NCBI RefSeq assembly: GCF_947500985.1
Contig: NZ_CANMTX010000001.1
Location: 1-64,000, forward strand
Reading direction: 5' to 3'
Length of the DNA: 64,000 nucleotides
Origin: an uncultured Maribacter sp.
Lineage (GTDB): Bacteria; Bacteroidota; Bacteroidia; Flavobacteriales; Flavobacteriaceae
Shown here: piece by piece, positions 1 to 64,000 of the stretch
Layout of the letters: every line of letters starts with the position of its first letter
Numbering within the stretch: the first letter of the stretch is position 1
The notes under the pieces: generated by a model
Seen by the model: the letters and a program-made list of their open reading frames with translations, nothing else
What the model was told of the DNA's origin: nothing
Databases searched by the model: none
Made by a program: the position numbers and the translations under genes

Positions 1-3000
1 GCAATTTGTCCGTCTTCTACATTGGTTGTGGTACCAGAGATAGTCACTGGACTATCATCTTCTGTAGCATTGATAATATCATCTAAGGCTACTACATTTA
101 TTGCGATAGTTGGTGTTGGAACAACCGTAACATTTACAGTAGCGGTATCTGTATCATTATTTGCATCTGTAATCGTATATGTAAAAGAATCAGATCCGCT
201 ATAACTTGCCGCAGGTGTATATAATACCGTATCATCAGTTGGGTCTAATGGCGTACTATTATTATCTATTGAAACCGTACCTCCATTGGTAGTTGTAGTA
301 CTAGGGAGTGTAATTGCTCCGGAATTAGGACCGTCACCATCAAAGGAATCAGGACTATTACCATTATTAGCTAATACGTCAATACTGTTATTGCTTGAAT
401 CTTGAGAAACTGAAACCTCATCATCTTGCGCAATCGGTAAACTATTAACGCCAACATTTACAGTTACTATAGCAATATCACAATTTGCTGAGTTTGCAGC
501 ATCACAAATTTGATAATTTACAGTATAAGACCCAGTACCTGTATTACTCACAACATCTACAGATCCATCACCATTAACGGTTAAAGGTCCGTTGGTAACT
601 GGAGTAATAGTAACACTTGCTGGGTTTAAAACTGCACCATTTAATTCATCATTATCAAGTACGTTTAAAACACCCGTTACCCCGGTAAAACCTTCTACAG
701 CAGTAAGTGTGGTATTGTCATTTATTGCATCTATATTGTTAATTACAGTAAGAACAGCTTGAGCTTCTTCAGGACACGCATTATTATCATGATTAACTAC
801 TACTTTATAAATATTACCATCCATTATCAGGGTAACATTTGAGACCGTTAAACTAGCATTAGTAGCACTTGGAATATCTGAAAAAGTTGCTCCAGAATTT
901 GTACTTACTTGCCATTGGTATTGTAATCCAGAATCAGCATTAACATCATAAGTTGGTGTTCCAGAAGTATACGAAGAGGCTTCTAGTGCAGAAGCTGCTA
1001 CAGTAAAAGTAGCATCATCTCCAACCCGCTCTTCTTGATCTGTTGGAGCAGTATCAATACTAGTGTCTGCAGCAGTTGTAACCCCGGTATTAGTACCTGT
1101 ATACGAAGTAGTTGCACCAGTAACACGACCATCTGTACCGTACCCTATACCATCAACCTCATCTTCAACACTATCATAAACATGACCTGCTTCAGAAGCA
1201 TCTGGACAACCATCGTTATCAGAATCTGTATCTAAATGGTCAGCAATACCGTCATCATCAGTATCTGTTGCTGGACACATTCTAAAAATAACAACACTAG
1301 CTGTATCTGAAGTGAAAAATTCTACAAATGAAGTATAACTGTCGGACTCCCATGTTTCGGTACCTGCATTATTATCAACTGACGAGGCATCTCTTTCTAC
1401 ATAATATTCATTACCCTGATTTATAGAATTAAAACCTGTATTAAGAGCTCCTGTAAAATTAAACTTTTCTCCATTGGAACGAATACCTTCTTTACTACCC
1501 ACAGAAGTGAGTCCAGAACCATGGTCTATTCTTACTCTTGATGGTATTGTACCAGATATCTCAATCGATGATGCAGGGTTTGATCCTGAAGTGTTCCAAG
1601 AACTACCTGTGGCATTCACGTAGGCATCTGTAAGCGTTAGTATTACAGCCCCAGTGCTTAATCCAAATAGATTACTTACATCATGTACAGCATTTGCAAT
1701 TACCTCATTACCTGTATAGCCTAAATCATTTGGTCTAACTACAGTGTAACCAGTACAGGTATCTTCTTCGGTATCTAATATACCATCATTATCATCGTCG
1801 TCATCACATCCATCTCCAATTGTATCTCCATCGCTATCAACAAAAAGTGTACTTGCACTATCGCAAGAGTCACACTCCGCTGCTTGTATTGCAACATCTT
1901 CAGAACTACCAACTGTACTTGCACCCGCAGATGTTGGTACACCGTAAGTTGGACTAATATTCTCGGTATCAACGGTGTCTCCTAATGAAGTATCTGTATC
2001 TAAATCTGAATAATTAAAATTTGGGTCACCTTCTAGAGCATCTGGACAACTGTCATTATCCGAGTCTAGGTCTAACGAATTTGGAATTCCATCCCCATCT
2101 GTATCTGGACAATTAATAACGGGTGTAAATGCAAAACCTTCTCTATTATAATTTGAACCAATACTTGAATCTGCAAAAAACGAAACTGTAGTTGGAAAAG
2201 TTGTAACACCAGACATATCAACTTCAATACTCCACTCTGTATCTGCCAAAGAATAATCAACCCCATTATTAATTTCAATAATATCACCTGAAAATAGAAC
2301 ATCTCCGGTAACTCGACCCGTAACTTCATCTAAAGGGTCATTTAAGATAGCTGAACCACCTCCACTCCATGTAAGCGTAATTTCTTTATAAGCATTTTTA
2401 GTTGTTTGCGTTACACCTTCTGCTCCATTTCCTAAAATAACAGACTCTAATTTTCCTGAAGTTGGTGCATCTAAAATAAGATCTATTAGTGTAACTGCAT
2501 CTGTTGTTCCTTGATCCCATCGTATTTGTATACCTGAAGTCGATGGAAGTACAATTGAGGCATACTCCGGATTTAAAGTAAACCCTAATATATTGTTCCC
2601 ATTTGCTTCATAAAAACCTGTAATGTGAGTTGAATTATTACCTGAATTAACAGAGCCTATCACTGAAGGGCATTCATCGGTATCTAGTATACCATCATTG
2701 TCATCATCTAAATCGCAACCATCGAAAATACCATCGTTATCAGAATCTACTGTACCGCAAGGGTTGACTGCAGGATCTTCTCGATAATCAACTTCCGTAG
2801 TTCCCGAATTTTGCGTATTTGGTAATGCTGTTGGGTCATCTATAGTACCATTAGGGTCTGAATAATCTGCTGTTGTATCAGTGTTATCATCAATTCCGTC
2901 ATTATCAACATCGGCATTAGCTAATGTTAAACCAGCTTCAGTAGTATCATCATTACCTTCGTTATCAGAATCTAAATCTAAATAATCGGGAGTGTCTGTG

Positions 3001-5702
3001 CCGTCTGTATTTTCAGGGACTATTCCACCTAAATATGCAGAGTTTACCCCTTTATTTGTTTCATATGTTATTGCATCATCAGCAATTGGTGCTGCATAAC
3101 CAGTTGTTGTTTGTGCTTCTATATTATCTGGAAGCCCGTCACCATCACTATCCAAGTCTAAATAATCTGGAATATCATCTGGTACTATTTCTGAATCTGA
3201 AATGGTATAATTAACTGTACCTGCGTCTTCGTTTCCTCCACCTTGCACAGCATTTGGTACGCCGTCAAGACCTACGTTACCTGTAATTTCTCCTTCTGTT
3301 TGTGTTACATTATGACCTGCTTCTACAGCATCATAAATTCCGTCATTATCAGAATCTAAATCAAAAATGTTAGGAATTCCATCTCCATCGGTATCACAAG
3401 CCAATGCGTGTTCAAAACCAACATCATCAAATCTTACACTACCTGTTCCGTTCTGGTTATTGTATAGGTAAAATCTAAAATAGTACGTGGTACCTGCAGA
3501 CAAATAATCATTAGAGGCAATACTATAAGATAGATAATCATTTGGAATCATACTATCTACATGTAAATCTTGGACTTTAATTGTTGGACTGCTAAAACTA
3601 GCATTGGTATCCATTTCAAGCGCCATATCAAAATTACCATACGTAGTATCTGGACCACTGCTACTAGAATAAAAACCTATAGCAATATTTTGTGTCCATA
3701 AATCTACAGCCGGTGTATAGGATATTTCTACGTAATGATTTGCTGATTTTGCAGTAGCAAAACTACTCTGGTTGGCATTGTCAAAAACATAAGTATACTG
3801 ACTGCCTGTTTCATTTAGCGAGCCAAATGAAATATTCGCCGCCGAAGTAAAATTTGAACTACTTATTAAGGTACGTCTATCATAAGTTGCATAATCAGAG
3901 TCTCCTGGGTTCGTGCTTCCTACAGTTGAAGCATTTGGAATTTCAGAATCATTGTGTTCCCATTCAACTCTTGTTTGTGTACATAATGCTAATTCATCGG
4001 CATCTAAAATACCATCGTTGTCATTATCCAAATCAACATCATTTAAAATGCCATCATCATCATAATCAGGACCAGCAGGACCTCCGCAAGCACTAGAGTT
4101 AGAAGTATCTATAACCGCAGTGGTTGTACCAGTATACCCGTTACTACCTTCAACTACACCTAAGGTAGAATATCCGGTGCCATCGACTTCACCATCTTCA
4201 TCAGCATCTGTAAAACCTGCTTCTTTTACATCTGAACAGGCATCACCATCAGAGTCTTGATTTAAAAAGTTGGGTGTTCCTGATGTTGTTTCTGGTGGGG
4301 TTAGGCTATTGCCAGAGCAGTTGATTGTTGTGGTAGCATTAACTTCAATTCCAAAAATCTGAACATCAGCCCAATACGTTGTAATTCTAAAATATTGTGT
4401 GTCAACATTAGTTGTGACGTTATAAGCAGTTACCGTACTTCCATCTACGCTATAGTTTAATATTTCGCCCCCTATAGGATTTCCAGAAGCATTAGATTGA
4501 TGTATTTGACCTTGTTGACTACCGCCTGTTGCGTGAGCCATATAAACGGTTATGATGCTACCAGAAGGAATTACTGTGCCCATATTCAATAGTAATTGTG
4601 TACCGTTATTAGATACGGCTGCCGTAGCATCAGTTAAACCCGTTAAGCCAGTAGCATAGTTTTCATTTGAAATTGAACCCGATAAAACACTGGCAGCTGA
4701 AGCATTTACGATGCCACCAGAGGTATTTTCACAATTATTATCATAGATATCAACTAAACCATCATTATCTAAATCGTCTGTATTATCTACAAGTCCGTCA
4801 TTATTTACATCAACTCCACCGGCTTCAACAATATCATAAATACCATCGTTATCAGAATCTAAATCTTCTGAATTTGGTATGCCATCACCATCAAAATCAC
4901 AAGGAATACCACCACCTGATAATGAGGTAGGTATTAATGAAATATCATCTAAAGCTAAGTCGTTACCACAACCACCTGTATTATTATTTATTAAAGCAAC
5001 TTCTAGGTTCGTGGAAGTACCAGTATTGAATTCGAAATTATAATTAATCCATTCACCTGTTCTCGCAATGTCTCCTGTATCAAAAGAAGCAATAAGTAGA
5101 TTAGCATTATCTAAATCTCTAATTTCATACCTTACGTTTGGTAAAATGTAACCATCCGGTTGTGTTTCGCAATATGTTTGATTGCCATCGCTATTGGCAT
5201 TTACTAGCCAAGCAGAAAATTTGTATGTGGTATTTTGAGTTACAGTTACGGTTCTATTGTAAAAATCTCCCACACCATAACTTGCATTTACTACCATCAT
5301 ATATCCGGAGCCAGTAGTATGATCTCCTAAATTTGGTTGCCAGCTTCCTTCTGGTTGATTTACAAAATTTGCTATGGTATAATCTCCATCATTTAAAGCA
5401 TCTGGATAATTTGCATTAGTAACGATATCACTTCTATAATTATACGTAGTATAACCTATAGGTAATTCATCACCTGGGTATGAGCCCGTATTAAAATCTT
5501 CTGAAAAAAGAGCACATTCTTTGTTCTCTATTTCGTCTGGTATGCCATCATTGTCATCATCTAAATCAATATCATTATTTACAGAATCACCATCCGTATC
5601 TTGGGTCTGAGCAGTTTGTATAAATAATATACTAAAAAATAATACCCCAAATACTATTTTTTTCACAGTAAAAATGTGGAAAGGATTCTTGTAATATTTC
5701 AT
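1..5702 (-). CDS. Giant exported surface protein with thrombospondin type-3 repeats and Ig/cadherin-like domains (3' end off window)
   Basis: About 1,900 codons are visible and the C-terminus lies beyond the left edge. The start at 5702 gives a hydrophobic signal peptide ending near TAQT. The reading frame agrees at seven widely spaced checkpoints. Calcium-binding type thrombospondin-3 motifs of the form DTDGDGIPN or DLDSDNDG recur at about 5580, 4860, 4750, 4030, 3370, 3150, 2900, 2690, 2080, 1800 and 1220. Between them lie beta-rich segments of 100-250 residues that could be lectin- or adhesin-like. The last 350 visible residues (about 1-1000) are Ig/cadherin-like, with the motif QDDEVSVSQD and a module ending SYTVNYQICD. 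Proteins of this build in Flavobacteriia usually end in a type IX secretion or gliding C-terminal domain, which would lie outside the window. The probable role is adhesion or surface structure; no enzymatic motif was seen. Confidence 0.85.
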   Translation of the reverse strand, partial: MKYYKNPFHIFTVKKIVFGVLFFSILFIQTAQTQDTDGDSVNNDIDLDDDNDGIPDEIENKECALFSEDFNTGSYPGDELPIGYTTYNYRSDIVTNANYPDALNDGDYTIANFVNQPEGSWQPNLGDHTTGSGYMMVVNASYGVGDFYNRTVTVTQNTTYKFSAWLVNANSDGNQTYCETQPDGYILPNVRYEIRDLDNANLLIASFDTGDIARTGEWINYNFEFNTGTSTNLEVALINNNTGGCGNDLALDDISLIPTSLSGGGIPCDFDGDGIPNSEDLDSDNDGIYDIVEAGGVDVNNDGLVDNTDDLDNDGLVDIYDNNCENTSGGIVNASAASVLSGSISNENYATGLTGLTDATAAVSNNGTQLLLNMGTVIPSGSIITVYMAHATGGSQQGQIHQSNASGNPIGGEILNYSVDGSTVTAYNVTTNVDTQYFRITTYWADVQIFGIEVNATTTINCSGNSLTPPETTSGTPNFLNQDSDGDACSDVKEAGFTDADEDGEVDGTGYSTLGVVEGSNGYTGTTTAVIDTSNSSACGGPAGPDYDDDGILNDVDLDNDNDGILDADELALCTQTRVEWEHNDSEIPNASTVGSTNPGDSDYATYDRRTLISSSNFTSAANISFGSLNETGSQYTYVFDNANQSSFATAKSANHYVEISYTPAVDLWTQNIAIGFYSSSSGPDTTYGNFDMALEMDTNASFSSPTIKVQDLHVDSMIPNDYLSYSIASNDYLSAGTTYYFRFYLYNNQNGTGSVRFDDVGFEHALACDTDGDGIPNIFDLDSDNDGIYDAVEAGHNVTQTEGEITGNVGLDGVPNAVQGGGNEDAGTVNYTISDSEIVPDDIPDYLDLDSDGDGLPDNIEAQTTTGYAAPIADDAITYETNKGVNSAYLGGIVPENTDGTDTPDYLDLDSDNEGNDDTTEAGLTLANADVDNDGIDDNTDTTADYSDPNGTIDDPTALPNTQNSGTTEVDYREDPAVNPCGTVDSDNDGIFDGCDLDDDNDGILDTDECPSVIGSVNSGNNSTHITGFYEANGNNILGFTLNPEYASIVLPSTSGIQIRWDQGTTDAVTLIDLILDAPTSGKLESVILGNGAEGVTQTTKNAYKEITLTWSGGGSAILNDPLDEVTGRVTGDVLFSGDIIEINNGVDYSLADTEWSIEVDMSGVTTFPTTVSFFADSSIGSNYNREGFAFTPVINCPDTDGDGIPNSLDLDSDNDSCPDALEGDPNFNYSDLDTDTSLGDTVDTENISPTYGVPTSAGASTVGSSEDVAIQAAECDSCDSASTLFVDSDGDTIGDGCDDDDDNDGILDTEEDTCTGYTVVRPNDLGYTGNEVIANAVHDVSNLFGLSTGAVILTLTDAYVNATGSSWNTSGSNPASSIEISGTIPSRVRIDHGSGLTSVGSKEGIRSNGEKFNFTGALNTGFNSINQGNEYYVERDASSVDNNAGTETWESDSYTSFVEFFTSDTASVVIFRMCPATDTDDDGIADHLDTDSDNDGCPDASEAGHVYDSVEDEVDGIGYGTDGRVTGATTSYTGTNTGVTTAADTSIDTAPTDQEERVGDDATFTVAASALEASSYTSGTPTYDVNADSGLQYQWQVSTNSGATFSDIPSATNASLTVSNVTLIMDGNIYKVVVNHDNNACPEEAQAVLTVINNIDAINDNTTLTAVEGFTGVTGVLNVLDNDELNGAVLNPASVTITPVTNGPLTVNGDGSVDVVSNTGTGSYTVNYQICDAANSANCDIAIVTVNVGVNSLPIAQDDEVSVSQDSSNNSIDVLANNGNSPDSFDGDGPNSGAITLPSTTTTNGGTVSIDNNSTPLDPTDDTVLYTPAASYSGSDSFTYTITDANNDTDTATVNVTVVPTPTIAINVVALDDIINATEDDSPVTISGTTTNVEDGQI

Positions 5703-6516
5703 AATAGGGGGATTGGTTTATAGGTGTGTGTTATGAGTAGTTTAAAATTCAATCATAAAAATTTACATATCAATAATAATAATCTAAAAATTCTCTATTA
5801 TAATTTCATGTGTGTAGATTACGGATATGTGTATGCCAAATAGGAATAAGTGTCGATATGGGGTAATTAAATTTGAAATGATTAAGTGATTTTTATATAG
5901 ATAATTATCTAATGTTGGGAATGACATATAAAAGGATTGAAAAGAAACTTTTTTATAAGAATTCTTGTGTTATTATTATTTTGCGTCGTGCAGAGAAAAT
6001 TTATCTTTTTTGTAGCTTTTATAGTTCGTCTAGTTTCCCTTAATATTTTCATCTCTTATATCTATTTAGAATACTTACGTTTATATGCATAATATTATTC
6101 CTTATTATTTGTAAGAAAAATAATATTAAAGTAAAAATAATTATTTATAAGTGTGTGAAAATAAAATGTTGTGAAAGCGCTGTATTTAGTTGTAGGATAC
6201 CAACAATCATCTGCAAATGTTAAATTTATTTGCAGATTTGGTTTTATTAAGCGCTTTTAATTTTTAAATAAATAATGAGTTGTAATTTTTTAAATATTCG
6301 TTATTTAAAATTTGTAGAAAGAATATGCTATTTTTTTGTCGGAATAAGTGAAAGATATAAATATATAATTAACCAATATTATAGTAGTATTAGAACTAAT
6401 AGTTTAATACTATTGATGAACATAGAAATAGTAATATTTTACATATGAAAATATTTGCCATTCTTTTATGATTATTCGACTATCTTCTTTATTTAGATTA
6501 ATAGAAAAGAAATTTT
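5703..6516. other. Long AT-rich intergenic region upstream of the giant surface protein
   Basis: No convincing ORF. It separates the ABC-F stop from the start of the giant surface protein, so it should hold the terminator of the former and the promoter of the latter. No TAnnTTTG box was found on the minus strand near 5702. The only clear structure is the nested inverted repeat at 6174-6257. Confidence 0.6.
6174..6257. repeat. Nested inverted repeats
   Basis: The outer arms AAAGCGCT (6174-6181) and AGCGCTTT (6250-6257) are exact reverse complements. Inside them ATCTGCAAAT (6209-6218) and ATTTGCAGAT (6228-6237) form a perfect 10-bp pair with a 9-nt spacer. It could be an operator, an RNA structure or a recombination remnant; there is no T-tract typical of a terminator. 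Confidence 0.5.
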
Positions 6517-8154
6517 TTATTTCATTAAATTGATTTCGGCAATACTCTTAATTCTGTTTCGCTCTAAGAAAGCGTCAATAGTCTCAAAATGTTCTAATAC
6601 ACGTTGCTCTTTAAATTCAAATACTTTTTGCGATAAACCTTGTAAAAAATCTCTGTCGTGAGAAACTAATATCAATGTACCATCATACGTTGATAAGGCT
6701 TCTTTTAATACATCTTTAGACTTTAAATCTAAGTGGTTGGTTGGTTCATCTAATATTAAAAGATTTACTGGTTCTAACAATAATTTTACCATTGCCAAGC
6801 GGGTTTTTTCTCCACCAGATAGCATACTTACTTTTTTATCAATATCATCGCCGCTAAACATAAAGCGACCTAAAATATTTTTTATCTGGTTACGTATATC
6901 GCCAAAAGCAACTTCATCTACCGTTTGAAATATGGTAAGATCTGGGTCTAATAATGAAGCTTGGTTTTGGGCAAAGTAACCTACCTTAACATTATGCCCT
7001 AGTTGGCAAGTACCTGCTACGGGAATTTCCTCAAGAATAGCTTTAATCATGGTTGATTTTCCTTCTCCATTTCTACCAACGAAAGAGACTTTTTCTCCTC
7101 TTGCAATAGACATGTTGGCATCTTTAAAAACCACATGTTCATCATAAGATTTAGAAACATCTTTTACGGTGACAGGATAATCACCTGATCTTGGAGCGGG
7201 AGGGAAGCGTAATTTTAAAGATGATGTATCTATCTCATCTATCTCAATAATCTCTAACTTTTCTAACATGCGCTCTCGCGATGTCACTTGATTCGTTTTA
7301 GAATAAGTGCCTTTGAATCGCTCTATGAAAGCCATGTTATCGGCAATAAACTTTTGCTGCTCTTGGTAAGCTTTTATTTGATGGGATCTTCGGTCTTCGC
7401 GTAATTGTAAATAGTGAGAATAGTTCGCTTTATAATCATAAATGCGCCCCATTGTTACTTCAATAGTACGGTTGGTAATGTTGTCGATAAAGGCCCTATC
7501 GTGAGAAATCACCATAACAGCATTGGCTTTATTCAACAAGAAATCTTCTAGCCAAATTACCGATTCTATATCAATGTGATTCGTAGGCTCATCTAAGAGA
7601 ATAAGATCCGGCTTTTGTAATAGAATTTTAGCCAATTCTATACGCATACGCCAACCACCACTAAACTCATTGGTTTGTCTAGTAAAATCTTCTTGTCTAA
7701 AACCTAAACCCTTTAGCGCTTTTTCTACTTCTGCATCATAATTAACTTCGTCTAGTGCATAGTATTTTTCACCAAGATCAGATACTTTTTCAATAATGCT
7801 CATGTAAGCATCACTTTCATAGTCTGTTCTGGTTTCTAGTTCTTTGTTCAGCTTATCCATTTCATTACGCATAGAAAATACATGCTTAAATGCCTTGGCT
7901 GCTTCTTCAAAAACAGTACAATTATCTTCGGTTAACAAGTGTTGTGGTAAATAAGCAATGACAGCATCTTTTGGTACGCGAACATTACCACGTGTACCTT
8001 TTTGCTCACCTGCAATAATCTTCATCATGGTAGATTTACCTGCTCCGTTTTTACCCATCAAGGCAATTTTATCGGTTGGGTTTATGACAAAGGAAACGTC
8101 ACTGAATAGGGTAGTGCCACTAAATTCTACGGCTAAATTATCTACTGAAATCAT
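6517..8154 (-). CDS. ABC-F family ATP-binding protein
   Basis: 545 aa with two ATP-binding cassettes and no membrane segments, the layout of soluble ABC-F proteins that act on the ribosome (translation factors or antibiotic-protection proteins). The first Walker A is GKNGAGKST (residues 34-42), with signature FSGGWRMR near 165 and Walker B LILLDEPTNHID near 188. The second half has GRNGEGKST near 362, LSGGEKTR near 443 and LLILDEPTNHLD near 465. Both cassettes keep the ABC-F DEPTNH motif. A charged linker of about 80 residues (roughly 230-310) joins them. The length and the absence of a long C-terminal coiled coil point to a YbiT/YkpA-like housekeeping member rather than Uup. A -7 box at 8173-8180 would give a short leader. 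Confidence 0.9.
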   Translation of the reverse strand: MISVDNLAVEFSGTTLFSDVSFVINPTDKIALMGKNGAGKSTMMKIIAGEQKGTRGNVRVPKDAVIAYLPQHLLTEDNCTVFEEAAKAFKHVFSMRNEMDKLNKELETRTDYESDAYMSIIEKVSDLGEKYYALDEVNYDAEVEKALKGLGFRQEDFTRQTNEFSGGWRMRIELAKILLQKPDLILLDEPTNHIDIESVIWLEDFLLNKANAVMVISHDRAFIDNITNRTIEVTMGRIYDYKANYSHYLQLREDRRSHQIKAYQEQQKFIADNMAFIERFKGTYSKTNQVTSRERMLEKLEIIEIDEIDTSSLKLRFPPAPRSGDYPVTVKDVSKSYDEHVVFKDANMSIARGEKVSFVGRNGEGKSTMIKAILEEIPVAGTCQLGHNVKVGYFAQNQASLLDPDLTIFQTVDEVAFGDIRNQIKNILGRFMFSGDDIDKKVSMLSGGEKTRLAMVKLLLEPVNLLILDEPTNHLDLKSKDVLKEALSTYDGTLILVSHDRDFLQGLSQKVFEFKEQRVLEHFETIDAFLERNRIKSIAEINLMK

Positions 8155-8172
8155 GCTATATATTTAAAAATG

Positions 8173-8180
8173 CAAAACTA
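8173..8180 (-). promoter_or_regulatory. Candidate -7 box for the ABC-F gene
   Basis: Reads TAGTTTTG on the minus strand, matching TAnnTTTG, and lies about 19 nt upstream of the ATG. No good -33 TTG was found at the expected spacing, so this is tentative. Confidence 0.35.
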
Positions 8181-8249
8181 GTAATAAGTTGTGGTGCTTG
8201 TTACTAACTGCATTAAAAAGTTATAGTGTTTTAATCGGCAAGTCTTTAT

Positions 8250-8408
8250 TTAGGTACTTGTCTTGTTGCTTAACCAATTGTAAATTAAAAGTACTACTGC
8301 CAATAATAGAAGTAGGTGAACTAAGGCTCCCATAACTTTAAATACCACAAAGCCTAATACCCAACTTATAACCAATGCGGCTACTAAAATGTATATTATA
8401 TTTTTCAT
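8250..8408 (-). CDS. Small hydrophobic membrane protein (lmo0937/DUF5670-like)
   Basis: 52 codons from ATG at 8408 to TAA at 8250. After the start (MKNIIY) come two hydrophobic stretches, about residues 4-23 and 26-44, and a polar tail ending NWLSNKTST. The size, the two-helix layout and the LVHLLL...LLIYNW pattern resemble the short lmo0937-type (DUF5670) membrane proteins. In other bacteria these often sit near general-stress genes. It starts 3 nt after the stop of the broken acidic gene at 8411-8755, so the two were probably co-transcribed. Function unknown. Confidence 0.65.
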   Translation of the reverse strand: MKNIIYILVAALVISWVLGFVVFKVMGALVHLLLLLAVVLLIYNWLSNKTST

Positions 8409-8410
8409 GC

Positions 8411-8755
8411 TTACTTATTTACGGTCCAATTCATTATTTCATCGTGAATCTCTTGTTCAGATTTCTTTCTTCTTTTTGCAATAGTGCTTATTAAGGCTTC
8501 AACACCGTCGAGCTCTCCGTTATCGTCTACATCTTGTGTTTCTGGAAAATTCGCTAAATATTCATCTTTTACCGACAACCATTGCTTTTCTTAATGTAAA
8601 TCGTAGCTAGACGTTGCTACTCCGCCATTATTTACAGGTTCATCTAAGGTTTCATTTAAATTTTCGTTTTGAGATATTCCTTTATTTTGAGGAACATCGT
8701 TTTGCAAACCTCCTGTAGTCTTCGATTTATCTATACTTTTATCTTCTGTAATCAT
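8411..8755 (-). pseudogene. Small acidic protein gene interrupted by an in-frame TAA
   Basis: From ATG at 8755 the frame encodes 54 polar residues (MITEDKSIDKSKTTGG ... SSYDLH) and reaches TAA at 8591-8593. The same frame then continues for 59 codons without interruption to a second TAA at 8411. The second part begins EKQWLSVKDEYLANFPE and ends HDEIMNWTVNK. It reads as a compact acidic/basic domain with the W...KDEYL.NFP and RRKKSEQEI patterns of small stress-associated flavobacterial proteins (recalled from family knowledge, not searched). Either one gene carries a nonsense codon, or the second half is a separate gene using a non-ATG start such as TTG at 8576-8578. An upstream ATG or alternative start could extend the first part to 8788. 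Confidence 0.55.
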
Positions 8756-8886
8756 CTGTATATTTTTAATTAATACTAATGATACCAAGGTAATAACACG
8801 AACAGATTTAGATTTGCTCTAATATTACATAAATTGACCGTATAAAATTTACGCCTATTAAGCTGAAGTAGTTGTAGGGATATTAG

Positions 8887-10050
8887 TTACTTGGTAAGTG
8901 CTTTTTTCTTGACTTTAAGCATTTTTGCGGCAGAAGTGTACCCACCTTCGGTACCGTCCACAAAATGGGAGTGACTGGTTTTCATATCCAATACATAGCA
9001 TGACATTACTGAGGCGTGCGTTACATGGATACCATATATTATTTTATGTTCTGCCTCTAATTCATCTAGAAAGCTAGTAAAGCGATCTATTTTATTTTGA
9101 TCTGCAGTAAAAATGGTATTGATCATACCGTCTAACATAAATGAGTGAGATAATTGACCAATTTGCTTTAAATACTGCTTGCCGCTTTTAGAAAGACTAA
9201 AGTATGCACGACCAATATTGGTTTTGATCCAATTTTTTAAAAAGTACGACCAACTTTTATCCGCGAGGCTTACCTTCATTTCTTCCCATATTTTGTACAA
9301 GCTGGCATCTAGTTTTAGGCGTTCGCTTTTTATGGGTTGCCGATCGTTAAAGGTTCCGAAAATTTCATCCATTTTCGATAGTATCTTTTTATATACTTCT
9401 CGTTGTGCTTTTTCTTGGACGGCATCTAACAACAAGCAAACCACTTTGGCTTGATTTTGATCAGGATTTACTTCTTCCCACCTACATTCCATTCCCTCTA
9501 GGTTCAAAAGGCTTTCATTGAAGCTTGAGATGCGTAGTTCTTTAAAGTCTGATTTTATGATTTCTTCAGCCTTATGTAATCCGTTACCAAGAATTATGGG
9601 TATAGTCAATCGTTCTGTAAGTTGATGCTTTGCTATTTTAAGACGACATTGTTTTGATATGAGGTCTTTCACCGAAACATGACCTACTCTTAATACCAAA
9701 TTAGTCTTTCTTTTAATATGTATGCTATAATTGTCTAATACTGCAATTACTTTGTCAAGTAGGGTAGATGGCAGTAAGAAGGTAGCGCCGTCACCACCAA
9801 AAAAATACGGAATCTCTATATTTTGTTTGAATTTACGAACGGTGTTCAATACTGAAATAATGCTGCCCGTAGCGGTCAAGTTTACTTGATGATGATTACC
9901 ATCTACGACAGCTTGTGTAGAGTTTTGAATATCTACAACGACAACATGCCAGGTTTGGGGCACATCTAAAAAGTCAGATTCCTTTTCTAGAATATCTACT
10001 AATGGTTTATTCAACTTTTTTAACTCAGTATAGAATTTGGTATTTTTCAT
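8887..10050 (-). CDS. DUF3095 family protein (nucleotidyl-cyclase-like N-terminus)
   Basis: 387 aa, cytoplasmic, no signal peptide. Residues 36-110 look like a class III nucleotidyl-cyclase fold: VVVVDIQNSTQAV (first metal-binding Asp region), then PYFFGGDGATFLLP, which resembles the GDG hairpin. The rest (about 120-380) is the DUF3095 extension with an adenylate-cyclase-associated look but no recognised catalytic motif. The family is commonly annotated as unknown function; cyclase activity is only an inference from fold similarity. It stands alone, upstream of the small acidic gene and 73 nt downstream of the NUDIX gene. Confidence 0.75.
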   Translation of the reverse strand: MKNTKFYTELKKLNKPLVDILEKESDFLDVPQTWHVVVVDIQNSTQAVVDGNHHQVNLTATGSIISVLNTVRKFKQNIEIPYFFGGDGATFLLPSTLLDKVIAVLDNYSIHIKRKTNLVLRVGHVSVKDLISKQCRLKIAKHQLTERLTIPIILGNGLHKAEEIIKSDFKELRISSFNESLLNLEGMECRWEEVNPDQNQAKVVCLLLDAVQEKAQREVYKKILSKMDEIFGTFNDRQPIKSERLKLDASLYKIWEEMKVSLADKSWSYFLKNWIKTNIGRAYFSLSKSGKQYLKQIGQLSHSFMLDGMINTIFTADQNKIDRFTSFLDELEAEHKIIYGIHVTHASVMSCYVLDMKTSHSHFVDGTEGGYTSAAKMLKVKKKALTK

Positions 10051-10123
10051 TCGTTAATTTATAGTCGCATTTTAAAAGTGAAATTACAAGTTTATGTTGT
10101 GCATAAAGAATATGGTTGCCTAT

Positions 10124-10642
10124 TTAGAGCATACGCTCAGCCAACAGTTCTAATAAAAAGGTTTCTCTTTCTATAGACATTCCTTTTTTGGCACTTTCAA
10201 GCATTGTTTTTTTGTTGTGAGCAATGGCTTCATAAATGTTGACCCATTTTGCGGTCATGCCATTTTTAATTTCGTAATGTTCCATTTTAGATGCGCCAAG
10301 CTCTGTATTAATTTCGCAGGTGTAACAGTAAGAAATCATGTGTTGAATATCAAAATCTGGTTTGTGCCATGGTCTATATTCTTCATATATGCCAAAGGGT
10401 TTAATATTTCTCACCTCTATCGCTCCGGTTTCTTCACTCAGTTCACGAATCATACCTTCTATTTTATCTTCGCCGTCATCTAAACCACCACCTGGTAAGC
10501 TATAGTCTTCATATCGTTCTGTATAAAGCAATAAAATAGAATTTCCTTGTATGGCAATACTCCTTGTAGCAAGCCTTGTAAAAATTGATTTATTATTTAA
10601 AGACGAAATGTCTGGGTGATAATGAATTTTTAAATTTTGCAT
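10124..10642 (-). CDS. NUDIX hydrolase
   Basis: 172 aa. A complete Nudix box lies at residues 52-74: G52, E58, RE at 66-67 and EExG at 70-73 (RELSEETGA), preceded by SLPGGG. The motif binds Mg2+ and catalyses hydrolysis of nucleoside diphosphates linked to another group; the substrate cannot be read from sequence. No signal peptide, so cytoplasmic. It is the first gene of the leftward group and faces the rightward outer-membrane gene across a 360-bp divergent spacer. Confidence 0.9.
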   Translation of the reverse strand: MQNLKIHYHPDISSLNNKSIFTRLATRSIAIQGNSILLLYTERYEDYSLPGGGLDDGEDKIEGMIRELSEETGAIEVRNIKPFGIYEEYRPWHKPDFDIQHMISYCYTCEINTELGASKMEHYEIKNGMTAKWVNIYEAIAHNKKTMLESAKKGMSIERETFLLELLAERML

Positions 10643-11002
10643 AAGTGAAGCGTAATCTTAAAAGGTATTTTATAATTTATTTTTGACCAATTTGAAGCAT
10701 CAAAAATACACAAACCTTTTCTCAAAATAATAGGGGATGAGTATAGGTTATTTTTATGGTTACTTAAATTCCCAATAGAGTTAATTTGCTATTTATGAGG
10801 GTCCTATTTTTGTGAAGTATTTGTATTGAATTAGGGCTGTCTTTTTACGTAATTTTATATTCTATCGTATGTGGTATTGTTTTAATTAGTACAAATTCTA
10901 TTTAACTGTGTACGGTTTACCATAATCGATAATTAGTACTTAGTTGATATGGTATTAAAGGCAGTCGACAATTTCATCCATCAGAAAAACAAATATAATT
11001 TC
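10643..11002. other. Divergent intergenic spacer with candidate -7 boxes
   Basis: No gene seen. On the minus strand TATTTTTG (10701-10708) could drive the NUDIX gene. On the plus strand TATTTTTG (10805-10812), preceded by TTTG at 10785-10788 with a rather short 16-nt spacing, could drive the large exported protein. Both are weak without experimental start sites. Confidence 0.35.
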
Positions 11003-14000
11003 ATGCGTTCAAAAATCATACTCTTAATGTTTCTTGTAGGTCACTACACTATTTTTTCGCAAAATGCAGATGAGCTAAAATCTAATTCGCAAAAAGAGGC
11101 TTCTCATTCTTTTTACATTACTTCAAACATGGGTAATGTTTCATTAGAAGAAGCTAAGAAAGTGTTGAGCGAAATTAATACTGCTTCTAAAAATGATAAT
11201 AATTCAACTTTGTTACTTATTGGTAATGTGGTTAACAAAGATGGCTTTTCTGCAAAAGAGAAACATCAAGATGCAACCAAAGCATATTTGAAGCCTTTAA
11301 TGCAATTATGGGATGATTTTAATGGTGATGTTATTTTAACGCCAGGAGAAAATGAATGGTTAAAAGGTGCGCCACAAAGTATTGATGATCTGGAATCTTT
11401 TTTACAGGATAATAGTAAAGCTAAGTTTTGGCCCAACGATGGTTGCCCGTTAGAGCGCGAAACTATTAATGATGATGTCGTTTTAGAAATGGTCGATTCT
11501 CAGTGGTTTTTAGAAGATTGGGATAATCATCCTTATATCAATCAAAAATGTGAAATTAAGACGAGAGATCAATTTTTTGCAGAGTTTAAAGATGACCTAA
11601 AAGACAGCCAAGGTAAAACTGTAATTGTTGCAGTTTACCAGCCTGTAATGAGTAATACCAGAATTTCTATGGTAAACAAAATGGGCGGCTTCACTCCACA
11701 GTCCTATCAAAATAAAGAGAATAGAAATTTACGAGGTAGATTGGAAACCATAGCAAGTCAGTTTAACGATGTCATTTTTGTTTCCGGTAAAGACCGAAAT
11801 TTACAGTATTTAGAAGATGATGGTATTCCTCAGATTATTAGTGGTGCAGTAGGCAAAACAGACAAGGCAAGAGCACTAAAAGAAGACCATTTTGAGTCTA
11901 GTGCGAATGGGTATGCCAAGTTAACCGTTTATAAAGATGGTAGTACCGAGGTTGATTTAGTTGAAATTAAAAATGGAGCATCTGAAGTTGCTTTTACCCA
12001 AAAAATTAAAAGAGAGCGCCTTTCTTTAGAAGATGTATCTTACCCTAATAAAATAAATGCAACTACAGCAAAGGCTTCTATTTATACGAAAGAAGAGACT
12101 GAGAAAAAAGGATTCTATAAATGGATGTGGGGCGACCACTATAGAAATCTTTACAGTAAAGAAATTGAAGCGCCGGTATTACAAATAGATGCGCTGCCCA
12201 ATAATGTAAGACCAATTTCTGAAGGTGGTGGTACGCAATCAAGATCATTACGGTTTATCGATGACAATGAGAATGAGTATATCTTACGTGCATTGCGTAA
12301 AAGCGCATTACGTTTTCTACAGACCAATGCGATCAATAATCATTATGTTGAAGATTACCTTGATAATACGGTTGCAGAACGCTATTTGATGGATTTTTAT
12401 ACCACAGCACATCCATATGCACAGTTTGCTATGAATGACTTGTCTGAGACATTAGACGTGCTTCATTCAAACCAAAAAATATACTACGTACCTAAACAAA
12501 AAGGATTAGGTATTTACAATGAAGATTATGGCGATGCGCTATTTATGTTCGAGGAACACGCAGGTGGTGAGAACAAAGACTTTGAAACCTTTGGTAGCCC
12601 AGATGATATTATTAGTACTACAGACTTACGTTTTGAGTTGATGAAATCTAAAGATTCATATGTAGATGAGCCAAGTTTTATTCGTGCTCGTTTATTTGAT
12701 ATGCTGGTTGGTAACTGGGATCGCCACCAAGATCAATGGCGTTGGGCACAATTTAAAACTGAAGACGGTAAAAAGAGATATGAAGCTATTCCAAGAGATT
12801 GGGATCAAGCTTTTCCTAAATATGACGGAACCATTATTGGCATGCTAAAATTTGCTTTTCCTTTACTTCGTAAAATGGAAAGTTATGATGCTGATGTAAA
12901 GAATGTAAAATGGTTTAATCTTTCTGGTTATCCGATGGATAAAACCTTTATGAAAAAAGCCAACTGGACTGACTGGAAGAAGCAGGTAGATTTTATTCAG
13001 GAAAATTTATCTGATTCAGAAATTGATGCGGCTTTCAGTACCTTACCAAAAGAAGCCCAAGACAGTAGTATCGATGAAATTAAAGAGAATTTAAAATCGC
13101 GTAGAGATGGCTTACAAACTATTGCTAAATCTTACTACGAATACTTGAATAAATTCGAAGTCATTATTGGAACTGAAGACGATGATAAATTTTTAATTAC
13201 TAGAAAACCGAACGGCGAAACTGATATATCTATTTCTAAAGACACTATAGTTTATAAGAAAACATACAATGCAAAGCAAACCAAAGAGATTTGGGTATAT
13301 GGTTTAGATGGTAAAGACACGTTTACCGTAGATGGGGATGGAAAAGATTTGATAAATATTAAAATAATAGGAGGGAAGAAAAACGATACTTATGATTTTA
13401 AGAATACAAAAAAAGTGAAGCTTTATGATTTTAAGAGCAAGAATAACACCATTGTAAATGCTAAGTCAAAAGAATGGCTTACAGATTCTTATGACATTAA
13501 TACGTATGACTATCAGAAAAGAAAATACAATGAGAACATTGTTTTTCCAAGTATAGGTTTTGATGGAGATACGGGCTTTAGAATTGGAATTAAAGACCGT
13601 TTTACTACTTATGGTTTGGCTAATAATCCATTTAAATCGCAACATACTATTGGTGCAGAATATTTCTTTGCTACAAACGGATTTGCAATAGATTATAATG
13701 CAGAATTTGCACATGTATTCTATAACTGGAATTTAGGGTTCGATGCAAAATATGGAAGCCCTAATTATACTTTAAATTATTTTGGTGAGGGTAATGAATC
13801 AGAATATGATTCAGACTTGGATAGAGATTTTAATAGAGTACGTATAAGACAATGGAAGATTTCTCCTTACCTGGTTCACAAGAGTGAAAGTAGTAGTTAT
13901 TATTTAAGATCTACATTAGAATCTTTTGATGTGTCTAATGACGATGAACGTTTAGTTGGTCAAGCATTTGCTGCTGATAACGATGTGTATGAACAGCAAT

Positions 14001-14566
14001 TATATGTATCTGGTGAAGTAGGGTATGGGTATAAAAATCAAAATAATCCCGCTTTTCCTAGTCGTGCAATGTCTGCTGATATTGCTGCAGGTTATAAGTC
14101 TAGTATTAACGGATTTGATAACAGTTTTGCCTATATTAAATCATCTATAGCTTTGACCTACCCATTGCACCCAAGTGGTATTGCGGTTATTGCTACTAAA
14201 CTGGCCGGAGAAGCAATTATTGGTGATACCTATGAATTTTATCATGGTGCCGTAATAGGTGGTAATACAAGTTTACGCGCTTATAGAAATGAACGATTTA
14301 ACGGTAAGTCTGTATTTTATCAAAGCACAGATCTTAGGGTTGGTGTAACACGCTTTAAAACGAATTTTATACCACTGCAATTGGGCGTAAGCGCTGGTTT
14401 TGATTATGGTCGCGTATGGTCAGATAATGATAACTCTACAAAATGGCATAATGATTTCGGAGGATCGGTTTGGATATCTGGTTTTAGCGCCTTAACAGGA
14501 AATCTAGGTTTCTATCATGGTGGTGATGGTAATAGGTTGGTATTTAGTGTAGGTTTTAACTTCTAG
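11003..14566 (+). CDS. Exported three-part protein: phosphoesterase-like, kinase-like and outer-membrane barrel regions
   Basis: 1187 aa from the ATG at 11003, chosen because it begins a good signal peptide (MRSKIILLMFLVGHYTIFSQ). An in-frame ATG at 10949 would add 18 residues in front. Residues 35-330 resemble a calcineurin-type phosphoesterase with GNVVNKDG and PGENEW where active enzymes have GD...G and GNHE, so the metal site looks degenerate. Residues about 380-620 carry GGGTQSRSLRF, then NEYILRALRK, then LVGNWDRHQDQWRW (near 567) and AIPRDWDQAF (near 597). These resemble the N-lobe, catalytic loop and metal-binding motif of atypical kinases (HipA, CotH or PI4K-like). Residues about 850-1187 are beta-rich, end in a phenylalanine (GFNF) and resemble an Omp85/surface-antigen barrel. 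The likely location is the outer membrane. Confidence 0.75.
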   Translation: MRSKIILLMFLVGHYTIFSQNADELKSNSQKEASHSFYITSNMGNVSLEEAKKVLSEINTASKNDNNSTLLLIGNVVNKDGFSAKEKHQDATKAYLKPLMQLWDDFNGDVILTPGENEWLKGAPQSIDDLESFLQDNSKAKFWPNDGCPLERETINDDVVLEMVDSQWFLEDWDNHPYINQKCEIKTRDQFFAEFKDDLKDSQGKTVIVAVYQPVMSNTRISMVNKMGGFTPQSYQNKENRNLRGRLETIASQFNDVIFVSGKDRNLQYLEDDGIPQIISGAVGKTDKARALKEDHFESSANGYAKLTVYKDGSTEVDLVEIKNGASEVAFTQKIKRERLSLEDVSYPNKINATTAKASIYTKEETEKKGFYKWMWGDHYRNLYSKEIEAPVLQIDALPNNVRPISEGGGTQSRSLRFIDDNENEYILRALRKSALRFLQTNAINNHYVEDYLDNTVAERYLMDFYTTAHPYAQFAMNDLSETLDVLHSNQKIYYVPKQKGLGIYNEDYGDALFMFEEHAGGENKDFETFGSPDDIISTTDLRFELMKSKDSYVDEPSFIRARLFDMLVGNWDRHQDQWRWAQFKTEDGKKRYEAIPRDWDQAFPKYDGTIIGMLKFAFPLLRKMESYDADVKNVKWFNLSGYPMDKTFMKKANWTDWKKQVDFIQENLSDSEIDAAFSTLPKEAQDSSIDEIKENLKSRRDGLQTIAKSYYEYLNKFEVIIGTEDDDKFLITRKPNGETDISISKDTIVYKKTYNAKQTKEIWVYGLDGKDTFTVDGDGKDLINIKIIGGKKNDTYDFKNTKKVKLYDFKSKNNTIVNAKSKEWLTDSYDINTYDYQKRKYNENIVFPSIGFDGDTGFRIGIKDRFTTYGLANNPFKSQHTIGAEYFFATNGFAIDYNAEFAHVFYNWNLGFDAKYGSPNYTLNYFGEGNESEYDSDLDRDFNRVRIRQWKISPYLVHKSESSSYYLRSTLESFDVSNDDERLVGQAFAADNDVYEQQLYVSGEVGYGYKNQNNPAFPSRAMSADIAAGYKSSINGFDNSFAYIKSSIALTYPLHPSGIAVIATKLAGEAIIGDTYEFYHGAVIGGNTSLRAYRNERFNGKSVFYQSTDLRVGVTRFKTNFIPLQLGVSAGFDYGRVWSDNDNSTKWHNDFGGSVWISGFSALTGNLGFYHGGDGNRLVFSVGFNF

Positions 14567-14680
14567 TTTTTAGAAATATTTTGAGGGTATAACTGAATTA
14601 TATTATTGATATCATAGGTAACACTTAGCTCTATGAATTATTGATATCTCTTAATGTTTTTCTGAGAACGTATTTAGCAA

Positions 14681-14688
14681 TAGTTTTG
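14681..14688 (+). promoter_or_regulatory. Candidate -7 box for the DUF481 gene
   Basis: TAGTTTTG matches TAnnTTTG and lies about 50 nt upstream of the ATG at 14739. No clear -33 TTG at the right spacing. Confidence 0.35.
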
Positions 14689-14738
14689 CAACACAAAATT
14701 ACAAGCGAATATCTAAAGCGTAATAAGTATCTTCTTTC

Positions 14739-15518
14739 ATGAAATTGACCTTACATTTTATTATTTCATTTTGTTGTATTTGTATATTCTTTCTCAGTTT
14801 TTCTGTGGAGGCTCAGTTAGTGAACATTGAATCTAAACGCATGCATACAGACTCGTTGAGGTTTGTTTTAAATAGCGATTTGCTTTTTAATTATACAGAT
14901 AACAATGGCGAGTATATTCTTCAGATAAACTCAAATGTTACAACGCAGTTTAAGTCAAAAAATCTTAAGAGTATTTACTTTTTTATAGGAAATGTAAGCT
15001 TAATAAGATCTAAAGATGAAGACTTTCAAAATTCATATTTTCTACATGCTAGGTTTAATCAGAAATTGACAGACCTGTTTCGTTTAGAGGCATTTGTTCA
15101 AAATCAATATAATGAGAATTTGACCATATCAGATAGAAACCTATTGGGTGTTGGTTTACGTCTTAAAATTTTAGATAAAAAAGGAACATTGGCTTATTTG
15201 GGTAACTCATATATTTATGAAGTAGAGTCAGTTGCATCATCAGACCAAAAATTCTACAATCATAGAAACAGTAGTTACCTTTCTTTAAATCAGAATTTTA
15301 AAAAGTATAATCTAGATATTACTGGAACTTTTTACTTTCAGCCGTTGTACGATAATATTAGTAATCATAGAATTTTAAGTCAGTTTAAGGCGCAAATGCC
15401 GCTAACAAAAAGAATTAGTTTTTCTGCGCTTTATAATTACGCTGTAATCAATTTTAATTCGACTTTAGAAGATAACCGTTCTTCTAATGTTAGTTTTGGA
15501 CTTACGTTGAATTTATAG
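14739..15518 (+). CDS. DUF481 family outer-membrane protein
   Basis: 259 aa with a signal peptide (residues 1-25, ending FSVEAQ), then a series of amphipathic beta strands and a C-terminal strand ending SFGLTLNL. The internal pattern (NSDLLFNYTDNNGEY, then RLEAFVQNQYN and GVGLRLKILDK) fits the DUF481/YdiY salt-induced outer-membrane family. A small beta-barrel in the outer membrane is expected; its cargo is unknown. The last 25 codons are strongly similar to a fragment at 28597-28674, showing that a second copy once existed. Confidence 0.75.
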   Translation: MKLTLHFIISFCCICIFFLSFSVEAQLVNIESKRMHTDSLRFVLNSDLLFNYTDNNGEYILQINSNVTTQFKSKNLKSIYFFIGNVSLIRSKDEDFQNSYFLHARFNQKLTDLFRLEAFVQNQYNENLTISDRNLLGVGLRLKILDKKGTLAYLGNSYIYEVESVASSDQKFYNHRNSSYLSLNQNFKKYNLDITGTFYFQPLYDNISNHRILSQFKAQMPLTKRISFSALYNYAVINFNSTLEDNRSSNVSFGLTLNL

Positions 15519-15561
15519 TATTGTGGACTTTAAATGGAAAACTTAAGGTTCGTTACATTTA

Positions 15562-15768
15562 TTAGATACTACGATTAATGTCTAAGTCATAATATTTTTT
15601 TGTATTTAGATTAATTTTAATGTTGAAGTAGCAATTACCACCATCTTCAACAGCTACTATATTCGTGCGCCATTTATCTGAGGCAGTGGTACTACAAAAT
15701 ATAATCCAAACTTCTTTTACTCCGGAATAATTTACCGAAGCATTATTAGAATATACATCTATTATCAA
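15562..15768 (-). CDS. Short ORF of unknown function, possibly a gene remnant
   Basis: 68 codons that open only with a TTG (15766-15768), directly preceded in frame by ATG-TAA. The composition looks protein-like (KEVWIIFCSTTASDKW, then VAVEDGGNCYFNIKINLN), reminiscent of the C-terminal half of a small secreted protein, but no signal peptide survives. It sits in the 388-bp gap between the DUF481 gene and the DUF5107-TPR gene; nothing else was seen in that gap. It could be the remains of a longer gene or a chance ORF. Confidence 0.3.
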   Translation of the reverse strand: MIIDVYSNNASVNYSGVKEVWIIFCSTTASDKWRTNIVAVEDGGNCYFNIKINLNTKKYYDLDINRSI

Positions 15769-15906
15769 TTACATCGATTTTTTTTACGAAAAATAGCCTG
15801 TTATCTGAATAATTAGATGTTGCAAGTTGTAAACGGTAAAAGTATAAGTCAGTAGTTTAAATATATTGGGTTAATGTTGGAGAATGACACGAGCAGGTTT
15901 TCTTAT

Positions 15907-18900
15907 TTAAAGTTTACTTAATAATTTTAGTTGATGTAGCTCTAATTTTGATAAGTATTCTTGAGCCTTAAGTGTGTCTAAAGTATCCATATCATTATTG
16001 AAAATAGCAATAGCTATTTTACTAAGTAAGTTATCAGTTTTATTTAATAGGTCTTCAAGTTCCTTGTTGTTAAATTGAAGCTTTTTAGCTGCTAATAAAC
16101 CTGCAAGATGGTTTGTAGTATTTCTTGTATAATGGTTTTTAGTATACGCAAAAGCTGAATTTAACAGTACTTTACTTTTGTCTGCTTCTTTAAGCTTGTT
16201 AAGTGTTATTGCAAGCAAATAATCTGTAATTCTTTCATCTGGTGAATATGGTTTACCTACACCAATATTTTCAGGCCATTGTTTTGCTTTTTCTAATATG
16301 GCTTTTGCTTCGATATAATTATTTTTTAAAATAGCATTTAAGGCTAATGCTTGGTATGTCTTTTCATAAACTTTTCTACTTTCACTTGCATGCTCAAAAG
16401 GAAGTATTTTAATGTTTTCTAGCACTATAGCTACTTCTTTATATCGTTCTAAATTTAATAAAGATTTAGCATGTGCCAAAGCTATATTATAGTTGTCAGG
16501 AAATTTCTTTGTTGCTTTTTTAGAAAGTTTATAAGCGCTTTCAGCGTCTCCGATATTTTGATAAAATAGAATGTTTTTTTCCCAAATTTTCCAACTATTT
16601 GGTTGTAAATTTAGAGCTGTCTGTAAATCAGTAATAGCTAGTTTTTTGGAGTTTTTATCTAAATTAGATTGCAGTAGTTTAGCTCTAAATTGATAGAAAA
16701 TAGGGGAGTCAGGCGTATTTTTTAATTCTTCTAAAATAGTAATGCCTTTATTCTTTAAGCCAACTGCAATATAGTTTTGAGCTAAGTAATATTTTAATTT
16801 CCAATTATCATTTTTGGCGATAGCCCATTCTAAAATTGGAATAGCCTCTCTACGATATGGAAATACAAAATCAACTTGAGTTTTAATTGCAGTTCTTAAC
16901 AAAACCTCACTTTCTTGAGGATTTGAACCTTCTTTTAAATACGCCAGCCACAATTTATTTTTAACGGTTTCTTTGCACATAGACAGTACAGTAATGGCTT
17001 GTTGTTTAAAACCAAGTTCTTTGTAACGTAGTGCAAGTGCTAGAAAAGATTCTTCTTTAAATTCGTTCTGTATATTTAAAGCACTGGCATTTGTACTTGA
17101 TGTTTTATTTTCAAAAGCAATAAGATGGTTTAACTGGTCTATATCTAATAAGTTATCTTTTGCCTTACTCAAAGCTTTGTTGTCATTTTTTGCTTTTGCG
17201 GTAAGTAATAATACTTCTCTTGCGTTCAAGTTATACGTATTAAAGTCTATGGCTTTATGAGCATAAGTTTCGGCACGTGTTAGTTGCTTGTTAGCTAAAT
17301 ATAACTCAGCCATTTGTGCATAGGATACCGATCTAAATTTAATATCACGAGCTGCCCATCCTAAAGATTCTAATGCATTGACAGTATCCTTAATTGCTCT
17401 ATATGCTATACCTGCCATATAGTTTGCACTTGGGTTATACGTGTCCATTCTTAGAACTGTATTTGCATAGGTTAATGCATCTTTATAATTACTTTTTCGG
17501 TATTCTAGCTCTGCCAATTTGGTAAGGGCAACGCTATTAGAAGGGTCATTGTTAATTAAGTTTTTAAGATGTTCTTCTGCCTTTTCATATTCACGGTATT
17601 CTATAGCTTCGATACCAGCTAAAAGTAATTTTTCTGGTTCAGAAACTATTAAATCCATATCAGATGAAAAAGGTCTTTTCAAATCTGTTGATTTGGTTTT
17701 TGGTTTATATTCTAACTCAGTACCCATTATAGATACTTCAACATTGGATGGTGTTGCTGTAGCTATACTTTTAGAATAGATTTCCATGGGCTTTAAACTC
17801 AAAGATTCTGTAATGATTTCATGACCATTAAAAATCTGAATTTTAGTATCTAATCTTTGCAAGGCATTTACACTGATAATAGTTTCTCCAGCTATGGTTT
17901 CTACATTCAGAACTCCTTCTGGTGAAGCATCAACCATACCACCAATTTGCTTGAATGGAAACCAAATTTCACTCCATTTATCCATAACATAGGGGTCGAA
18001 ACCTACTTGGCTAATTGGGTTTACAGCATTAGAAGGTTGGTATTGGTTAAAAAGTCTACCAGCTTGAAGTTCAATGTATTGTCCATCTGTATCGGTTAAT
18101 AAATCTTCCCAAATTCCGCCAGATCTAGATAATGCCCATAGCCAAAGTTTTTGTCCTGGCATTTCTTCGTATAATGACCATTGTCCAAAACCAAATTCTG
18201 TATCATGATAATATCCACCAAAAAAATCATTAAACTCACCTACGATATGATAAGATTTAGAAGAACCAAATCTATTTTCATTATACATGGCTAGGTTGTG
18301 ATTTTCCTTATCTATTGGCCATGTATGTGGATTTCCGTTATGTTCTAAATGCTTATTGCCAGGGATAAAAAATTCTAAGTCATTACTTGCTTTAGCAGCC
18401 GCAGTCATCCAATTATAATAAGATGAAGTTAGGGGAGAGGCATTGTACCATGATGCATTGGTTTCAAAATACGCTTTGTCTTTTTCTAACTTAATCTCAA
18501 CGGTCCATTTTGTCATTGAAGGTAAATCTAGATTGCTTACAATACAACTAACACTACCATCTTCATTGGTTTTAGTAATGTAATCTACTGGAGTTGCTGT
18601 TGAGGGGTGGTGACCAATGATACCAAAATTAAACTCTATACCGCCAGAAGTCCATGGGCCTCGCATGGCAATATTTCTAAATTTTACTACTTCATTTTTG
18701 TATAAAAATTCTTCTCCTGTACTTTTTTCAATAGCGCCCCAAATTTTACCTCCAATTTCTGGTAGTACTTGTACTTTTATATAATCATTTTCTAGGGTTA
18801 CAACTTTCCAATCTTGCTTTTTAGATGTATGCTCATACTCTTCAAATTTAAAATAGGGAAATATTTTCGGGTTTTCTGCCGAAATGGGTACAGGGTTAGG

Positions 18901-19023
18901 TTCACCAAAACCATAGGTTTCTAATGAAAGTATTTCTTCTTTAATTGAGATGGATTGTGCTGTGACAGAACAATAAAGTCCACTAAGGAATAGCACTACG
19001 ATAATTTGGATTCGTGTTCGCAT
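15907..19023 (-). CDS. Exported DUF5107 domain plus TPR protein
   Basis: 1038 aa with a signal peptide (MRTRIQIIVVLFLSGLYCSVTAQ). Residues about 45-370 match the DUF5107 layout, a galactose-mutarotase-like beta-sandwich: VQVLPEIGGKIWGAIEKST, FRNIAMRGPWTSGGIEFNFG, IGHHPSTATPVDY and YYNWMTAAAK. From about 440 to the end are tetratricopeptide repeats (for example ALTKLAELEYRKSNYKDALTYA cut into helical pairs). DUF5107-TPR proteins commonly accompany carbohydrate-uptake loci, so a role in glycan handling is inferred. The start overlaps the stop of the upstream ASPIC gene by 1 nt (TAATG), implying translational coupling. Confidence 0.85.
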   Translation of the reverse strand: MRTRIQIIVVLFLSGLYCSVTAQSISIKEEILSLETYGFGEPNPVPISAENPKIFPYFKFEEYEHTSKKQDWKVVTLENDYIKVQVLPEIGGKIWGAIEKSTGEEFLYKNEVVKFRNIAMRGPWTSGGIEFNFGIIGHHPSTATPVDYITKTNEDGSVSCIVSNLDLPSMTKWTVEIKLEKDKAYFETNASWYNASPLTSSYYNWMTAAAKASNDLEFFIPGNKHLEHNGNPHTWPIDKENHNLAMYNENRFGSSKSYHIVGEFNDFFGGYYHDTEFGFGQWSLYEEMPGQKLWLWALSRSGGIWEDLLTDTDGQYIELQAGRLFNQYQPSNAVNPISQVGFDPYVMDKWSEIWFPFKQIGGMVDASPEGVLNVETIAGETIISVNALQRLDTKIQIFNGHEIITESLSLKPMEIYSKSIATATPSNVEVSIMGTELEYKPKTKSTDLKRPFSSDMDLIVSEPEKLLLAGIEAIEYREYEKAEEHLKNLINNDPSNSVALTKLAELEYRKSNYKDALTYANTVLRMDTYNPSANYMAGIAYRAIKDTVNALESLGWAARDIKFRSVSYAQMAELYLANKQLTRAETYAHKAIDFNTYNLNAREVLLLTAKAKNDNKALSKAKDNLLDIDQLNHLIAFENKTSSTNASALNIQNEFKEESFLALALRYKELGFKQQAITVLSMCKETVKNKLWLAYLKEGSNPQESEVLLRTAIKTQVDFVFPYRREAIPILEWAIAKNDNWKLKYYLAQNYIAVGLKNKGITILEELKNTPDSPIFYQFRAKLLQSNLDKNSKKLAITDLQTALNLQPNSWKIWEKNILFYQNIGDAESAYKLSKKATKKFPDNYNIALAHAKSLLNLERYKEVAIVLENIKILPFEHASESRKVYEKTYQALALNAILKNNYIEAKAILEKAKQWPENIGVGKPYSPDERITDYLLAITLNKLKEADKSKVLLNSAFAYTKNHYTRNTTNHLAGLLAAKKLQFNNKELEDLLNKTDNLLSKIAIAIFNNDMDTLDTLKAQEYLSKLELHQLKLLSKL

Positions 19024-22000
19024 TAAAAATTAAGTTTATACGTTTTAGGAATTTGATTGTTTCTTGAAAATATGATCATTGGTTCTTTGTCCGCATTAAT
19101 GATGGCTTGAATATCCTTTACTTCTCCATCTATATTAAGTCCACTTTTCTTTTGGTCGATAGCTCTAAAATTCCCTTTTCCATCACCTAATAGAAGGCTG
19201 CCTTTATTGGCATCATACCTGCCATATTTTACTCGATTACCGAAAAAGTTACCAGCCATAAGTACATCTAAATTGCCATCTTGATTAAAGTCATTTATAA
19301 GAATGCCGTATATAGGCGCAAATTGGATAGAAGCGGGTAGGGGTGTTATTTTAAAATTATTTTCACCAAGATTTTCTATATAGCTACTAGCAAAGTAATT
19401 GGCTTCTAATATATTTGTGTTCTTTAATTCCTCTGCTGTGAAAATATCTGAAATTTTTTGGTCCGCGTAGTCTGAGTAATTAATGTATTTTCCTTTTAAA
19501 TAGCTGAGTTGACCAATTAAATCATCCCTCGAGAAAACAGGATAACTTTCCCCTTGTATGAACGACGTTAATATAGGGTCTAGTGAACCGTTTTTATCAA
19601 AATCCTTGACATACAATTGCACAGGCTCTGCTTCAGTAGCTTTTAATTGGGAGTTTAAACCAAAATTACCGACGATATAATCTGTATCGCCATCATTGTC
19701 AAAATCCCCAGACTTAATAGTATTCCACCATCCCTTTGTATTATTTAATGTGGAGTTTTTGATTTCGGTTAGCTTACCATCATTATTTTTGAATAAACGA
19801 ATTGCCATAAATTCACCTACTACGATTAAATCGTCAATGCCATCTCCACTAAAATCGCTCCATAGTGCATCTGTAATCATCCCTATATGCTCTAAGTTTT
19901 CATTTACAGACGTTGTAATATCTGTAAAACGGCCTTTTCCATCATTCTGTAATATATAGCTTTTTGGAGCTGTTGGATATTCACCAGGGACTAACCTTCC
20001 ACCAACGAACAAGTCTAAATCTCCATCATTATCAAAATCGCTTGCTCGAACTACGGAACCGCTTGTTTTCATGTCTGGTAGCATGTTGCTCAATTTGGTA
20101 AATTTTCCTTTACCGTTATTTTGGTACAGTCTATCTTGTAATTCTGTAGCATTCTTTTCAAATTCATTCCCGCCACTGACTACATATAAATCTAAGTCTT
20201 TATCATTGTCAGCATCGAAAAAGAGTGCATTTGTATCTTCTGATGTAGTGTCGTCTATTAAATCGGTTAGAGCAATATTAAATTCACCATTTTTATGCTG
20301 TATTAATACTTGTCCTGTTTGTCCTTTGGCTCCAGCTATAAACAAGTCATCTAGACCATCACCATTAACATCTCCTTTTGCCATTTTAGGGCCTTGAGTA
20401 GATAGTTTATGTAGTAATAATTGTTCTGTTTTAAAATCTACAAAATTGTTTTCTTGATGTTTGAAAGGAATAAGACTATCTATGGATATGTCAACAAAAT
20501 ACCTTGTAGTATCAGTTTCTATAATTGTAGTGGATTTTTGTGCATCAATTTGTCGTAATATAATGGTTTGGTTACTAGGTATATTCTGCAGATTTTGTTC
20601 TTTAAAATCTGGCCAAGTAATAGTTAGCTCCTGTATAGTATCATTTTTTCCTAAACCAAAGACAACCGTATTATCTACAGAAGATTGGTAACCTCTTGTA
20701 GGCATTACTTCTTGGGTTAAAACTTGAGTTTTAGTGGTTACAGATATTCTTGAACCAATACCAAATGTATTTAAACCTTCACCTTTTAATCGTATTCTTA
20801 AATAGTTGTGCTCTTTTAATTTTTCGCTATTATTTCGATAAATAAAAGCTTCTTCCTCTATGTTATTAACTATTAAATCTAAATCACCATCATTGTCTAA
20901 ATCTGCATATGCAGCTCCATTAGAGAGTGATTTTTTATCTAATCCCCATTCTGAATTTACTTTCGAAAAAGTAAGATCACCATTGTTATGATAAGTGTAA
21001 TTTTCTTCTATTGTAGCAGGAGAGATTTCCAATAACTCCATGATAGCCGTTTGCTTTCCTGTTTTATTCTCTTTTAATTTTTCTTGGACAGCAAAGTTGA
21101 TGAAGTCCATGTTGGTGTAATCTCTTTTGTATCCATTGGTAATAAAAACATCTTTATAACCGTCATTATCTAAATCTGCAAAAAGAGAAGCCCAGCTCCA
21201 ATCTGTATTTGATATACCAGAAAATTGACCTATTTCTGAAAACGATTCTCCATTGTTATTTAGTTGAAGCATATTACGCATCGTTTGGTTGTAAAAACCT
21301 GAGTTGACTAGCAGTTGGTATTTGTCATAATTATCTGGACCAGAAACCATTTTTTGGCGGTAATTACCTTCTGGCAGCATATCCAGTGTAATGATATCCA
21401 TATATCCATCATTATTGATATCTGCTATGTCCGAGCCCATAGAAAATAAAGAAGTATGCCCAATATATTTCTCAAGACTTTCAGTAAACGAACCATTTTT
21501 ATTATTAATATAAAGGTAGTCTTGTTCGTTATAATCGTTGGATACATAAATATCTGGCCAGCCGTCATTATTAATGTCAGAAATGGCTAAACCTAAACCG
21601 AAACCTAAGATGTTAGAGACTAAACCAGCGTCTGAGCTCACGTCTTTAAATTTGCCATTATCATTACGATACAATTTATCGGAATAAGCAGGGTTTTTTT
21701 TGTTTTTTAATGAAGGGGTAATTTGACCAAAACCAGCATATTCTTGTGTGGAATGATTAAGTATATAAACATCTAAGTCTCCATCCTTATCATAATCAAA
21801 AAATGAAGCCTGTGTAGAATAGCCTGAATTTGCTAAACCATATTTGGATGCACTTTCTGTAAAGGTTAAATCGCCATTATTTATAAATAACAAATTTTTA
21901 CGCATTTTAGGGCTAGGGGCGGCAGACCTACACACATATATGTCTAGCAATCCGTCGCCATTTACATCGGCCATTGTAGTGCCAGTATTCCAAAGACCTT

Positions 22001-22316
22001 CTGCAAATACACCTGCTTTTTCTGCTATTTCATCAAATTCAAAATTTCCTTTATTTATATACAATCTACTACCTACCATATTACCGGTAAAGTAAATATC
22101 TGGTAAACCATCATTATTTAAATCGCCAACTGATACGCCGCCACCATTATATAAATAACCATATTCTAAAACATTAAATGCTTCTGTTTCTTTTAGTATA
22201 TTCTTAAACTTTATTCCTGTTTCATTAGCTCCTAATTTCGTAAAAAGTTTTTCCTCTTGTGTGGAACAGGAAAGGACTAACATGAGAATAATTAAGAAAG
22301 AATATAACCTATACAT
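19023..22316 (-). CDS. FG-GAP/VCBS repeat lipoprotein with ASPIC/UnbV domain
   Basis: 1097 aa. The signal peptide ends in a lipobox (LVLSC, Cys17), so an outer-membrane or surface lipoprotein is expected. Repeats of the form D.N.DG..D.Y (GDLNNDGLPDIYFTGN, ADVNGDGLLDIYVC, SDINNDGWPDIYVS and others) build FG-GAP/VCBS beta-propellers in both halves. Between them, about residues 500-590, is an ASPIC/UnbV-type domain: GIGSRISVTT, RGYQSSVDNTVVFGLG and ELTITWPD. Such proteins are common partners of SusCD systems in Bacteroidota; the biochemical function is not established. The gene lies downstream of a hairpin terminator that follows susD and is coupled to the DUF5107-TPR gene. Confidence 0.88.
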   Translation of the reverse strand: MYRLYSFLIILMLVLSCSTQEEKLFTKLGANETGIKFKNILKETEAFNVLEYGYLYNGGGVSVGDLNNDGLPDIYFTGNMVGSRLYINKGNFEFDEIAEKAGVFAEGLWNTGTTMADVNGDGLLDIYVCRSAAPSPKMRKNLLFINNGDLTFTESASKYGLANSGYSTQASFFDYDKDGDLDVYILNHSTQEYAGFGQITPSLKNKKNPAYSDKLYRNDNGKFKDVSSDAGLVSNILGFGLGLAISDINNDGWPDIYVSNDYNEQDYLYINNKNGSFTESLEKYIGHTSLFSMGSDIADINNDGYMDIITLDMLPEGNYRQKMVSGPDNYDKYQLLVNSGFYNQTMRNMLQLNNNGESFSEIGQFSGISNTDWSWASLFADLDNDGYKDVFITNGYKRDYTNMDFINFAVQEKLKENKTGKQTAIMELLEISPATIEENYTYHNNGDLTFSKVNSEWGLDKKSLSNGAAYADLDNDGDLDLIVNNIEEEAFIYRNNSEKLKEHNYLRIRLKGEGLNTFGIGSRISVTTKTQVLTQEVMPTRGYQSSVDNTVVFGLGKNDTIQELTITWPDFKEQNLQNIPSNQTIILRQIDAQKSTTIIETDTTRYFVDISIDSLIPFKHQENNFVDFKTEQLLLHKLSTQGPKMAKGDVNGDGLDDLFIAGAKGQTGQVLIQHKNGEFNIALTDLIDDTTSEDTNALFFDADNDKDLDLYVVSGGNEFEKNATELQDRLYQNNGKGKFTKLSNMLPDMKTSGSVVRASDFDNDGDLDLFVGGRLVPGEYPTAPKSYILQNDGKGRFTDITTSVNENLEHIGMITDALWSDFSGDGIDDLIVVGEFMAIRLFKNNDGKLTEIKNSTLNNTKGWWNTIKSGDFDNDGDTDYIVGNFGLNSQLKATEAEPVQLYVKDFDKNGSLDPILTSFIQGESYPVFSRDDLIGQLSYLKGKYINYSDYADQKISDIFTAEELKNTNILEANYFASSYIENLGENNFKITPLPASIQFAPIYGILINDFNQDGNLDVLMAGNFFGNRVKYGRYDANKGSLLLGDGKGNFRAIDQKKSGLNIDGEVKDIQAIINADKEPMIIFSRNNQIPKTYKLNF

Positions 22317-22369
22317 TGATATGATAATTTAATGAGCACTTCTAAGATAGTTTGAAAAAAATGGTAAAA

Positions 22370-22399
22370 AAAAGCACCAATGTCTAAGTTGGTGCTTTT
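22370..22399 (-). terminator. Hairpin terminator after susD of locus A
   Basis: AAAAGCACCAA and TTGGTGCTTTT form an 11-bp perfect stem with an 8-nt loop, flanked by A/T runs on both sides. It lies 22 nt past the SusD stop and 53 nt before the ASPIC lipoprotein start, so it should reduce read-through into the two downstream genes. Confidence 0.8.
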
Positions 22400-22421
22400 A
22401 AAAAAAATAAATCGAGGAATA

Positions 22422-23990
22422 TTATTTTTTATCCCACCAAAGTTTGGTGTTGTTATTGTCAGCTCCATTAAGCTCTGTCCCGTTAATTGCTGTAGATACT
22501 GATTCGAAATTTGTATCAAATTGAGAAGAAACATATACCATTCTTCTCATAATTTCATCTGCAGCAACATCTGAATTTTCAGATTGTACACGAGCATATT
22601 GTTTTGGGTAGCCAGTTCTTCTAAGTTCTGCCCAAGCTTCCCATCCGTTTGGGTAAAGAGCTAACCATTTTTGTGTGATAATTTGTTCTAATTGCATTTC
22701 TGCATCTGCACCGAAAGCAACAGGAATATCTGCTACTGGTTCTGCTCCTACTTCAAAAGCTATAGGTGTATTAGTACTAGCAACATATTCAGCAATAGAT
22801 GTTGCATCACCAACTTCTCTTTGCTCCATAGAAGTTGTAATTCCTAAAGCATAAAGCTCTTCTGCGCTACCGCCCATTGCCCATCCTTCTAGAGCACCTT
22901 CTGCACGTAAAAAATACACTTCAGCAGCAGTTAAAACTTCAATAGGAGGGTTAACACCGCCTAGGGCTGTATCTTTGTATAAAGAAGAAAGGTCAGAGTG
23001 GCTAGCATTTTTACTAGTTTCTAGAGAAACTTTGGTTTGCCCATTTAATAAACCTTCGTAACCACTACCATCACCATCACTATCACCGTCCACGGCTGGA
23101 GCAAAATATTGAGGTAAACGTGGATCTTCATATCCTTCTAAGATACTTTCCATGGTAGCGCTCATTCTAAATTCTCCCCAATCTGTAATGGTTTCTAATG
23201 GATTTCTGTTTATTTCATCAACAGATACATACGCATTGTCATCGTTAGAAAGAAATACACCGGCATTAACAGCTTTTTCTGCTTCTGTTTGCGCTAATAC
23301 AGGATCTACATATTTAACTCTTAATGCCAAACGAAGGCGAAGGCTATTAGCGAATGTCAACCATTTTGCAGGATCACCACCATATGTACGGTCACCACTT
23401 GTAAAAGCTACTTGGTCTAAGTTTGCATTTAGCTGCGCTACTGCTTCATCTAAGGTTACGAAGAAGCTTCTATAAATATCTTCTTGAGAATCATATGGGA
23501 TAGCTTCCAAATCAGTATTACCAACTTCTGAGTAAGGGATTGGACCCCAGTAATCCGTAATCCTATGAAAAGCATTTACTTTCCATATTTTTATCATGGC
23601 ATTACCTACGGCATTACCTGTTGTTTCAGTTGCATCTTCTACCAAAATAATTTGAGGTAAAGACTCTTCGTAGAAAGAACTCCATGCTAAATCTGCCCAG
23701 TTACCTACTTGTACATAACGATCAGAATCAAAACCAGATGCGGTTGTTGCAAAGTATTGACACCAAATATCAGAAAATAGATTCTGCGATATTTGAAACC
23801 TCCAATGAAGTCCCATCATACTGGTATATTGTGCTTGTGCAAATGCCTGCCCCTGTAATAATTCACTGTCTTCAATAGCTGGAATAGCAAATGATAATGG
23901 GTCCGTATTCGTTTCTTCAAAATCATCGGTACAGCTAGCTAAGAGCAAGACTATACCAAAGAATAAACTTATATTTTTCATGATTTTCAT
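22422..23990 (-). CDS. SusD-like nutrient-binding outer-membrane lipoprotein (SusD_2 type)
   Basis: 522 aa, lipobox LLLASC with Cys20. The sequence has features of the SusD/RagB_2 subfamily: NTDPLSFA after the signal, WKVNAFHRITDYWGPIPYSE near 135-155, AKWLTFANSLRLRLALRV near 210, EVYFLRAEGALEGW near 355 and QKWLALYPNGWEAWAELRRTGYP near 450 (these are shown in shortened form). It partners the SusC directly upstream (19 nt apart), capping the TonB-dependent channel on the cell surface and binding the ligand. The gene ends just before a terminator hairpin. A second in-frame ATG at codon 4 is an equally good start. Confidence 0.92.
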   Translation of the reverse strand: MKIMKNISLFFGIVLLLASCTDDFEETNTDPLSFAIPAIEDSELLQGQAFAQAQYTSMMGLHWRFQISQNLFSDIWCQYFATTASGFDSDRYVQVGNWADLAWSSFYEESLPQIILVEDATETTGNAVGNAMIKIWKVNAFHRITDYWGPIPYSEVGNTDLEAIPYDSQEDIYRSFFVTLDEAVAQLNANLDQVAFTSGDRTYGGDPAKWLTFANSLRLRLALRVKYVDPVLAQTEAEKAVNAGVFLSNDDNAYVSVDEINRNPLETITDWGEFRMSATMESILEGYEDPRLPQYFAPAVDGDSDGDGSGYEGLLNGQTKVSLETSKNASHSDLSSLYKDTALGGVNPPIEVLTAAEVYFLRAEGALEGWAMGGSAEELYALGITTSMEQREVGDATSIAEYVASTNTPIAFEVGAEPVADIPVAFGADAEMQLEQIITQKWLALYPNGWEAWAELRRTGYPKQYARVQSENSDVAADEIMRRMVYVSSQFDTNFESVSTAINGTELNGADNNNTKLWWDKK

Positions 23991-24009
23991 ATTTTAGATG
24001 TACAATTTT

Positions 24010-27000
24010 TTAAAATCCGAACTTTAGATTAAGACCTAAACTTCTCGTTGTAGGTGGTGAAAAAGATTCGTAACCATCAGAACTGGCTAGAGAAGGGTCT
24101 GTAATAACCTCTGGGTCTACACTCGCATTATTAGAAATAAAGAAAAGGTTTCTGCCAACCAATGTTAGTTTTATATTTCTAAAAGGAGTTTTATCTATTA
24201 GTGTAGAAGGTAAGGAATACCCTAAAGTAATTTCTCTCATTCTAATGTTTGATGCATCTTCAACAAATGCTTCACCTACTGGTGCGTTTCTACCACCAAT
24301 TGCAGTCCAGAATGTTTCTGCATCTGTCTGGATATCGTTAGTTGAACCATCTGATTTAACTACTTCTAAATTTCCAAAAACATTATCACCAAATACCAAA
24401 GTACCGTCACGACCTATTGTAGTTGCTTGTAAAGCACCGTCTGAAGCTAAAATTGCATTAGTAAGTGATCCAACAACTCCACCTTGGCGAATATCAATTA
24501 AGAAACTTAAACTAAGATTTTTGTAACGGAAAGAGTTACTAATACCACCTAGCCAATCTGGGTTATAGTTACCAATTAATATATCTTTACCATCTGTTAC
24601 TTGTGGCGTTCCATCATCATTTACTAGAACTCTACCTTCGTCATCTCGTACAAAACCTCTAGAATACATGTTACCCCATGGGTCGCCAACATTTAATTCG
24701 AACTGTCTAAAGAAAGGGTTGCCTGCTTCTAGAACCAAAGATTCTAGATTATTAGCTAAACGTAATACTTCACTATCATTTTTACTGAAGTTTACAGAAA
24801 CATTCCAGCTAAAATCATTGGTTTGAACTGGTGTACCTGTTAATATGGCTTCAATACCTTTGTTTTGTATATCACCACCATTTACGAAGCTAGTACTAAA
24901 TCCAAACGCTGGATCTACACTTACCGGGAATAGTTGGTCTATACTATTACTCTTGTAATATGTGAAGTCTAAACCTAAACGGTTGTTGAAAAAACGCGCA
25001 TCAACACCAAATTCTAATGATTGTGTACGTTCTGGTTTTAAACCTGTATTTGGTTGAGAAGCCTCTAGTTGTACAAAACCACCGGCTACTGTATTTGCAG
25101 TACGGAAAATAGCATAAGGGTTAGTATCGTTACCAACTTCTGCATAAGAACCTCTTAGTTTTAAGAATGAAATAGGCTCTGGCATTGTAAACATATCAGA
25201 AATAACAGCACTTAAACCAGCAGAGTAATAATCGAACCTATTGTTGTCAAAAGGTAATGTAGAACTCCAGTCACTTCTATATGTTAAGTCTAAAAATAAA
25301 GCATCTTTAAAGCCAACCTGACCAAAGGCGTAAAGAGAGTTAACTTTTTCTTTATTGAAATCTTGCTCAGCTGTTAAAGTCAATGCGTTACTTATAGCAA
25401 AAATATTCGGTGCATTTAAACCTTGGTTATCTGTGAAAACATATTTGTTTTCTGCCATTCGGCTATTGCCACCTAAGTTTATGTTGAAATTGAAATCGTC
25501 GTTAATCTCTTCATTATAGCTTAATAAGAAATCTGAATTCCATTCAATAGAAATACTATTCCTTGTTTCATAATCTCCATTATCTGCAACTATATAAGAA
25601 TCGTTATAATCTCTATCCTCTCTAAAAGTTGTACTGTTATCTACAGCAGTACGAACCATTAAGCTAAGCTTTTCATTAAAATTATATTTTAAAGAAGCAT
25701 AACCAATAACTCTATTATTAACACTTTCGTTTAGGTTACGGTTTAAAGTCCAATATGGATTTGCACCACCATTATCACCAGGTTTCCAGTAGTTTTGTAA
25801 AACATTACCATCTGTTGCAATATATTCAAATACCTCTGCATCTGAAGTACGTATGTTTCGTGGTAACCTGTATGCATGTCTCCATGGGTTTGTGAAAGCT
25901 TCGCCAGTATCTAATATGTTATCTGTTTCTGTTCTAATGTAATTTACCTTTGCACTAAGTTCAATTTTATCATCGTACATTTTGTTATCTATTTTCAAGG
26001 TAACATTATGTCTTGCCAATTCATTACCAGCAACAATACCTTCTCTATTTTCATTGGTATACCCGAAGAATGTTCTAACTTTCTCGTTACCCGTTCTAAT
26101 AGAAATGTTATTGGCAATATTTACACCTGTTTGCATAAAGTCATTAACATTGTTTGACTGTGATGTATATGGTAAGCTTTGTGATATACCTGGACTAGGA
26201 GACCAGTTTGCCACAGAAGAACCATCAAATCTGGGTCCCCAAGAACCTGTAGATGTTGAGTTAAAAATACCTGCACTTCCTTGACCATAATCATTTTGAT
26301 AGTCAAACATAATATTACCGGTATCTGCTGTTAATGTAGTACTAAAATCAATAGTAGTAACATCGCTAGTTCCTGTTTTTGTAGTAATTAAAATAGCACC
26401 GTTATTTGCTCTTGCACCATATAATGCAGCTGCGTTGGCACCTTTTAAAACGTTAATAGAAGCAATATCATCTGGACTTAAGTTGGAAATATCTCCTCCT
26501 AATGGAACACCATCAACAATATATAATGCTTGGCTACTACCTGCAATAGAACGGTTACCTCTTAAAACTACTTTAGATGATCCACTGACACCACTACCAG
26601 AAGTTTGTATGGATAAACCAGCTACTTTACCTTGTAAGCTATTTACCAAATCTTGTTGTGGTCGTGCCTCATCAATACTTTTAGTATCAACACCTTGTGT
26701 AGCATAAGTTAAAGATTTTTTTTGTCTCTTAATACCTAATGCTGTTACAACAACTTCGTCTAGTTGACTAGCATCTTCTGACATGGTAACGTTTATAGCA
26801 CTGGAAGTGCCTACGGTAATGTTTTGTGTTTTTGTGCCGATATAAGAAAAGACTAATACATCACCTTCAGAAGCGCTGATAGTGTAGTTACCATCAAAAT
26901 CGGTTTGTGTACCATTCGTAGTTCCTTGTACCAATACATTTACTCCTGGTAGAGGCACTCCGTCGTTAGCATCGGTGACAACACCAGTCACCATTTTGTC

Positions 27001-27063
27001 TTGTGCTAAAACGGGATAAGCCCATATAATTAGTACGAAGAACATAAAAATTTTTTTCATCAT
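24010..27063 (-). CDS. SusC/RagA-type TonB-dependent outer-membrane transporter
   Basis: 1017 aa. Signal peptide (residues 1-21, ending VLAQ), carboxypeptidase-regulatory-like domain about 25-105 (VTGVVTDANDGVPLPGVNV, FDGNYTISA), TonB box DEVVVTALGIKRQKK near 103-118, plug domain to about 230 (VSGSSKVVLRGNRSI, NVLKGANAAALYGARANNGA), then a beta-barrel ending in phenylalanine (LGLNLKFGF). There is no N-terminal STN domain, consistent with control by the adjacent LacI-type regulator rather than by a trans-envelope sigma signal. Forms a pair with the downstream SusD. Confidence 0.95.
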   Translation of the reverse strand: MMKKIFMFFVLIIWAYPVLAQDKMVTGVVTDANDGVPLPGVNVLVQGTTNGTQTDFDGNYTISASEGDVLVFSYIGTKTQNITVGTSSAINVTMSEDASQLDEVVVTALGIKRQKKSLTYATQGVDTKSIDEARPQQDLVNSLQGKVAGLSIQTSGSGVSGSSKVVLRGNRSIAGSSQALYIVDGVPLGGDISNLSPDDIASINVLKGANAAALYGARANNGAILITTKTGTSDVTTIDFSTTLTADTGNIMFDYQNDYGQGSAGIFNSTSTGSWGPRFDGSSVANWSPSPGISQSLPYTSQSNNVNDFMQTGVNIANNISIRTGNEKVRTFFGYTNENREGIVAGNELARHNVTLKIDNKMYDDKIELSAKVNYIRTETDNILDTGEAFTNPWRHAYRLPRNIRTSDAEVFEYIATDGNVLQNYWKPGDNGGANPYWTLNRNLNESVNNRVIGYASLKYNFNEKLSLMVRTAVDNSTTFREDRDYNDSYIVADNGDYETRNSISIEWNSDFLLSYNEEINDDFNFNINLGGNSRMAENKYVFTDNQGLNAPNIFAISNALTLTAEQDFNKEKVNSLYAFGQVGFKDALFLDLTYRSDWSSTLPFDNNRFDYYSAGLSAVISDMFTMPEPISFLKLRGSYAEVGNDTNPYAIFRTANTVAGGFVQLEASQPNTGLKPERTQSLEFGVDARFFNNRLGLDFTYYKSNSIDQLFPVSVDPAFGFSTSFVNGGDIQNKGIEAILTGTPVQTNDFSWNVSVNFSKNDSEVLRLANNLESLVLEAGNPFFRQFELNVGDPWGNMYSRGFVRDDEGRVLVNDDGTPQVTDGKDILIGNYNPDWLGGISNSFRYKNLSLSFLIDIRQGGVVGSLTNAILASDGALQATTIGRDGTLVFGDNVFGNLEVVKSDGSTNDIQTDAETFWTAIGGRNAPVGEAFVEDASNIRMREITLGYSLPSTLIDKTPFRNIKLTLVGRNLFFISNNASVDPEVITDPSLASSDGYESFSPPTTRSLGLNLKFGF

Positions 27064-27148
27064 AATGTTAAATTTAAAAAGATTTTGGTTCTAAATATTC
27101 TTTTAAAGTTATGTGAATGTAAACTTAATAATCTAATGTCCTAGTAGA

Positions 27149-27174
27149 TTAACGTTAAAATGTGCTCGAACACA
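27149..27174. promoter_or_regulatory. Candidate LacI-type operators upstream of susC (locus A)
   Basis: Two palindromes with a central CG lie in the 174-bp gap between the regulator and SusC: TTAACGTTAA (27149-27158, perfect) and TGTGCTCGAACACA (27161-27174, 12 of 14 positions symmetric). A central CG is typical of LacI-family sites. They are about 85-110 nt upstream of the SusC start. Confidence 0.45.
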
Positions 27175-27237
27175 CTATAATTTTTAGATTATGTTTTTTT
27201 ATGCTGAAAAGCTGAATATTCCTTAAAAATTAGTTAT

Positions 27238-28275
27238 TTATAAATAATAATCTACATTTTCGCTGGTAATAATATCTATTGGAAGCAGATTGCTAAGAGG
27301 AACCTTTTTGCCAAATAAGAAATATTCGGCATAGTAGCTAATGCTTAGATATGCCTGTTCTTTTGGTCTTTGGTGAATAAGAAAGTTAATTTTACCCTTT
27401 TTTAAGTATGTGACATTTTTAGGGATTAAATCATAACCAATAATAGCACAGTCTTTATTAATTTTTGAAACAATTTCTGCAACTTCATGAACATGAGAGT
27501 TCGTAATAAATAAAGCACCTAATTTGGGATGTGCTTTTAAATATATGGTAATGTCATTAACGAATTTGGTTTGGTTGTTCGTATTAAAGTTTGTAGATTC
27601 TAAAATGCGAATATTACTATTTTTCTCTGAAAAGTAATTTTTAAAACCTTGTTCTTTTAAGAGTAGGTGTGGTTCTAAGTTAATATGAACAATGCCAATA
27701 TCACAATTTAATTTTGAGGTTTTATAAATTAAATCTGCTGCGATTTTACCACTCTGAATTAAATCTTGTCCAACATAACTTTCAGCATTTTTAGATTTAA
27801 TATGATTGTTGAAGAGAGCAACTTTTATATTTTTCTTTTTACACGTTTTACTTATTAAAAAAGATTCTTTTTCAAATAGGGGAGTTATTAAAAGTAGATT
27901 AGGAAAAACACTTATAGCTTCAATAGATTTTTGATGAAAATCTTCTTTTTGAAACGGGTTGTATATAAACTTCTCTACTAGTACGCCAAATGGTCCAAAT
28001 TCTTTCTCGGCTTCTTTGATACCTTCATGAGCTGGTTTCCAAAAAATATCTATTTCGTAATCTGGTATTAAAATAGAAATTTTATAAACCTTATTTTCTT
28101 TTAGGTTCCTGGCAATTGGGTTTGGTTGATATTCAATTTCTTTTAAAATTTTCTCTACTTTCTCTAGTGCTTCTTTAGAGACTTTTCCTCTTTTATGTAA
28201 TACTCTGTCTACAGTACCTTTAGATACACCAGCTAGCTTGGCAATATCTTTAATGGTCATTTTTTTTTGCGTCAT
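27238..28275 (-). CDS. LacI family transcriptional regulator
   Basis: 345 aa. Residues 6-25 are the LacI helix-turn-helix (TIKDIAKLAGVSKGTVDRVL), followed by the second helix, EKILKEIEYQPNPIARNLK and the hinge. Residues about 65-340 are a periplasmic-binding-protein-like effector domain (ISILIPDYEIDIFWKPAHEG, then GYDLIPKNV). The GTVDRVLHKRG variant of the recognition helix is typical of sugar-responsive members. The gene lies just upstream of SusC on the same strand and is the probable regulator of locus A, acting on the palindromes at 27149-27174. The ATG at 28275 is used; codon 6 is also ATG. Confidence 0.88.
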   Translation of the reverse strand: MTQKKMTIKDIAKLAGVSKGTVDRVLHKRGKVSKEALEKVEKILKEIEYQPNPIARNLKENKVYKISILIPDYEIDIFWKPAHEGIKEAEKEFGPFGVLVEKFIYNPFQKEDFHQKSIEAISVFPNLLLITPLFEKESFLISKTCKKKNIKVALFNNHIKSKNAESYVGQDLIQSGKIAADLIYKTSKLNCDIGIVHINLEPHLLLKEQGFKNYFSEKNSNIRILESTNFNTNNQTKFVNDITIYLKAHPKLGALFITNSHVHEVAEIVSKINKDCAIIGYDLIPKNVTYLKKGKINFLIHQRPKEQAYLSISYYAEYFLFGKKVPLSNLLPIDIITSENVDYYL

Positions 28276-28596
28276 TATATAAAGTAGGAACTGTAGTTAT
28301 TGGTTTAGTAGAATAAAAATTATTTGCATAAATATTGTCTAACTAATTTTCAATATAGCATAAATACGCAAATCAACAAGTATTTAAGTTTATAAATTAA
28401 TTTCATTACTTGCCAAAAAGAAAGGTTTTTTGGTCTTTTTTAAATAAAATGTCAAGAAATATGTGTTAACAAGATGATTTACTATTTATATTTTTAATAA
28501 GTACTGTTATTTTTGTAATCCTCTTTTCAACTGTGATATTTTATAAATTAAGTTGTAGAAATATTATTATAAAAGTTAAATGCTATGAGATAACGT
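28276..28596. other. Gene-free AT-rich spacer
   Basis: Upstream region of the LacI-type gene. No ORF with coding character, no clear TAnnTTTG box for the regulator and no strong hairpin was seen. It ends at the DUF481 relic. Confidence 0.5.
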
Positions 28597-28674
28597 GCCA
28601 TAATCAATTTCAATTTTGAACTAGACGATAATCAATCTTCTAATGTTAGTTTTGGGCTTACTCTGAATTTGTAA
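28597..28674 (+). pseudogene. 3'-end relic of a DUF481 gene
   Basis: 25 codons plus TAA encode AIINFNFELDDNQSSNVSFG and then LTLNL. This aligns without gaps to the last 25 residues of the intact DUF481 protein at 14739-15518 (AVINFNSTLEDNRSSNVSFG and LTLNL), including the stop position. A stop (28591-28593) lies just upstream in the same frame and nothing else of the gene remains. It is a decayed second copy, not a functional gene. Confidence 0.8.
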
Positions 28675-28739
28675 TGCGCAGTTAGTTGTTATAGAATTGA
28701 AATAGACGAAATGCTTTTAGAGATACGATTTTTTTGTTT

Positions 28740-29279
28740 CTATTCTTCCGTAATGTAGGGTTTAGCAACTTCTGCAATCATACTTATCCATTTTGCTAGG
28801 GCGTGGTCATTATCGAATAGTCGCTCATTTCTAAGATATGTTTTGAATACCGTTTTGTTAATTTCTAATTTAATGAAATAGCCGTAGCTGTGTGAAATTG
28901 ATAAAGTAGGTTTTGAAATAGGACTTGAAATGTCTTTTATTTTTTCAAAATAGTAAACCAGTATTTTGGAGAATTCTGAACATTCTTTACGGTCAAATTC
29001 TTTAACACTGTTTTTATTATCATTTTTTATTGCTTTAACATAGCTTTTTGCTTCCTCCGTCCAAAAAAATAGTTTGGTGGAATCGTGACCTCGTCCATTA
29101 TCAAAAAGATAGTAAGCCTGCATTACAGTGTCTATCTTTTTTTCAGCAAGTTGAGCTTCAAATTCCGCAGCAACTTCGTCTATTTTGAAAGTATATTTTG
29201 GTTTTTTCCTTTGTCCGTATGTGACAAACGAAGCCACAAATAACACTAAGAATATCAGGTGTTGGACACTATTTTTCAT
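28740..29279 (-). CDS. Exported protein of unknown function
   Basis: 179 aa from the ATG at 29279, which starts a signal peptide (MKNSVQHLIFLVLFVASFVTYG); an in-frame ATG at 29291 adds four residues. The mature part is mixed alpha/beta and charged (KIDTVMQAYYLFDNGRGHD, KYTFKIDEVAAEFEAQLAE, HALAKWISMIAEVAK). I do not recognise the family. It lies in a decayed island and is preceded by the octamer ACGTTGGC, which also precedes the DUF3303 gene. Confidence 0.6.
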   Translation of the reverse strand: MKNSVQHLIFLVLFVASFVTYGQRKKPKYTFKIDEVAAEFEAQLAEKKIDTVMQAYYLFDNGRGHDSTKLFFWTEEAKSYVKAIKNDNKNSVKEFDRKECSEFSKILVYYFEKIKDISSPISKPTLSISHSYGYFIKLEINKTVFKTYLRNERLFDNDHALAKWISMIAEVAKPYITEE

Positions 29280-29286
29280 AATTGAT

Positions 29287-29323
29287 GCCAACGTTTAGTA
29301 TAAGATTAGTAGCGGATTAAAAC
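29287..29323 (-). repeat. Possible interspersed intergenic element
   Basis: GCCAACGT (29287-29294) recurs at 30244-30251. TAGTAGCGG...ATTAAAAC (29307-29323) is repeated in extended form at 29361-29382. The arrangement resembles repetitive intergenic elements of flavobacterial genomes, but genome-wide copies cannot be checked here. Confidence 0.35.
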
Positions 29324-29360
29324 TCATTTGCTTTCGGACAACAATATACTTAATTAAAAA

Positions 29361-29396
29361 TAATAGCGGTTTGGATTAAAACCCAAACCGCTATTA
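29361..29396. terminator. Strong hairpin between the GNAT remnant and the unknown exported protein
   Basis: TAATAGCGGTTTGG and CCAAACCGCTATTA form a perfect 14-bp stem with an 8-nt loop. On the minus strand it is followed by TTTTTAATT, so it can terminate transcription from the GNAT/DUF3303 side; the plus-strand side also carries a short T run. Confidence 0.7.
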
Positions 29397-29469
29397 CTTT
29401 TATACATCTTAAGTTTGATTCTCAGTAAATTGTTGATATAACTAGAAAGAACAAAAGAGAGAATTAAGG

Positions 29470-29964
29470 TTACTTTATACGGTGAAGCTTCAGACTTCGA
29501 CAACATTGATAATCCTCAATAGAATGTCCATTCGGGAACGAGTTTATAATAGATTCCATAATTTTAAATCCGTTTTTTAGATAAATGTCAATCGTATTTT
29601 GGTTTTGTTGATTAACAATTTTTTCAATTCCGTTATCCCTTGCAAATCCGTTAACATATTCCAATGCTATTATTCCGATTTTTAGTCCACGAAACGATTC
29701 CAAAATATAAATTTTACTCAAAATCAGTTTTTTATTTAGTTTTTGAATACATAAATATCTAACATTTCTACCGTTTAAATTTAAGAGAAGATAACTGAAA
29801 TGCTCATTATTAATTTGATTTTTAATTGCATTTTTCGATTAGAATTCCGTCAAAAAATAATCGGTATGTTCAGCAGGAATTATTGGGTCATAAACTTAGT
29901 GCAAAATCTCTTTTGCTAATTTTTCAATGATTTTAAATTCAGACGCATGGTTAGCTTTGTTCAT
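29470..29964 (-). pseudogene. GNAT acetyltransferase broken by two in-frame TAA codons
   Basis: One frame of 165 codons runs from ATG at 29964 to TAA at 29470 but contains TAA at 29896-29898 (codon 23) and 29839-29841 (codon 42). The translation flanking them is GNAT-like: KIIEKLAKEILH, stop, VYDPIIPAEHTDYFLTEF, stop, SKNAIKNQI. The acetyl-CoA-binding region LSKIYILESFRGLKIGIIAL and the C-terminal NTIDIYLKNGFKIMESI follow. The segment IEKIVNQQNQ looks a few residues shorter than the usual IEKIxLxVNxxN. Residual expression from the TTG at 29719-29721 would make only the last 83 residues. Non-functional as an acetyltransferase. Confidence 0.8.
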
Positions 29965-29986
29965 TTCAATTATTTTGTAAAGGCAC

Positions 29987-30223
29987 TTAATCTATTGGGA
30001 AGATTTCAAAATCTGTATATTCTTTCCAATTATTCGTCCATTCATCAAATAATTCAGGGTTATTTGTTTCCATAAGTTGGAAACAAATACTCTGTTCTTT
30101 ATTAACCCAAGAATTTAAATAGTAAAGACCCTCAGGAAGCATTCGTCCTTTCTTATTCCATAATTCATTATTTTTCTCAAGGCAATTAGGTTTGAATTTT
30201 TCAACAACCATAAATTTTTTCAT
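29987..30223 (-). CDS. DUF3303 family small protein
   Basis: 78 aa from the ATG at 30223 (MKKFMVVEKFKPN). An upstream ATG at 30286 would add 21 residues with no family similarity, so the shorter form is preferred. Features of the family: GRMLPEGLYYLNSWVN near 26-41, CFQLMETNNPELFDEW near 47-62 and an acidic end. The predicted fold is a small alpha/beta ferredoxin-like domain; function unknown. It sits 22 nt upstream of the broken GNAT gene and they probably formed one transcript. Confidence 0.75.
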   Translation of the reverse strand: MKKFMVVEKFKPNCLEKNNELWNKKGRMLPEGLYYLNSWVNKEQSICFQLMETNNPELFDEWTNNWKEYTDFEIFPID

Positions 30224-30603
30224 TATTCTCTGTTTTAATGTTTGCCAACGTACGGATATGTGTACAATTACATATATGATAAACACTAATCTAAAAGAAT
30301 TAATTTATCTATTTAGATAAATTTTAGCTCTATTTGTATTTCAAACATTTAAACTAAACTAAAACACCATTAAATTTTAGAATGCTAATTAGGCAAAAAC
30401 CAAACGTGTAAATTAAATGTTAATTTATTATTATGAGAAAGCATTTTTAGAGGTGCTTCTACTAAGAATAATCAAATATTCATAGTCTAAAATTGAAAGA
30501 ATTGTAAAATTTATTAAATAATTCTCAATTATGTCTATAAAACTTAAATATATTACTTAGAATAGAAAGGGATTGTTGATGAATCCACTAAATTCTTTAT
30601 TTC
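30224..30603. other. Divergent AT-rich spacer before Sus locus B
   Basis: No gene. It contains GCCAACGT (30244-30251) and a 10-bp inverted repeat AATTTATCTA/TAGATAAATT (30302-30323, 2-nt spacer). No TAnnTTTG box was found in front of the sigma-factor gene. Confidence 0.4.
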
Positions 30604-31245
30604 ATGCAAAAACATAGTAAACTTGGTTTAGCCGTAAATTCTGATTTTGGTGTGCAAGATGAAGAAGATAAAGAGTCGGGCGCAAATAAGAAAAAGGTTT
30701 TTGTTGTTAAGAATACAGAAACCCATGTTTGGAAAAAGTTAATAGATGGTGATGAGTCTGCTCTTGGCGATTTATACAACATATATATAGACTGTTTATT
30801 TAGCTATGGTATAAATTGTATAAAAGATCGAACTTATGTAATGGATTGTATTCACGATCTTTTTGTTGATTTATACAAATACCGCGAGAATTTATCAATG
30901 ACCGATAATGTGAAGTTCTATTTATTTAAATGCTTAAAGAGAAAGATTAATAGAAAGTATACTACTAAAACGGTATCTATTACAGATGAATACCAATATT
31001 CATTAGACCAACAGACAAGAAATTATACTACTTCTTATGAAGAAGAAATTATTCAAAAAGAACTTGTAACCGAAAAACGTATGATTTTGGCAGCAGCCTT
31101 AGATTCGTTAACCAAAAAACAAAGAAAAGGTTTGTTTTTAAGGTTTAATCAAGATCGCAGTTATGAAGAAATTTCTGAAATAATGGATGTGTCAGTGCAA
31201 ACAGCTAGAACTATAATATATAGGGCTTTGAAGGCATTAAGGTAG
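30604..31245 (+). CDS. ECF-type RNA polymerase sigma factor (Bacteroidota FecI-like)
   Basis: 213 aa. Sigma region 2 is at about 43-115 (WKKLIDGDESALGDLYNIYI, DCIHDLFVDLYKYRENL) and region 4 at about 155-212 (ALDSLTKKQRKGLFLRFNQD, YEEISEIMDVSVQTARTIIY, RALKAL), the helix-turn-helix that contacts the -35 element. An N-terminal extension of 35 charged residues is poorly conserved, so translation could start later. FecR (anti-sigma) follows after 99 nt and an STN-domain SusC after that, the standard trans-envelope signalling order. It probably activates the downstream susCD genes when ligand is bound. Confidence 0.92.
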   Translation: MQKHSKLGLAVNSDFGVQDEEDKESGANKKKVFVVKNTETHVWKKLIDGDESALGDLYNIYIDCLFSYGINCIKDRTYVMDCIHDLFVDLYKYRENLSMTDNVKFYLFKCLKRKINRKYTTKTVSITDEYQYSLDQQTRNYTTSYEEEIIQKELVTEKRMILAAALDSLTKKQRKGLFLRFNQDRSYEEISEIMDVSVQTARTIIYRALKALR

Positions 31246-31344
31246 TTTGTTAAATTAAATTGTCTATAAATTTAGAATTCCTTGCTTATTATTTTAGAGT
31301 GCTTTGATAGGTTTAAAAGCCTAACCAATAATTAATATTTAACT

Positions 31345-32409
31345 ATGGAAAAAATAAATCCGAATAATGTAAATTTTTCATCGATTACCGATGAGGAAAA
31401 TACGGATTTGAAAAAACGAATTTTTAATACTATTAAAAAGGATAAAAGAAGAAATAGAAATGTATGGTATAAAAGTTTAGCTGCAGCATGTTTTATTGGT
31501 TGTATAAGCCTTGGGTTTTATTACAACAACATGACTTCAGAAACAAATTCAATAACTGACTTTGTTAATTCTTCAACCATTGAAAATAATAACCCAACTT
31601 CAAATGAAGTAGTTCTTACTTTGGGTAAAGGCAACGATTTAAAAATTAAAGAAGACGTTGCTGCTATTAATTATTCTAAAAGCGGTAAAAATGTGACCAT
31701 AGGTAATGGTCAAACTTTTAATCAGAATATTGCTGATTCAGAAAAGGTTGTTTTCAATACATTAAGCGTTCCTTACGGTAAACGATCAACATTGACCCTT
31801 TCTGATGGAAGTAAAGTATGGTTGAACTCAGGTTCTAAATTAGTATACCCTATTGCCTTTCATGGAGATAAAAGAGAAGTATATATAGAGGGTGAAGCAA
31901 TTTTTGAGGTAACCCATAACAAAAAGAAACCCTTTTATGTTATTTCAGATACACAGGTGGTAGAAGTATTAGGTACTGTTTTTGGCGTCACAAATTATCC
32001 AGATGAAAACTCAACGAATACCATCCTTAAAAGTGGTAGTGTTCAAATAAGTTATCAAAATATGAAGACAGCTTCTACTCATTCAGATAAGATGAAGATT
32101 TCTCCTGGTACTAAAGCTAGTTATGACAAAAACACCAAAAGTATTGTTTCTGAGAAAGTTGATGTTGATAATTACTTTTCATGGAAAGATGGCTTTCTCA
32201 TATTCAAGAATAACGATATGAAATTTATAATGAAAAGAATATCACGATACTATAATGTAGAAATAGCCATACAAAATGAAAAATTGGCTACAGAAACTTT
32301 CTCTGGCTATCTTGATTTGAATGAAGATATACTTTCTGTGATAAACAGCATAAGAGAAAGTACTAATATGGAATTTTCAAAAACTGATAATAAAATAATA
32401 ATCAAATAA
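31345..32409 (+). CDS. FecR family anti-sigma/transmembrane regulator
   Basis: 354 aa. A short cytoplasmic N-terminus (1-40) is followed by one transmembrane helix at about 43-60 (KSLAAACFIGCISLGFYY). The periplasmic FecR domain is at about 145-240 (VPYGKRSTLTLSDGSKVWLN, GSKLVYPIAF, REVYIEGEAIFEVTHNKKKP, VLGTVFGVTNYPD), then a C-terminal DUF4974 secretin-like domain about 280-354 (DGFLIFKNNDMKFIMKRISR). It holds the adjacent ECF sigma factor and releases it upon a signal from the STN domain of the cognate SusC. The pairing is inferred from gene order. Confidence 0.93.
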   Translation: MEKINPNNVNFSSITDEENTDLKKRIFNTIKKDKRRNRNVWYKSLAAACFIGCISLGFYYNNMTSETNSITDFVNSSTIENNNPTSNEVVLTLGKGNDLKIKEDVAAINYSKSGKNVTIGNGQTFNQNIADSEKVVFNTLSVPYGKRSTLTLSDGSKVWLNSGSKLVYPIAFHGDKREVYIEGEAIFEVTHNKKKPFYVISDTQVVEVLGTVFGVTNYPDENSTNTILKSGSVQISYQNMKTASTHSDKMKISPGTKASYDKNTKSIVSEKVDVDNYFSWKDGFLIFKNNDMKFIMKRISRYYNVEIAIQNEKLATETFSGYLDLNEDILSVINSIRESTNMEFSKTDNKIIIK

Positions 32410-32460
32410 TCTTTTCGCCAATGAAATAAAACTGAATAATTTTTTTTGAAGTAGCAATAA

Positions 32461-32538
32461 ATAAAAAAGCCAGAAGATGTTCCCGCATCTTCCGGCAATT
32501 AATATCAATATTGCTGTTTTACAGCAACATTAAATAAC
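32461..32538 (-). ncRNA. Candidate cis-antisense sRNA opposite the susC leader (DonS-like)
   Basis: On the minus strand a -7 box TATTTTTG (32544-32551) is preceded by TTG at 32573-32575 with 21-nt spacing, giving an expected start near 32538. A short hairpin TTGCTGT/ACAGCAA (32511-32527) follows, then an intrinsic terminator at 32469-32496 with a T-rich tail ending near 32461. The RNA would be about 78 nt and complementary to the 5' leader of the susC mRNA. Antisense sRNAs in this exact place, between anti-sigma and susC genes, are known in Bacteroides fragilis (the DonS type), where they repress the uptake genes. No expression evidence here. Confidence 0.42.
32469..32496 (-). terminator. Minus-strand intrinsic terminator between fecR and susC
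   Basis: On the minus strand GCCGGAAGATG and CATCTTCTGGC pair (11 bp including one G-U) around a 6-nt loop and are followed by TTTTTTATTTATT. On the plus strand the same stem has an A-C mismatch and no T-tract, so the element is oriented against the flanking genes. Confidence 0.7.
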
Positions 32539-32543
32539 CAACA

Positions 32544-32575
32544 CAAAAATATGAAAAATATCATACCAGTCGCAA
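32544..32575 (-). promoter_or_regulatory. Candidate antisense promoter at the susC start
   Basis: TATTTTTG (32544-32551, minus strand) with TTG at 32573-32575, spacing 21 nt. The -7 box overlaps the susC start codon region, where A-rich sequence is common, so a chance match cannot be excluded. Confidence 0.35.
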
Positions 32576-35500
32576 TTCTAACGATTATGAGAATATTTCT
32601 ACTATTTATCGGTATAGGACTATCATCTGTTTACGCTAACTCTGTATTTGCTCAAAATAAAATAGAGATAGACGTAAAGAATATCTCTGTCGAAGAATTT
32701 TTCGAAGAAATTCAAAAATCAAGTGAATATGTTTTTTTTTACAAGGACAATGTTTTAAATACAAGTAAGAAAATTTCGTTAAAGCTGAAAAATGCTAAAA
32801 TGAATACCGTTTTAGAAAAAGCTTTTTCTAATACCGATTTGAGTTATAAAATAATTGGAAATCAGGTAGTTGTAAAAAAATCACCTCTAAGCTCAACAAT
32901 AGATTATTCTTTAAGTTCTAAAACAGTTTTTCAAACTACAATTAGCGGAACAATTACCGATGCTGGTGGACAACCGTTGCCAGGGGTAAATGTTTTAATT
33001 AAAGGAACTACCGTAGGTACCCAATCAGACTTTGATGGTAATTATACTGTTGATATGGCTAACGGTACCGTTTTGGTCTTTTCTTATATAGGTATGCTTA
33101 CTAAAGAAGTCTCTATTAACGATAGAACAACAGTTAACGTTGTACTTCAAGAAGATGTAGCTTCTTTAGATGAAGTAGTTGTTGTGGCCTATGGTACGCA
33201 AACAAAAGAATCTTTAACAGGTTCTGTAGGAGTAGTAAAAAGTGAAACTTTTGAACAAGCACCTGTTTCTAGTTTCGAGCAAGCATTAAGAGGTAGTACT
33301 GCAGGTTTGCAGGCAAGTGCGGTAGATGGTGCTCCAGGTGGAAATACACAAGTTAGAATAAGGGGTATAGGTTCTATATCAGCTTCTAGTGAGCCATTGT
33401 ATGTTATAGATGGTATTCCAATACAAAATGGTAGTATTGGTACCATAGATAATGGAGGAAGTAGTACCAATGTTATGGCGTCGATTAACCCAAATGATAT
33501 TGAATCTATTTCAGTATTAAAAGATGCATCTTCAACTGCAATTTATGGGTCTAGAGGAGCAAATGGTGTTATTCTAATTACTACAAAATCAGGAAAGTCT
33601 GGTAAGGCTAACATTACCTTAAAAACATTAACAGGCTTTAATTCACAAGCATACAATAAGATTTTAAAACCATTGAATGCTGCAGAGTATACAGAACTTT
33701 TTCTTGAAGGTTATGTTAATGGTGGAGATACAGCAGCGGAAGCGCAAGCTAGATTTGATGCTACTTTTCAACAATTGATTGATCCTTCAACTGGAGAACC
33801 TACTGATACCAATTGGTTAGATGCAATTACTAGAACGGGAATAACTCAAAGTTATGATTTAAGTGCTAGTGGTGGTACCGACAATTTAAAGTACTTTTTC
33901 TCAGGGGGGTATTATGACCAAGAGAACTATATTATAGGATCTGGTTTCAAAAGGTTGAGTGCTAGAAGTAATATAGAGTTTAAAGCAACAGATTATTTAA
34001 CAATTTCCAATAACATATCGGTTTCTAACAGTACTACTAATACCTTTTTTGATGGCGGGTCTTTCAATAATCCCTTTAAAAACTCTTTGGAACTATCGCC
34101 ATTAATTCCTATTTATGATGAAGAAGGAAGATTTAATGGAGAACATGCCAACTATTTTCCTTTGGGAGGTGCTAACCCAGTAGGTTCTTTAAGTGGTGAT
34201 GACCTTTGGGAAAATAAACAGTTTAGAGTTATCGATAATTTTGCGGTTTCTATTAAACCAGTGAAAAATTTGACATTTCGTTCACAATTAAACTTTGACC
34301 TTCTTACGTTAACCGAATCGCAATATCAAAATCCAAGATATGGTGGCGGAAGAAATTCTGGGGGTATTGGTTACGAGGCTAATACGTCACTTAGAACCTT
34401 TGTAGGTACGCAAACAGCAGATTATAATTTTGCTTTAGGCGATAACCATAATTTTAATGTTTTAGCAGGTTTTGAAGCTCAAGAAACTGTTAATGAGTCT
34501 TTTAGTGCTTCAGGAACGCAATTTCCTAACCAAAGTTTAAGAACATTAAATAGTGCATCGGCAGAGTTTGCCATTAGTGGGTCAAAATCGGAGTATACCT
34601 TTGTTTCTGCCTTTTCTAGGTTAAATTATAACTACGATGGAAAATATTTTCTTTCAGGTAGTTTAAGAAGAGACGGGTCTTCTAGATTTGGTGCTGATAA
34701 TAGATGGGGTACCTTTTATTCTTTTGGTGGTAGTTGGGTTGCTAGTAGAGAATCTTTTTTACAGGATGTTTCCTTTTTAGATTTACTTAAAGTTAGAAGT
34801 TCTTGGGGTGTAACAGGTAATGCTGCCATTGGTAATTTCCCTTCACAAGGGCTTTACGTTTTTGGTCAAGATTATGACGGTAATCCAGGTGGTAGTCCAA
34901 GCCAAATTGCTAATCCTGATCTTACTTGGGAGAGTCAGCAGAATTTTAACGTAGGTGTAGATTTTGGTCTATTCTCAAAAATTAGCGGTACAGTTGAATA
35001 TTTTGAACGTATTTCTTCAGACCTAATTTTAAATGTGCCTATTACCTTGACTTCAGGATTCTCTTCGTTGACCCAAAACTTTGGTGAAATGAAAAACTCA
35101 GGATTGGAAATCTCAATGAATGCAGATATCATCGACAAAGAAGACTTTAGTTGGAATGTTGGGTTTAATACCACATTTCTAAAGAATGAAATCACAGAAC
35201 TTACAGACGATTTTACAGACGGTGCGTATAGAAGACAAGAAGGTGAAGATTTTCAATCTTTCTATTTATATAGCTGGGCTGGAGTGAACCAAGAAAATGG
35301 TGATCCACAATGGTATACAGATGCTTCAAAAACAACGATAACGAATGATATCAGTGATGCAGAACGCTTTTTAGACGATAAGTCTGCTACACCAGACTTT
35401 TTTGGAGGATTTAATACCATGTTCACTTACAAAGATTTAAGCCTTAGTGCCAATTTTATCTATTCTTCGGGTAATTATATTTTTGATTCTAGAGCAAGAG

Positions 35501-35889
35501 GTACATTAGGAGACGGAAGACTTACGCCAAGAAGTACAGCTGACTTTATTTATGATAACAGATGGCAACCTGGTTCAACAGATGCTTTAGTACCTCAGTT
35601 TGTTTGGGGTGGTCGTAATGGTAGTAATGAAGGAAACCAAACTAGATGGTTATATGATGGTAGTTATATTCGATTAAGAGATTTAACGGTTGCCTATAAT
35701 TTTACAGAAAAGATTACTTCGCTATTAGGTTTGAATTCTATGCGATTGTATGCTAGAGGAACTAATATCCTAACCTTTGTGAAAGAGGATATTCTGTACA
35801 TCGATCCAGAACAAGGTATTAATGGTAGTTACACAGGACAGACGCCGGCGGTGAAAACTGTATCCATTGGTTTAGATATTCAACTTTAA
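32551..35889 (+). CDS. SusC/RagA-type TonB-dependent transporter with STN signalling domain
   Basis: 1112 aa. Signal peptide about 1-35 (ending SVFAQN), STN domain 38-110 (IEIDVKNISVEEFFEEIQKS, NTVLEKAFSNTDLSYKI), carboxypeptidase-regulatory-like domain about 128-210 (ISGTITDAGGQPLPGVNV), TonB box DEVVVVAYGTQ near 209-219, plug to about 350 (QVRIRGIGSISASSEPLYV, VLKDASSTAIYGSRGANGV), then a beta-barrel. The STN domain indicates that the transporter signals ligand occupancy to the FecR protein encoded upstream. Partner of the SusD 3 nt downstream. The ligand is not known; neighbouring enzymes point to an amide or peptide rather than a glycan. Confidence 0.95.
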   Translation: MKNIIPVAILTIMRIFLLFIGIGLSSVYANSVFAQNKIEIDVKNISVEEFFEEIQKSSEYVFFYKDNVLNTSKKISLKLKNAKMNTVLEKAFSNTDLSYKIIGNQVVVKKSPLSSTIDYSLSSKTVFQTTISGTITDAGGQPLPGVNVLIKGTTVGTQSDFDGNYTVDMANGTVLVFSYIGMLTKEVSINDRTTVNVVLQEDVASLDEVVVVAYGTQTKESLTGSVGVVKSETFEQAPVSSFEQALRGSTAGLQASAVDGAPGGNTQVRIRGIGSISASSEPLYVIDGIPIQNGSIGTIDNGGSSTNVMASINPNDIESISVLKDASSTAIYGSRGANGVILITTKSGKSGKANITLKTLTGFNSQAYNKILKPLNAAEYTELFLEGYVNGGDTAAEAQARFDATFQQLIDPSTGEPTDTNWLDAITRTGITQSYDLSASGGTDNLKYFFSGGYYDQENYIIGSGFKRLSARSNIEFKATDYLTISNNISVSNSTTNTFFDGGSFNNPFKNSLELSPLIPIYDEEGRFNGEHANYFPLGGANPVGSLSGDDLWENKQFRVIDNFAVSIKPVKNLTFRSQLNFDLLTLTESQYQNPRYGGGRNSGGIGYEANTSLRTFVGTQTADYNFALGDNHNFNVLAGFEAQETVNESFSASGTQFPNQSLRTLNSASAEFAISGSKSEYTFVSAFSRLNYNYDGKYFLSGSLRRDGSSRFGADNRWGTFYSFGGSWVASRESFLQDVSFLDLLKVRSSWGVTGNAAIGNFPSQGLYVFGQDYDGNPGGSPSQIANPDLTWESQQNFNVGVDFGLFSKISGTVEYFERISSDLILNVPITLTSGFSSLTQNFGEMKNSGLEISMNADIIDKEDFSWNVGFNTTFLKNEITELTDDFTDGAYRRQEGEDFQSFYLYSWAGVNQENGDPQWYTDASKTTITNDISDAERFLDDKSATPDFFGGFNTMFTYKDLSLSANFIYSSGNYIFDSRARGTLGDGRLTPRSTADFIYDNRWQPGSTDALVPQFVWGGRNGSNEGNQTRWLYDGSYIRLRDLTVAYNFTEKITSLLGLNSMRLYARGTNILTFVKEDILYIDPEQGINGSYTGQTPAVKTVSIGLDIQL

Positions 35890-35892
35890 AAG

Positions 35893-37305
35893 ATGAAAAA
35901 CATGAAAACATATAAAATATTTATATTAACGATATTGGCTGGACTCGTATTATCTTGTTCAGAATCTTATTTAGAACTAACTCCGCAACAATCTGTTTCG
36001 GATACCGAGGCCTTATTGGACCTTGATGGTTATGAATCTTCTATTACCGGCATATATAATAAATTGTCTGGTTCAGAATATTATGGGCGTTACATGATTA
36101 TGATTCCTGATGTTTTGGCTGATGACGTAAAACAAAATGGTCAAGCAAACAGAGTTGTAGATTATGCCGAACATATTCAAAGAGTATCTGATGGACAGGC
36201 ACAAGCGCTTTGGGGTAGTGCTTATGAAGGAATTAACGCTGCTAATGCCATCATCAATTCAGAAACGATTTTGGCAGATGCCATTTTAGATGATCAAAAC
36301 CATATCATCGGTGAAGCTTATGCGCTAAGGGGTTTGATGTATTTTGATTTAGTACGCATGTTTGCTCAGCAATATAAATTTACTACAGGTGCTAGTCATC
36401 CAGGAGTCCCTATTGTGTTAAATTTCGATTTGGATAATGAACCATCAAGAAGTACCGTAGCAGAAGTATATGAACAAATTATTTCTGATATGACTACCGG
36501 TATTTCTTTTATGAATGACAACTCTAGAAGTGGTAATTCAAATACTTTGTCACCTACATCTATTAGGGCATTATTAGCAAAAGTTTATCTTTTTCAAGAA
36601 GATTGGCCGAATGCAGAAGCAATGTCTTCAAGTGTTATAGAATCAGGTGATTATAGTTTAATTTCCAATGATAATTATTATGATTTATGGACTACGGATA
36701 ATAGCTCTGAGTCTATTTTTGAAATATCGATGACCGAAACAGATAATGTTGGAGGTAATGGTATTGCAGGTCTTTATCTACAAGCAGGTTTTGGTGATTA
36801 TCTTCCTTCAAATGATGTAGCTGATCTTTACCCTGAGAATGATGCTCGTTTAAGCACTTTTGAAGTAGATACTTTATTAACTGGTGAATTTGCACCAAAT
36901 AGGATGATCAAATATCCAGATATCAATGGTTTTGATAATGTAAAGGTTGTTAGACTGGCAGAAATGTATTTGATACGTGCAGAAGCTAGAGCGGAAATAG
37001 GTACTGATATAGCTGGTGCGCAAGATGATTTAGACATGGTACGCCAACGTGCCATTGCAGACGAGCCGGATAATTCAGATTCTGGCGATGCTCTTAGCGA
37101 TGCTATTTTCTTGGAACGCAGATTAGAGTTGGCTTTTGAAGGTCAACGACTATGGGATTTAATGCGTAATAAAATGGATATTGTAAGAACAAACTGTACG
37201 GCACAAATCTGTTTAATTCCTTATGGTGCAGATACGGTAATAATGCCAATACCTCAAGATGAGACAGATGTTAATCCTAACATTGAACAAAATCCTGGGT
37301 ATTAA
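35893..37305 (+). CDS. SusD/RagB family nutrient-binding lipoprotein
   Basis: 470 aa, lipobox LVLSC, so surface-exposed lipoprotein. Family hallmarks: SYLELTPQQSVSD after the signal, DGYESSITGIYNKLS, AYEGINAANAIIN, IIGEAYALRGLMYFDLVRMF with a TPR-like helical core, ALLAKVYLFQEDWPNAEAMS and the C-terminal FLERRLELAFEGQRLWDLMR and PIPQDETDVNPNIEQNPGY. It covers the SusC channel and binds the ligand. It belongs to the classical SusD type, unlike the SusD_2 protein of locus A. Confidence 0.95.
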   Translation: MKNMKTYKIFILTILAGLVLSCSESYLELTPQQSVSDTEALLDLDGYESSITGIYNKLSGSEYYGRYMIMIPDVLADDVKQNGQANRVVDYAEHIQRVSDGQAQALWGSAYEGINAANAIINSETILADAILDDQNHIIGEAYALRGLMYFDLVRMFAQQYKFTTGASHPGVPIVLNFDLDNEPSRSTVAEVYEQIISDMTTGISFMNDNSRSGNSNTLSPTSIRALLAKVYLFQEDWPNAEAMSSSVIESGDYSLISNDNYYDLWTTDNSSESIFEISMTETDNVGGNGIAGLYLQAGFGDYLPSNDVADLYPENDARLSTFEVDTLLTGEFAPNRMIKYPDINGFDNVKVVRLAEMYLIRAEARAEIGTDIAGAQDDLDMVRQRAIADEPDNSDSGDALSDAIFLERRLELAFEGQRLWDLMRNKMDIVRTNCTAQICLIPYGADTVIMPIPQDETDVNPNIEQNPGY

Positions 37306-37336
37306 TTAGTAAACTAATTTGTTTGTTAGTTTTTGA

Positions 37337-37369
37337 ACACATTGAGAGACTTCGTTTCTCTCAATGTGT
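37337..37369 (+). terminator. Hairpin terminator after susD of locus B
   Basis: ACACATTGAGAGA and TCTCTCAATGTGT form a perfect 13-bp stem with a 7-nt loop, followed by ACTTTTTT. It lies 31 nt past the SusD stop and before the enzyme genes, so transcription of the enzymes probably depends on read-through or another promoter. Confidence 0.82.
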
Positions 37370-37425
37370 ACTTTTTTACAGCATAAAAATATTGGATTTT
37401 TTTCACTTTAAAAATCAAGAAATAT

Positions 37426-38568
37426 ATGGATACACAACGTAGAAATCTTGCGAAATTACTTTCGTTAGGAGCATTGTTTCCTGCTCAAGCAGCTTATTCG
37501 TTAAATAATATTTTAGAATCTATACCTGCAGATTCAAGTAAGCAATTATTACAGACTCTTGGGGAAAAAGGAATAGAGAAACTGTTTAAAAAAGCTGTCG
37601 TCTATGATGGTCTGGTCATTTCTCGTAATTGGAATGAAGATTCTTTTAAAGCTTTGGCTGAATCTGGTTATACCGGTTTTAATGCTTCTTTAGATTCTGG
37701 GAAACTTGAAAAATCTCTAAAGAGTATAGAAGAATGGAAACAAATTATCAGTAATAATCCAGATAGATTATTGTTGACCAAAAGTGCCAATGATATTGTT
37801 ACTGCCAAAAAAGAAGATAAAGTGGCCGTAATGTTAGGTTTTCAAAGTTCTAGAATGTTAGAAGGCACTATAAAAAATTTAGATACCCTTTATGAGGCTG
37901 GTATGAGATGGATGCAACTTACATACAACTCTCGTAACTTAATTGGAGATGGGAGTACCGAAAGAACCAATGTAGGGTTATCTGACTATGGCGTTGAAGT
38001 TGTAGAACGAATGAATGAATTGGGTATTATTATAGACCTTTCTCATTGTGGTAAGCAAACAACCAACGATGGTATAGAATTTAGTAAATCTCCGGTTTCC
38101 ATAAATCACTCTATGTGCGAGGCATTGCACAAGAATCACCCACGTTCCAAAACCGATGAGCAGATAAAGGCTATGGCAGATAAAGGGGGTATTATAGGTA
38201 TCATATGTCTGGGGTATATGATCGGACCTAACTTAGGGACGGATACAACATTAGAAACGTATGTAGACCATATAGATCACGCAGTTAAAATAGGTGGAAT
38301 TGACCATGTAGGTGTAGCTGCAGATTTTGCTATACAAGGTCTAGAAGCTACGGGTGCAACAAGAGAAAATTGGTATGTGCCAAGACTAACTAGATTTAAA
38401 CCTTCATACAAAGTACAATGGCCACCATGGATTCCTGAACTAGATAAACCTGATAGATATTTGCAGGTCGCAAAGATCCTTGACAAAAGAGGTTATAGTA
38501 CCGGAGATATAGAAAAAATATTAGGTCAAAACTGGATTCGCTTCAACAAGGAAGTTCTAAAACCATAA
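37426..38568 (+). CDS. Membrane dipeptidase-like protein (peptidase M19 family, altered metal site)
   Basis: 380 aa. The N-terminus TQRRNLAKLLSLGALFPAQA looks like a twin-arginine export signal. The barrel fold of M19 is recognisable: GFQSSRMLEGTIKNLD, MQLTYNSRNLIGDGS, IIDLSHCGKQT (His207), PVSINHSM (His228), HPRSKTDEQIKAMADKGGII and HVGVAADF. However, the usual HxD pair near the N-terminus is replaced by DGLVISRNW (61-69) and the bridging glutamate position reads LGFQ (Gln140). A subgroup of M19 homologues with this pattern is known to me from annotation, without an assigned substrate. Activity on dipeptides, including those with D-residues, is typical of the family but uncertain here. Confidence 0.82.
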   Translation: MDTQRRNLAKLLSLGALFPAQAAYSLNNILESIPADSSKQLLQTLGEKGIEKLFKKAVVYDGLVISRNWNEDSFKALAESGYTGFNASLDSGKLEKSLKSIEEWKQIISNNPDRLLLTKSANDIVTAKKEDKVAVMLGFQSSRMLEGTIKNLDTLYEAGMRWMQLTYNSRNLIGDGSTERTNVGLSDYGVEVVERMNELGIIIDLSHCGKQTTNDGIEFSKSPVSINHSMCEALHKNHPRSKTDEQIKAMADKGGIIGIICLGYMIGPNLGTDTTLETYVDHIDHAVKIGGIDHVGVAADFAIQGLEATGATRENWYVPRLTRFKPSYKVQWPPWIPELDKPDRYLQVAKILDKRGYSTGDIEKILGQNWIRFNKEVLKP

Positions 38569-38619
38569 AACAGAGATTTGAAAATATTTATCCTAACCTA
38601 GGAATCAAAATACACATTT

Positions 38620-40614
38620 ATGAATAATAGTAGTATTTATATCATCCTTATTTTTGGAATACTCTTTTCGTGCAAAGATAATCACACAGCAAAAACCGAA
38701 ATTAAAACGATTTACGATGTGGTATTTCGTGAAAACCTTGCAGGTACATATGAAAAATGGAGTACTGGCGATAATAGTTTTAATTTTTATTACACCTATA
38801 CAGATAGAGGTCGTGGACCAGAGGTTACAGAGAAAATTACTCTGAATAATCAAAATTTCATAGTGTCAGATTCTATTATAGGTGTGAATTATCTAAAAGA
38901 TTCTATTAGCGAAAGCTTTATAGTTACAGGTAGTACTGCTTCATGGAAAAACCCCATGAGTGAAGATAAAGGTGATTTTAATGGTAACCAACTATATTTT
39001 AGACATGACGGTTCACCTGCTGTCTATGAAATTCTTGCGCAACTTTTACTAAAGTCTGAGGATAAAAAAATTAATCTATATCCTGAGGGTAAAGTAGAGT
39101 TGGTTGATGATTTTTCAATAACTCTTTCTGATAGTACACCAATAAACCTTTTAATGGTCAAAGGTTTAGATATGAACCCGACGTATTTATGGATTCAAAA
39201 GAATGTAATGATAGCCAGTATTTCTGGTAACCTTCATATCATTAGAGAAGATTTCAAAGAGTTTAGAAAAGAACTAAAATCTTTGCAGGATACATATGAG
39301 GATAATTATCTGATTAAAATATCAAAAGAGCTTTCCCATCAAATTGATAAGACCATTATTAAAAATGTGAATGTCTTTTCTCCTGAAGGGACTATTGTAT
39401 ACAATCAAGATGTTTTTATAGACGGAACGGTTATCCAGTCTATAAAACCATCTAAGGGGAAAATTTTAAATGGAACTGCTCAGGTTATTGATGGTACAGG
39501 AAAAACGCTTTTGCCTGGTATGTTCGATATGCATACGCACAACACAAAATTTAGGGGGCTTTTACATTTAGCGGGTGGTGTAACCTCAGTTAGGGATCTA
39601 GCGAATAATAAGCAATTGAATCAATTAAGTGAACAGTTCGATAAGAATGAGATTATAGGTCCTAATATTGTCACTTTTTGTGGTATTATAGATGGATCTG
39701 GACCTTTTGCGAACCAAAGAAATGTAGTTGATAATTTAGAAGAAGGTTTGGCTGAAATTCAATCTTATAAAGATTTAGATTATGATCAAATTAAATTATA
39801 CAGTTCAATAAGGCCAGAGTGGGTAAAACCTTTAGCCGCTAAAGCGCATGAGTTAGGTATGCGTGTAAGTGGTCATATACCTGCTTATATGACAGCCTCA
39901 CAAGCTATCAACCAAGGTTATAATGAAATTCAGCATATGAATATGTTGTTTTTGAATTTCATGTCAGATACTATAGATACCAGAACACCATTGAGATTTA
40001 CCATGGTTGCGAATCATGGGGTTGATATAGATTTAAAATCAAAGGAATATCTAGATTTTGTGTCATTATTAAAATCTAAAGATATTCTAGTAGATCCTAC
40101 GATGGCCATTTTTGAGAATATGTTTGTTTCTCAAAAAGGAGAACCCAGCCCAACATATAGCAAAATAATGAATAGACTACCGTTAATAGAACAGCGCGCT
40201 TTCTATAGTGGAGGCCTACCTAAAGCTGGTGAAAAGGTTGCTTTGTATAAAGATAGTTATACGAATATGCTTAATGCGTTGAACGACATGTACAAACGAG
40301 GTGTGTCTATAGTACCGGGTACAGATGGTTTACCAGGTTTTTTATATCATAGAGAGTTGGAGTTATATGAAAAGGCAGGTATACCTGCTGCAGAAGTAAT
40401 AAAGATGGCTACAATTAATTCTGCTAAGATAACGGGTGTTTCAGATTCTTTAGGGTCGATTGAAGTAGGTAAAAAAGCAGACCTTATTCTTGTTGATGGT
40501 AATCCTTTAGAAAATATAAGTGATATAAGAAGAGTAGAGTGGACGATAAAGGGAGGACATCTTTATTTCGCCGAAGAGCTTTATAACAAAATGGGTATCA
40601 AACACTTTAAATAA
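38620..40614 (+). CDS. Exported amidohydrolase-superfamily lipoprotein with extra N-terminal domain (first paralog)
   Basis: 664 aa, lipobox GILFSC. Residues about 25-250 form a beta-rich domain of unknown function (TGSTASWKNPMSEDKG, LYFRHDGSPAVYEI). From about 255 is a metal-dependent amidohydrolase: DMHTHN (His305, His307), IKLYSS with Lys392 as the likely carboxylated ligand, SGHIPAY (His419), IQHMN (His439) and GTDGLPG (Asp569). All metal ligands are present. The closest families by layout are imidazolonepropionase-like and Xaa-Arg/Xaa-Lys/prolidase-like carboxypeptidases, suggesting cleavage of an amide or peptide bond in the periplasm. It is followed after 7 nt by an FG-GAP protein and then by a second paralog. 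Confidence 0.82.
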   Translation: MNNSSIYIILIFGILFSCKDNHTAKTEIKTIYDVVFRENLAGTYEKWSTGDNSFNFYYTYTDRGRGPEVTEKITLNNQNFIVSDSIIGVNYLKDSISESFIVTGSTASWKNPMSEDKGDFNGNQLYFRHDGSPAVYEILAQLLLKSEDKKINLYPEGKVELVDDFSITLSDSTPINLLMVKGLDMNPTYLWIQKNVMIASISGNLHIIREDFKEFRKELKSLQDTYEDNYLIKISKELSHQIDKTIIKNVNVFSPEGTIVYNQDVFIDGTVIQSIKPSKGKILNGTAQVIDGTGKTLLPGMFDMHTHNTKFRGLLHLAGGVTSVRDLANNKQLNQLSEQFDKNEIIGPNIVTFCGIIDGSGPFANQRNVVDNLEEGLAEIQSYKDLDYDQIKLYSSIRPEWVKPLAAKAHELGMRVSGHIPAYMTASQAINQGYNEIQHMNMLFLNFMSDTIDTRTPLRFTMVANHGVDIDLKSKEYLDFVSLLKSKDILVDPTMAIFENMFVSQKGEPSPTYSKIMNRLPLIEQRAFYSGGLPKAGEKVALYKDSYTNMLNALNDMYKRGVSIVPGTDGLPGFLYHRELELYEKAGIPAAEVIKMATINSAKITGVSDSLGSIEVGKKADLILVDGNPLENISDIRRVEWTIKGGHLYFAEELYNKMGIKHFK

Positions 40615-40621
40615 ATATAAA

Positions 40622-41743
40622 ATGAAAGTAAAATTAATTTTTCTTTTTTCCCTTTTTTTATACACCGTCAATGGGCAATCGTTGGAGTTTTTTACCAGTG
40701 GTAGATTAATATTGGGTACGCATAAAGAGAGAACAGCATCTGTAGGTGTTGGAGATATCGATAATGACGGCGATGCAGATATTTTAGTAGCCAACGGTCG
40801 TCACTGGCCAGGACAAAACAGAATATTCGTTAATAATGGTAGAGGGGTATTTACAGTTTCAAAAAGCTTAGGATTAGAGAGTGAAACAACCTATTCTACA
40901 GAACTTGCCGATTTTGATGGCGATGGAGATTTAGATATAGCCGTAGGTAACGACATGGCACCAAATTACATATTTCTAAACGATGGCAAAGGTGACTTTA
41001 CAAGAGCTTCAAGTTTTGGGGTGGCGTATGCACCAACAAGAAATATAGTAGTTGCAGATATTGACCAAGACGGCGATAAAGATATTCTAATAACCAATAG
41101 AGGTAAAGAGAATGAGATTTGCCTGAATAACGGTGATGGAACTTTTTCTAAGTCAATAGGTTTTGGAAATAAGGAAGATTCGACAATCGATGTGGAAGTT
41201 GCTGATATGAACGGTGATGGTAACCTTGATCTTATCCTTGCGAATAGAGATGATCAACCAAATTTTGTGTATTTGAATGAAGGTAATTTACAGTTTACCA
41301 AGAAAGTGCCATATGGCACAGGTAATGATATTACCCGTTCTGTAGCTATTGCTGATATAGATAAAGACGGATTCTTAGATATTGTAACTGCGAATATCGG
41401 AGAGTCTAATGTTATTTATTTTGGGGATAAAAAGCAGACCTACCAACGTAAGATAGCATTTGATCCTAGTGATGATAAATCTTATTCTATAGCTTTAGGT
41501 GATTTGGACAAGGATGGAGATATGGATATTATCATAGCTAATGTCAGAGGTTCTAATTCAGTTTTTATTAATTCTAATGACGGAAAAATTTGGGAGAAAA
41601 TAACCTTGGCAAATGAAGATTTTAATACTTATGATATTACTGTTTTTGATTTAAATGGAGATGACAAGTTAGATATTATTGAAAGTAACTCAGACGAGAT
41701 AAACCGATATTACTTCAATAGATTTACTCCTGAATTTCCATAA
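40622..41743 (+). CDS. Exported FG-GAP/VCBS repeat protein
   Basis: 373 aa with a signal peptide (MKVKLIFLFSLFLYTVNG). At least seven repeats of about 45 residues follow the pattern .VGDIDNDGDADILVANG, .ADFDGDGDLDIAVGND, .ADIDQDGDKDILITNR, .ADMNGDGNLDLILANR, .ADIDKDGFLDIVTANI, .GDLDKDGDMDIIIANV and .FDLNGDDKLDIIESN. This predicts a single calcium-binding seven-bladed beta-propeller occupying the whole protein. It may bind the substrate or a partner at the cell surface. It sits between the two paralogous amidohydrolases, mirroring the propeller lipoprotein of locus A. Confidence 0.88.
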   Translation: MKVKLIFLFSLFLYTVNGQSLEFFTSGRLILGTHKERTASVGVGDIDNDGDADILVANGRHWPGQNRIFVNNGRGVFTVSKSLGLESETTYSTELADFDGDGDLDIAVGNDMAPNYIFLNDGKGDFTRASSFGVAYAPTRNIVVADIDQDGDKDILITNRGKENEICLNNGDGTFSKSIGFGNKEDSTIDVEVADMNGDGNLDLILANRDDQPNFVYLNEGNLQFTKKVPYGTGNDITRSVAIADIDKDGFLDIVTANIGESNVIYFGDKKQTYQRKIAFDPSDDKSYSIALGDLDKDGDMDIIIANVRGSNSVFINSNDGKIWEKITLANEDFNTYDITVFDLNGDDKLDIIESNSDEINRYYFNRFTPEFP

Positions 41744-41790
41744 AAAATTAAGATTTGATAATAATACAAGAACACAACTAACACAATAAT

Positions 41791-43833
41791 ATGAAAGTAA
41801 AATATTTAATCATCTGTGGTTTTTTAGCATTGCTTACAGCATGCTCTTCTGAAACTTCTAAAACCTCTAAATGGGAAAATTTCGAAGATGAGGGTAAATT
41901 CTTTGTTTATCGTAGGCAGTCTCAAATAGGAGAAGAGACCTATAACGTTTCTACAAAGAATGACACTATTATAGTAACCTCTATTCAAGGAGAAAATGAA
42001 CGAGGAAGAATTAGTGGAGTAGAGTCAAAATTATACTTGACAACAGACCTAGAACCAATTTCTTATTTCAGTAGACGTATTTCTAATAATGATACTACCA
42101 ATATCATTAAGATGGAAGTAAACGGAGATAAAATCTCCATTTGGGAAAAGCATTTTGATATGGTTACCTCAAATAAAAAAGAAGCATTTTTTACAGTGAA
42201 CAGTAACATTCCTGCTGGTATTGAAATGATGCTATATCATTATTACTTTAAGCAAAACGGTACTACTGCGTTACCGACCTTACCTAGAGGAGAAGTTTCT
42301 TTGAAGCATAAAGGAGAAGATATTGTTCAGATTGCCGGTAAAGATGTTGCACTTGATCGTTATGTTGTTGAAGGAATCAATTGGGGCGGTAGAACGATAT
42401 GGCTAGACAAGTCTAAGAACTTGGTTGCTGTTGTTAAGGCCAATACTCAAATTAGAGAGTTGATCAAAAAAGGATATGAAGAAGCTAAGCCATATTTTAT
42501 TAAAGGAAATGTGGAGGAACAAATGGCGCAACTTTCTGGTTACACTAAAAGCTTAAAAGGAGAACAATCACAAATTACTGCTTTGGTAGGTGGCGATGTT
42601 GTTGATGGTTTAAAAGATGCTACACAAAAAAATATGACTGTTATAATAGAAAATGGTCGTATAACATCAATAGGTAGTTTTTCCGAAATTACAATTCCTG
42701 ATAATGCTAAAATTATAGATGTATCAGGTAAAACCTTAATGCCCGGTATGTGGGATATGCATGCGCATTCTAATCAAGTACAATGGGGTCCAGCTTATTT
42801 GGCAGGTGGTGTAACCACTATTAGGGATAATGGCAATGAGCTAGAGTTTGCTACGGCTTTTAGAGATGCTATAACTAAGAATGGTGCTACGGGTCCAGAT
42901 ATATTATTGGCAGGTATGACCGACGGACCTGGTCCAAAAGGAAACGGAATTATTAGAGCGCGATCGGTAGAAGAAGCTAAAGAAGTTGTATCACTATATC
43001 ACAAAAACGGATACGAGCAAATTAAGATTTATACCTCTATTGAACCTGAAATTTTGAAAGTATTATCAGATGAGGCTCATAAAGTAGGTATGACGGTAAC
43101 AGGTCATGTACCAGCTTTGGTAAATAGTACTAATAAGGCAGTTGAAAGCGGTATGGATATGTTGAGCCATTCTAATAGAATATTGGCAGTATTGTTTCCT
43201 GATCAAAAAGTATCTGACTTGGGAGCTTTTTATATGGCAAAAAATGATATTACAGATGCACAAATAAATGAAGCGATTGCCTTTTATTTAAAACATGGTA
43301 CGGTGTTAGATCCTACGCTTGGCTTAGGTGTTATTCGAACGTTGCCGAAAGGAGAGCCAATGGAGACATTAGAGCCAGATGCTGGTAGAATGGCATATGA
43401 GCTTTTTGAAAGCAAAAGGTTTAGAACTGGAGCAAATGAAAAGCGTGCTGAATTGTCCAAACAAAATATTATTAAATCAGCTGAAGTTATTGGAAAGTTT
43501 TTTAAAGCCGGAATTCCTGTAGTTGCTGGTACAGATAATTTTGCGCCAGGATTCGGACATTTTTTAGAATTGGAAACATACCAGAAATATGGTGGGTTAA
43601 CTCCTTTCGAAGCAATTCAAACAGCAACCATAATCCCAGCAACTGTAATGGGTAAGGGAGATGAAACAGGAACATTAGAAATTGGTAAAGAGGCTGATAT
43701 TGCAATTTTAGACAAAAATCCTTTAACGGATATTTCCAATTTAAGGTCAGTTTCCGCAGTGATGACTAATGGTAATTACTATGAAAGTGAACCTTTATGG
43801 GAAGCTGCCGATTTTAAAACTACTAGAGACTAG
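41791..43833 (+). CDS. Exported amidohydrolase-superfamily lipoprotein with extra N-terminal domain (second paralog)
   Basis: 680 aa, lipobox ALLTAC. The layout matches the protein at 38620-40614: a beta-rich N-terminal domain (about 25-260, FEDEGKFFVYRRQSQIGE) and a metal hydrolase with DMHAHS (His324, His326), QIKIYTS (Lys412), TGHVPAL (His439), MLSHSN (His460) and GTDNFAPG (Asp582). All ligands of a binuclear amidohydrolase site are present. The two paralogs have diverged around the substrate loops, suggesting they process different parts of the same substrate or two related substrates. A periplasmic or surface location is expected. Confidence 0.82.
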   Translation: MKVKYLIICGFLALLTACSSETSKTSKWENFEDEGKFFVYRRQSQIGEETYNVSTKNDTIIVTSIQGENERGRISGVESKLYLTTDLEPISYFSRRISNNDTTNIIKMEVNGDKISIWEKHFDMVTSNKKEAFFTVNSNIPAGIEMMLYHYYFKQNGTTALPTLPRGEVSLKHKGEDIVQIAGKDVALDRYVVEGINWGGRTIWLDKSKNLVAVVKANTQIRELIKKGYEEAKPYFIKGNVEEQMAQLSGYTKSLKGEQSQITALVGGDVVDGLKDATQKNMTVIIENGRITSIGSFSEITIPDNAKIIDVSGKTLMPGMWDMHAHSNQVQWGPAYLAGGVTTIRDNGNELEFATAFRDAITKNGATGPDILLAGMTDGPGPKGNGIIRARSVEEAKEVVSLYHKNGYEQIKIYTSIEPEILKVLSDEAHKVGMTVTGHVPALVNSTNKAVESGMDMLSHSNRILAVLFPDQKVSDLGAFYMAKNDITDAQINEAIAFYLKHGTVLDPTLGLGVIRTLPKGEPMETLEPDAGRMAYELFESKRFRTGANEKRAELSKQNIIKSAEVIGKFFKAGIPVVAGTDNFAPGFGHFLELETYQKYGGLTPFEAIQTATIIPATVMGKGDETGTLEIGKEADIAILDKNPLTDISNLRSVSAVMTNGNYYESEPLWEAADFKTTRD

Positions 43834-43935
43834 GCTAAAATTTCACCAAAATTAATTTTTGGTATTATCATAACATCTAGGACAAATGCTGTAGAGATAT
43901 AGTGTATAGTAGAAATATAAAATTGAGATAATTAT

Positions 43936-44874
43936 ATGGTCAAGTTAAAAACAACTTTTATAAAGTATATCTGTTTTTGTTGCATTCTAATAAGCGCTCA
44001 AAATTTATTGAGTCAAGAACTGAAAATGAAATATCTAGGTGTGGCAGGCTGGGAAATTTCAAATGATAGTCTTACTGTACTGGTAGACCCTTATATATCT
44101 AGACTTAAATTAAAAGGAAATCCACGATTTTATGGCGAAGGAGATGAACGTAAAGTTTTCAATAGTGACGACATCTACGAATCGGATACCGTTGCAATTA
44201 ATAAAGTAATTACTAAAGCAGATTATATTTTGGTGCATCATTCACACACTGATCACCTGGCAGATGTGCCATACATTGCTAAAAAGACGGGTGCTGTTGT
44301 TATTGGAACGGAAACTACAGCTACAATTCTAAAGGCTTATGGTATACCGCAAAAGCAATTGATTACCGTAAAGGGTGGAGAAGATTATCAATTCGATGAT
44401 TTTTCTGTTAGGGTGATTCCCTCTATTCATTCGGCATTAGGGGATAAGTGTTATTTTGATTCAAGAACATATTCTCATCCGGACAAGTTAACTATTCCTT
44501 TAAAAGTAGGAGAATTTGTAGAGGGTGGCTCTTTAATGTTTCTATTGCGTGTCGATTCGCATAAAATACTTACTTCAGGGTCAATGAATTTTATAGAAAG
44601 AGAAGTAGCCGGACTCAAACCTGACGTTCTGATACCGGGAATAAATCTTTCTCGATTGGAAGTATATAAATACACAGAAAGGCTCTTAGAACTAACCGGA
44701 TACCCAAAGACTATAATTCCTGCACATTGGGATAATTTTAGAATACCCTATGGTTTTTCTCAAGAAGATCCGATCAAGAAAAAGGTACTGCCTTTTATAG
44801 AAGAAGTGAAAGCCTTAATACCAGATGCCAACGTTATCATTCCCGTTCATTTAGAAACCATATTAATTAAATAA
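43936..44874 (+). CDS. Exported MBL-fold metallo-hydrolase
   Basis: 312 aa. Signal peptide about 1-26 (YICFCCILISAQNLLS). The metallo-beta-lactamase motif HxHxDH is present as HHSHTDH (His102, His104, Asp106, His107). Later histidines at SIHSALG and PAHWDNF probably complete the site. The opening MKYLGVAGWEIS and VLVDPY are typical of UlaG-like/RomA-type beta-lactamase-fold hydrolases that act on lactones or phosphodiesters. Here a lactone- or cyclic-amide-opening role would fit the neighbours but is inferred. Spacing of 102 nt from the preceding gene leaves room for regulation. Confidence 0.85.
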   Translation: MVKLKTTFIKYICFCCILISAQNLLSQELKMKYLGVAGWEISNDSLTVLVDPYISRLKLKGNPRFYGEGDERKVFNSDDIYESDTVAINKVITKADYILVHHSHTDHLADVPYIAKKTGAVVIGTETTATILKAYGIPQKQLITVKGGEDYQFDDFSVRVIPSIHSALGDKCYFDSRTYSHPDKLTIPLKVGEFVEGGSLMFLLRVDSHKILTSGSMNFIEREVAGLKPDVLIPGINLSRLEVYKYTERLLELTGYPKTIIPAHWDNFRIPYGFSQEDPIKKKVLPFIEEVKALIPDANVIIPVHLETILIK

Positions 44875-44923
44875 AGCGACTGTAATTATAAAAGAATTAC
44901 CGCTTGCATTCAATGCTATTTAT

Positions 44924-45787
44924 ATGACAAGTACCACCAAAACTAATCCTCTTTGGAAAGAGGCTAAGATTAAAAATTATTTACCTCATATGACGGTACC
45001 AGAAGTGGAAGCTTTTCTGAAAAAGTCAGATATGGTTATCATACCCATAGGGGCTTTAGAGCAACATTCCAGTCATTTACCCATAGGTACAGATTTTATA
45101 AACGGCGTAGAGCTTTGCAAACTAATTGCACAAGAACGAGATATTCTGGTAGCGCCAGTTTTAATGGCAGGTCAATCTCCATATCACATGGCATTTGCTG
45201 GCTCAATAACGTTAAGTGCTGAAGTAATTGTAAAGGTACATATGGAGACCGTAGAGAGTTTGATAAAGCATGGTTTTAAACGCTTCGTATTTATGAATTC
45301 TCATGGCGGTAATACGGCTATAACTACATTTTTGGTTGATCAGATAAATCAAAAAACAGCTGCAGTTGCGGTTGATTATGCCGTGGTTACTAAGCCGTTT
45401 TTAAAAGAAGCTGCACCTATCAATATAACGAAACTAGATCGTCATGCAGGTACTGGTGAAACATCAGACTCATTATTCTTAATGCCTAGTTTGGTACAAC
45501 AAGAAAAGGCTACTGCAACCAAATTAACGCTTCCTAATCATTTGGCTAAAATGCTACCGGATGTTATAAAAGAGGAACCAATTGCTAAATTATTATTTCT
45601 TTCTGAGGGCTTAAAAGCAGTGGAAACCGGAAAGAAAACCTCTACTAAAGAAATGACTAGTACCGGTGTTTGGGGCGAGTTGGATCCAAAAGATGCTACG
45701 TTAGAAAGAGGAGCTAGAAACATTGAACGGCAAATTGCTGCAAGTGTAAAATTTATAGATAGATGGAATGAACTAATTGAAGATTAA
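44924..45787 (+). CDS. Creatininase family amidohydrolase
   Basis: 287 aa, no signal peptide, so probably cytoplasmic. Metal ligands of the creatininase family are present: PIGALEQHSSHLPIGTD (Glu46, His48, Asp57), MNSHGGN (His127) and a downstream GTGETSDS with glutamate. Family members hydrolyse cyclic or linear amides, including creatinine, the formamide in riboflavin and F420 synthesis, and mycofactocin peptide ends. The substrate here is unknown. In this operon it would act on an imported intermediate with an amide bond. Located 49 nt downstream of the MBL-fold gene and 12 nt upstream of the alpha/beta hydrolase. Confidence 0.9.
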   Translation: MTSTTKTNPLWKEAKIKNYLPHMTVPEVEAFLKKSDMVIIPIGALEQHSSHLPIGTDFINGVELCKLIAQERDILVAPVLMAGQSPYHMAFAGSITLSAEVIVKVHMETVESLIKHGFKRFVFMNSHGGNTAITTFLVDQINQKTAAVAVDYAVVTKPFLKEAAPINITKLDRHAGTGETSDSLFLMPSLVQQEKATATKLTLPNHLAKMLPDVIKEEPIAKLLFLSEGLKAVETGKKTSTKEMTSTGVWGELDPKDATLERGARNIERQIAASVKFIDRWNELIED

Positions 45788-45799
45788 AAATAGTATCAC

Positions 45800-46693
45800 A
45801 TGATAAATATAAGAGTCGTTGTTTCAGTTTTAAGTTTTTTATATGTTGTATGTATAAAGGCACAAGACGTAACTATGTTTCCTGAGTCAACCAAGGTTTT
45901 AAAAATAGAACCTTCAAAAACCGATTCAAGAATAACAACTGCCAATACTCCGCATTTTATTGCTTACAATACCAATAACACAAAAGGAAAATTACTGCTC
46001 TTTATTCCCGGTACCAATGGTATTGCTTTAAAAGGACCTATGCATTTGTTCAGTACCGCTGTAGAACAAGGCTATTCGGTTATTAATTTATCCTATATCA
46101 ATACACCTGCAATTGCACGAATTTGTAAAGGTGACAATCTAATAAAAAACGCTGATTGTGCTGAAGATTTTAGAAATAGAAGAGTATATGGCGATACTAA
46201 ATTTACCTTAATTGAAGACATGCCGTATGATGCCATTGTTAATAGACTTACTAAACTGTTAGTATACCTCATCGAGAATGATAAACCTGGTAATTGGGAA
46301 CGCTATCTAGAGAATGGAGAGCCTAATTGGAATGAAATTGCCCTTGCAGGTCAATCTCAAGGTGGTGGAATGTCTGCATTTATAGCAAAAACTCATTTGG
46401 TACATAGGGTAATTGATTTTTCTGGCGGATGGGATTATTCAGCAAAAAATAAAATAGCCAACTGGTATTTCAAAAATAGTAAAACACCACTTGAAAGATA
46501 TTACGGAACCTATCATGTTAAAGAACCTACAGCTAATGTAATTATCGAAACGTATAAAGCAATGGAAATTCCCGATAGTCATGTTCATGCCTTTGACTTA
46601 GAGGTGCCACAAGGAAAAAGAGCACACTCTAATGGAGTGCGAAATCTAGGGTACAAAGAACAATGGATAACATTGCTGGGTGATGGTAATTAA
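45800..46693 (+). CDS. Exported alpha/beta-hydrolase-like protein
   Basis: 297 aa with a signal peptide (MINIRVVVSVLSFLYVVCIKAQ). The central pattern LLLFIPGTNG (oxyanion region) and ALAGQSQGGGMSAF (nucleophile Ser186 in GQSQGG) fit a serine hydrolase of the alpha/beta fold; RAHSNGV near 276 may hold the catalytic histidine. The Cys pair RICKGDNLIKNADCAEDF may form a disulfide, in agreement with export. Likely an esterase or amidase; I do not recognise a named family. It is embedded in the operon with short spacers on both sides. Confidence 0.78.
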   Translation: MINIRVVVSVLSFLYVVCIKAQDVTMFPESTKVLKIEPSKTDSRITTANTPHFIAYNTNNTKGKLLLFIPGTNGIALKGPMHLFSTAVEQGYSVINLSYINTPAIARICKGDNLIKNADCAEDFRNRRVYGDTKFTLIEDMPYDAIVNRLTKLLVYLIENDKPGNWERYLENGEPNWNEIALAGQSQGGGMSAFIAKTHLVHRVIDFSGGWDYSAKNKIANWYFKNSKTPLERYYGTYHVKEPTANVIIETYKAMEIPDSHVHAFDLEVPQGKRAHSNGVRNLGYKEQWITLLGDGN

Positions 46694-46721
46694 TAGTTAA
46701 TCGGTAAATAAAAAATTCTCT

Positions 46722-47531
46722 ATGAAAAGATATTTCTACTTCTCAATTGCCTTGGTGTTGGTTTGCTGTAATGATGCTAAGGTTGAAAATAATAAAAATT
46801 CTCAATCTGAAATACCAATTAAAAACAACTTGGGAATGAATGTTTTAGGACTAATAGGAGGAACTTCTTGGCATTCAACGATAGAGTATTACAGGGCTAT
46901 AAATGAAACTGTAAATACGCATTATGGAAATAATACAAATCCGCCTTTATTGGTGTATACCTTGAACCAAGCTGAAGTGCATCGATTTCAAGTGGAGAAT
47001 AAATGGGACTCTATAGCACATATGTTGGTCAATGCCGGTTTAAATCTTAACAAGGCAGGAGCAGAATCTGTTCTTTTTTGTGCCAATACACCACATAAAG
47101 TGTATGATGCCGTTCAAGAAAAATTAGACATTCCTGTTATACATATTGCAGATGCCACTGCTAGTGCCATTCATAAACAAGAGTTGAAAAAAGTACTCTT
47201 TTTGGGAACTAAATATAGTATGAAAGAAAACTTTATAACCAAAAGGATTGAGGATAATGGCATCGATGTTTTAGTTCCACAAGAGCAAGAAGTGATAGAC
47301 GAACTTCATAGAATTATTATTGAAGAACTTACCTATGGTAACATCGTTGAATCTTCAAAAGCATATGTGTTGAAAGTAATACAGAACTCAGTTAAAGAAG
47401 GAGCAGAGGGAGTGGTTTTGGGTTGTACGGAGTTTCCTTTAATGATATTTCAAGATGATTTAGAAACTCCAATATTTGACACTACTAAAATCCATTCTAT
47501 GGCAGGGGTTGACTTTATCTTAAAAAAATAA
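46722..47531 (+). CDS. Aspartate/glutamate racemase family protein with lipoprotein-type signal
   Basis: 269 aa. The C-terminal 231 residues are a complete cofactor-independent racemase: MNVLGLIGGTSWHSTIEYYR, LFCANTPH (Cys120) and LGCTEFPL (Cys235), the two catalytic cysteines. They are preceded by MKRYFYFSIALVLVCC and a polar linker, which looks like a lipoprotein signal with the modified cysteine at 15 or 16. Racemases of this family are normally cytoplasmic, so export would be unusual. If translation instead began at the ATG of codon 39 (46836) a normal cytoplasmic enzyme would result, but the signal-like upstream sequence argues against that. Followed after 2 nt by a carboxylate transporter. 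Confidence 0.88.
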   Translation: MKRYFYFSIALVLVCCNDAKVENNKNSQSEIPIKNNLGMNVLGLIGGTSWHSTIEYYRAINETVNTHYGNNTNPPLLVYTLNQAEVHRFQVENKWDSIAHMLVNAGLNLNKAGAESVLFCANTPHKVYDAVQEKLDIPVIHIADATASAIHKQELKKVLFLGTKYSMKENFITKRIEDNGIDVLVPQEQEVIDELHRIIIEELTYGNIVESSKAYVLKVIQNSVKEGAEGVVLGCTEFPLMIFQDDLETPIFDTTKIHSMAGVDFILKK

Positions 47532-47533
47532 CT

Positions 47534-48985
47534 ATGCATTTTTCAAAACAAAATATAGGTAGGGTTTTAGGACCATTGGTTTTCTTTTACATTCTTTTCT
47601 TTTTCAAGCCAGATGACCTTTCTGAGACTGCTAATGCCGTTTTAGCATCTGTAGCTTGGGTGGCTATTTGGTGGATAACAGAGGCTATTCCTATTTATGT
47701 TACCGCATTGCTACCTTTAATTTTGTTTCCACTAACAGGAGGATTGAGTTTGTCTGAAACCGCTATGTCCTACGGTCATAAATATATCTTTTTATATATG
47801 GGAGGGTTTATTCTTGCCATTGCTATTGAAAAATGGAACTTGCATAGAAGAATAGCATTGACAATTATTAATCTTATAGGTACCAATGTGATCAATATTA
47901 TTCTTGGATTTATGCTTGCAACTGCCTTTTTAAGCATGTGGATTTCCAATACAGCAGCTGCCGTAATTATTTTACCCATTGCAATGGCTATAGTTTATCA
48001 ACTCAACGATAACCCTGAAACAGAGAAAAATGAAAATAAAATTTTTGGAAAAGCATTAATGTTGGCAATTGCATATAGCGCATCTATTGGCGGTATAGCT
48101 ACATTAATTGGCACACCAACAAATTTGGTTTTAGCAGGAGTAGTGCAATCAACCTTTGGTAAAGAGATTACATTTTCAGAATGGTTTGTTTTAGGTTTTC
48201 CTATTGCCATACTGCTGTTGTTTTTATGTTGGTACTACTTAACTAGATTCGCTTTTACATTTAAACAAAAAGAATTTCCGGGTGGTCGTAAAGAAATAGC
48301 TTTAAGACTTAAAGAACTTGGTAAATTAGGCTATGAAGAAAAACTGGTGTTGGTTGTTTTTGCAGCTACGGGTTTTGCATGGATAGCACGTTCGTTTCTA
48401 ATACAACGTTTTATTCCTGCTATGGACGATACCATAATCGCCATCTGTACGGTAATTGTTCTATTCTTAATACCTACGCGTCAAAAAGGCAAAAAATTGA
48501 TGGAATGGGAAGATGCGGTTAAATTACCTTGGGGTATTTTATTATTATTCGGAGGAGGCTTAACATTGGCACTAGGATTTGACAGTAGCGGATTGGCACT
48601 ATGGATTGGAAATAAACTATCTGCCTTACAGGTGTTACCTTTCTTTTTATTATTGTTGATATTGATTACGATAGTGAATTTCTTAACAGAGATAACTTCT
48701 AATATAGCTACAACAGCAATTCTACTGCCTGTTCTAGTGTCATTGGCACCAGTACTAGGAGTTCATCCTTACTATTTAATGATCGCTGCAACATTAGCTG
48801 CATCCTGTGCTTTTATGTTACCTGTGGCTACGCCGCCAAATGCAGTGGTTTTTGGCTCAGGTTATCTTGAAATGCAGGATATGGTCAAAAAAGGTTTCTG
48901 GCTAAATATTATCTCTATTTTAATACTTACAGTAGTAGTTTATATTGTACTTCCGTTGGTTTGGGATTTAAGCACAACTGTTTAA
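47534..48985 (+). CDS. DASS/SLC13 family sodium:carboxylate symporter
   Basis: 483 aa with about 11-12 hydrophobic segments in the inner membrane. Family motifs: WWITEAIPIYVTALLPLILF near 55, the first SNT site MWISNTAAAVIILP near 137, TLIGTPTNLVLAG near 195, the second site TEITSNIATTAILLPV near 390 and MLPVATPPNAVVFGSG near 432. Members import succinate, fumarate, malate, citrate or aspartate with sodium. Translation is probably coupled to the racemase (2-nt gap). In this locus it would bring in an acidic product released in the periplasm, for example aspartate or a dicarboxylate. Confidence 0.93.
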   Translation: MHFSKQNIGRVLGPLVFFYILFFFKPDDLSETANAVLASVAWVAIWWITEAIPIYVTALLPLILFPLTGGLSLSETAMSYGHKYIFLYMGGFILAIAIEKWNLHRRIALTIINLIGTNVINIILGFMLATAFLSMWISNTAAAVIILPIAMAIVYQLNDNPETEKNENKIFGKALMLAIAYSASIGGIATLIGTPTNLVLAGVVQSTFGKEITFSEWFVLGFPIAILLLFLCWYYLTRFAFTFKQKEFPGGRKEIALRLKELGKLGYEEKLVLVVFAATGFAWIARSFLIQRFIPAMDDTIIAICTVIVLFLIPTRQKGKKLMEWEDAVKLPWGILLLFGGGLTLALGFDSSGLALWIGNKLSALQVLPFFLLLLILITIVNFLTEITSNIATTAILLPVLVSLAPVLGVHPYYLMIAATLAASCAFMLPVATPPNAVVFGSGYLEMQDMVKKGFWLNIISILILTVVVYIVLPLVWDLSTTV

Positions 48986-49102
48986 TATTGAATATTTTAG
49001 TCGGTTTGCGAATGGTGACTTAAAATGTAGTTTAAATGTGAACTATGAAATCATTATCGTATTCTTAATTAAACTTTTACTTAAAATAATAACGTCTACA
49101 GA

Positions 49103-49894
49103 ATGAAAATAGCTATAATAGGTTTTGGAAATATTGGTAAGTATCTTGCGAAATGGGTTGTTAATGAGCCTAGTTTTGAATTGAAATATATTATAACTAG
49201 AACACAAATTGATAAAGAGAATACCGATTTTGCAAATCAACCTGTAGTATTTAAAGAAGAAATTACTTCTGATCTAATCAATGATGTAGATATTATTATT
49301 GAATGTGCTACTAAAGAAGTTGTAACGCAACTGTTGAAGTTTGACGAAATAAACCGTATCGGTAAAAAAATTATTATTATCAGTACGGGTGGACTTTATC
49401 AAAACAAAGCAAGATTAGATAAGTTCAAAAAATGTAATTTTATTTTACCGGTAGGAGCAATTGCAGGGCTAGATGCTATAAAAGCTGTAAATGATGAAAT
49501 TACTTCAATTAAGATAAAGACAACAAAGCATCCTAAAAGTTTAGAGGGAGCTCCGTTTTTTGAAACCTCAAAAATCGAATTATCATCGATAAAAACGCCT
49601 CAGACTATTTGGGAAGGTGAAGTAAGTGAAGCCGTAAAACAATTTCCTAAAAATATTAATGTTGCTGCTAGTATCTATTTTGCATCTAAATGTGAAGAAT
49701 TAAAAATTGAAATAGTTGCAGATCCAAACACAACTAGTAATATGCATGAGATAACTTGTGAGGGCGATTTTGGAAAAATCTATACGCGAACGGAGAATAA
49801 ACCGAGTACGGCTAATCCAAAGACAAGTTTTTTAGCTGTTAAGAGTGTAGTTAGTATTCTGAGAAATATGAATTCAAATATTAAAATCAATTAA
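49103..49894 (+). CDS. Aspartate dehydrogenase (DUF108/NadX-like)
   Basis: 263 aa, cytoplasmic. An N-terminal Rossmann fold (AIIGFGNIGKYLAKWVV, residues 3-19; IIIECATKEVV) binds NAD(P). The catalytic half has PVGAIAGLDAIKAVNDEI, FPKNINVAASIYFASK and the signature ENKPSTANPKTSFLAVKS. These enzymes oxidise L-aspartate to iminoaspartate, which gives oxaloacetate and ammonia or feeds NAD synthesis. No quinolinate synthase or nadC gene is adjacent, so a catabolic role at the end of this cluster is more likely. It is separated from the transporter gene by 117 nt. Confidence 0.9.
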   Translation: MKIAIIGFGNIGKYLAKWVVNEPSFELKYIITRTQIDKENTDFANQPVVFKEEITSDLINDVDIIIECATKEVVTQLLKFDEINRIGKKIIIISTGGLYQNKARLDKFKKCNFILPVGAIAGLDAIKAVNDEITSIKIKTTKHPKSLEGAPFFETSKIELSSIKTPQTIWEGEVSEAVKQFPKNINVAASIYFASKCEELKIEIVADPNTTSNMHEITCEGDFGKIYTRTENKPSTANPKTSFLAVKSVVSILRNMNSNIKIN

Positions 49895-50148
49895 TTATTT
49901 CTGTAAAGGTTAATAATTTTAATACTTTTCTAGATAGTTCCTGTCCGTTATTTTTTTAAGTTCATATATCCGGTTAAAAGACCTAAAAAAATGAAGTAAC
50001 TGTAATTTTAGTAAAGGTTGTTACCAAAACTTATAAGTTTCAAATTACTAATTTGGGTTAGCAGCTTAGAAATTAAAGTTAGTTAAGTAGACAAATCGTG
50101 TTCACTTTCGTGTTCAATTGTTCTTTTATGTAAAATTTAAGTATAAAA

Positions 50149-50176
50149 AAACGGTCTAGCTTTCGCTAAACCGTTT
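50149..50176 (-). terminator. Terminator of tRNA-Met
   Basis: AAACGGT...ACCGTTT with an inner AGC/GCT pair; on the minus strand it is followed by TTTTTTTA. It lies 21 nt past the tRNA 3' end. Confidence 0.75.
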
Positions 50177-50196
50177 ATAATGTGCCTTTTAATCTG

Positions 50197-50270
50197 TAGC
50201 GAGAGGGGGGCACGATCCCCCGACCTCCGGGTTATGAATCCGACGCTCTAACCAACTGAGCTACCTCGCC
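50197..50270 (-). tRNA. tRNA-Met (CAT)
   Basis: 74 nt, cloverleaf readable on the minus strand: acceptor GGCGAGG with TCTCGCT (two terminal G-U pairs), D arm GCTC/GAGC, anticodon loop TTCATAA, T stem GGGGG/CCCCC, discriminator A, no encoded CCA. The acceptor pairs at 1-72, so it is not an initiator tRNA; a lysidine-modified Ile2 tRNA cannot be fully excluded. The T-loop reads ATCGTGC instead of the usual TTCRANY, and A31-C39 is a mismatch. Confidence 0.93.
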
Positions 50271-50290
50271 ATATTATTTTTTAACGGCTG

Positions 50291-50321
50291 CAAATATAGT
50301 GGTAATTTATTTGTTCTTCAA
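50291..50321 (-). promoter_or_regulatory. Promoter of tRNA-Met
   Basis: -7 box TATATTTG (50291-50298) and TTG at 50319-50321, spacing 20 nt, on the minus strand. This matches the Bacteroidota consensus TTG-N19-21-TAnnTTTG and predicts a start near 50285. Confidence 0.6.
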
Positions 50322-50402
50322 CAAAAAATTATATAAAAAATAATACCTCACATTTATTTTTTTATCATTTAGAAATATATATATTGCTCGCAATAAAGTA
50401 GC

Positions 50403-50792
50403 ATGAACATGAGCGATAAAATAAAATTTGAAATAGAGTTTGTAATACAGTCTTCACCACAGATGTTATACCAATACCTGGCAACACCTTCTGGACTGTC
50501 AGAATGGTTTGCAGATAATGTGAATTCTAGAGGAGAGAAATTTACATTTATTTGGGACGGAGCTGAAGAAGAAGCTAAGCTGTTAAAAAGAAAATCAGAC
50601 GAGTTTGTACGTTTTGCTTGGGATGAAGCAGAAGATGATAGCTTTTTTGAAATGAAAATAATTGTAGATGAAATAACTAAAGATGTTTCATTGTTTATAA
50701 CTGATTTTGCAGAAGATGATGAAATTGAGGAGTCTAAAATGCTTTGGACGAACCAAGTGTCAGATTTAAAACAGGTATTGGGATCATCCTAA
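50403..50792 (+). CDS. START-like domain protein (SRPBCC/AHSA1-like)
   Basis: 129 aa, cytoplasmic and acidic. The pattern IEFVIQSSPQMLYQYLATPS, GLSEWFADNVN, FTFIWDGAEEEAKLL and FVRFAWDEAEDDSFFEMKI is that of the START-like/SRPBCC fold found as a conserved short protein in Flavobacteriia, next to a class IV aminotransferase gene. A hydrophobic ligand pocket is expected; the ligand is unknown. A second in-frame ATG is at codon 3. Confidence 0.85.
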   Translation: MNMSDKIKFEIEFVIQSSPQMLYQYLATPSGLSEWFADNVNSRGEKFTFIWDGAEEEAKLLKRKSDEFVRFAWDEAEDDSFFEMKIIVDEITKDVSLFITDFAEDDEIEESKMLWTNQVSDLKQVLGSS

Positions 50793-50810
50793 AAATACCC
50801 TTATTTACAG

Positions 50811-50818
50811 TATCTTTG
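50811..50818 (+). promoter_or_regulatory. Candidate -7 box for the aminotransferase gene
   Basis: TATCTTTG, matching TAnnTTTG, 27 nt upstream of the ATG at 50845. It directly abuts the terminator hairpin at 50819-50838. Confidence 0.4.
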
Positions 50819-50838
50819 AGCCTTAATTTTTTAAGGCT
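50819..50838 (+). terminator. Terminator hairpin abutting the next start codon
   Basis: AGCCTTAA and TTAAGGCT (8 bp, loop TTTT) followed by seven T residues that run into the ATG of the aminotransferase. It would terminate the START-domain transcript. Confidence 0.7.
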
Positions 50839-50844
50839 TTTTTT

Positions 50845-51702
50845 ATGTTCAATTTTAATGGTGAACTTCTTGAGGATAATACTTCTTTTTTAAACGAAAA
50901 GAATAGGGGAGTGCAGCTTGGTGATGCCGTTTTTGAAGAGTTACGTGTTTTAAATGGTGATATTATATTTTTAGAAGATCATTATTTACGCTTAATGTCT
51001 TCTATGAGAATTTTAAGAATGGAGATACCTATGAACTTTACTATGGAGTTTATGGAAGAAGAAATTCTAAAAAGTCTATCTGAGAACGATTTAAAAGAAG
51101 CAAAACAAATAAAATTTACGGTTTTCAGAAATAGTCAGACCGATTTTTCTAAATCTGATAATAGTATTTCATATTTCATTACAAGTAACACGTTAACAAA
51201 CCCATTTTTTATTCTTAACGAGGGTGCATACGAAGTAGAGCTTTTTAAAGATTTCTACAAAAATTCTAGTATGTTGTCTAACTTAGATACTAACAATAAA
51301 GTTTTAAATGTCGTAGGAGCGATTTACGCACAAGAAAATGATTATCAAGATTGTTTGTTGCTCAACGAAAGAAAGCAAGTTATAGAGGCTCTAAATGGCA
51401 ATTTGTTTGTAGTAAAAGGTAATCAGATTAAAACAGCACCTGTAACAGATGGTTGCATTAATAGTATTCTAAGAAAGAAACTTATTGATATTGTTTCAAA
51501 AGTAAATGATTTCGAATTTTCTGAGGATAGTATATCGCCTTTTGAGCTTCAAAAAGCAGATGAATTATTCATTGTTAATAATATTGAAGGTATTATCTCT
51601 ATAACGAAGTATAGAAAGAAAGATTTTGTAAATACGACTGCAAAAAACTTAATAGGTAAATTGAATGCTGCGGCTAGAATGTCTTTAACCGCTAGTGTTT
51701 AG
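50845..51702 (+). CDS. Class IV PLP-dependent aminotransferase (aminodeoxychorismate lyase/BCAT type)
   Basis: 285 aa. Fold-type IV features: GVQLGDAVFEELRVLNG near 28, EDHYLRLMSSMRILRM near 50, Lys in SNLDTNNKVLN near 152 as the likely PLP-binding lysine, LLLNERKQVIEALNGNLFVV near 172 and APVTDGCINSILRKKL near 200. This group includes PabC, D-amino acid transaminases and branched-chain aminotransferases; PabC-like is the usual annotation in flavobacteria, but substrate cannot be assigned from motifs alone. The 3' end overlaps the convergent YqgE gene by 4 nt. Confidence 0.85.
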   Translation: MFNFNGELLEDNTSFLNEKNRGVQLGDAVFEELRVLNGDIIFLEDHYLRLMSSMRILRMEIPMNFTMEFMEEEILKSLSENDLKEAKQIKFTVFRNSQTDFSKSDNSISYFITSNTLTNPFFILNEGAYEVELFKDFYKNSSMLSNLDTNNKVLNVVGAIYAQENDYQDCLLLNERKQVIEALNGNLFVVKGNQIKTAPVTDGCINSILRKKLIDIVSKVNDFEFSEDSISPFELQKADELFIVNNIEGIISITKYRKKDFVNTTAKNLIGKLNAAARMSLTASV

Positions 51703-52259
51703 TTGAGACTCGGGTTTTCTGGAGCATTTGACCAAAGTAGATAGTCACCACCTAATTGAATCATATTTTCTTTCCAAATTGCTTTTGCGGCTTTTTGAAT
51801 AATTCTACTTTCATGTTCGTTTTCAACAACAATCCATGATTTTGAAGTCAGTTCTTCATCTAGTTGCAAAGAAGACCAGCCAGAATAGCCAAGAAAAAAT
51901 CGAATATCATCTTCAGAAATAATTTCTTTATTGATGAGTTCCACGGTAGTTTCAAAATCACCACCCCAGTAAATACCATCAGAAATCTCTACACTGTTAT
52001 CTATTAAGTGTGGTACTTTATGAATAAAGTAAAGATTGTCTTGTTCTACAGGGCCACCGTTATATACTTGAAAAGGTATTTCAATTTCGGTAACCAAATC
52101 ATTTATTAGATACTCTAATGGCTTATTCAAAATAAAACCAACAGAGCCTTCATTGCTATGTTCTGCCAAAAGCACAACAGATCTATTGAAAGAAACATCT
52201 CCTGTTAAAGAAGGTTCTGCAATTAGTAATTTTCCTTTGGTTGGCTTTAATACGATCAT
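51699..52259 (-). CDS. YqgE/AlgH family protein
   Basis: 186 aa. The conserved pattern is complete: KGKLLIAEPSLTGDVSFNRS near the N-terminus, VGFILNKPLEYLINDLV near 42, YNGGPVEQDNLYFIHKV near 66, GIYWGGDFETTVELI near 95 and FFLGYSGWSSLQLDEEL near 122. It is a widespread cytoplasmic protein of unknown biochemical function (UPF0301). It follows the HU gene on the minus strand, behind a terminator. Confidence 0.93.
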   Translation of the reverse strand: MIVLKPTKGKLLIAEPSLTGDVSFNRSVVLLAEHSNEGSVGFILNKPLEYLINDLVTEIEIPFQVYNGGPVEQDNLYFIHKVPHLIDNSVEISDGIYWGGDFETTVELINKEIISEDDIRFFLGYSGWSSLQLDEELTSKSWIVVENEHESRIIQKAAKAIWKENMIQLGGDYLLWSNAPENPSLN

Positions 52260-52325
52260 TAATTTGCGATGATTATATACCTAATGTAAGACAAATCCGT
52301 CTAAATGCAAAAACATAGAAATAAA

Positions 52326-52349
52326 AAAAGCGCCAATAAAGGCGCTTTT
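52326..52349 (-). terminator. Terminator of the HU gene
   Basis: AAAAGCGCC and GGCGCTTTT (9-bp stem, loop AATAAA) with A/T runs on both sides, 22 nt beyond the HU stop. Confidence 0.78.
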
Positions 52350-52370
52350 AATAAATTTATCAGTGTAAAA

Positions 52371-52643
52371 CTAGTTTACAGCTTTGCCTAAATCAGCACC
52401 TGCTTTAAACTTAACTACATTTTTAGCAGCGATTTGGATAGTTTTTCCAGTTGATGGATTTCTACCTTCTCTTGCATTTCTTTTAGATACGGACCAAGAA
52501 CCGAAACCTACTAAAGAAATTCTATCTCCTTTTTTAAGAGAATTTTCAACATTTCCCAAGAAAGATTCCAATGACTTTTTAGCCGCAGCTTTTGTGATGC
52601 CAGCGTCTGCTGCCATTGCATCGATCAATTCTGTTTTGTTCAT
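52371..52643 (-). CDS. hup: HU-family DNA-binding protein
   Basis: 90 aa from the ATG at 52643; an in-frame upstream ATG would add 27 residues unlike the family, so the short form is chosen. The HU signature is intact: MNKTELIDAMAADAGITKAA, KKGDRISLVGFGSWSVSKR and GRNPSTGKTIQIAAK followed by VVKFKAGADL. It is a dimeric nucleoid protein bending DNA with its beta arms. A well-matched promoter lies upstream (52686-52715) and a terminator downstream, so it is probably monocistronic. Confidence 0.95.
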   Translation of the reverse strand: MNKTELIDAMAADAGITKAAAKKSLESFLGNVENSLKKGDRISLVGFGSWSVSKRNAREGRNPSTGKTIQIAAKNVVKFKAGADLGKAVN

Positions 52644-52685
52644 AATGTGATAATTAATTGTGATTAAATAATTTATACCTATTAA

Positions 52686-52715
52686 CAAATTTATATGGAT
52701 TTCTGAGCAACACAA
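52686..52715 (-). promoter_or_regulatory. Promoter of the HU gene
   Basis: -7 box TAAATTTG (52686-52693) and TTG at 52713-52715 with 19-nt spacing on the minus strand, an almost ideal Bacteroidota promoter. Predicted leader of about 37 nt. Confidence 0.6.
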
Positions 52716-52739
52716 GTAAAACAAGGGGAAATCCCCTAT

Positions 52740-52770
52740 TTTGTTGATAACTCAGCGAGTTTGTTGATAA
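52740..52770. repeat. Paired 11-bp direct repeat TTTGTTGATAA
   Basis: Two copies at 52740-52750 and 52760-52770, upstream of the HU promoter. On the minus strand each reads TTATCAACAAA, one base away from a DnaA box core (TTATCCACA). May be a regulatory site; no further support. Confidence 0.35.
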
Positions 52771-52816
52771 AGTAGGTTTTTTTTTACGTTTCTCGCAGCC
52801 CAATAACGACGGGGGT

Positions 52817-53764
52817 TCACCCCATTTTTGCATTTTTTTCTAAATTAAGGCCGTTTAAGAGATCTCTTACGAGCATTCTTTTCTTGCCTTGAAGTTGTAT
52901 TTCATCGAGATTTAAGTAACCACCGTGTATGGCAACTTTCATCTCTTTTTTAGTAAAAATCAGAGTTCCGGTTGTTAGTTCATGTTCTTTGACTTCTATA
53001 TGTGTCTTGTATATCTTTGTAATTATAGTTTGGTCTCCGTTTGTCAAAGTTGTCCATGCTGCTGGGTACGGACTCAATCCTCTTATAAAGTTGTATATAT
53101 CTTCTTTAGACTTGCTCCAATCTATTTCACATGTTTCTTTAAATAGTTTGTGCGCATCTTTTAAATCGTCTGAATTTGTCTGTTTTGTAGTTTCAAAATT
53201 TCCTTTTTGAATTCGTGCAACGGTTTTTACCACAGTTTCGGCTCCTAAGTGCATTAGTCTGTCATGTAGGTCTTCGGCATCATCAGTTTTTTTAATGCTA
53301 GTTTCGGTTTGCATTATAATAGCACCTGTATCTATCTTTTCGTCAATAAAGAATGTAGTAACTCCGGTTTTTGTCTCACCATTTATAATAGCCCAATTAA
53401 TAGGTGCTGCTCCACGGTACTGAGGTAGAAGAGAAGCATGTAGATTAAACGTCCCATATTCTGGCATATCCCAAACAAGCTTTGGTAGCATTCTAAAGGC
53501 TACTACTATTTGTAAATTGGCATTTAATGATTTTAGGGTGCTTAAAAAACCGATATCTTTTAAGTTGGTCGGTTGTAATACAGTAAGCTCATTTTCAACA
53601 GCGTATTTTTTAACTGCTGATTCATTTAGTTTTCTGCCTCTACCAGCTGGTCTGTCTGGTGCCGTAATTACACCCACTATATTATATTCCTTTTTTACAA
53701 GCATATCTAAAATGCCTACAGCAAAATCAGGAGTACCCATAAATACAATTCTCAATGCTTCCAT
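52817..53764 (-). CDS. fmt: Methionyl-tRNA formyltransferase
   Basis: 315 aa. Formyl-transferase domain: RIVFMGTPDFAVGILDML at the N-terminus, the active-site region GTFNLHASLLPQYRGAAPIN (Asn107, His109) and FIDEKIDTGAII with the catalytic aspartate near 145. The C-terminal OB-fold domain (about 210-310) contains LSPYPAAWTTL. The enzyme formylates initiator Met-tRNA using 10-formyl-tetrahydrofolate. It begins 1 nt after the RecQ stop, so the two genes are probably co-transcribed. Confidence 0.96.
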   Translation of the reverse strand: MEALRIVFMGTPDFAVGILDMLVKKEYNIVGVITAPDRPAGRGRKLNESAVKKYAVENELTVLQPTNLKDIGFLSTLKSLNANLQIVVAFRMLPKLVWDMPEYGTFNLHASLLPQYRGAAPINWAIINGETKTGVTTFFIDEKIDTGAIIMQTETSIKKTDDAEDLHDRLMHLGAETVVKTVARIQKGNFETTKQTNSDDLKDAHKLFKETCEIDWSKSKEDIYNFIRGLSPYPAAWTTLTNGDQTIITKIYKTHIEVKEHELTTGTLIFTKKEMKVAIHGGYLNLDEIQLQGKKRMLVRDLLNGLNLEKNAKMG

Positions 53765-53765
53765 A

Positions 53766-55661
53766 TTATAATAGTTGGTATTCGTTTATAGTGTTTAATG
53801 TTACGTAATTGTCTTCTAATAGTTCTTTTAAGGCTGCAATAACAATGTCTTGATTAATATTTAAACGTTTTTCTAATTCTCGCGAACTTGCAGTTTTCTG
53901 CTTTAAGAGTTGAATGATTTTTATTTTCGCGTGTACAACATCTGTATTGCCTAATTTCTGACTGATGCATACATCGCATATCCCGCATTCTTTTTCTTGA
54001 ACCTCCCCGAAATATTCTAATAACTGAATACTTCTACAAACAGTGTCATTTTCAATGTAGTTCAGCATCTTTGTTACCTTCTCAATTTTGAGCTGATTTT
54101 GCTCTTCAATATTCCTTGCGAACATATTAATAGTACGGTCATCATCTCGTGGTACCAAGAACAACATCTCTAAATCACTTGAAACACTGGTGTATTCAAT
54201 AATTTCATCTTTTGCCAGTTGCTCAAAATTCTGGTGTAATAACGATTCTGATATAGCTGTTTTTTTGGATAATAAGTACATGTTAATTTGTGTGTCGAAT
54301 TCAAAAAGACCGCCGTAGGTGCGTAGAACTACTTTTATGAAATCGGCAAGTTTTGAGTTTTTGTCAATGTACCTATATAGTGTATCCTTATCTGTTATGA
54401 ACTTGATAGTAATTTTTTTCGAGAAATTTTCAGATAGTGATAATACCGAGTTTCTGTCTAGTAGCTGTAATGCATTATAGGTTAAAAATGTATTCAGTTT
54501 ATAAATGCTACAGAATTCGTTGAAATTTAGATGAAACTTTGTTTCGGTAAACTCTCCGTAGCCAATTTGAAAAAATGTATTTAATTTTTTATAAATCATT
54601 TTCACGTAGGCTACATCTGGTAAAATGTCGATAAATTGTTTTTTTACTAACACCTTGTCGGTTGTATTGGTAAGTAAAATTGCTTTTGCAAAGTCTCCGT
54701 TTCTACCTGTTCTACCTGCTTCTTGAAAGTAGTTTTCTAAACTATCTGGTATTTGATAATGTACTACTAATTCAACATCTGGTTTGTCTATACCCATACC
54801 AAAAGCATTGGTGGCGACCATAACTTGAACTTTATCTTCTAACCAAAGATTAAGCCGTTCTGTTTTCATTTTTTGATCAACACCGCCATGATAGAATGTT
54901 GCCTTGACATTATTCTTCACTAAAAACTTAGATAGTTCTTCTGCCTTTCTTCTACTTCTAACATAAACTATAGCGCTGTGTTTTATTTGCTGACAGTATT
55001 GTTTTAAACGACCATTTTTATCCTCGGTCAGTAGGACACCGAATCCTATGTTTTTTCTAAAAAATGAATCTTTTACTACAAAAGGATAATTGAGGTCTAA
55101 TGACGAAATAATGTCATCGCTAACTCTTTTTGTTGCAGTTGCCGTTAAAGCAACCATTGGCGGGGTAGGGTGTAGTTCACGTAAAATAGAACAGCTTAAA
55201 TAAGCAGGTCTAAAATCGTGACCCCATTGAGAAATACAATGTGCCTCATCTATAACGAACATAGAAACGTTCATTGCCTTAATACGTTCTTGTACCAGTT
55301 CTTGTTGTAAGCGCTCTGGCGACAAATACAAAAACTTATAACTGCCGTAAATACAATTATCTAAGAGCTTATCTACTTCAGCAAATTTGAGTCCGCCTTT
55401 TAGACCTATCGCTTTAATGCCTAGTTTTTGAAGATTGTCGACTTGATTTTCTATTAGGGCTACTAGCGGAGATATAACAATACAAATCCCCTCTTTCATT
55501 AATGCTGGTAATTGAAAGCATAGAGATTTACCACCTCCTGTGGGTAATAAACCTAAAACATCTTGACCATTAGAAATGGCATTGATGATTTCTTCTTGAG
55601 AGCCTCTAAAGCTGTCAAAACCCCAATATTTTGATAAAATTTCTTTTGGTGTATTATTCAC
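53766..55661 (-). CDS. recQ: RecQ-type ATP-dependent DNA helicase
   Basis: 631 aa. SF2 motifs: GLLPTGGGKSLCFQLPAL (Walker A, Lys near 44), VIDEAHCISQWGHDFRPAYL (DEAH box), VALTATATKRV (motif III), ATNAFGMGIDKPDVELVVHY and QEAGRTGRNGD (motif VI). The zinc-binding cysteines of the RQC region are present (CRSIQLLEYFGE, then CGICDVC). No clear HRDC domain follows, so this is the shorter RecQ form seen in Bacteroidota. The start overlaps the preceding NTPase gene by 8 nt. Confidence 0.94.
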   Translation of the reverse strand: MNNTPKEILSKYWGFDSFRGSQEEIINAISNGQDVLGLLPTGGGKSLCFQLPALMKEGICIVISPLVALIENQVDNLQKLGIKAIGLKGGLKFAEVDKLLDNCIYGSYKFLYLSPERLQQELVQERIKAMNVSMFVIDEAHCISQWGHDFRPAYLSCSILRELHPTPPMVALTATATKRVSDDIISSLDLNYPFVVKDSFFRKNIGFGVLLTEDKNGRLKQYCQQIKHSAIVYVRSRRKAEELSKFLVKNNVKATFYHGGVDQKMKTERLNLWLEDKVQVMVATNAFGMGIDKPDVELVVHYQIPDSLENYFQEAGRTGRNGDFAKAILLTNTTDKVLVKKQFIDILPDVAYVKMIYKKLNTFFQIGYGEFTETKFHLNFNEFCSIYKLNTFLTYNALQLLDRNSVLSLSENFSKKITIKFITDKDTLYRYIDKNSKLADFIKVVLRTYGGLFEFDTQINMYLLSKKTAISESLLHQNFEQLAKDEIIEYTSVSSDLEMLFLVPRDDDRTINMFARNIEEQNQLKIEKVTKMLNYIENDTVCRSIQLLEYFGEVQEKECGICDVCISQKLGNTDVVHAKIKIIQLLKQKTASSRELEKRLNINQDIVIAALKELLEDNYVTLNTINEYQLL

Positions 55662-56229
55662 CCGTTTTATTTATAAAATCTACTACAAATTGCATACGAT
55701 TTTCTATAGTGCCAAATGGAACTTCTATTGGCGTATACCCAAGGTCAATATACGTTTTTTCAAGCTTATCGTGAATGCCACAAGCTTGTTCAAAATTTTC
55801 CATTCGTTCATTATCCTGCACATAAATTTCTTTCCAAGGTGGTAAGATCAATACCTCGTCATACCTGTGTTTTAAACATAAGCTTGCATAACGTTCTTCT
55901 GAAGGTTGCCCAAAATAATCCATATAAGCTATAACATCTGGTAACCCGCGATCATAGAATAAATGATCTTTATGTATGTTTTGTCCATTGATGAAATGTT
56001 GTAAACGGGCACTAATTAATTCGTCATTAAAACTTTTTGAATCTTTAACAAAATCAATTGGATTTACTAGTTTGTCATCTAAAGATACATCGCCCAAGGC
56101 ATCTAAAGTCATCGTTCTAATAACCTCATGAAAACAATGGTATCCATTTTCTTCAAGTGATGATATCAATACCGTTTTTCCTGTTCCCGGACCTCCTGTT
56201 ACAACAATTCTCTTGCTTTTCAAACTCAT
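55654..56229 (-). CDS. P-loop NTPase/kinase-like protein (AAA_28 type)
   Basis: 191 aa. Walker A VVTGGPGTGKTVLISSL near 10-26. The pattern of HEVIRTMTLDAL, the FYDRGLPDVIAYMDYFG segment and VLILPPWKEIYVQDNERME is that of the AAA_28/NadR-kinase-like NTPases. Its substrate is unknown. It is first in a leftward operon with recQ and fmt; a -7 box (56242-56249) gives a leader of only a few nucleotides. Confidence 0.85.
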   Translation of the reverse strand: MSLKSKRIVVTGGPGTGKTVLISSLEENGYHCFHEVIRTMTLDALGDVSLDDKLVNPIDFVKDSKSFNDELISARLQHFINGQNIHKDHLFYDRGLPDVIAYMDYFGQPSEERYASLCLKHRYDEVLILPPWKEIYVQDNERMENFEQACGIHDKLEKTYIDLGYTPIEVPFGTIENRMQFVVDFINKTGE

Positions 56230-56241
56230 AATTTAGTTCGG

Positions 56242-56249
56242 CAAAAGTA
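56242..56249 (-). promoter_or_regulatory. Candidate -7 box for the NTPase-recQ-fmt operon
   Basis: TACTTTTG on the minus strand, 12 nt from the ATG at 56229; no good -33 match. It lies back-to-back with the plus-strand box at 56288. Confidence 0.42.
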
Positions 56250-56287
56250 CATAAACCAACAGTATTAAAAAACTGGCTCATTACACT

Positions 56288-56295
56288 TATCTTTG
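56288..56295 (+). promoter_or_regulatory. Candidate -7 box for the DUF493 gene
   Basis: TATCTTTG on the plus strand, 15 nt upstream of the ATG at 56311, giving a very short leader. No clear -33 TTG. Confidence 0.42.
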
Positions 56296-56310
56296 CATAA
56301 AATACTAGTG

Positions 56311-56598
56311 ATGGACGAAAATAACCCAGTTGAATTCTATAAGAAATTAAAGGAGCAATTAACAGAAACCTCAAAATGGCCTTCTGACTATTTGTATAAA
56401 TTTATTGTAGAGACGCATACAGATAAAATTGATAAAATAAATACCATTTTTGATAATACGGGTGCGGTTATCAATTTAAAAGAATCTAAAAATGGTAAAT
56501 ATACCAGTGTTTCTATCACAGTAAACTTGAATAGCCCTGATGCTGTTATAGAAAAATATAAAAAAGTAGGTGAGATAGAGGGCGTAATATCCTTGTAA
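56311..56598 (+). CDS. DUF493 (YbeD-like) family protein
   Basis: 95 aa from the ATG at 56311; an upstream TTG (56293) lies on the likely -7 box and is not a good start. Family pattern: EFYKKLKEQLTETSKWPSDY, LYKFIVETHTDKIDKIN, SKNGKYTSVSITVNLNSPDA and VIEKYKKVGEIEGVISL. An ACT-like ferredoxin fold is known for YbeD; the function is unknown. Divergent from the NTPase gene. Confidence 0.9.
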   Translation: MDENNPVEFYKKLKEQLTETSKWPSDYLYKFIVETHTDKIDKINTIFDNTGAVINLKESKNGKYTSVSITVNLNSPDAVIEKYKKVGEIEGVISL

Positions 56599-56679
56599 AA
56601 TAGCATTTCATCTATAATTTTATTAATTTGGCATCGTTATAAGAATACTTCTCAAACATATTAAGCTAAAATTTTCAAT

Positions 56680-57339
56680 TTGCAATTAGTAGAAAACCTA
56701 GAATATAATACCGAGCGTGAACATTTGATTATACCAGAGTATGGTCGTCATTTTCAAAAAATGGTGAACCATGCAATATCAATTGAAGACCGTGAAGAAA
56801 GAAATAAAGTAGCGCAAGCAATCATTAGTGTAATGGGAAATATACAACCCCATTTACGCGATGTGCCTGATTTTCAACATAAACTTTGGGATCAGTTATT
56901 TATAATGGCTGATTTTAAGTTGGATGTAGATTCTCCTTTTCCAATTACCTCAAAAGAGATATTGAGAAAAAGACCAGAGGCTTTAGAGTATCCTCAAAAC
57001 TTTCCTAAATATCGTTTTTACGGTAATAACATTAAACGTATGGTTGATGTTGCCGTAGAGTGGGAGAAAGGTGATAAGCGTTCTGGTTTGGAATATGCGA
57101 TTGCCAATCACATGAAAAAATGCTACTTAAATTGGAATAAAGATGTAGTTGACGATTCAGCTATTTTTAAACATTTATTCGATTTAAGTGATGGTCGCAT
57201 AGATTTAGCTGCTGAAGGCGTAAGTTTGACAGATAGCGGACAGTTCCTTAAAAATCGAGTTGCGAAAACACCGCGCTCGAATAATTCAGGAAAGAAAAAT
57301 CAAAGAAATAATAATAACCGCGGTAAAAAACGCTATTAA
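56680..57339 (+). CDS. DUF4290 family protein
   Basis: 219 aa using a TTG start at 56680; no ATG lies before the conserved region (NLEYNTEREHLIIPEYGRHF). Conserved helical core: QKMVNHAISIEDREERNKVA, PHLRDVPDFQHKLWDQLFIM and KRPEALEYPQNFPKYRFYGNN, shown in shortened form. The C-terminal 30 residues are basic and Asn/Lys/Arg-rich, suggesting nucleic-acid contact. DUF4290 occurs in Bacteroidota just upstream of murA, as here (16-nt gap). Function unknown. Confidence 0.88.
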   Translation: MQLVENLEYNTEREHLIIPEYGRHFQKMVNHAISIEDREERNKVAQAIISVMGNIQPHLRDVPDFQHKLWDQLFIMADFKLDVDSPFPITSKEILRKRPEALEYPQNFPKYRFYGNNIKRMVDVAVEWEKGDKRSGLEYAIANHMKKCYLNWNKDVVDDSAIFKHLFDLSDGRIDLAAEGVSLTDSGQFLKNRVAKTPRSNNSGKKNQRNNNNRGKKRY

Positions 57340-57355
57340 ATTTCCACTTCTCTAG

Positions 57356-58663
57356 ATGGGGACATTCAAAATCGAAGGAGGGCATCAGTTATCTGGTGAA
57401 ATAACACCTCAAGGAGCAAAGAACGAAGCACTTCAAATACTTTGCGCAGTACTACTTACAGACGAAAAAGTAACAATTAACAACATTCCAGATATTGTTG
57501 ATGTCAATAAACTTATAGCACTCTTAGAAGACTTAGGTGTAAAAATTCAAAAGAAAGGCAAAGGCTCTTATAGTTTTAAAGCCGATGATATTAACTTAGA
57601 ATATTTACAATCTGATCAGTTTAAGCAAGATGGTAGGGGCTTAAGAGGCTCTATTATGTTGGTTGGACCATTATTGGCACGTTTTGGTAAAGGTTATATT
57701 CCAAAACCAGGTGGTGACAAAATTGGTCGTAGACGTTTAGATACACACTTTGAAGGTTTTATAAAATTAGGTGCCAAATTTCGCTACAACCGCGAAGAGT
57801 ATTTCTACGGTGTTGAAGCAGATAAGTTGAAAGGTACTTACATGTTGCTTGATGAAGCTTCCGTTACCGGAACTGCAAACATTGTTATGGCAGCGGTTTT
57901 AGCTGAAGGGCAAACTACCATTTATAATGCGGCATGTGAACCATATTTACAACAACTTTGTAAAATGTTGAATAGAATGGGCGCCAAAATATCTGGTGTA
58001 GGTTCTAATCTTTTGGTTATTGATGGGGTAGATAAATTAGGTGGTACGGATCACCGTATGTTACCTGATATGATTGAGATTGGTAGCTGGATCGGTTTGG
58101 CTGCTATGACTAAAAGTGAATTAACAATTAAAGATGTTAGTTGGGACGATTTAGGTCAAATACCAACAGTATTCGGTAAACTAGGTATTACGTTAGAAAG
58201 AAAAGGTGATGATATTTATATTCCTGCTCATTTAGACGGATACGAAATTCAAAACTATATTGATGGTTCTATTTTAACCATTGCAGATGCACCATGGCCA
58301 GGATTGACTCCTGATCTATTGAGCATCATTTTAGTTGTTGCTACACAATCTAGAGGAGAAGTGCTTATACATCAAAAGATGTTTGAAAGCCGATTATTCT
58401 TTGTAGATAAGTTGTTAGACATGGGAGCAAAGGTTATTCTTTGTGATCCGCATAGAGCTACAGTAATAGGTCATGATTTTAAGTCTACTTTAAAAGCAAC
58501 TACAATGACATCGCCAGATATTAGAGCTGGTGTTTCATTGCTAATTGCTGCTTTATCGGCAAAAGGGACTTCTACAATTCATAATATTGAACAGATAGAT
58601 CGTGGCTATGAAAATATAGACGAAAGACTACGTGCAATAGGTGCTAAAATTACAAGAATGTAA
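57356..58663 (+). CDS. murA: UDP-N-acetylglucosamine 1-carboxyvinyltransferase (MurA)
   Basis: 435 aa, complete EPSP-synthase-like fold. It makes enolpyruvyl-UDP-GlcNAc for peptidoglycan in the cytoplasm. Motifs: GAKNEALQILCAVLLT (Lys22, Asn23), GSIMLVGPLLARFGKG, PGGDKIGRRRLDTHFEGF, SVTGTANIVMAAVLAEG and DIRAGVSLLIAALSAKG. The residue in the PGGxxIG loop is Asp121, where fosfomycin-sensitive enzymes have the reactive Cys (Cys115 in E. coli); an aspartate here is known to make MurA insensitive to fosfomycin. Its terminator lies inside the 3' end of the convergent gene. Confidence 0.96.
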   Translation: MGTFKIEGGHQLSGEITPQGAKNEALQILCAVLLTDEKVTINNIPDIVDVNKLIALLEDLGVKIQKKGKGSYSFKADDINLEYLQSDQFKQDGRGLRGSIMLVGPLLARFGKGYIPKPGGDKIGRRRLDTHFEGFIKLGAKFRYNREEYFYGVEADKLKGTYMLLDEASVTGTANIVMAAVLAEGQTTIYNAACEPYLQQLCKMLNRMGAKISGVGSNLLVIDGVDKLGGTDHRMLPDMIEIGSWIGLAAMTKSELTIKDVSWDDLGQIPTVFGKLGITLERKGDDIYIPAHLDGYEIQNYIDGSILTIADAPWPGLTPDLLSIILVVATQSRGEVLIHQKMFESRLFFVDKLLDMGAKVILCDPHRATVIGHDFKSTLKATTMTSPDIRAGVSLLIAALSAKGTSTIHNIEQIDRGYENIDERLRAIGAKITRM

Positions 58664-59066
58664 ATTTTAAGTAACAGGTAAGCATAAAAATAAAACTCCA
58701 TAATACGGTTCTTAACCAATTATGGAGTTTTAACTTTTTAATAGATATCTCTACATCTCTTTCTTTAGATATATTTTCATGTAATGGTACAAACATTATA
58801 AAAGTTATAATCCATGCTGCTATAACTAAGCTACTATATAATATGCTGTAGAAATCAGGGGTTGTATATAATTGAATAAGACTTATGGTCAATTGCGTGA
58901 CCATTAATGGAATTACAATAACAGCAATTCTTTTGGTGTAGTTGCTGTGCCATTGAAAAAGATCCACATGTTTGTAATAAGAGAAACTCGGATATATTAT
59001 TAATTGTACAATCCAAATTAGAACCAATAAACCACTATCGCAAATTAAACGTATTGTCTCTAACAT
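58650..59066 (-). CDS. Conserved four-helix membrane protein of unknown function
   Basis: 138 aa from the ATG at 59066; a TTG 12 nt upstream would overlap the pirin stop and is less likely. Four hydrophobic segments: residues about 9-26 (DSGLLVLIWIVQLIIYPSF), 46-66 (RIAVIVIPLMVTQLTISLIQ), 73-93 (SSLVIAAWIITFIMFVPL) and 120-135 (LWSFIFMLTCYL). No motif assigns a function. The final codons overlap the murA 3' end by 14 nt, and the murA terminator hairpin is encoded within the LHNWLRTVLWSF stretch. Confidence 0.75.
   Translation of the reverse strand: MLETIRLICDSGLLVLIWIVQLIIYPSFSYYKHVDLFQWHSNYTKRIAVIVIPLMVTQLTISLIQLYTTPDFYSILYSSLVIAAWIITFIMFVPLHENISKERDVEISIKKLKLHNWLRTVLWSFIFMLTCYLKFTFL
58692..58731 (+). 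terminator. murA terminator inside the convergent coding region
   Basis: AAAACTCCATAAT and ATTATGGAGTTTT form a perfect 13-bp stem with a 14-nt loop, followed by AACTTTTTA on the plus strand. It starts 29 nt after the MurA stop and lies within codons of the membrane-protein gene. Confidence 0.72.
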
Positions 59067-59067
59067 T

Positions 59068-60066
59068 TTATTTGTCAATTAAAGTGCCGTCAGGATATTT
59101 TGCAAAACGTCCTTTGCTTTTTTCGTGTACATGATCAGGATGTCTCCAAGGCCAACCACCAAAATGCGTAGTTCTAAACTCATTCATAGCATCTTCTAAT
59201 TCTTCTTCAGTATTCATAACAAACGGACCATATTTAGCCACAGGTTCATCTATAGGTTTGCCTTGTAATACAAGAATACTAGCCTCTTTTTCAATGGCTT
59301 TCAATGTTATTTCAGTGTTTGCATCTACATCAATACCATGATTGGGGGTTATTATTTCGCCCAAAACCTCTAAAGAATCACCATCATAGAAATAAATTGT
59401 TCTGGTTGAACCTTCATTTGCTTTTGGTAATGTTAGAGCGCCGTTAGCTTCAATTTTTATATTCCAGATAGCAACATCATTTTCTAACTCTGATGCCCAT
59501 GAATCAGGGGCAGGTTTTAATGCTTGTTCAGAACCAAAACTACCAGCAATAATTTTAACTGTGGAATGCTCTAATTTTAATACCGGAATATCTTCATGCC
59601 AAAGCATTTTAAAATGCGGGTCAACAAATTTGCTTTTAGCAGGTAAATTCAACCATATTTGAAAAAGCTCTAGGGTATTTTCTTTTTCTGTATGAATTAA
59701 CGGAAACATTTCTGAATGTTGTACTCCGCTGCCAGCAGTCATCCATTGAACATCTCCTTCTCCAAATCGTCCTGCTGCGCCTAATGAATCAGAATGGTCA
59801 CAAAATCCTTTATTCACTACTGTTATAGTTTCAAAGCCACGATGCGGATGTGCGGGGAATCCGGGTATCGTAGTTCCGTGATACATTCTATATCCATCTT
59901 TAATTTGAAAATCGTTACCTAAATTTCTTCCTGCTAAAGAATCATCAGGACCTAATTTTCCATTTCCCTTAGGGTAGTGGTCCAAATGATATACACAGAA
60001 TAAAAATGGATCTTGTGTTTGCCAGGGGAAGCCTAGCTGAAATATTTTTTTAATTGTGCTCTTCAT
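59068..60066 (-). CDS. Pirin family protein
   Basis: 332 aa, bicupin. The metal site is present: PAHPHRGFETITVV (two histidines near 73-75) and GVQHSEMFPL (His near 119, Glu near 121), preceded by GAAGRFGEGDVQWMTAGSG. The C-terminal cupin covers about 200-300. Bacterial pirins bind a metal and some are quercetin 2,3-dioxygenases or regulators of metabolic enzymes; the function here is not defined. It lies 20 nt downstream of the VOC gene and precedes the membrane protein. Confidence 0.92.
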   Translation of the reverse strand: MKSTIKKIFQLGFPWQTQDPFLFCVYHLDHYPKGNGKLGPDDSLAGRNLGNDFQIKDGYRMYHGTTIPGFPAHPHRGFETITVVNKGFCDHSDSLGAAGRFGEGDVQWMTAGSGVQHSEMFPLIHTEKENTLELFQIWLNLPAKSKFVDPHFKMLWHEDIPVLKLEHSTVKIIAGSFGSEQALKPAPDSWASELENDVAIWNIKIEANGALTLPKANEGSTRTIYFYDGDSLEVLGEIITPNHGIDVDANTEITLKAIEKEASILVLQGKPIDEPVAKYGPFVMNTEEELEDAMNEFRTTHFGGWPWRHPDHVHEKSKGRFAKYPDGTLIDK

Positions 60067-60086
60067 AATTTTATGATTATATAAAA

Positions 60087-60530
60087 TTAATGTTGAGCAT
60101 TATTAATCTCCACCCAATTATTCTCAGGATCTTTTAAATAAATCTGTCTTACTCCGTCAGCTCTTAAGGTTACTGTATTTTCTTTCCCTGGCCAATCGTA
60201 ATACGTTATATTTTTTTCTTCAAGAGAGGCGATTAATTCATCTAACTTTTGGGTAGCCAAACAAAGGTGTACACTTTTACTATGTTCCATAGCCACGCTA
60301 TCTTTACCTATTAAATGTAATTGTGAATTTCCTTGTATTGAATACCACTTAAAACCCGATGGGTCAGAAGGGTGTGGAATCTCTTTCAAGTTCAGAACAT
60401 CTTTATAAAATGCGCCTACTTTATCCAAATCTTTTACGATAACTGAGTAATGATCGTATTGAAAATCGAACGATTGGGCCGAGGCAAAAGTACCCGTAAT
60501 CAAAATGAATAATGCGATAATCTTTTTCAT
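60087..60530 (-). CDS. Exported VOC (glyoxalase-like) family protein
   Basis: 147 aa with a signal peptide (MKKIIALFILITGTFASAQS). The remaining 125 residues carry the VOC pattern: YDHYSVIVKDLDKVGAFYKD, FKWYSIQGNSQLHLIG, MEHSKSVHLCLATQKLDEL and VRQIYLKDPENNWVEIN with the typical terminal Glu. A divalent metal-dependent lyase or dioxygenase-like activity is possible; export of such a protein is common in Bacteroidota. Substrate unknown. Confidence 0.85.
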   Translation of the reverse strand: MKKIIALFILITGTFASAQSFDFQYDHYSVIVKDLDKVGAFYKDVLNLKEIPHPSDPSGFKWYSIQGNSQLHLIGKDSVAMEHSKSVHLCLATQKLDELIASLEEKNITYYDWPGKENTVTLRADGVRQIYLKDPENNWVEINNAQH

Positions 60531-60571
60531 TGTTGTTGTTTAAGTTTGATGGTTCAAGTTACTTAAAAATG

Positions 60572-60601
60572 AAAGAAGCTATCTGTTACGATAGCTTCTT
60601 T
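60572..60601 (-). terminator. Terminator of the M20 amidohydrolase gene
   Basis: AAAGAAGCTATC and GATAGCTTCTTT form a 12-bp perfect stem with a 6-nt loop. It lies 13 nt past the M20 stop and upstream of the VOC gene. Confidence 0.78.
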
Positions 60602-60613
60602 ATTAATTGTGTT

Positions 60614-62041
60614 TTATTCTCCATCTAATGGCGGTGGACCATCGATCATTGGTTCATAAACTTCATCACCTTTTCGGGTTTTGAACTCTTCTTTCACCTT
60701 AGTTACTAATTTTGGATTTTGAAACAAGTCTAGCATTGTCATACCCATTGCTTTAGATGCATGGATCATTCCTTTATGACCAATTGACATTCCGCCACAG
60801 GCTACAACAGCCCATGAATGCCAAGGTGTACCCGTTGGTGCTACAGAAACACCTAAATTAATGTTAGGTACATTCCAACTTACATCACCTACATCTGTAG
60901 AACCACCACCTGGGTTTTCTAATGTTTCTCTTAATGGGTGAACAGTACCGTCGAAACCAACTTCTGGTTTACCTGTAGCTTTTTGAATTGCCTTACCAAA
61001 AACAGTTTCTTCTTCAGTATAGGTAATAGGACCTAATATCTCTAAGTTATTTTGCATGATTTCTCCGCCAGAGCGGTTGACCAATGTTTCATAGATACCA
61101 GATACTAATGAAATTTTATACTCTACATTAGCCATAATCGCTGCGCCTTCTGCCATTGCTTTTACGCGTTCGTAAGTTGGTAGCATATTTGATCTTTTAG
61201 GGTCTCTAACACGTACCCAAAGCTTAGCATAATCTGGTACCACGTTTACAACTTGCCCACCATCTTGTATATGATAATGGATTCTAGAAGAAGGTAAAAT
61301 ATGCTCTCTGTAATAGTTGATACCTGTCGTGTATAATTCTAAAGCATCAGATGCACTACGACCATTCCAAGGATCCATAGAGGCATGTGCAGCCTGACCA
61401 TAAAATTCTACAACGAAATCAATAAGTGATAATCCACTTTGTACATCTGCTTCAATACCAGCACCTGGGTGCCAGCTAACATTAACATCAACGTCATCCC
61501 ATAATCCAGCTTTTACCATCCATACTTTTGCAAAGTATTTTTCTTCCGCTGGTGTGCCTAAGAATTTTACGGTTCCTTTTATTTTACCAGCATCCATTAA
61601 TTCTTTAATAGCAATTGCTGACCCAAGACTTGCAGTACCGAACATATTGTGTCCACAACCATGACCAGCAGCACCTTCTTTGAAAGGTTCTTTTACAGGT
61701 GACGTTTTTTGAGAAATTCCCGGTAGGGCATCAAACTCACCCAAAATACTTATTACAGGGCTACCAGAACCATAAGTTGCGGTAAAAGCTGTTGGTATAT
61801 CGGCAACGCCTCTAGTAACGGTCAACCCATTCTTTTCTGCATAATCTGCTAAAATTCTTGAAGATTCTGTTTCATCAAAAGCAGTTTCGGCTAGTGCCCA
61901 AATAGAGTCGCTAATTTTAATAAGCTCTTCTTTATGTTTTTCGACAGAAGCGATGATTAGGTTTTTGTCTTTACTCATTTTCTGAGAGAAAACAGAAGCA
62001 CTCATGCACAAGAATAGCGCCAATAATAATGTTTTTTTCAT
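60614..62041 (-). CDS. Exported M20 family amidohydrolase (AbgB-like)
   Basis: 475 aa from the ATG at 62041, which begins a signal peptide (MKKTLLLALFLCMSASVFSQ); the longer in-frame start at 62173 adds 44 residues that are not signal-like and is rejected. Metal-site motifs: SILGEFDALPGISQ, AAGHGCGHNMFGTAS, KFLGTPAEEKYFAKV and GGGSTDVGDVSWNVP. The HAAD-like dimerisation insert carries AAHASMDPWNGRSASDALEL. The family includes p-aminobenzoyl-glutamate, indole-acetyl-amino acid and N-acyl amino acid hydrolases. Periplasmic hydrolysis of an N-acyl amino acid is the most likely role; the substrate is unknown. Confidence 0.92.
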   Translation of the reverse strand: MKKTLLLALFLCMSASVFSQKMSKDKNLIIASVEKHKEELIKISDSIWALAETAFDETESSRILADYAEKNGLTVTRGVADIPTAFTATYGSGSPVISILGEFDALPGISQKTSPVKEPFKEGAAGHGCGHNMFGTASLGSAIAIKELMDAGKIKGTVKFLGTPAEEKYFAKVWMVKAGLWDDVDVNVSWHPGAGIEADVQSGLSLIDFVVEFYGQAAHASMDPWNGRSASDALELYTTGINYYREHILPSSRIHYHIQDGGQVVNVVPDYAKLWVRVRDPKRSNMLPTYERVKAMAEGAAIMANVEYKISLVSGIYETLVNRSGGEIMQNNLEILGPITYTEEETVFGKAIQKATGKPEVGFDGTVHPLRETLENPGGGSTDVGDVSWNVPNINLGVSVAPTGTPWHSWAVVACGGMSIGHKGMIHASKAMGMTMLDLFQNPKLVTKVKEEFKTRKGDEVYEPMIDGPPPLDGE

Positions 62042-62299
62042 ATTAGTTGTTTTGGTTGTTAGTCTTCTAATCATTAGTAGTGTTAAACCTAAGATTAAAG
62101 TCCTAGTAAATATACCAAAATAAAACTCTTTATCTAACACGGTATAGGGTGGCTGTGGTTGAGTATATCGCACAACACCTAAATAATGATCGTATTGTTC
62201 GAATTATAAATTTAAGACGGCCCTTACTTGTAAAATATATAATTTAAGGTTCCATTTTTCGTTATTACTCAAATAGCAATGTTTTAAAAATTTCGAATT

Positions 62300-63349
62300 A
62301 TGAAAAACCTAGTCTATAAAGTACTCTTGACCTCTGCATTTTTTTCAATTATGGCGTGTAGTTCTACCAATAGAATGACGTTGGGTATTACACAACCAGC
62401 CGAAGTGCCGATACCAAACGATGTAATTAATATAGGTATAGTAAATAGAAGTAGTGCATCTGAAAAGAACAAGGTTGTAGATAATATTGATAAGATTTTA
62501 TCTTTAGAGGGGCTTAATTTGGATAAGGAAGGCGCTCAAAATGCCGTAACGGGACTCAAATATGAATTAGAACGTAGTAATCGATTTGATGCTGTTAAAG
62601 TAATTGATAATCAAAAAGATATAGAAAAGGGATTAAGCATTTTCCCTTCTGAAATCTCTTGGGAAATTGTTGATAGAATATGTAAGGAAAATGATTTGGA
62701 CGTTCTATTTTCATTAGAATTTTATGATACCGATACCGCTGTAGATTATGAATTGACGACGGTTAAAATACCTAATAATTTGGGTATCGATGCAAATGTA
62801 CCGGGACATAGAATTAAACTGAATACGGCTATTAAAAACGGTTGGAGAATTTATGACCCGTCTAATAGATCTATCATTGATGAGTACGTTTCTAACGACA
62901 GACTATTTTCTTCGGGTGAGGGAATCAATCCTGTAAAGGCTTTAGAAGCTGTTATTGGTAGAAAAGAGGCTGTTCTAAGTGTCAGCTCTAAGCTAGGTGC
63001 GAACTATGCACTTTTTACAAGACCTGAAAAAATTCGTATTGCTAGAGATTATTTTATAAAAGGAAGTAACAATTTAGAAATTGCCGATAGACGAGCAAAA
63101 GCAGGTGATTGGGACGGTGCTGCCGATTTATGGAATGCTGATTTAAATAATGCCAAGAGTAAAGTTGCTGGTAGAGCATATTATAATATGGCAATTAGTA
63201 ATGAAATAAACGGTAACCTGAACAAGGCAATAGAATATGCTTCTAAAGCCTATACAGACTACGAAAATAAAGATGCATTACGTTATGTAAATATGCTAAA
63301 AAGAAGAGTTGTTAATCAGCAAGAACTAAATCGTCAATTGGGGAAATAG
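62300..63349 (+). CDS. DUF6340 family lipoprotein
   Basis: 349 aa, lipobox SIMAC with Cys20. The mature part begins TNRMTLGITQPAEVPIP and INIGIVNRSSASEKNKVVDN. A central domain has LDVLFSLEFYDTDTAVDYEL. The last 100 residues are TPR-like (AKAGDWDGAADLWNADLNNA, RAYYNMAISNEINGNLNKAI). This fits the DUF6340 family of Bacteroidota lipoproteins; function unknown. Standing alone on the plus strand between two leftward genes. Confidence 0.82.
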   Translation: MKNLVYKVLLTSAFFSIMACSSTNRMTLGITQPAEVPIPNDVINIGIVNRSSASEKNKVVDNIDKILSLEGLNLDKEGAQNAVTGLKYELERSNRFDAVKVIDNQKDIEKGLSIFPSEISWEIVDRICKENDLDVLFSLEFYDTDTAVDYELTTVKIPNNLGIDANVPGHRIKLNTAIKNGWRIYDPSNRSIIDEYVSNDRLFSSGEGINPVKALEAVIGRKEAVLSVSSKLGANYALFTRPEKIRIARDYFIKGSNNLEIADRRAKAGDWDGAADLWNADLNNAKSKVAGRAYYNMAISNEINGNLNKAIEYASKAYTDYENKDALRYVNMLKRRVVNQQELNRQLGK

Positions 63350-63351
63350 TC

Positions 63352-64000
63352 TTAGCTAACGGCTTCTTTATATGTAGCTAAACAGCGTTCTCTAGCCATT
63401 TTGTGGTCTACCATTTTTTCTGGGTATTTGGCGGTGCCAAATTCTTTAATCCAGGTTTTTATATATTCTTTGTTTTTGTCGAACTTATCGACTTGTGTCA
63501 TTGGGTTGAAAATTCTAAAATAGGGTGCAGCATCAACACCACTGCCTGCTGCCCATTGCCAGTTGCCAACATTTGAACTCATTTCATAATCTAACAACTT
63601 TTCTGCGAAATAGGTTTCTCCCCAACGCCAATCTATTAAAAGATGTTTGCACAGAAAACTTGCAACTAGCATACGTACACGATTATGCATATAACCAGTC
63701 TCATTTAGTTCGCGCATACCGGCATCTACCAAAAGATATCCTGTGGTACCAGTTTTCCATTTTTCGAACTCATCTTCATTATTACGCCATTCTATACGGT
63801 CGTATTTCGATCTAAAAGCATTATCTACCGTATGAGGAAAGTGATAAAGAATAGTCATGAAAAATTCTCTCCATATTAATTCGCTCCAAAAGACCTTGTT
63901 ATTTTCAGCAATGGCTTTTTTCATCATCTTACGAACCGATACGGTACCAAAACGTAAATGCGGACCTAAGTGAGATGTGCCATTCTCTTTTGCTGGAAAA
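63352..64000 (-). CDS. Deoxyribodipyrimidine photolyase/cryptochrome, C-terminal part
   Basis: The last 215 codons; the start lies beyond the right edge. FAD-binding domain motifs: TSHLGPHLRFGTVSVRKMM (near 63920-63975), SELIWREFFMTILYHFPH, GTTGYLLVDAGMRELNETGY, MHNRVRMLVASFLCKHLLID, FAEKLLDYEMSSNVGNWQWA and FRIFNPMTQVDKFDKN, each shown as part of the conserved core. The conserved tryptophans of the FAD/electron-transfer region are present. It repairs cyclobutane pyrimidine dimers with blue light, or senses light if a cryptochrome; the two cannot be separated from the part seen. It ends 3 nt from the convergent DUF6340 gene. Confidence 0.93.
   Translation of the reverse strand, partial: FPAKENGTSHLGPHLRFGTVSVRKMMKKAIAENNKVFWSELIWREFFMTILYHFPHTVDNAFRSKYDRIEWRNNEDEFEKWKTGTTGYLLVDAGMRELNETGYMHNRVRMLVASFLCKHLLIDWRWGETYFAEKLLDYEMSSNVGNWQWAAGSGVDAAPYFRIFNPMTQVDKFDKNKEYIKTWIKEFGTAKYPEKMVDHKMARERCLATYKEAVS

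What the first reader, a model, noticed from the sequence alone, without database searches (positions are those of the whole stretch)
30604..49894. A SusCD uptake locus linked to amide hydrolases, a racemase, a carboxylate transporter and aspartate dehydrogenase
Seen: sigma factor, FecR, STN-SusC, SusD, then ten same-strand genes with mostly short gaps. These encode an M19-like dipeptidase, two amidohydrolases with full metal sites, an FG-GAP propeller, an MBL hydrolase, a creatininase-family enzyme, an exported alpha/beta hydrolase, an Asp/Glu racemase with both catalytic cysteines, a DASS transporter and an aspartate dehydrogenase. No glycoside hydrolase, lyase or sulfatase is present, so it is not an ordinary polysaccharide locus. 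Inference: it captures an amide- or peptide-linked molecule, possibly containing D- or iso-aspartyl units or a cyclic amide, cleaves and racemises it in the periplasm, imports the acid and deaminates it. I know of no characterised system with this gene set.
Basis: partly seen in the sequence, partly recalled or inferred. Interest (0 to 1): 0.78.

Follow-up and report, generated by a model that had tools for sequence, protein, structure and literature searches.

The report
Bacterial uptake locus for amide-linked nutrients
A marine bacterium carries a conserved gene set that appears to take up a small peptide-like molecule through an outer-membrane pump normally used for sugars and to break it down to an acidic amino acid, but which molecule it eats is still unknown.

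Summary
Window 30604-49894 is one same-strand run of 14 genes with sigma/FecR control, SusC and SusD, and no carbohydrate-enzyme or sulfatase family hit.

Comparison changes the interpretation. M19-like, FG-GAP, amidohydrolase AH2 and a Rid1-type imine deaminase also group in another family of the class, where FG-GAP and AH2 are fused in two genera and Rid1 is often a predicted lipoprotein. Aspartate dehydrogenase is not core: 6 of 11 loci have it, the other 5 have Rid1, none both. It goes with one clade of the transporter.

Two enzyme calls need correcting. The M19-like protein lacks the HxD and Glu metal ligands. The racemase has Ala, not Cys, at the first catalytic position.

Best reading (0.40): a SusCD locus for a peptide-like or N-acyl-amino-acid compound, ending in an acidic amino acid imported by DASS and deaminated through a 2-imino acid. 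The substrate is unproven. Relatives of abh and the racemase sit in SusCD-sulfatase loci, so a sulfated substrate is a live rival.

The parts
30604..31245 (+). ECF sigma factor
   Evidence: Pfam PF08281; NCBIfam TIGR02937 above cut-off, TIGR02985 below
31345..32409 (+). FecR-type anti-sigma factor
   Evidence: PF04773, PF16344
32551..35889 (+). STN-SusC TonB-dependent outer-membrane transporter
   Evidence: TIGR04056 849 bits; STN domain PF07660
35893..37305 (+). SusD-like surface lipoprotein
   Evidence: PF07980, PF14322
37337..37369 (+). intergenic hairpin between susD and M19, 13-pair stem then T-rich tail; a hairpin of -15 kcal/mol or stronger is found after susD in 8 of 11 loci (weaker in L013, L106, L107)
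   Evidence: terminator scan; folding of 11 intergenic regions (in L101, L106, L107 and L144 the stretch also holds the start of M19)
37426..38568 (+). M19-like protein with a twin-arginine-like N-terminus, 2i5g type; HxD and Glu ligands replaced (DGL.I, Q), two His and one Asp kept
   Evidence: PF01244; best PDB 2i5g
38620..40614 (+). AH1, lipoprotein amidohydrolase with complete HxH-K-H-H-D site, paralogue of AH2 (30 percent over 526 aa)
   Evidence: PF01979; motifs in 11 of 11 loci
40622..41743 (+). exported FG-GAP beta-propeller, predicted partner of AH2
   Evidence: PF13517; fused to AH2 in L143 and L170; model pLDDT 90, top match CRTAC1
41791..43833 (+). AH2, lipoprotein amidohydrolase with complete metal site; PDB relatives molinate hydrolase, prolidase, Arg-carboxypeptidase, ochratoxinase
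43936..44874 (+). exported MBL-fold hydrolase, accessory (6 of 11 loci)
   Evidence: PF13483
44924..45787 (+). creatininase-family hydrolase, no signal peptide here (10 of 11 loci)
   Evidence: PF02633 181 bits; metal motifs
45800..46693 (+). exported alpha/beta hydrolase (abh), BPSS1187 family, GQSQGG and His276 invariant in 18 aligned sequences
   Evidence: NF047580 250 bits; alignment; fold
46722..47531 (+). lipoprotein amino-acid racemase-family protein, CANT...GCTE (Ala at the first catalytic position)
   Evidence: PF01177; TIGR00035 above cut-off; PDB 3ojc/5hqt
47534..48985 (+). DASS sodium-coupled anion symporter
   Evidence: TIGR00785 323 bits; tree
49103..49894 (+). aspartate dehydrogenase (NadX-like), lineage-specific (6 of 11 loci)
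   Evidence: PF01958; alignments with 2dc1 and 1h2h along nearly the whole length, match to 1j5p

Best explanation
A sigma/anti-sigma-controlled SusCD nutrient locus that captures a small amide-linked (peptide-like or N-acyl-amino-acid) compound. In the periplasm the FG-GAP-assisted amidohydrolases AH1/AH2 and the M19-like protein open amide bonds, the exported alpha/beta hydrolase (and the MBL protein where present) removes an ester or lactone, and the Ala/Cys-type racemase adjusts the configuration of the released amino acid. DASS imports the resulting acidic amino acid. In the cytoplasm its nitrogen leaves through a 2-imino acid: by aspartate dehydrogenase (aspartate to iminosuccinate, which hydrolyses to oxaloacetate) in the window's lineage, by a Rid1 imine deaminase in sister lineages. 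Shown: gene set, conservation, motif states, FG-GAP::AH2 fusion, the AspDH/Rid1 alternation, the DASS/AspDH link. Inferred: localisation (by eye), substrate class, order of steps, transport specificity.
For: The core block recurs in 10 further loci. All 6 of 36 same-genus genomes with the creatininase gene carry the block. AH1 and AH2 metal sites are intact in 11 of 11 loci; AH2's PDB relatives by name are molinate hydrolase, prolidase, carboxypeptidase and ochratoxinase, which cleave amides or thiocarbamates (recalled). FG-GAP and AH2 are fused in L143 and L170. Each of 11 loci has exactly one of AspDH (6) or Rid1 (5). In the DASS tree the AspDH-bearing loci form one group (100/99), whereas the M19 tree forces at least 3 changes of that label. 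Rid1 proteins PA0814 and ACIAD3089 deaminate amino-acid imines (PMC5619798, passages). AspDH aligns along nearly its whole length with L-aspartate dehydrogenase 2dc1. One Rid1-bearing locus, G229, has a beta-hydroxyaspartate-dehydratase-like gene 68 bases after DASS (BhcB model 411 bits, below its cut-off of 550).
Against: No substrate, expression or enzyme evidence exists. The M19 protein lacks half its metal ligands. The racemase has Ala where PhAspR has Cys82, and Ph1733 with Ala at that place is inactive on Asp and Glu (PMC12838360 passage), so an aspartate role is not implied. Five of 11 loci lack AspDH. The 11 loci are related, so the AspDH/Rid1 alternation is not 11 independent events; for AH1, racemase and FG-GAP the well-supported branches alone do not rule out a single change of the label. 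The BhcB-like gene is in 34 of 36 same-genus genomes (E at most 1e-90) regardless of the locus and is G229's only match at E 1e-30, so its place after DASS may be chance. abh and the racemase also live in SusCD-sulfatase loci with no amidohydrolase relative, two of which-type loci are followed by GH3 genes (L019, L020). DASS proteins also carry non-amino dicarboxylates and sulfate (recalled).
Confidence: 0.4

Rival explanations
1. The substrate is sulfated (a sulfated glycopeptide or small sulfated metabolite). The operon is one half of a system whose sulfatases lie elsewhere or were lost; abh and the racemase are the shared part.
For: All 8 of 397 family genomes with abh (E at most 1e-40) have it either in this operon (3) or beside S1 sulfatases, with SusCD in 4 of those 5. 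Of 18 racemases at least 58 percent identical to the window's but outside the operon, 10 have such a sulfatase gene beside them. Sulfatase genes follow the operon in L013 and L016 (on the other strand in L016, with a formylglycine-generating-enzyme-like gene; by eye and similarity). The window's genome has one close sulfatase relative (57 percent, contig C14).
Against: No relative of those sulfatases was found in or next to the operon in the stretches read of the other 9 loci (the window). 8 of the 18 racemases have no such sulfatase beside them. The sulfatase loci show no M19, AH1, AH2, DASS or AspDH relative next to the racemase. The C14 sulfatase has none of the operon genes around it.
Confidence: 0.18
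2. The key intermediate is an imine or enamine made by amide hydrolysis of a dehydro-amino-acid peptide or N-acyl enamine (dehydropeptidase logic). Rid1 hydrolyses it, and AspDH is an alternative that takes over the imino acid.
For: Rid1 is the partner of M19-AH2 in a second family (L143, L171-L173, L177) and is a predicted lipoprotein (by eye) in 6 of 8 Rid1 proteins there, so imines would arise outside the cytoplasm. Renal dipeptidase of family M19 is known as dehydropeptidase (recalled). Rid1 keeps the Arg needed for deaminase activity in 13 of 13 proteins (criterion from PMC5619798 and PMC4433059 passages).
Against: Rid proteins also clear imines made by many other enzymes. The M19-like metal site is incomplete. 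Rid1 in the Flavobacteriaceae loci has no signal peptide.
Confidence: 0.15
3. A glycan locus whose carbohydrate enzymes lie elsewhere; the hydrolases remove N-acyl, ester or peptide decorations.
For: SusCD with sigma/FecR control is typical of glycan loci (recalled). In L019 the racemase of the sulfatase locus is followed on the same strand by GH3, SGL and GH3 genes; L020 has the same gene clusters after its racemase. The FG-GAP model resembles CRTAC1 and aldos-2-ulose dehydratase propellers.
Against: None of the 14 window proteins has a carbohydrate-enzyme hit among those listed. Aspartate dehydrogenase, racemase and Rid1 do not fit glycan breakdown.
Confidence: 0.14
4. Breakdown or detoxification of a specific natural product (cyclic amide, toxin or vinylogous amide such as a mycosporine), the creatininase-like enzyme opening the ring.
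For: AH2 relatives include molinate hydrolase and ochratoxinase. The creatininase protein also matches the IolN diketo-inosose hydrolase and MftE models, below cut-off.
Against: None of those models passes its cut-off. No paper in the held library holds mycosporine, SusD and Flavobacteri- together.
Confidence: 0.08

Closest known systems
SusCD-type polysaccharide utilisation loci (Bacteroidota)
   Same: sigma/FecR control, STN-SusC, SusD lipoprotein, hydrolases downstream on the same strand, hairpin after susD
   Different: no carbohydrate-enzyme or sulfatase hit; amide hydrolases, racemase, DASS and AspDH instead
RagAB peptide importer of Porphyromonas gingivalis
   Same: a SusCD-like pair implicated in protein uptake (abstract start in the search listing, PMC11817032)
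   Different: RagAB was not compared in sequence here; no such downstream enzyme set is known to me for it (recalled)
RacX of Halocola ammonii (PMC12838360, abstract and passages)
   Same: Ala at the first and Cys at the second catalytic position; order Flavobacteriales; structural kin of EcL-DER
   Different: here the protein has a lipobox or signal in 9 of 11 loci and sits in a SusCD operon; no activity data; the two were not aligned here
M19-family protein of PDB 2i5g
   Same: HxD replaced (DGLIIAKWN) and Glu replaced by Gln (GFQ), as in the alignment
   Different: Tat-like export and partnership with FG-GAP/AH2/Rid1; compared by sequence only. That 2i5g is Pseudomonas PA5396 is recalled; a search for PA5396 found no paper
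L-aspartate dehydrogenase NadX (2dc1, 1j5p)
   Same: similarity along nearly the whole length; N.HEI and NPKTS motifs
   Different: sits after a DASS transporter in a SusCD operon and scores below the NCBIfam equivalog cut-offs (206 of 267 and 183.5 of 206.6 bits)
Rid1 imine deaminases PA0814 and ACIAD3089 (PMC5619798, passages)
   Same: second and fourth best PDB matches of the operon Rid1; catalytic Arg kept
   Different: in another family of the class 6 of 8 copies are predicted lipoproteins, most beside M19/AH2

Membership tests
SusCD nutrient-uptake locus | adjacent TonB-dependent SusC and SusD lipoprotein | tested here: met
   SusC and SusD 3 bases apart; TIGR04056 above cut-off, SusD domains
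Polysaccharide utilisation locus (glycan) | linked carbohydrate-active enzymes | tested here: not met
   no such family listed for the 14 window proteins
Polysaccharide utilisation locus (glycan) | induction by a glycan | not testable with these tools
   needs expression data
Two-thiol Asp/Glu racemase | cysteine at both catalytic positions | tested here: not met
   CANT and GCTE: Ala at the first place in all 11 operon loci and in 82 of 85 aligned rows; the rows include 4 repeated loci, and 3 of the 80 scanned loci gave no row
EcL-DER/RacX-type amino-acid racemase | Thr or Ala at the first place, Cys at the second, PRK10200-like | tested here: met
   TIGR00035 188 bits above cut-off 93, PRK10200 204 bits below its cut-off 417; activity not tested
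M19 membrane dipeptidase | binuclear metal site (HxD, Glu, two His, Asp; ligand set recalled) | tested here: not met
   HxD and Glu absent, two His and Asp present in 15 aligned proteins (14 for HxD, as the L101 ORF was cut short)
Prolidase-like amidohydrolase (AH1, AH2) | HxH, Lys, His, His, Asp metal site (ligand set recalled) | tested here: met
   AH1 11 of 11, AH2 17 of 17 aligned proteins
Creatininase-family hydrolase | Glu-x-His, Asp, His and Glu metal ligands (recalled) | tested here: met
   11 of 11 aligned proteins; creatininase equivalog cut-off not reached (92 of 235 bits)
L-aspartate dehydrogenase | Asp_DH_C domain, His motif N.HEI, NPKTS | tested here: met
   PF01958 97 bits; N.HEI in 5 of 6 (not L013) and NPKTS in 6 of 6 orthologues
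L-aspartate dehydrogenase | NCBIfam equivalog cut-off and activity on aspartate | tested here: inconclusive
   scores below the equivalog cut-offs; activity not testable here
Rid1 imine deaminase (sister loci) | catalytic Arg retained | tested here: met
   13 of 13 proteins; subfamily assigned by near PDB relatives

The most novel reading that the evidence does not exclude
A previously undescribed SusCD catabolic system for imine-yielding amides (dehydro-, D- or beta-hydroxy-amino-acid peptides). An FG-GAP-scaffolded amidohydrolase and a degenerate M19 protein release an unstable 2-imino/enamine acid, and two unrelated enzymes, an (elsewhere exported) Rid1 deaminase and aspartate dehydrogenase, are interchangeable ways of resolving it. 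To my knowledge it would include the first periplasmic Rid proteins.
Probability: 0.15. Interest if true: 0.78.

Novelty: new variant of a known kind. Interest (0 to 1): 0.56.

Why it matters
SusCD systems are usually read as glycan importers. A conserved one built around amide hydrolases, a racemase and a C4-acid-type transporter would widen the substrates assigned to them and point to a dissolved organic nitrogen source used by marine Bacteroidota. The AspDH/Rid1 alternation and the exported Rid1 give a direct, testable handle on its chemistry.

Tried and rejected
Canonical two-cysteine aspartate racemase: rejected on the CANT motif. Canonical M19 dipeptidase site: rejected. BhcB-like dehydratase as part of the operon: downgraded, because it is in 34 of 36 same-genus genomes whether or not the locus is present, is G229's only match, and sits next to DASS in 1 of 11 loci. 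AH1 relatives elsewhere in the phylum (8 of the 10 genomes with a hit, 30-39 percent identity) lie in contexts without the other operon genes, apart from short partial SusC matches in L136 and L138. Half (10 of 20) of the stretches read in the second family have a lone FG-GAP gene with none of the partners. Those 20 stretches cover 22 of the 34 listed places; G703's was read earlier, 11 were not read. In L023 abh and racemase pair without a sulfatase beside them, a third context. The AspDH relative in G173 (73 percent) is not in such an operon: it lies among S58 and S15 peptidase, amidohydrolase, sulfatase and Nramp genes. Literature: searches of the held open-access library listed no paper describing this gene set; that library lacks most subscription journals. 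The fold of abh gave only generic cutinase/esterase matches (TM about 0.5 or lower).
Full report
1. What is there. The window holds 14 consecutive + strand ORFs from 30604 to 49894 with gaps of 2-141 bases. Profile searches identify sigma, FecR, STN-SusC, SusD, M19, amidohydrolase AH1, FG-GAP, amidohydrolase AH2, MBL fold, creatininase, BPSS1187-family alpha/beta hydrolase (abh), Asp/Glu-racemase family, DASS and Asp_DH. No glycoside hydrolase, lyase or sulfatase family is among the listed hits. A strong hairpin lies between susD and M19 (37337-37369). By eye (no predictor was available) AH1, AH2 and the racemase have lipoboxes, FG-GAP, MBL and abh have Sec signals, M19 has a twin-arginine-like start, and creatininase and AspDH have none. 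The genome is a Maribacter: same-genus handles G262, G267, G268 and G280 have contigs of the same lengths as named Maribacter records.

2. Conservation. A scan for racemase relatives kept 80 loci of the 82 found. Seven of them (L011-L017) carry M19, AH1, FG-GAP, AH2, abh, racemase and DASS in this order. Genome searches added G229, G256 and G1106. A SusD gene lies upstream in 11 of 11; SusC was in view in 7 of 11 and was present in all 7, the other stretches being cut before it. Accessory genes: creatininase in 10 of 11, MBL in 6 of 11. SusD in Aureibaculum is only 30 percent like the window's, so a different SusCD serves the same enzymes there. The locus is rare: creatininase in 6 of 36 same-genus genomes at E 1e-30, AH2 in 2 of 395 genomes of the order at E 1e-60, both counts including the window's genome.

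3. AspDH and Rid1 alternate. Six loci have aspartate dehydrogenase after DASS; the other five have a Rid-family gene after AH2; none has both or neither. The loci are related, so this is not 11 independent events. In the DASS tree the AspDH-bearing loci form one side of a branch (1 change, support 100/99). The M19 tree needs at least 3 changes even counting only well-supported branches (some M19 rows are cut short at the start). The AH1 tree needs 3, the racemase 2 and the FG-GAP 2, though their well-supported branches alone force only 1 (other genes' trees were not built). I read this as DASS and AspDH moving as a cassette, which argues that they share a substrate. Among the Rid protein's four best PDB matches are PA0814 and ACIAD3089; both are Rid1 and deaminate amino-acid imines (PMC5619798, passages). 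The arginine held necessary is kept in 13 of 13.

4. An older core. A search of 180 genomes of another family of the class (G703's family) with the fused homologue found 29 with a match at E 1e-100, in 34 listed places. I read 20 stretches that cover 22 of those places: M19-AH2-Rid1 in L171, L172 and L173; M19-FG-GAP-AH2-Rid1 in L177 (AH2 there in two ORFs, one unrelated gene before Rid1); an FG-GAP::AH2 fusion in L170; SusCD-FG-GAP-AH2-Rid1-MBL-creatininase in L176; FG-GAP beside Rid1 in L178 and L180; AH2 alone in L174 and L175; FG-GAP alone in 10. G703 itself (L143) has M19, the same fusion, and Rid1. The fusion in two genera is good evidence that FG-GAP and AH2 act together. Six of the eight Rid1 proteins there (L143, L171, L172, L173, L177, L180) begin with a lipobox signal by eye, so they are probably exported. 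In L176 the creatininase has a signal instead.

5. The racemase has Ala where PhAspR has Cys82 and EcL-DER has Thr83. This is so in all 11 operon loci and in 82 of 85 aligned rows, which include four repeated loci; 3 of the 80 scanned loci gave no row. Halocola RacX with the same Ala/Cys pair racemises 15 of 17 L-amino acids tested, while Ph1733 with Ala is inactive on Asp and Glu (PMC12838360, abstract and passages). In L016 and L107 the racemase has no signal, so its substrate may be met on either side of the inner membrane. The M19 protein resembles 2i5g and lacks HxD and the bridging Glu. AH1 and AH2 do have complete sites.

6. The second home of abh and the racemase. Five distinct loci combine a TPR-type regulator, SusC, SusD, one or two S1 sulfatases and the racemase: L018/L148, L019/L147 (Tamlana), L021 (Algibacter), L028/L149 (Aureibaculum marinum) and L145 (one sulfatase); abh stands upstream in 4 of the 5, L021 being cut there. 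L020 and L146 have abh, two sulfatases and the racemase without SusCD. Shorter forms: L026, L027, L087 (abh, sulfatase, racemase), L025 and L029 (sulfatase, racemase). Pfam confirmed the two L018 sulfatases; the others are assigned by similarity. Of 18 racemases at least 58 percent identical to the window's outside the operon, 10 have such a sulfatase beside them and 8 do not. All 8 of 397 family genomes with abh have it in the operon (3) or beside sulfatases (5). GH3 genes follow the racemase in L019 and, by gene cluster, in L020. The sulfatase's best PDB match is 6hhm, named arylsulfatase (a Formosa ulvan sulfatase by recall). This keeps a sulfated or glycan-linked substrate open.

7. Most likely working. 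SusCD import, periplasmic amide cleavage by AH1/AH2 with the propeller, trimming by M19-like, abh and MBL, racemisation, DASS import, and loss of ammonia through a 2-imino acid. Aspartate is favoured as product only because the dehydrogenase is AspDH-like (match to 2dc1) and rides with DASS. A BhcB-like dehydratase 68 bases after DASS in G229 fits iminosuccinate chemistry but is a genus-wide gene (34 of 36) and proves little. The substrate itself is unknown.

8. Novelty. The ten searches of the open-access library listed no paper that describes this set. It is a new variant of the SusCD nutrient locus, not a new kind of system.

Noticed in passing
window 15907-28275 (- strand): A second, separate SusCD locus beside a LacI-type regulator: SusC (24010-27063), SusD (22422-23990), a FG-GAP/ASPIC-UnbV protein (19023-22316) and a DUF5107-TPR protein (15907-19023).
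   Followed up: no
L143, L171, L172, L173, L177, L180: Rid-family imine deaminases with lipoprotein signal peptides (by eye), next to M19, AH2 or FG-GAP genes; Rid proteins are normally treated as cytosolic (recalled).
   Followed up: partly
L115 1504-2193 (own genome C1:158014-158703): A second Asp/Glu-racemase-family gene lies between ORFs that look like hisF and hisI (by eye), also with CANT at the catalytic position.
   Followed up: no
L100 1999-18661 (G173): An AspDH 73 percent identical to the window's lies in a run of S58 aminopeptidase, amidohydrolase, S15 peptidase, sulfatase, glyoxalase and Nramp genes, without SusCD in view.
   Followed up: partly
L018, L019, L021, L028, L145; L020 and L146 without SusCD: Loci with one or two S1 sulfatases and a racemase of this family, mostly with SusCD and abh; L019 and L020 go on with GH3 genes, and L028 has a GH20 gene about 9 kb beyond the racemase. 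Substrate unknown.
   Followed up: partly
L144 (G1106) abh: The abh gene has one internal TAA in this otherwise complete operon; a real loss or a sequencing error.
   Followed up: no
G251 contig C23:3156-4088 (L215 3153-4088): A second BhcB-like gene, 85 percent identical to the one after DASS in G229, sits away from any operon gene in the 16 kb read.
   Followed up: partly
window 50196-50270: tRNA-Met (cat) on the - strand just after the operon, a possible boundary.
   Followed up: no
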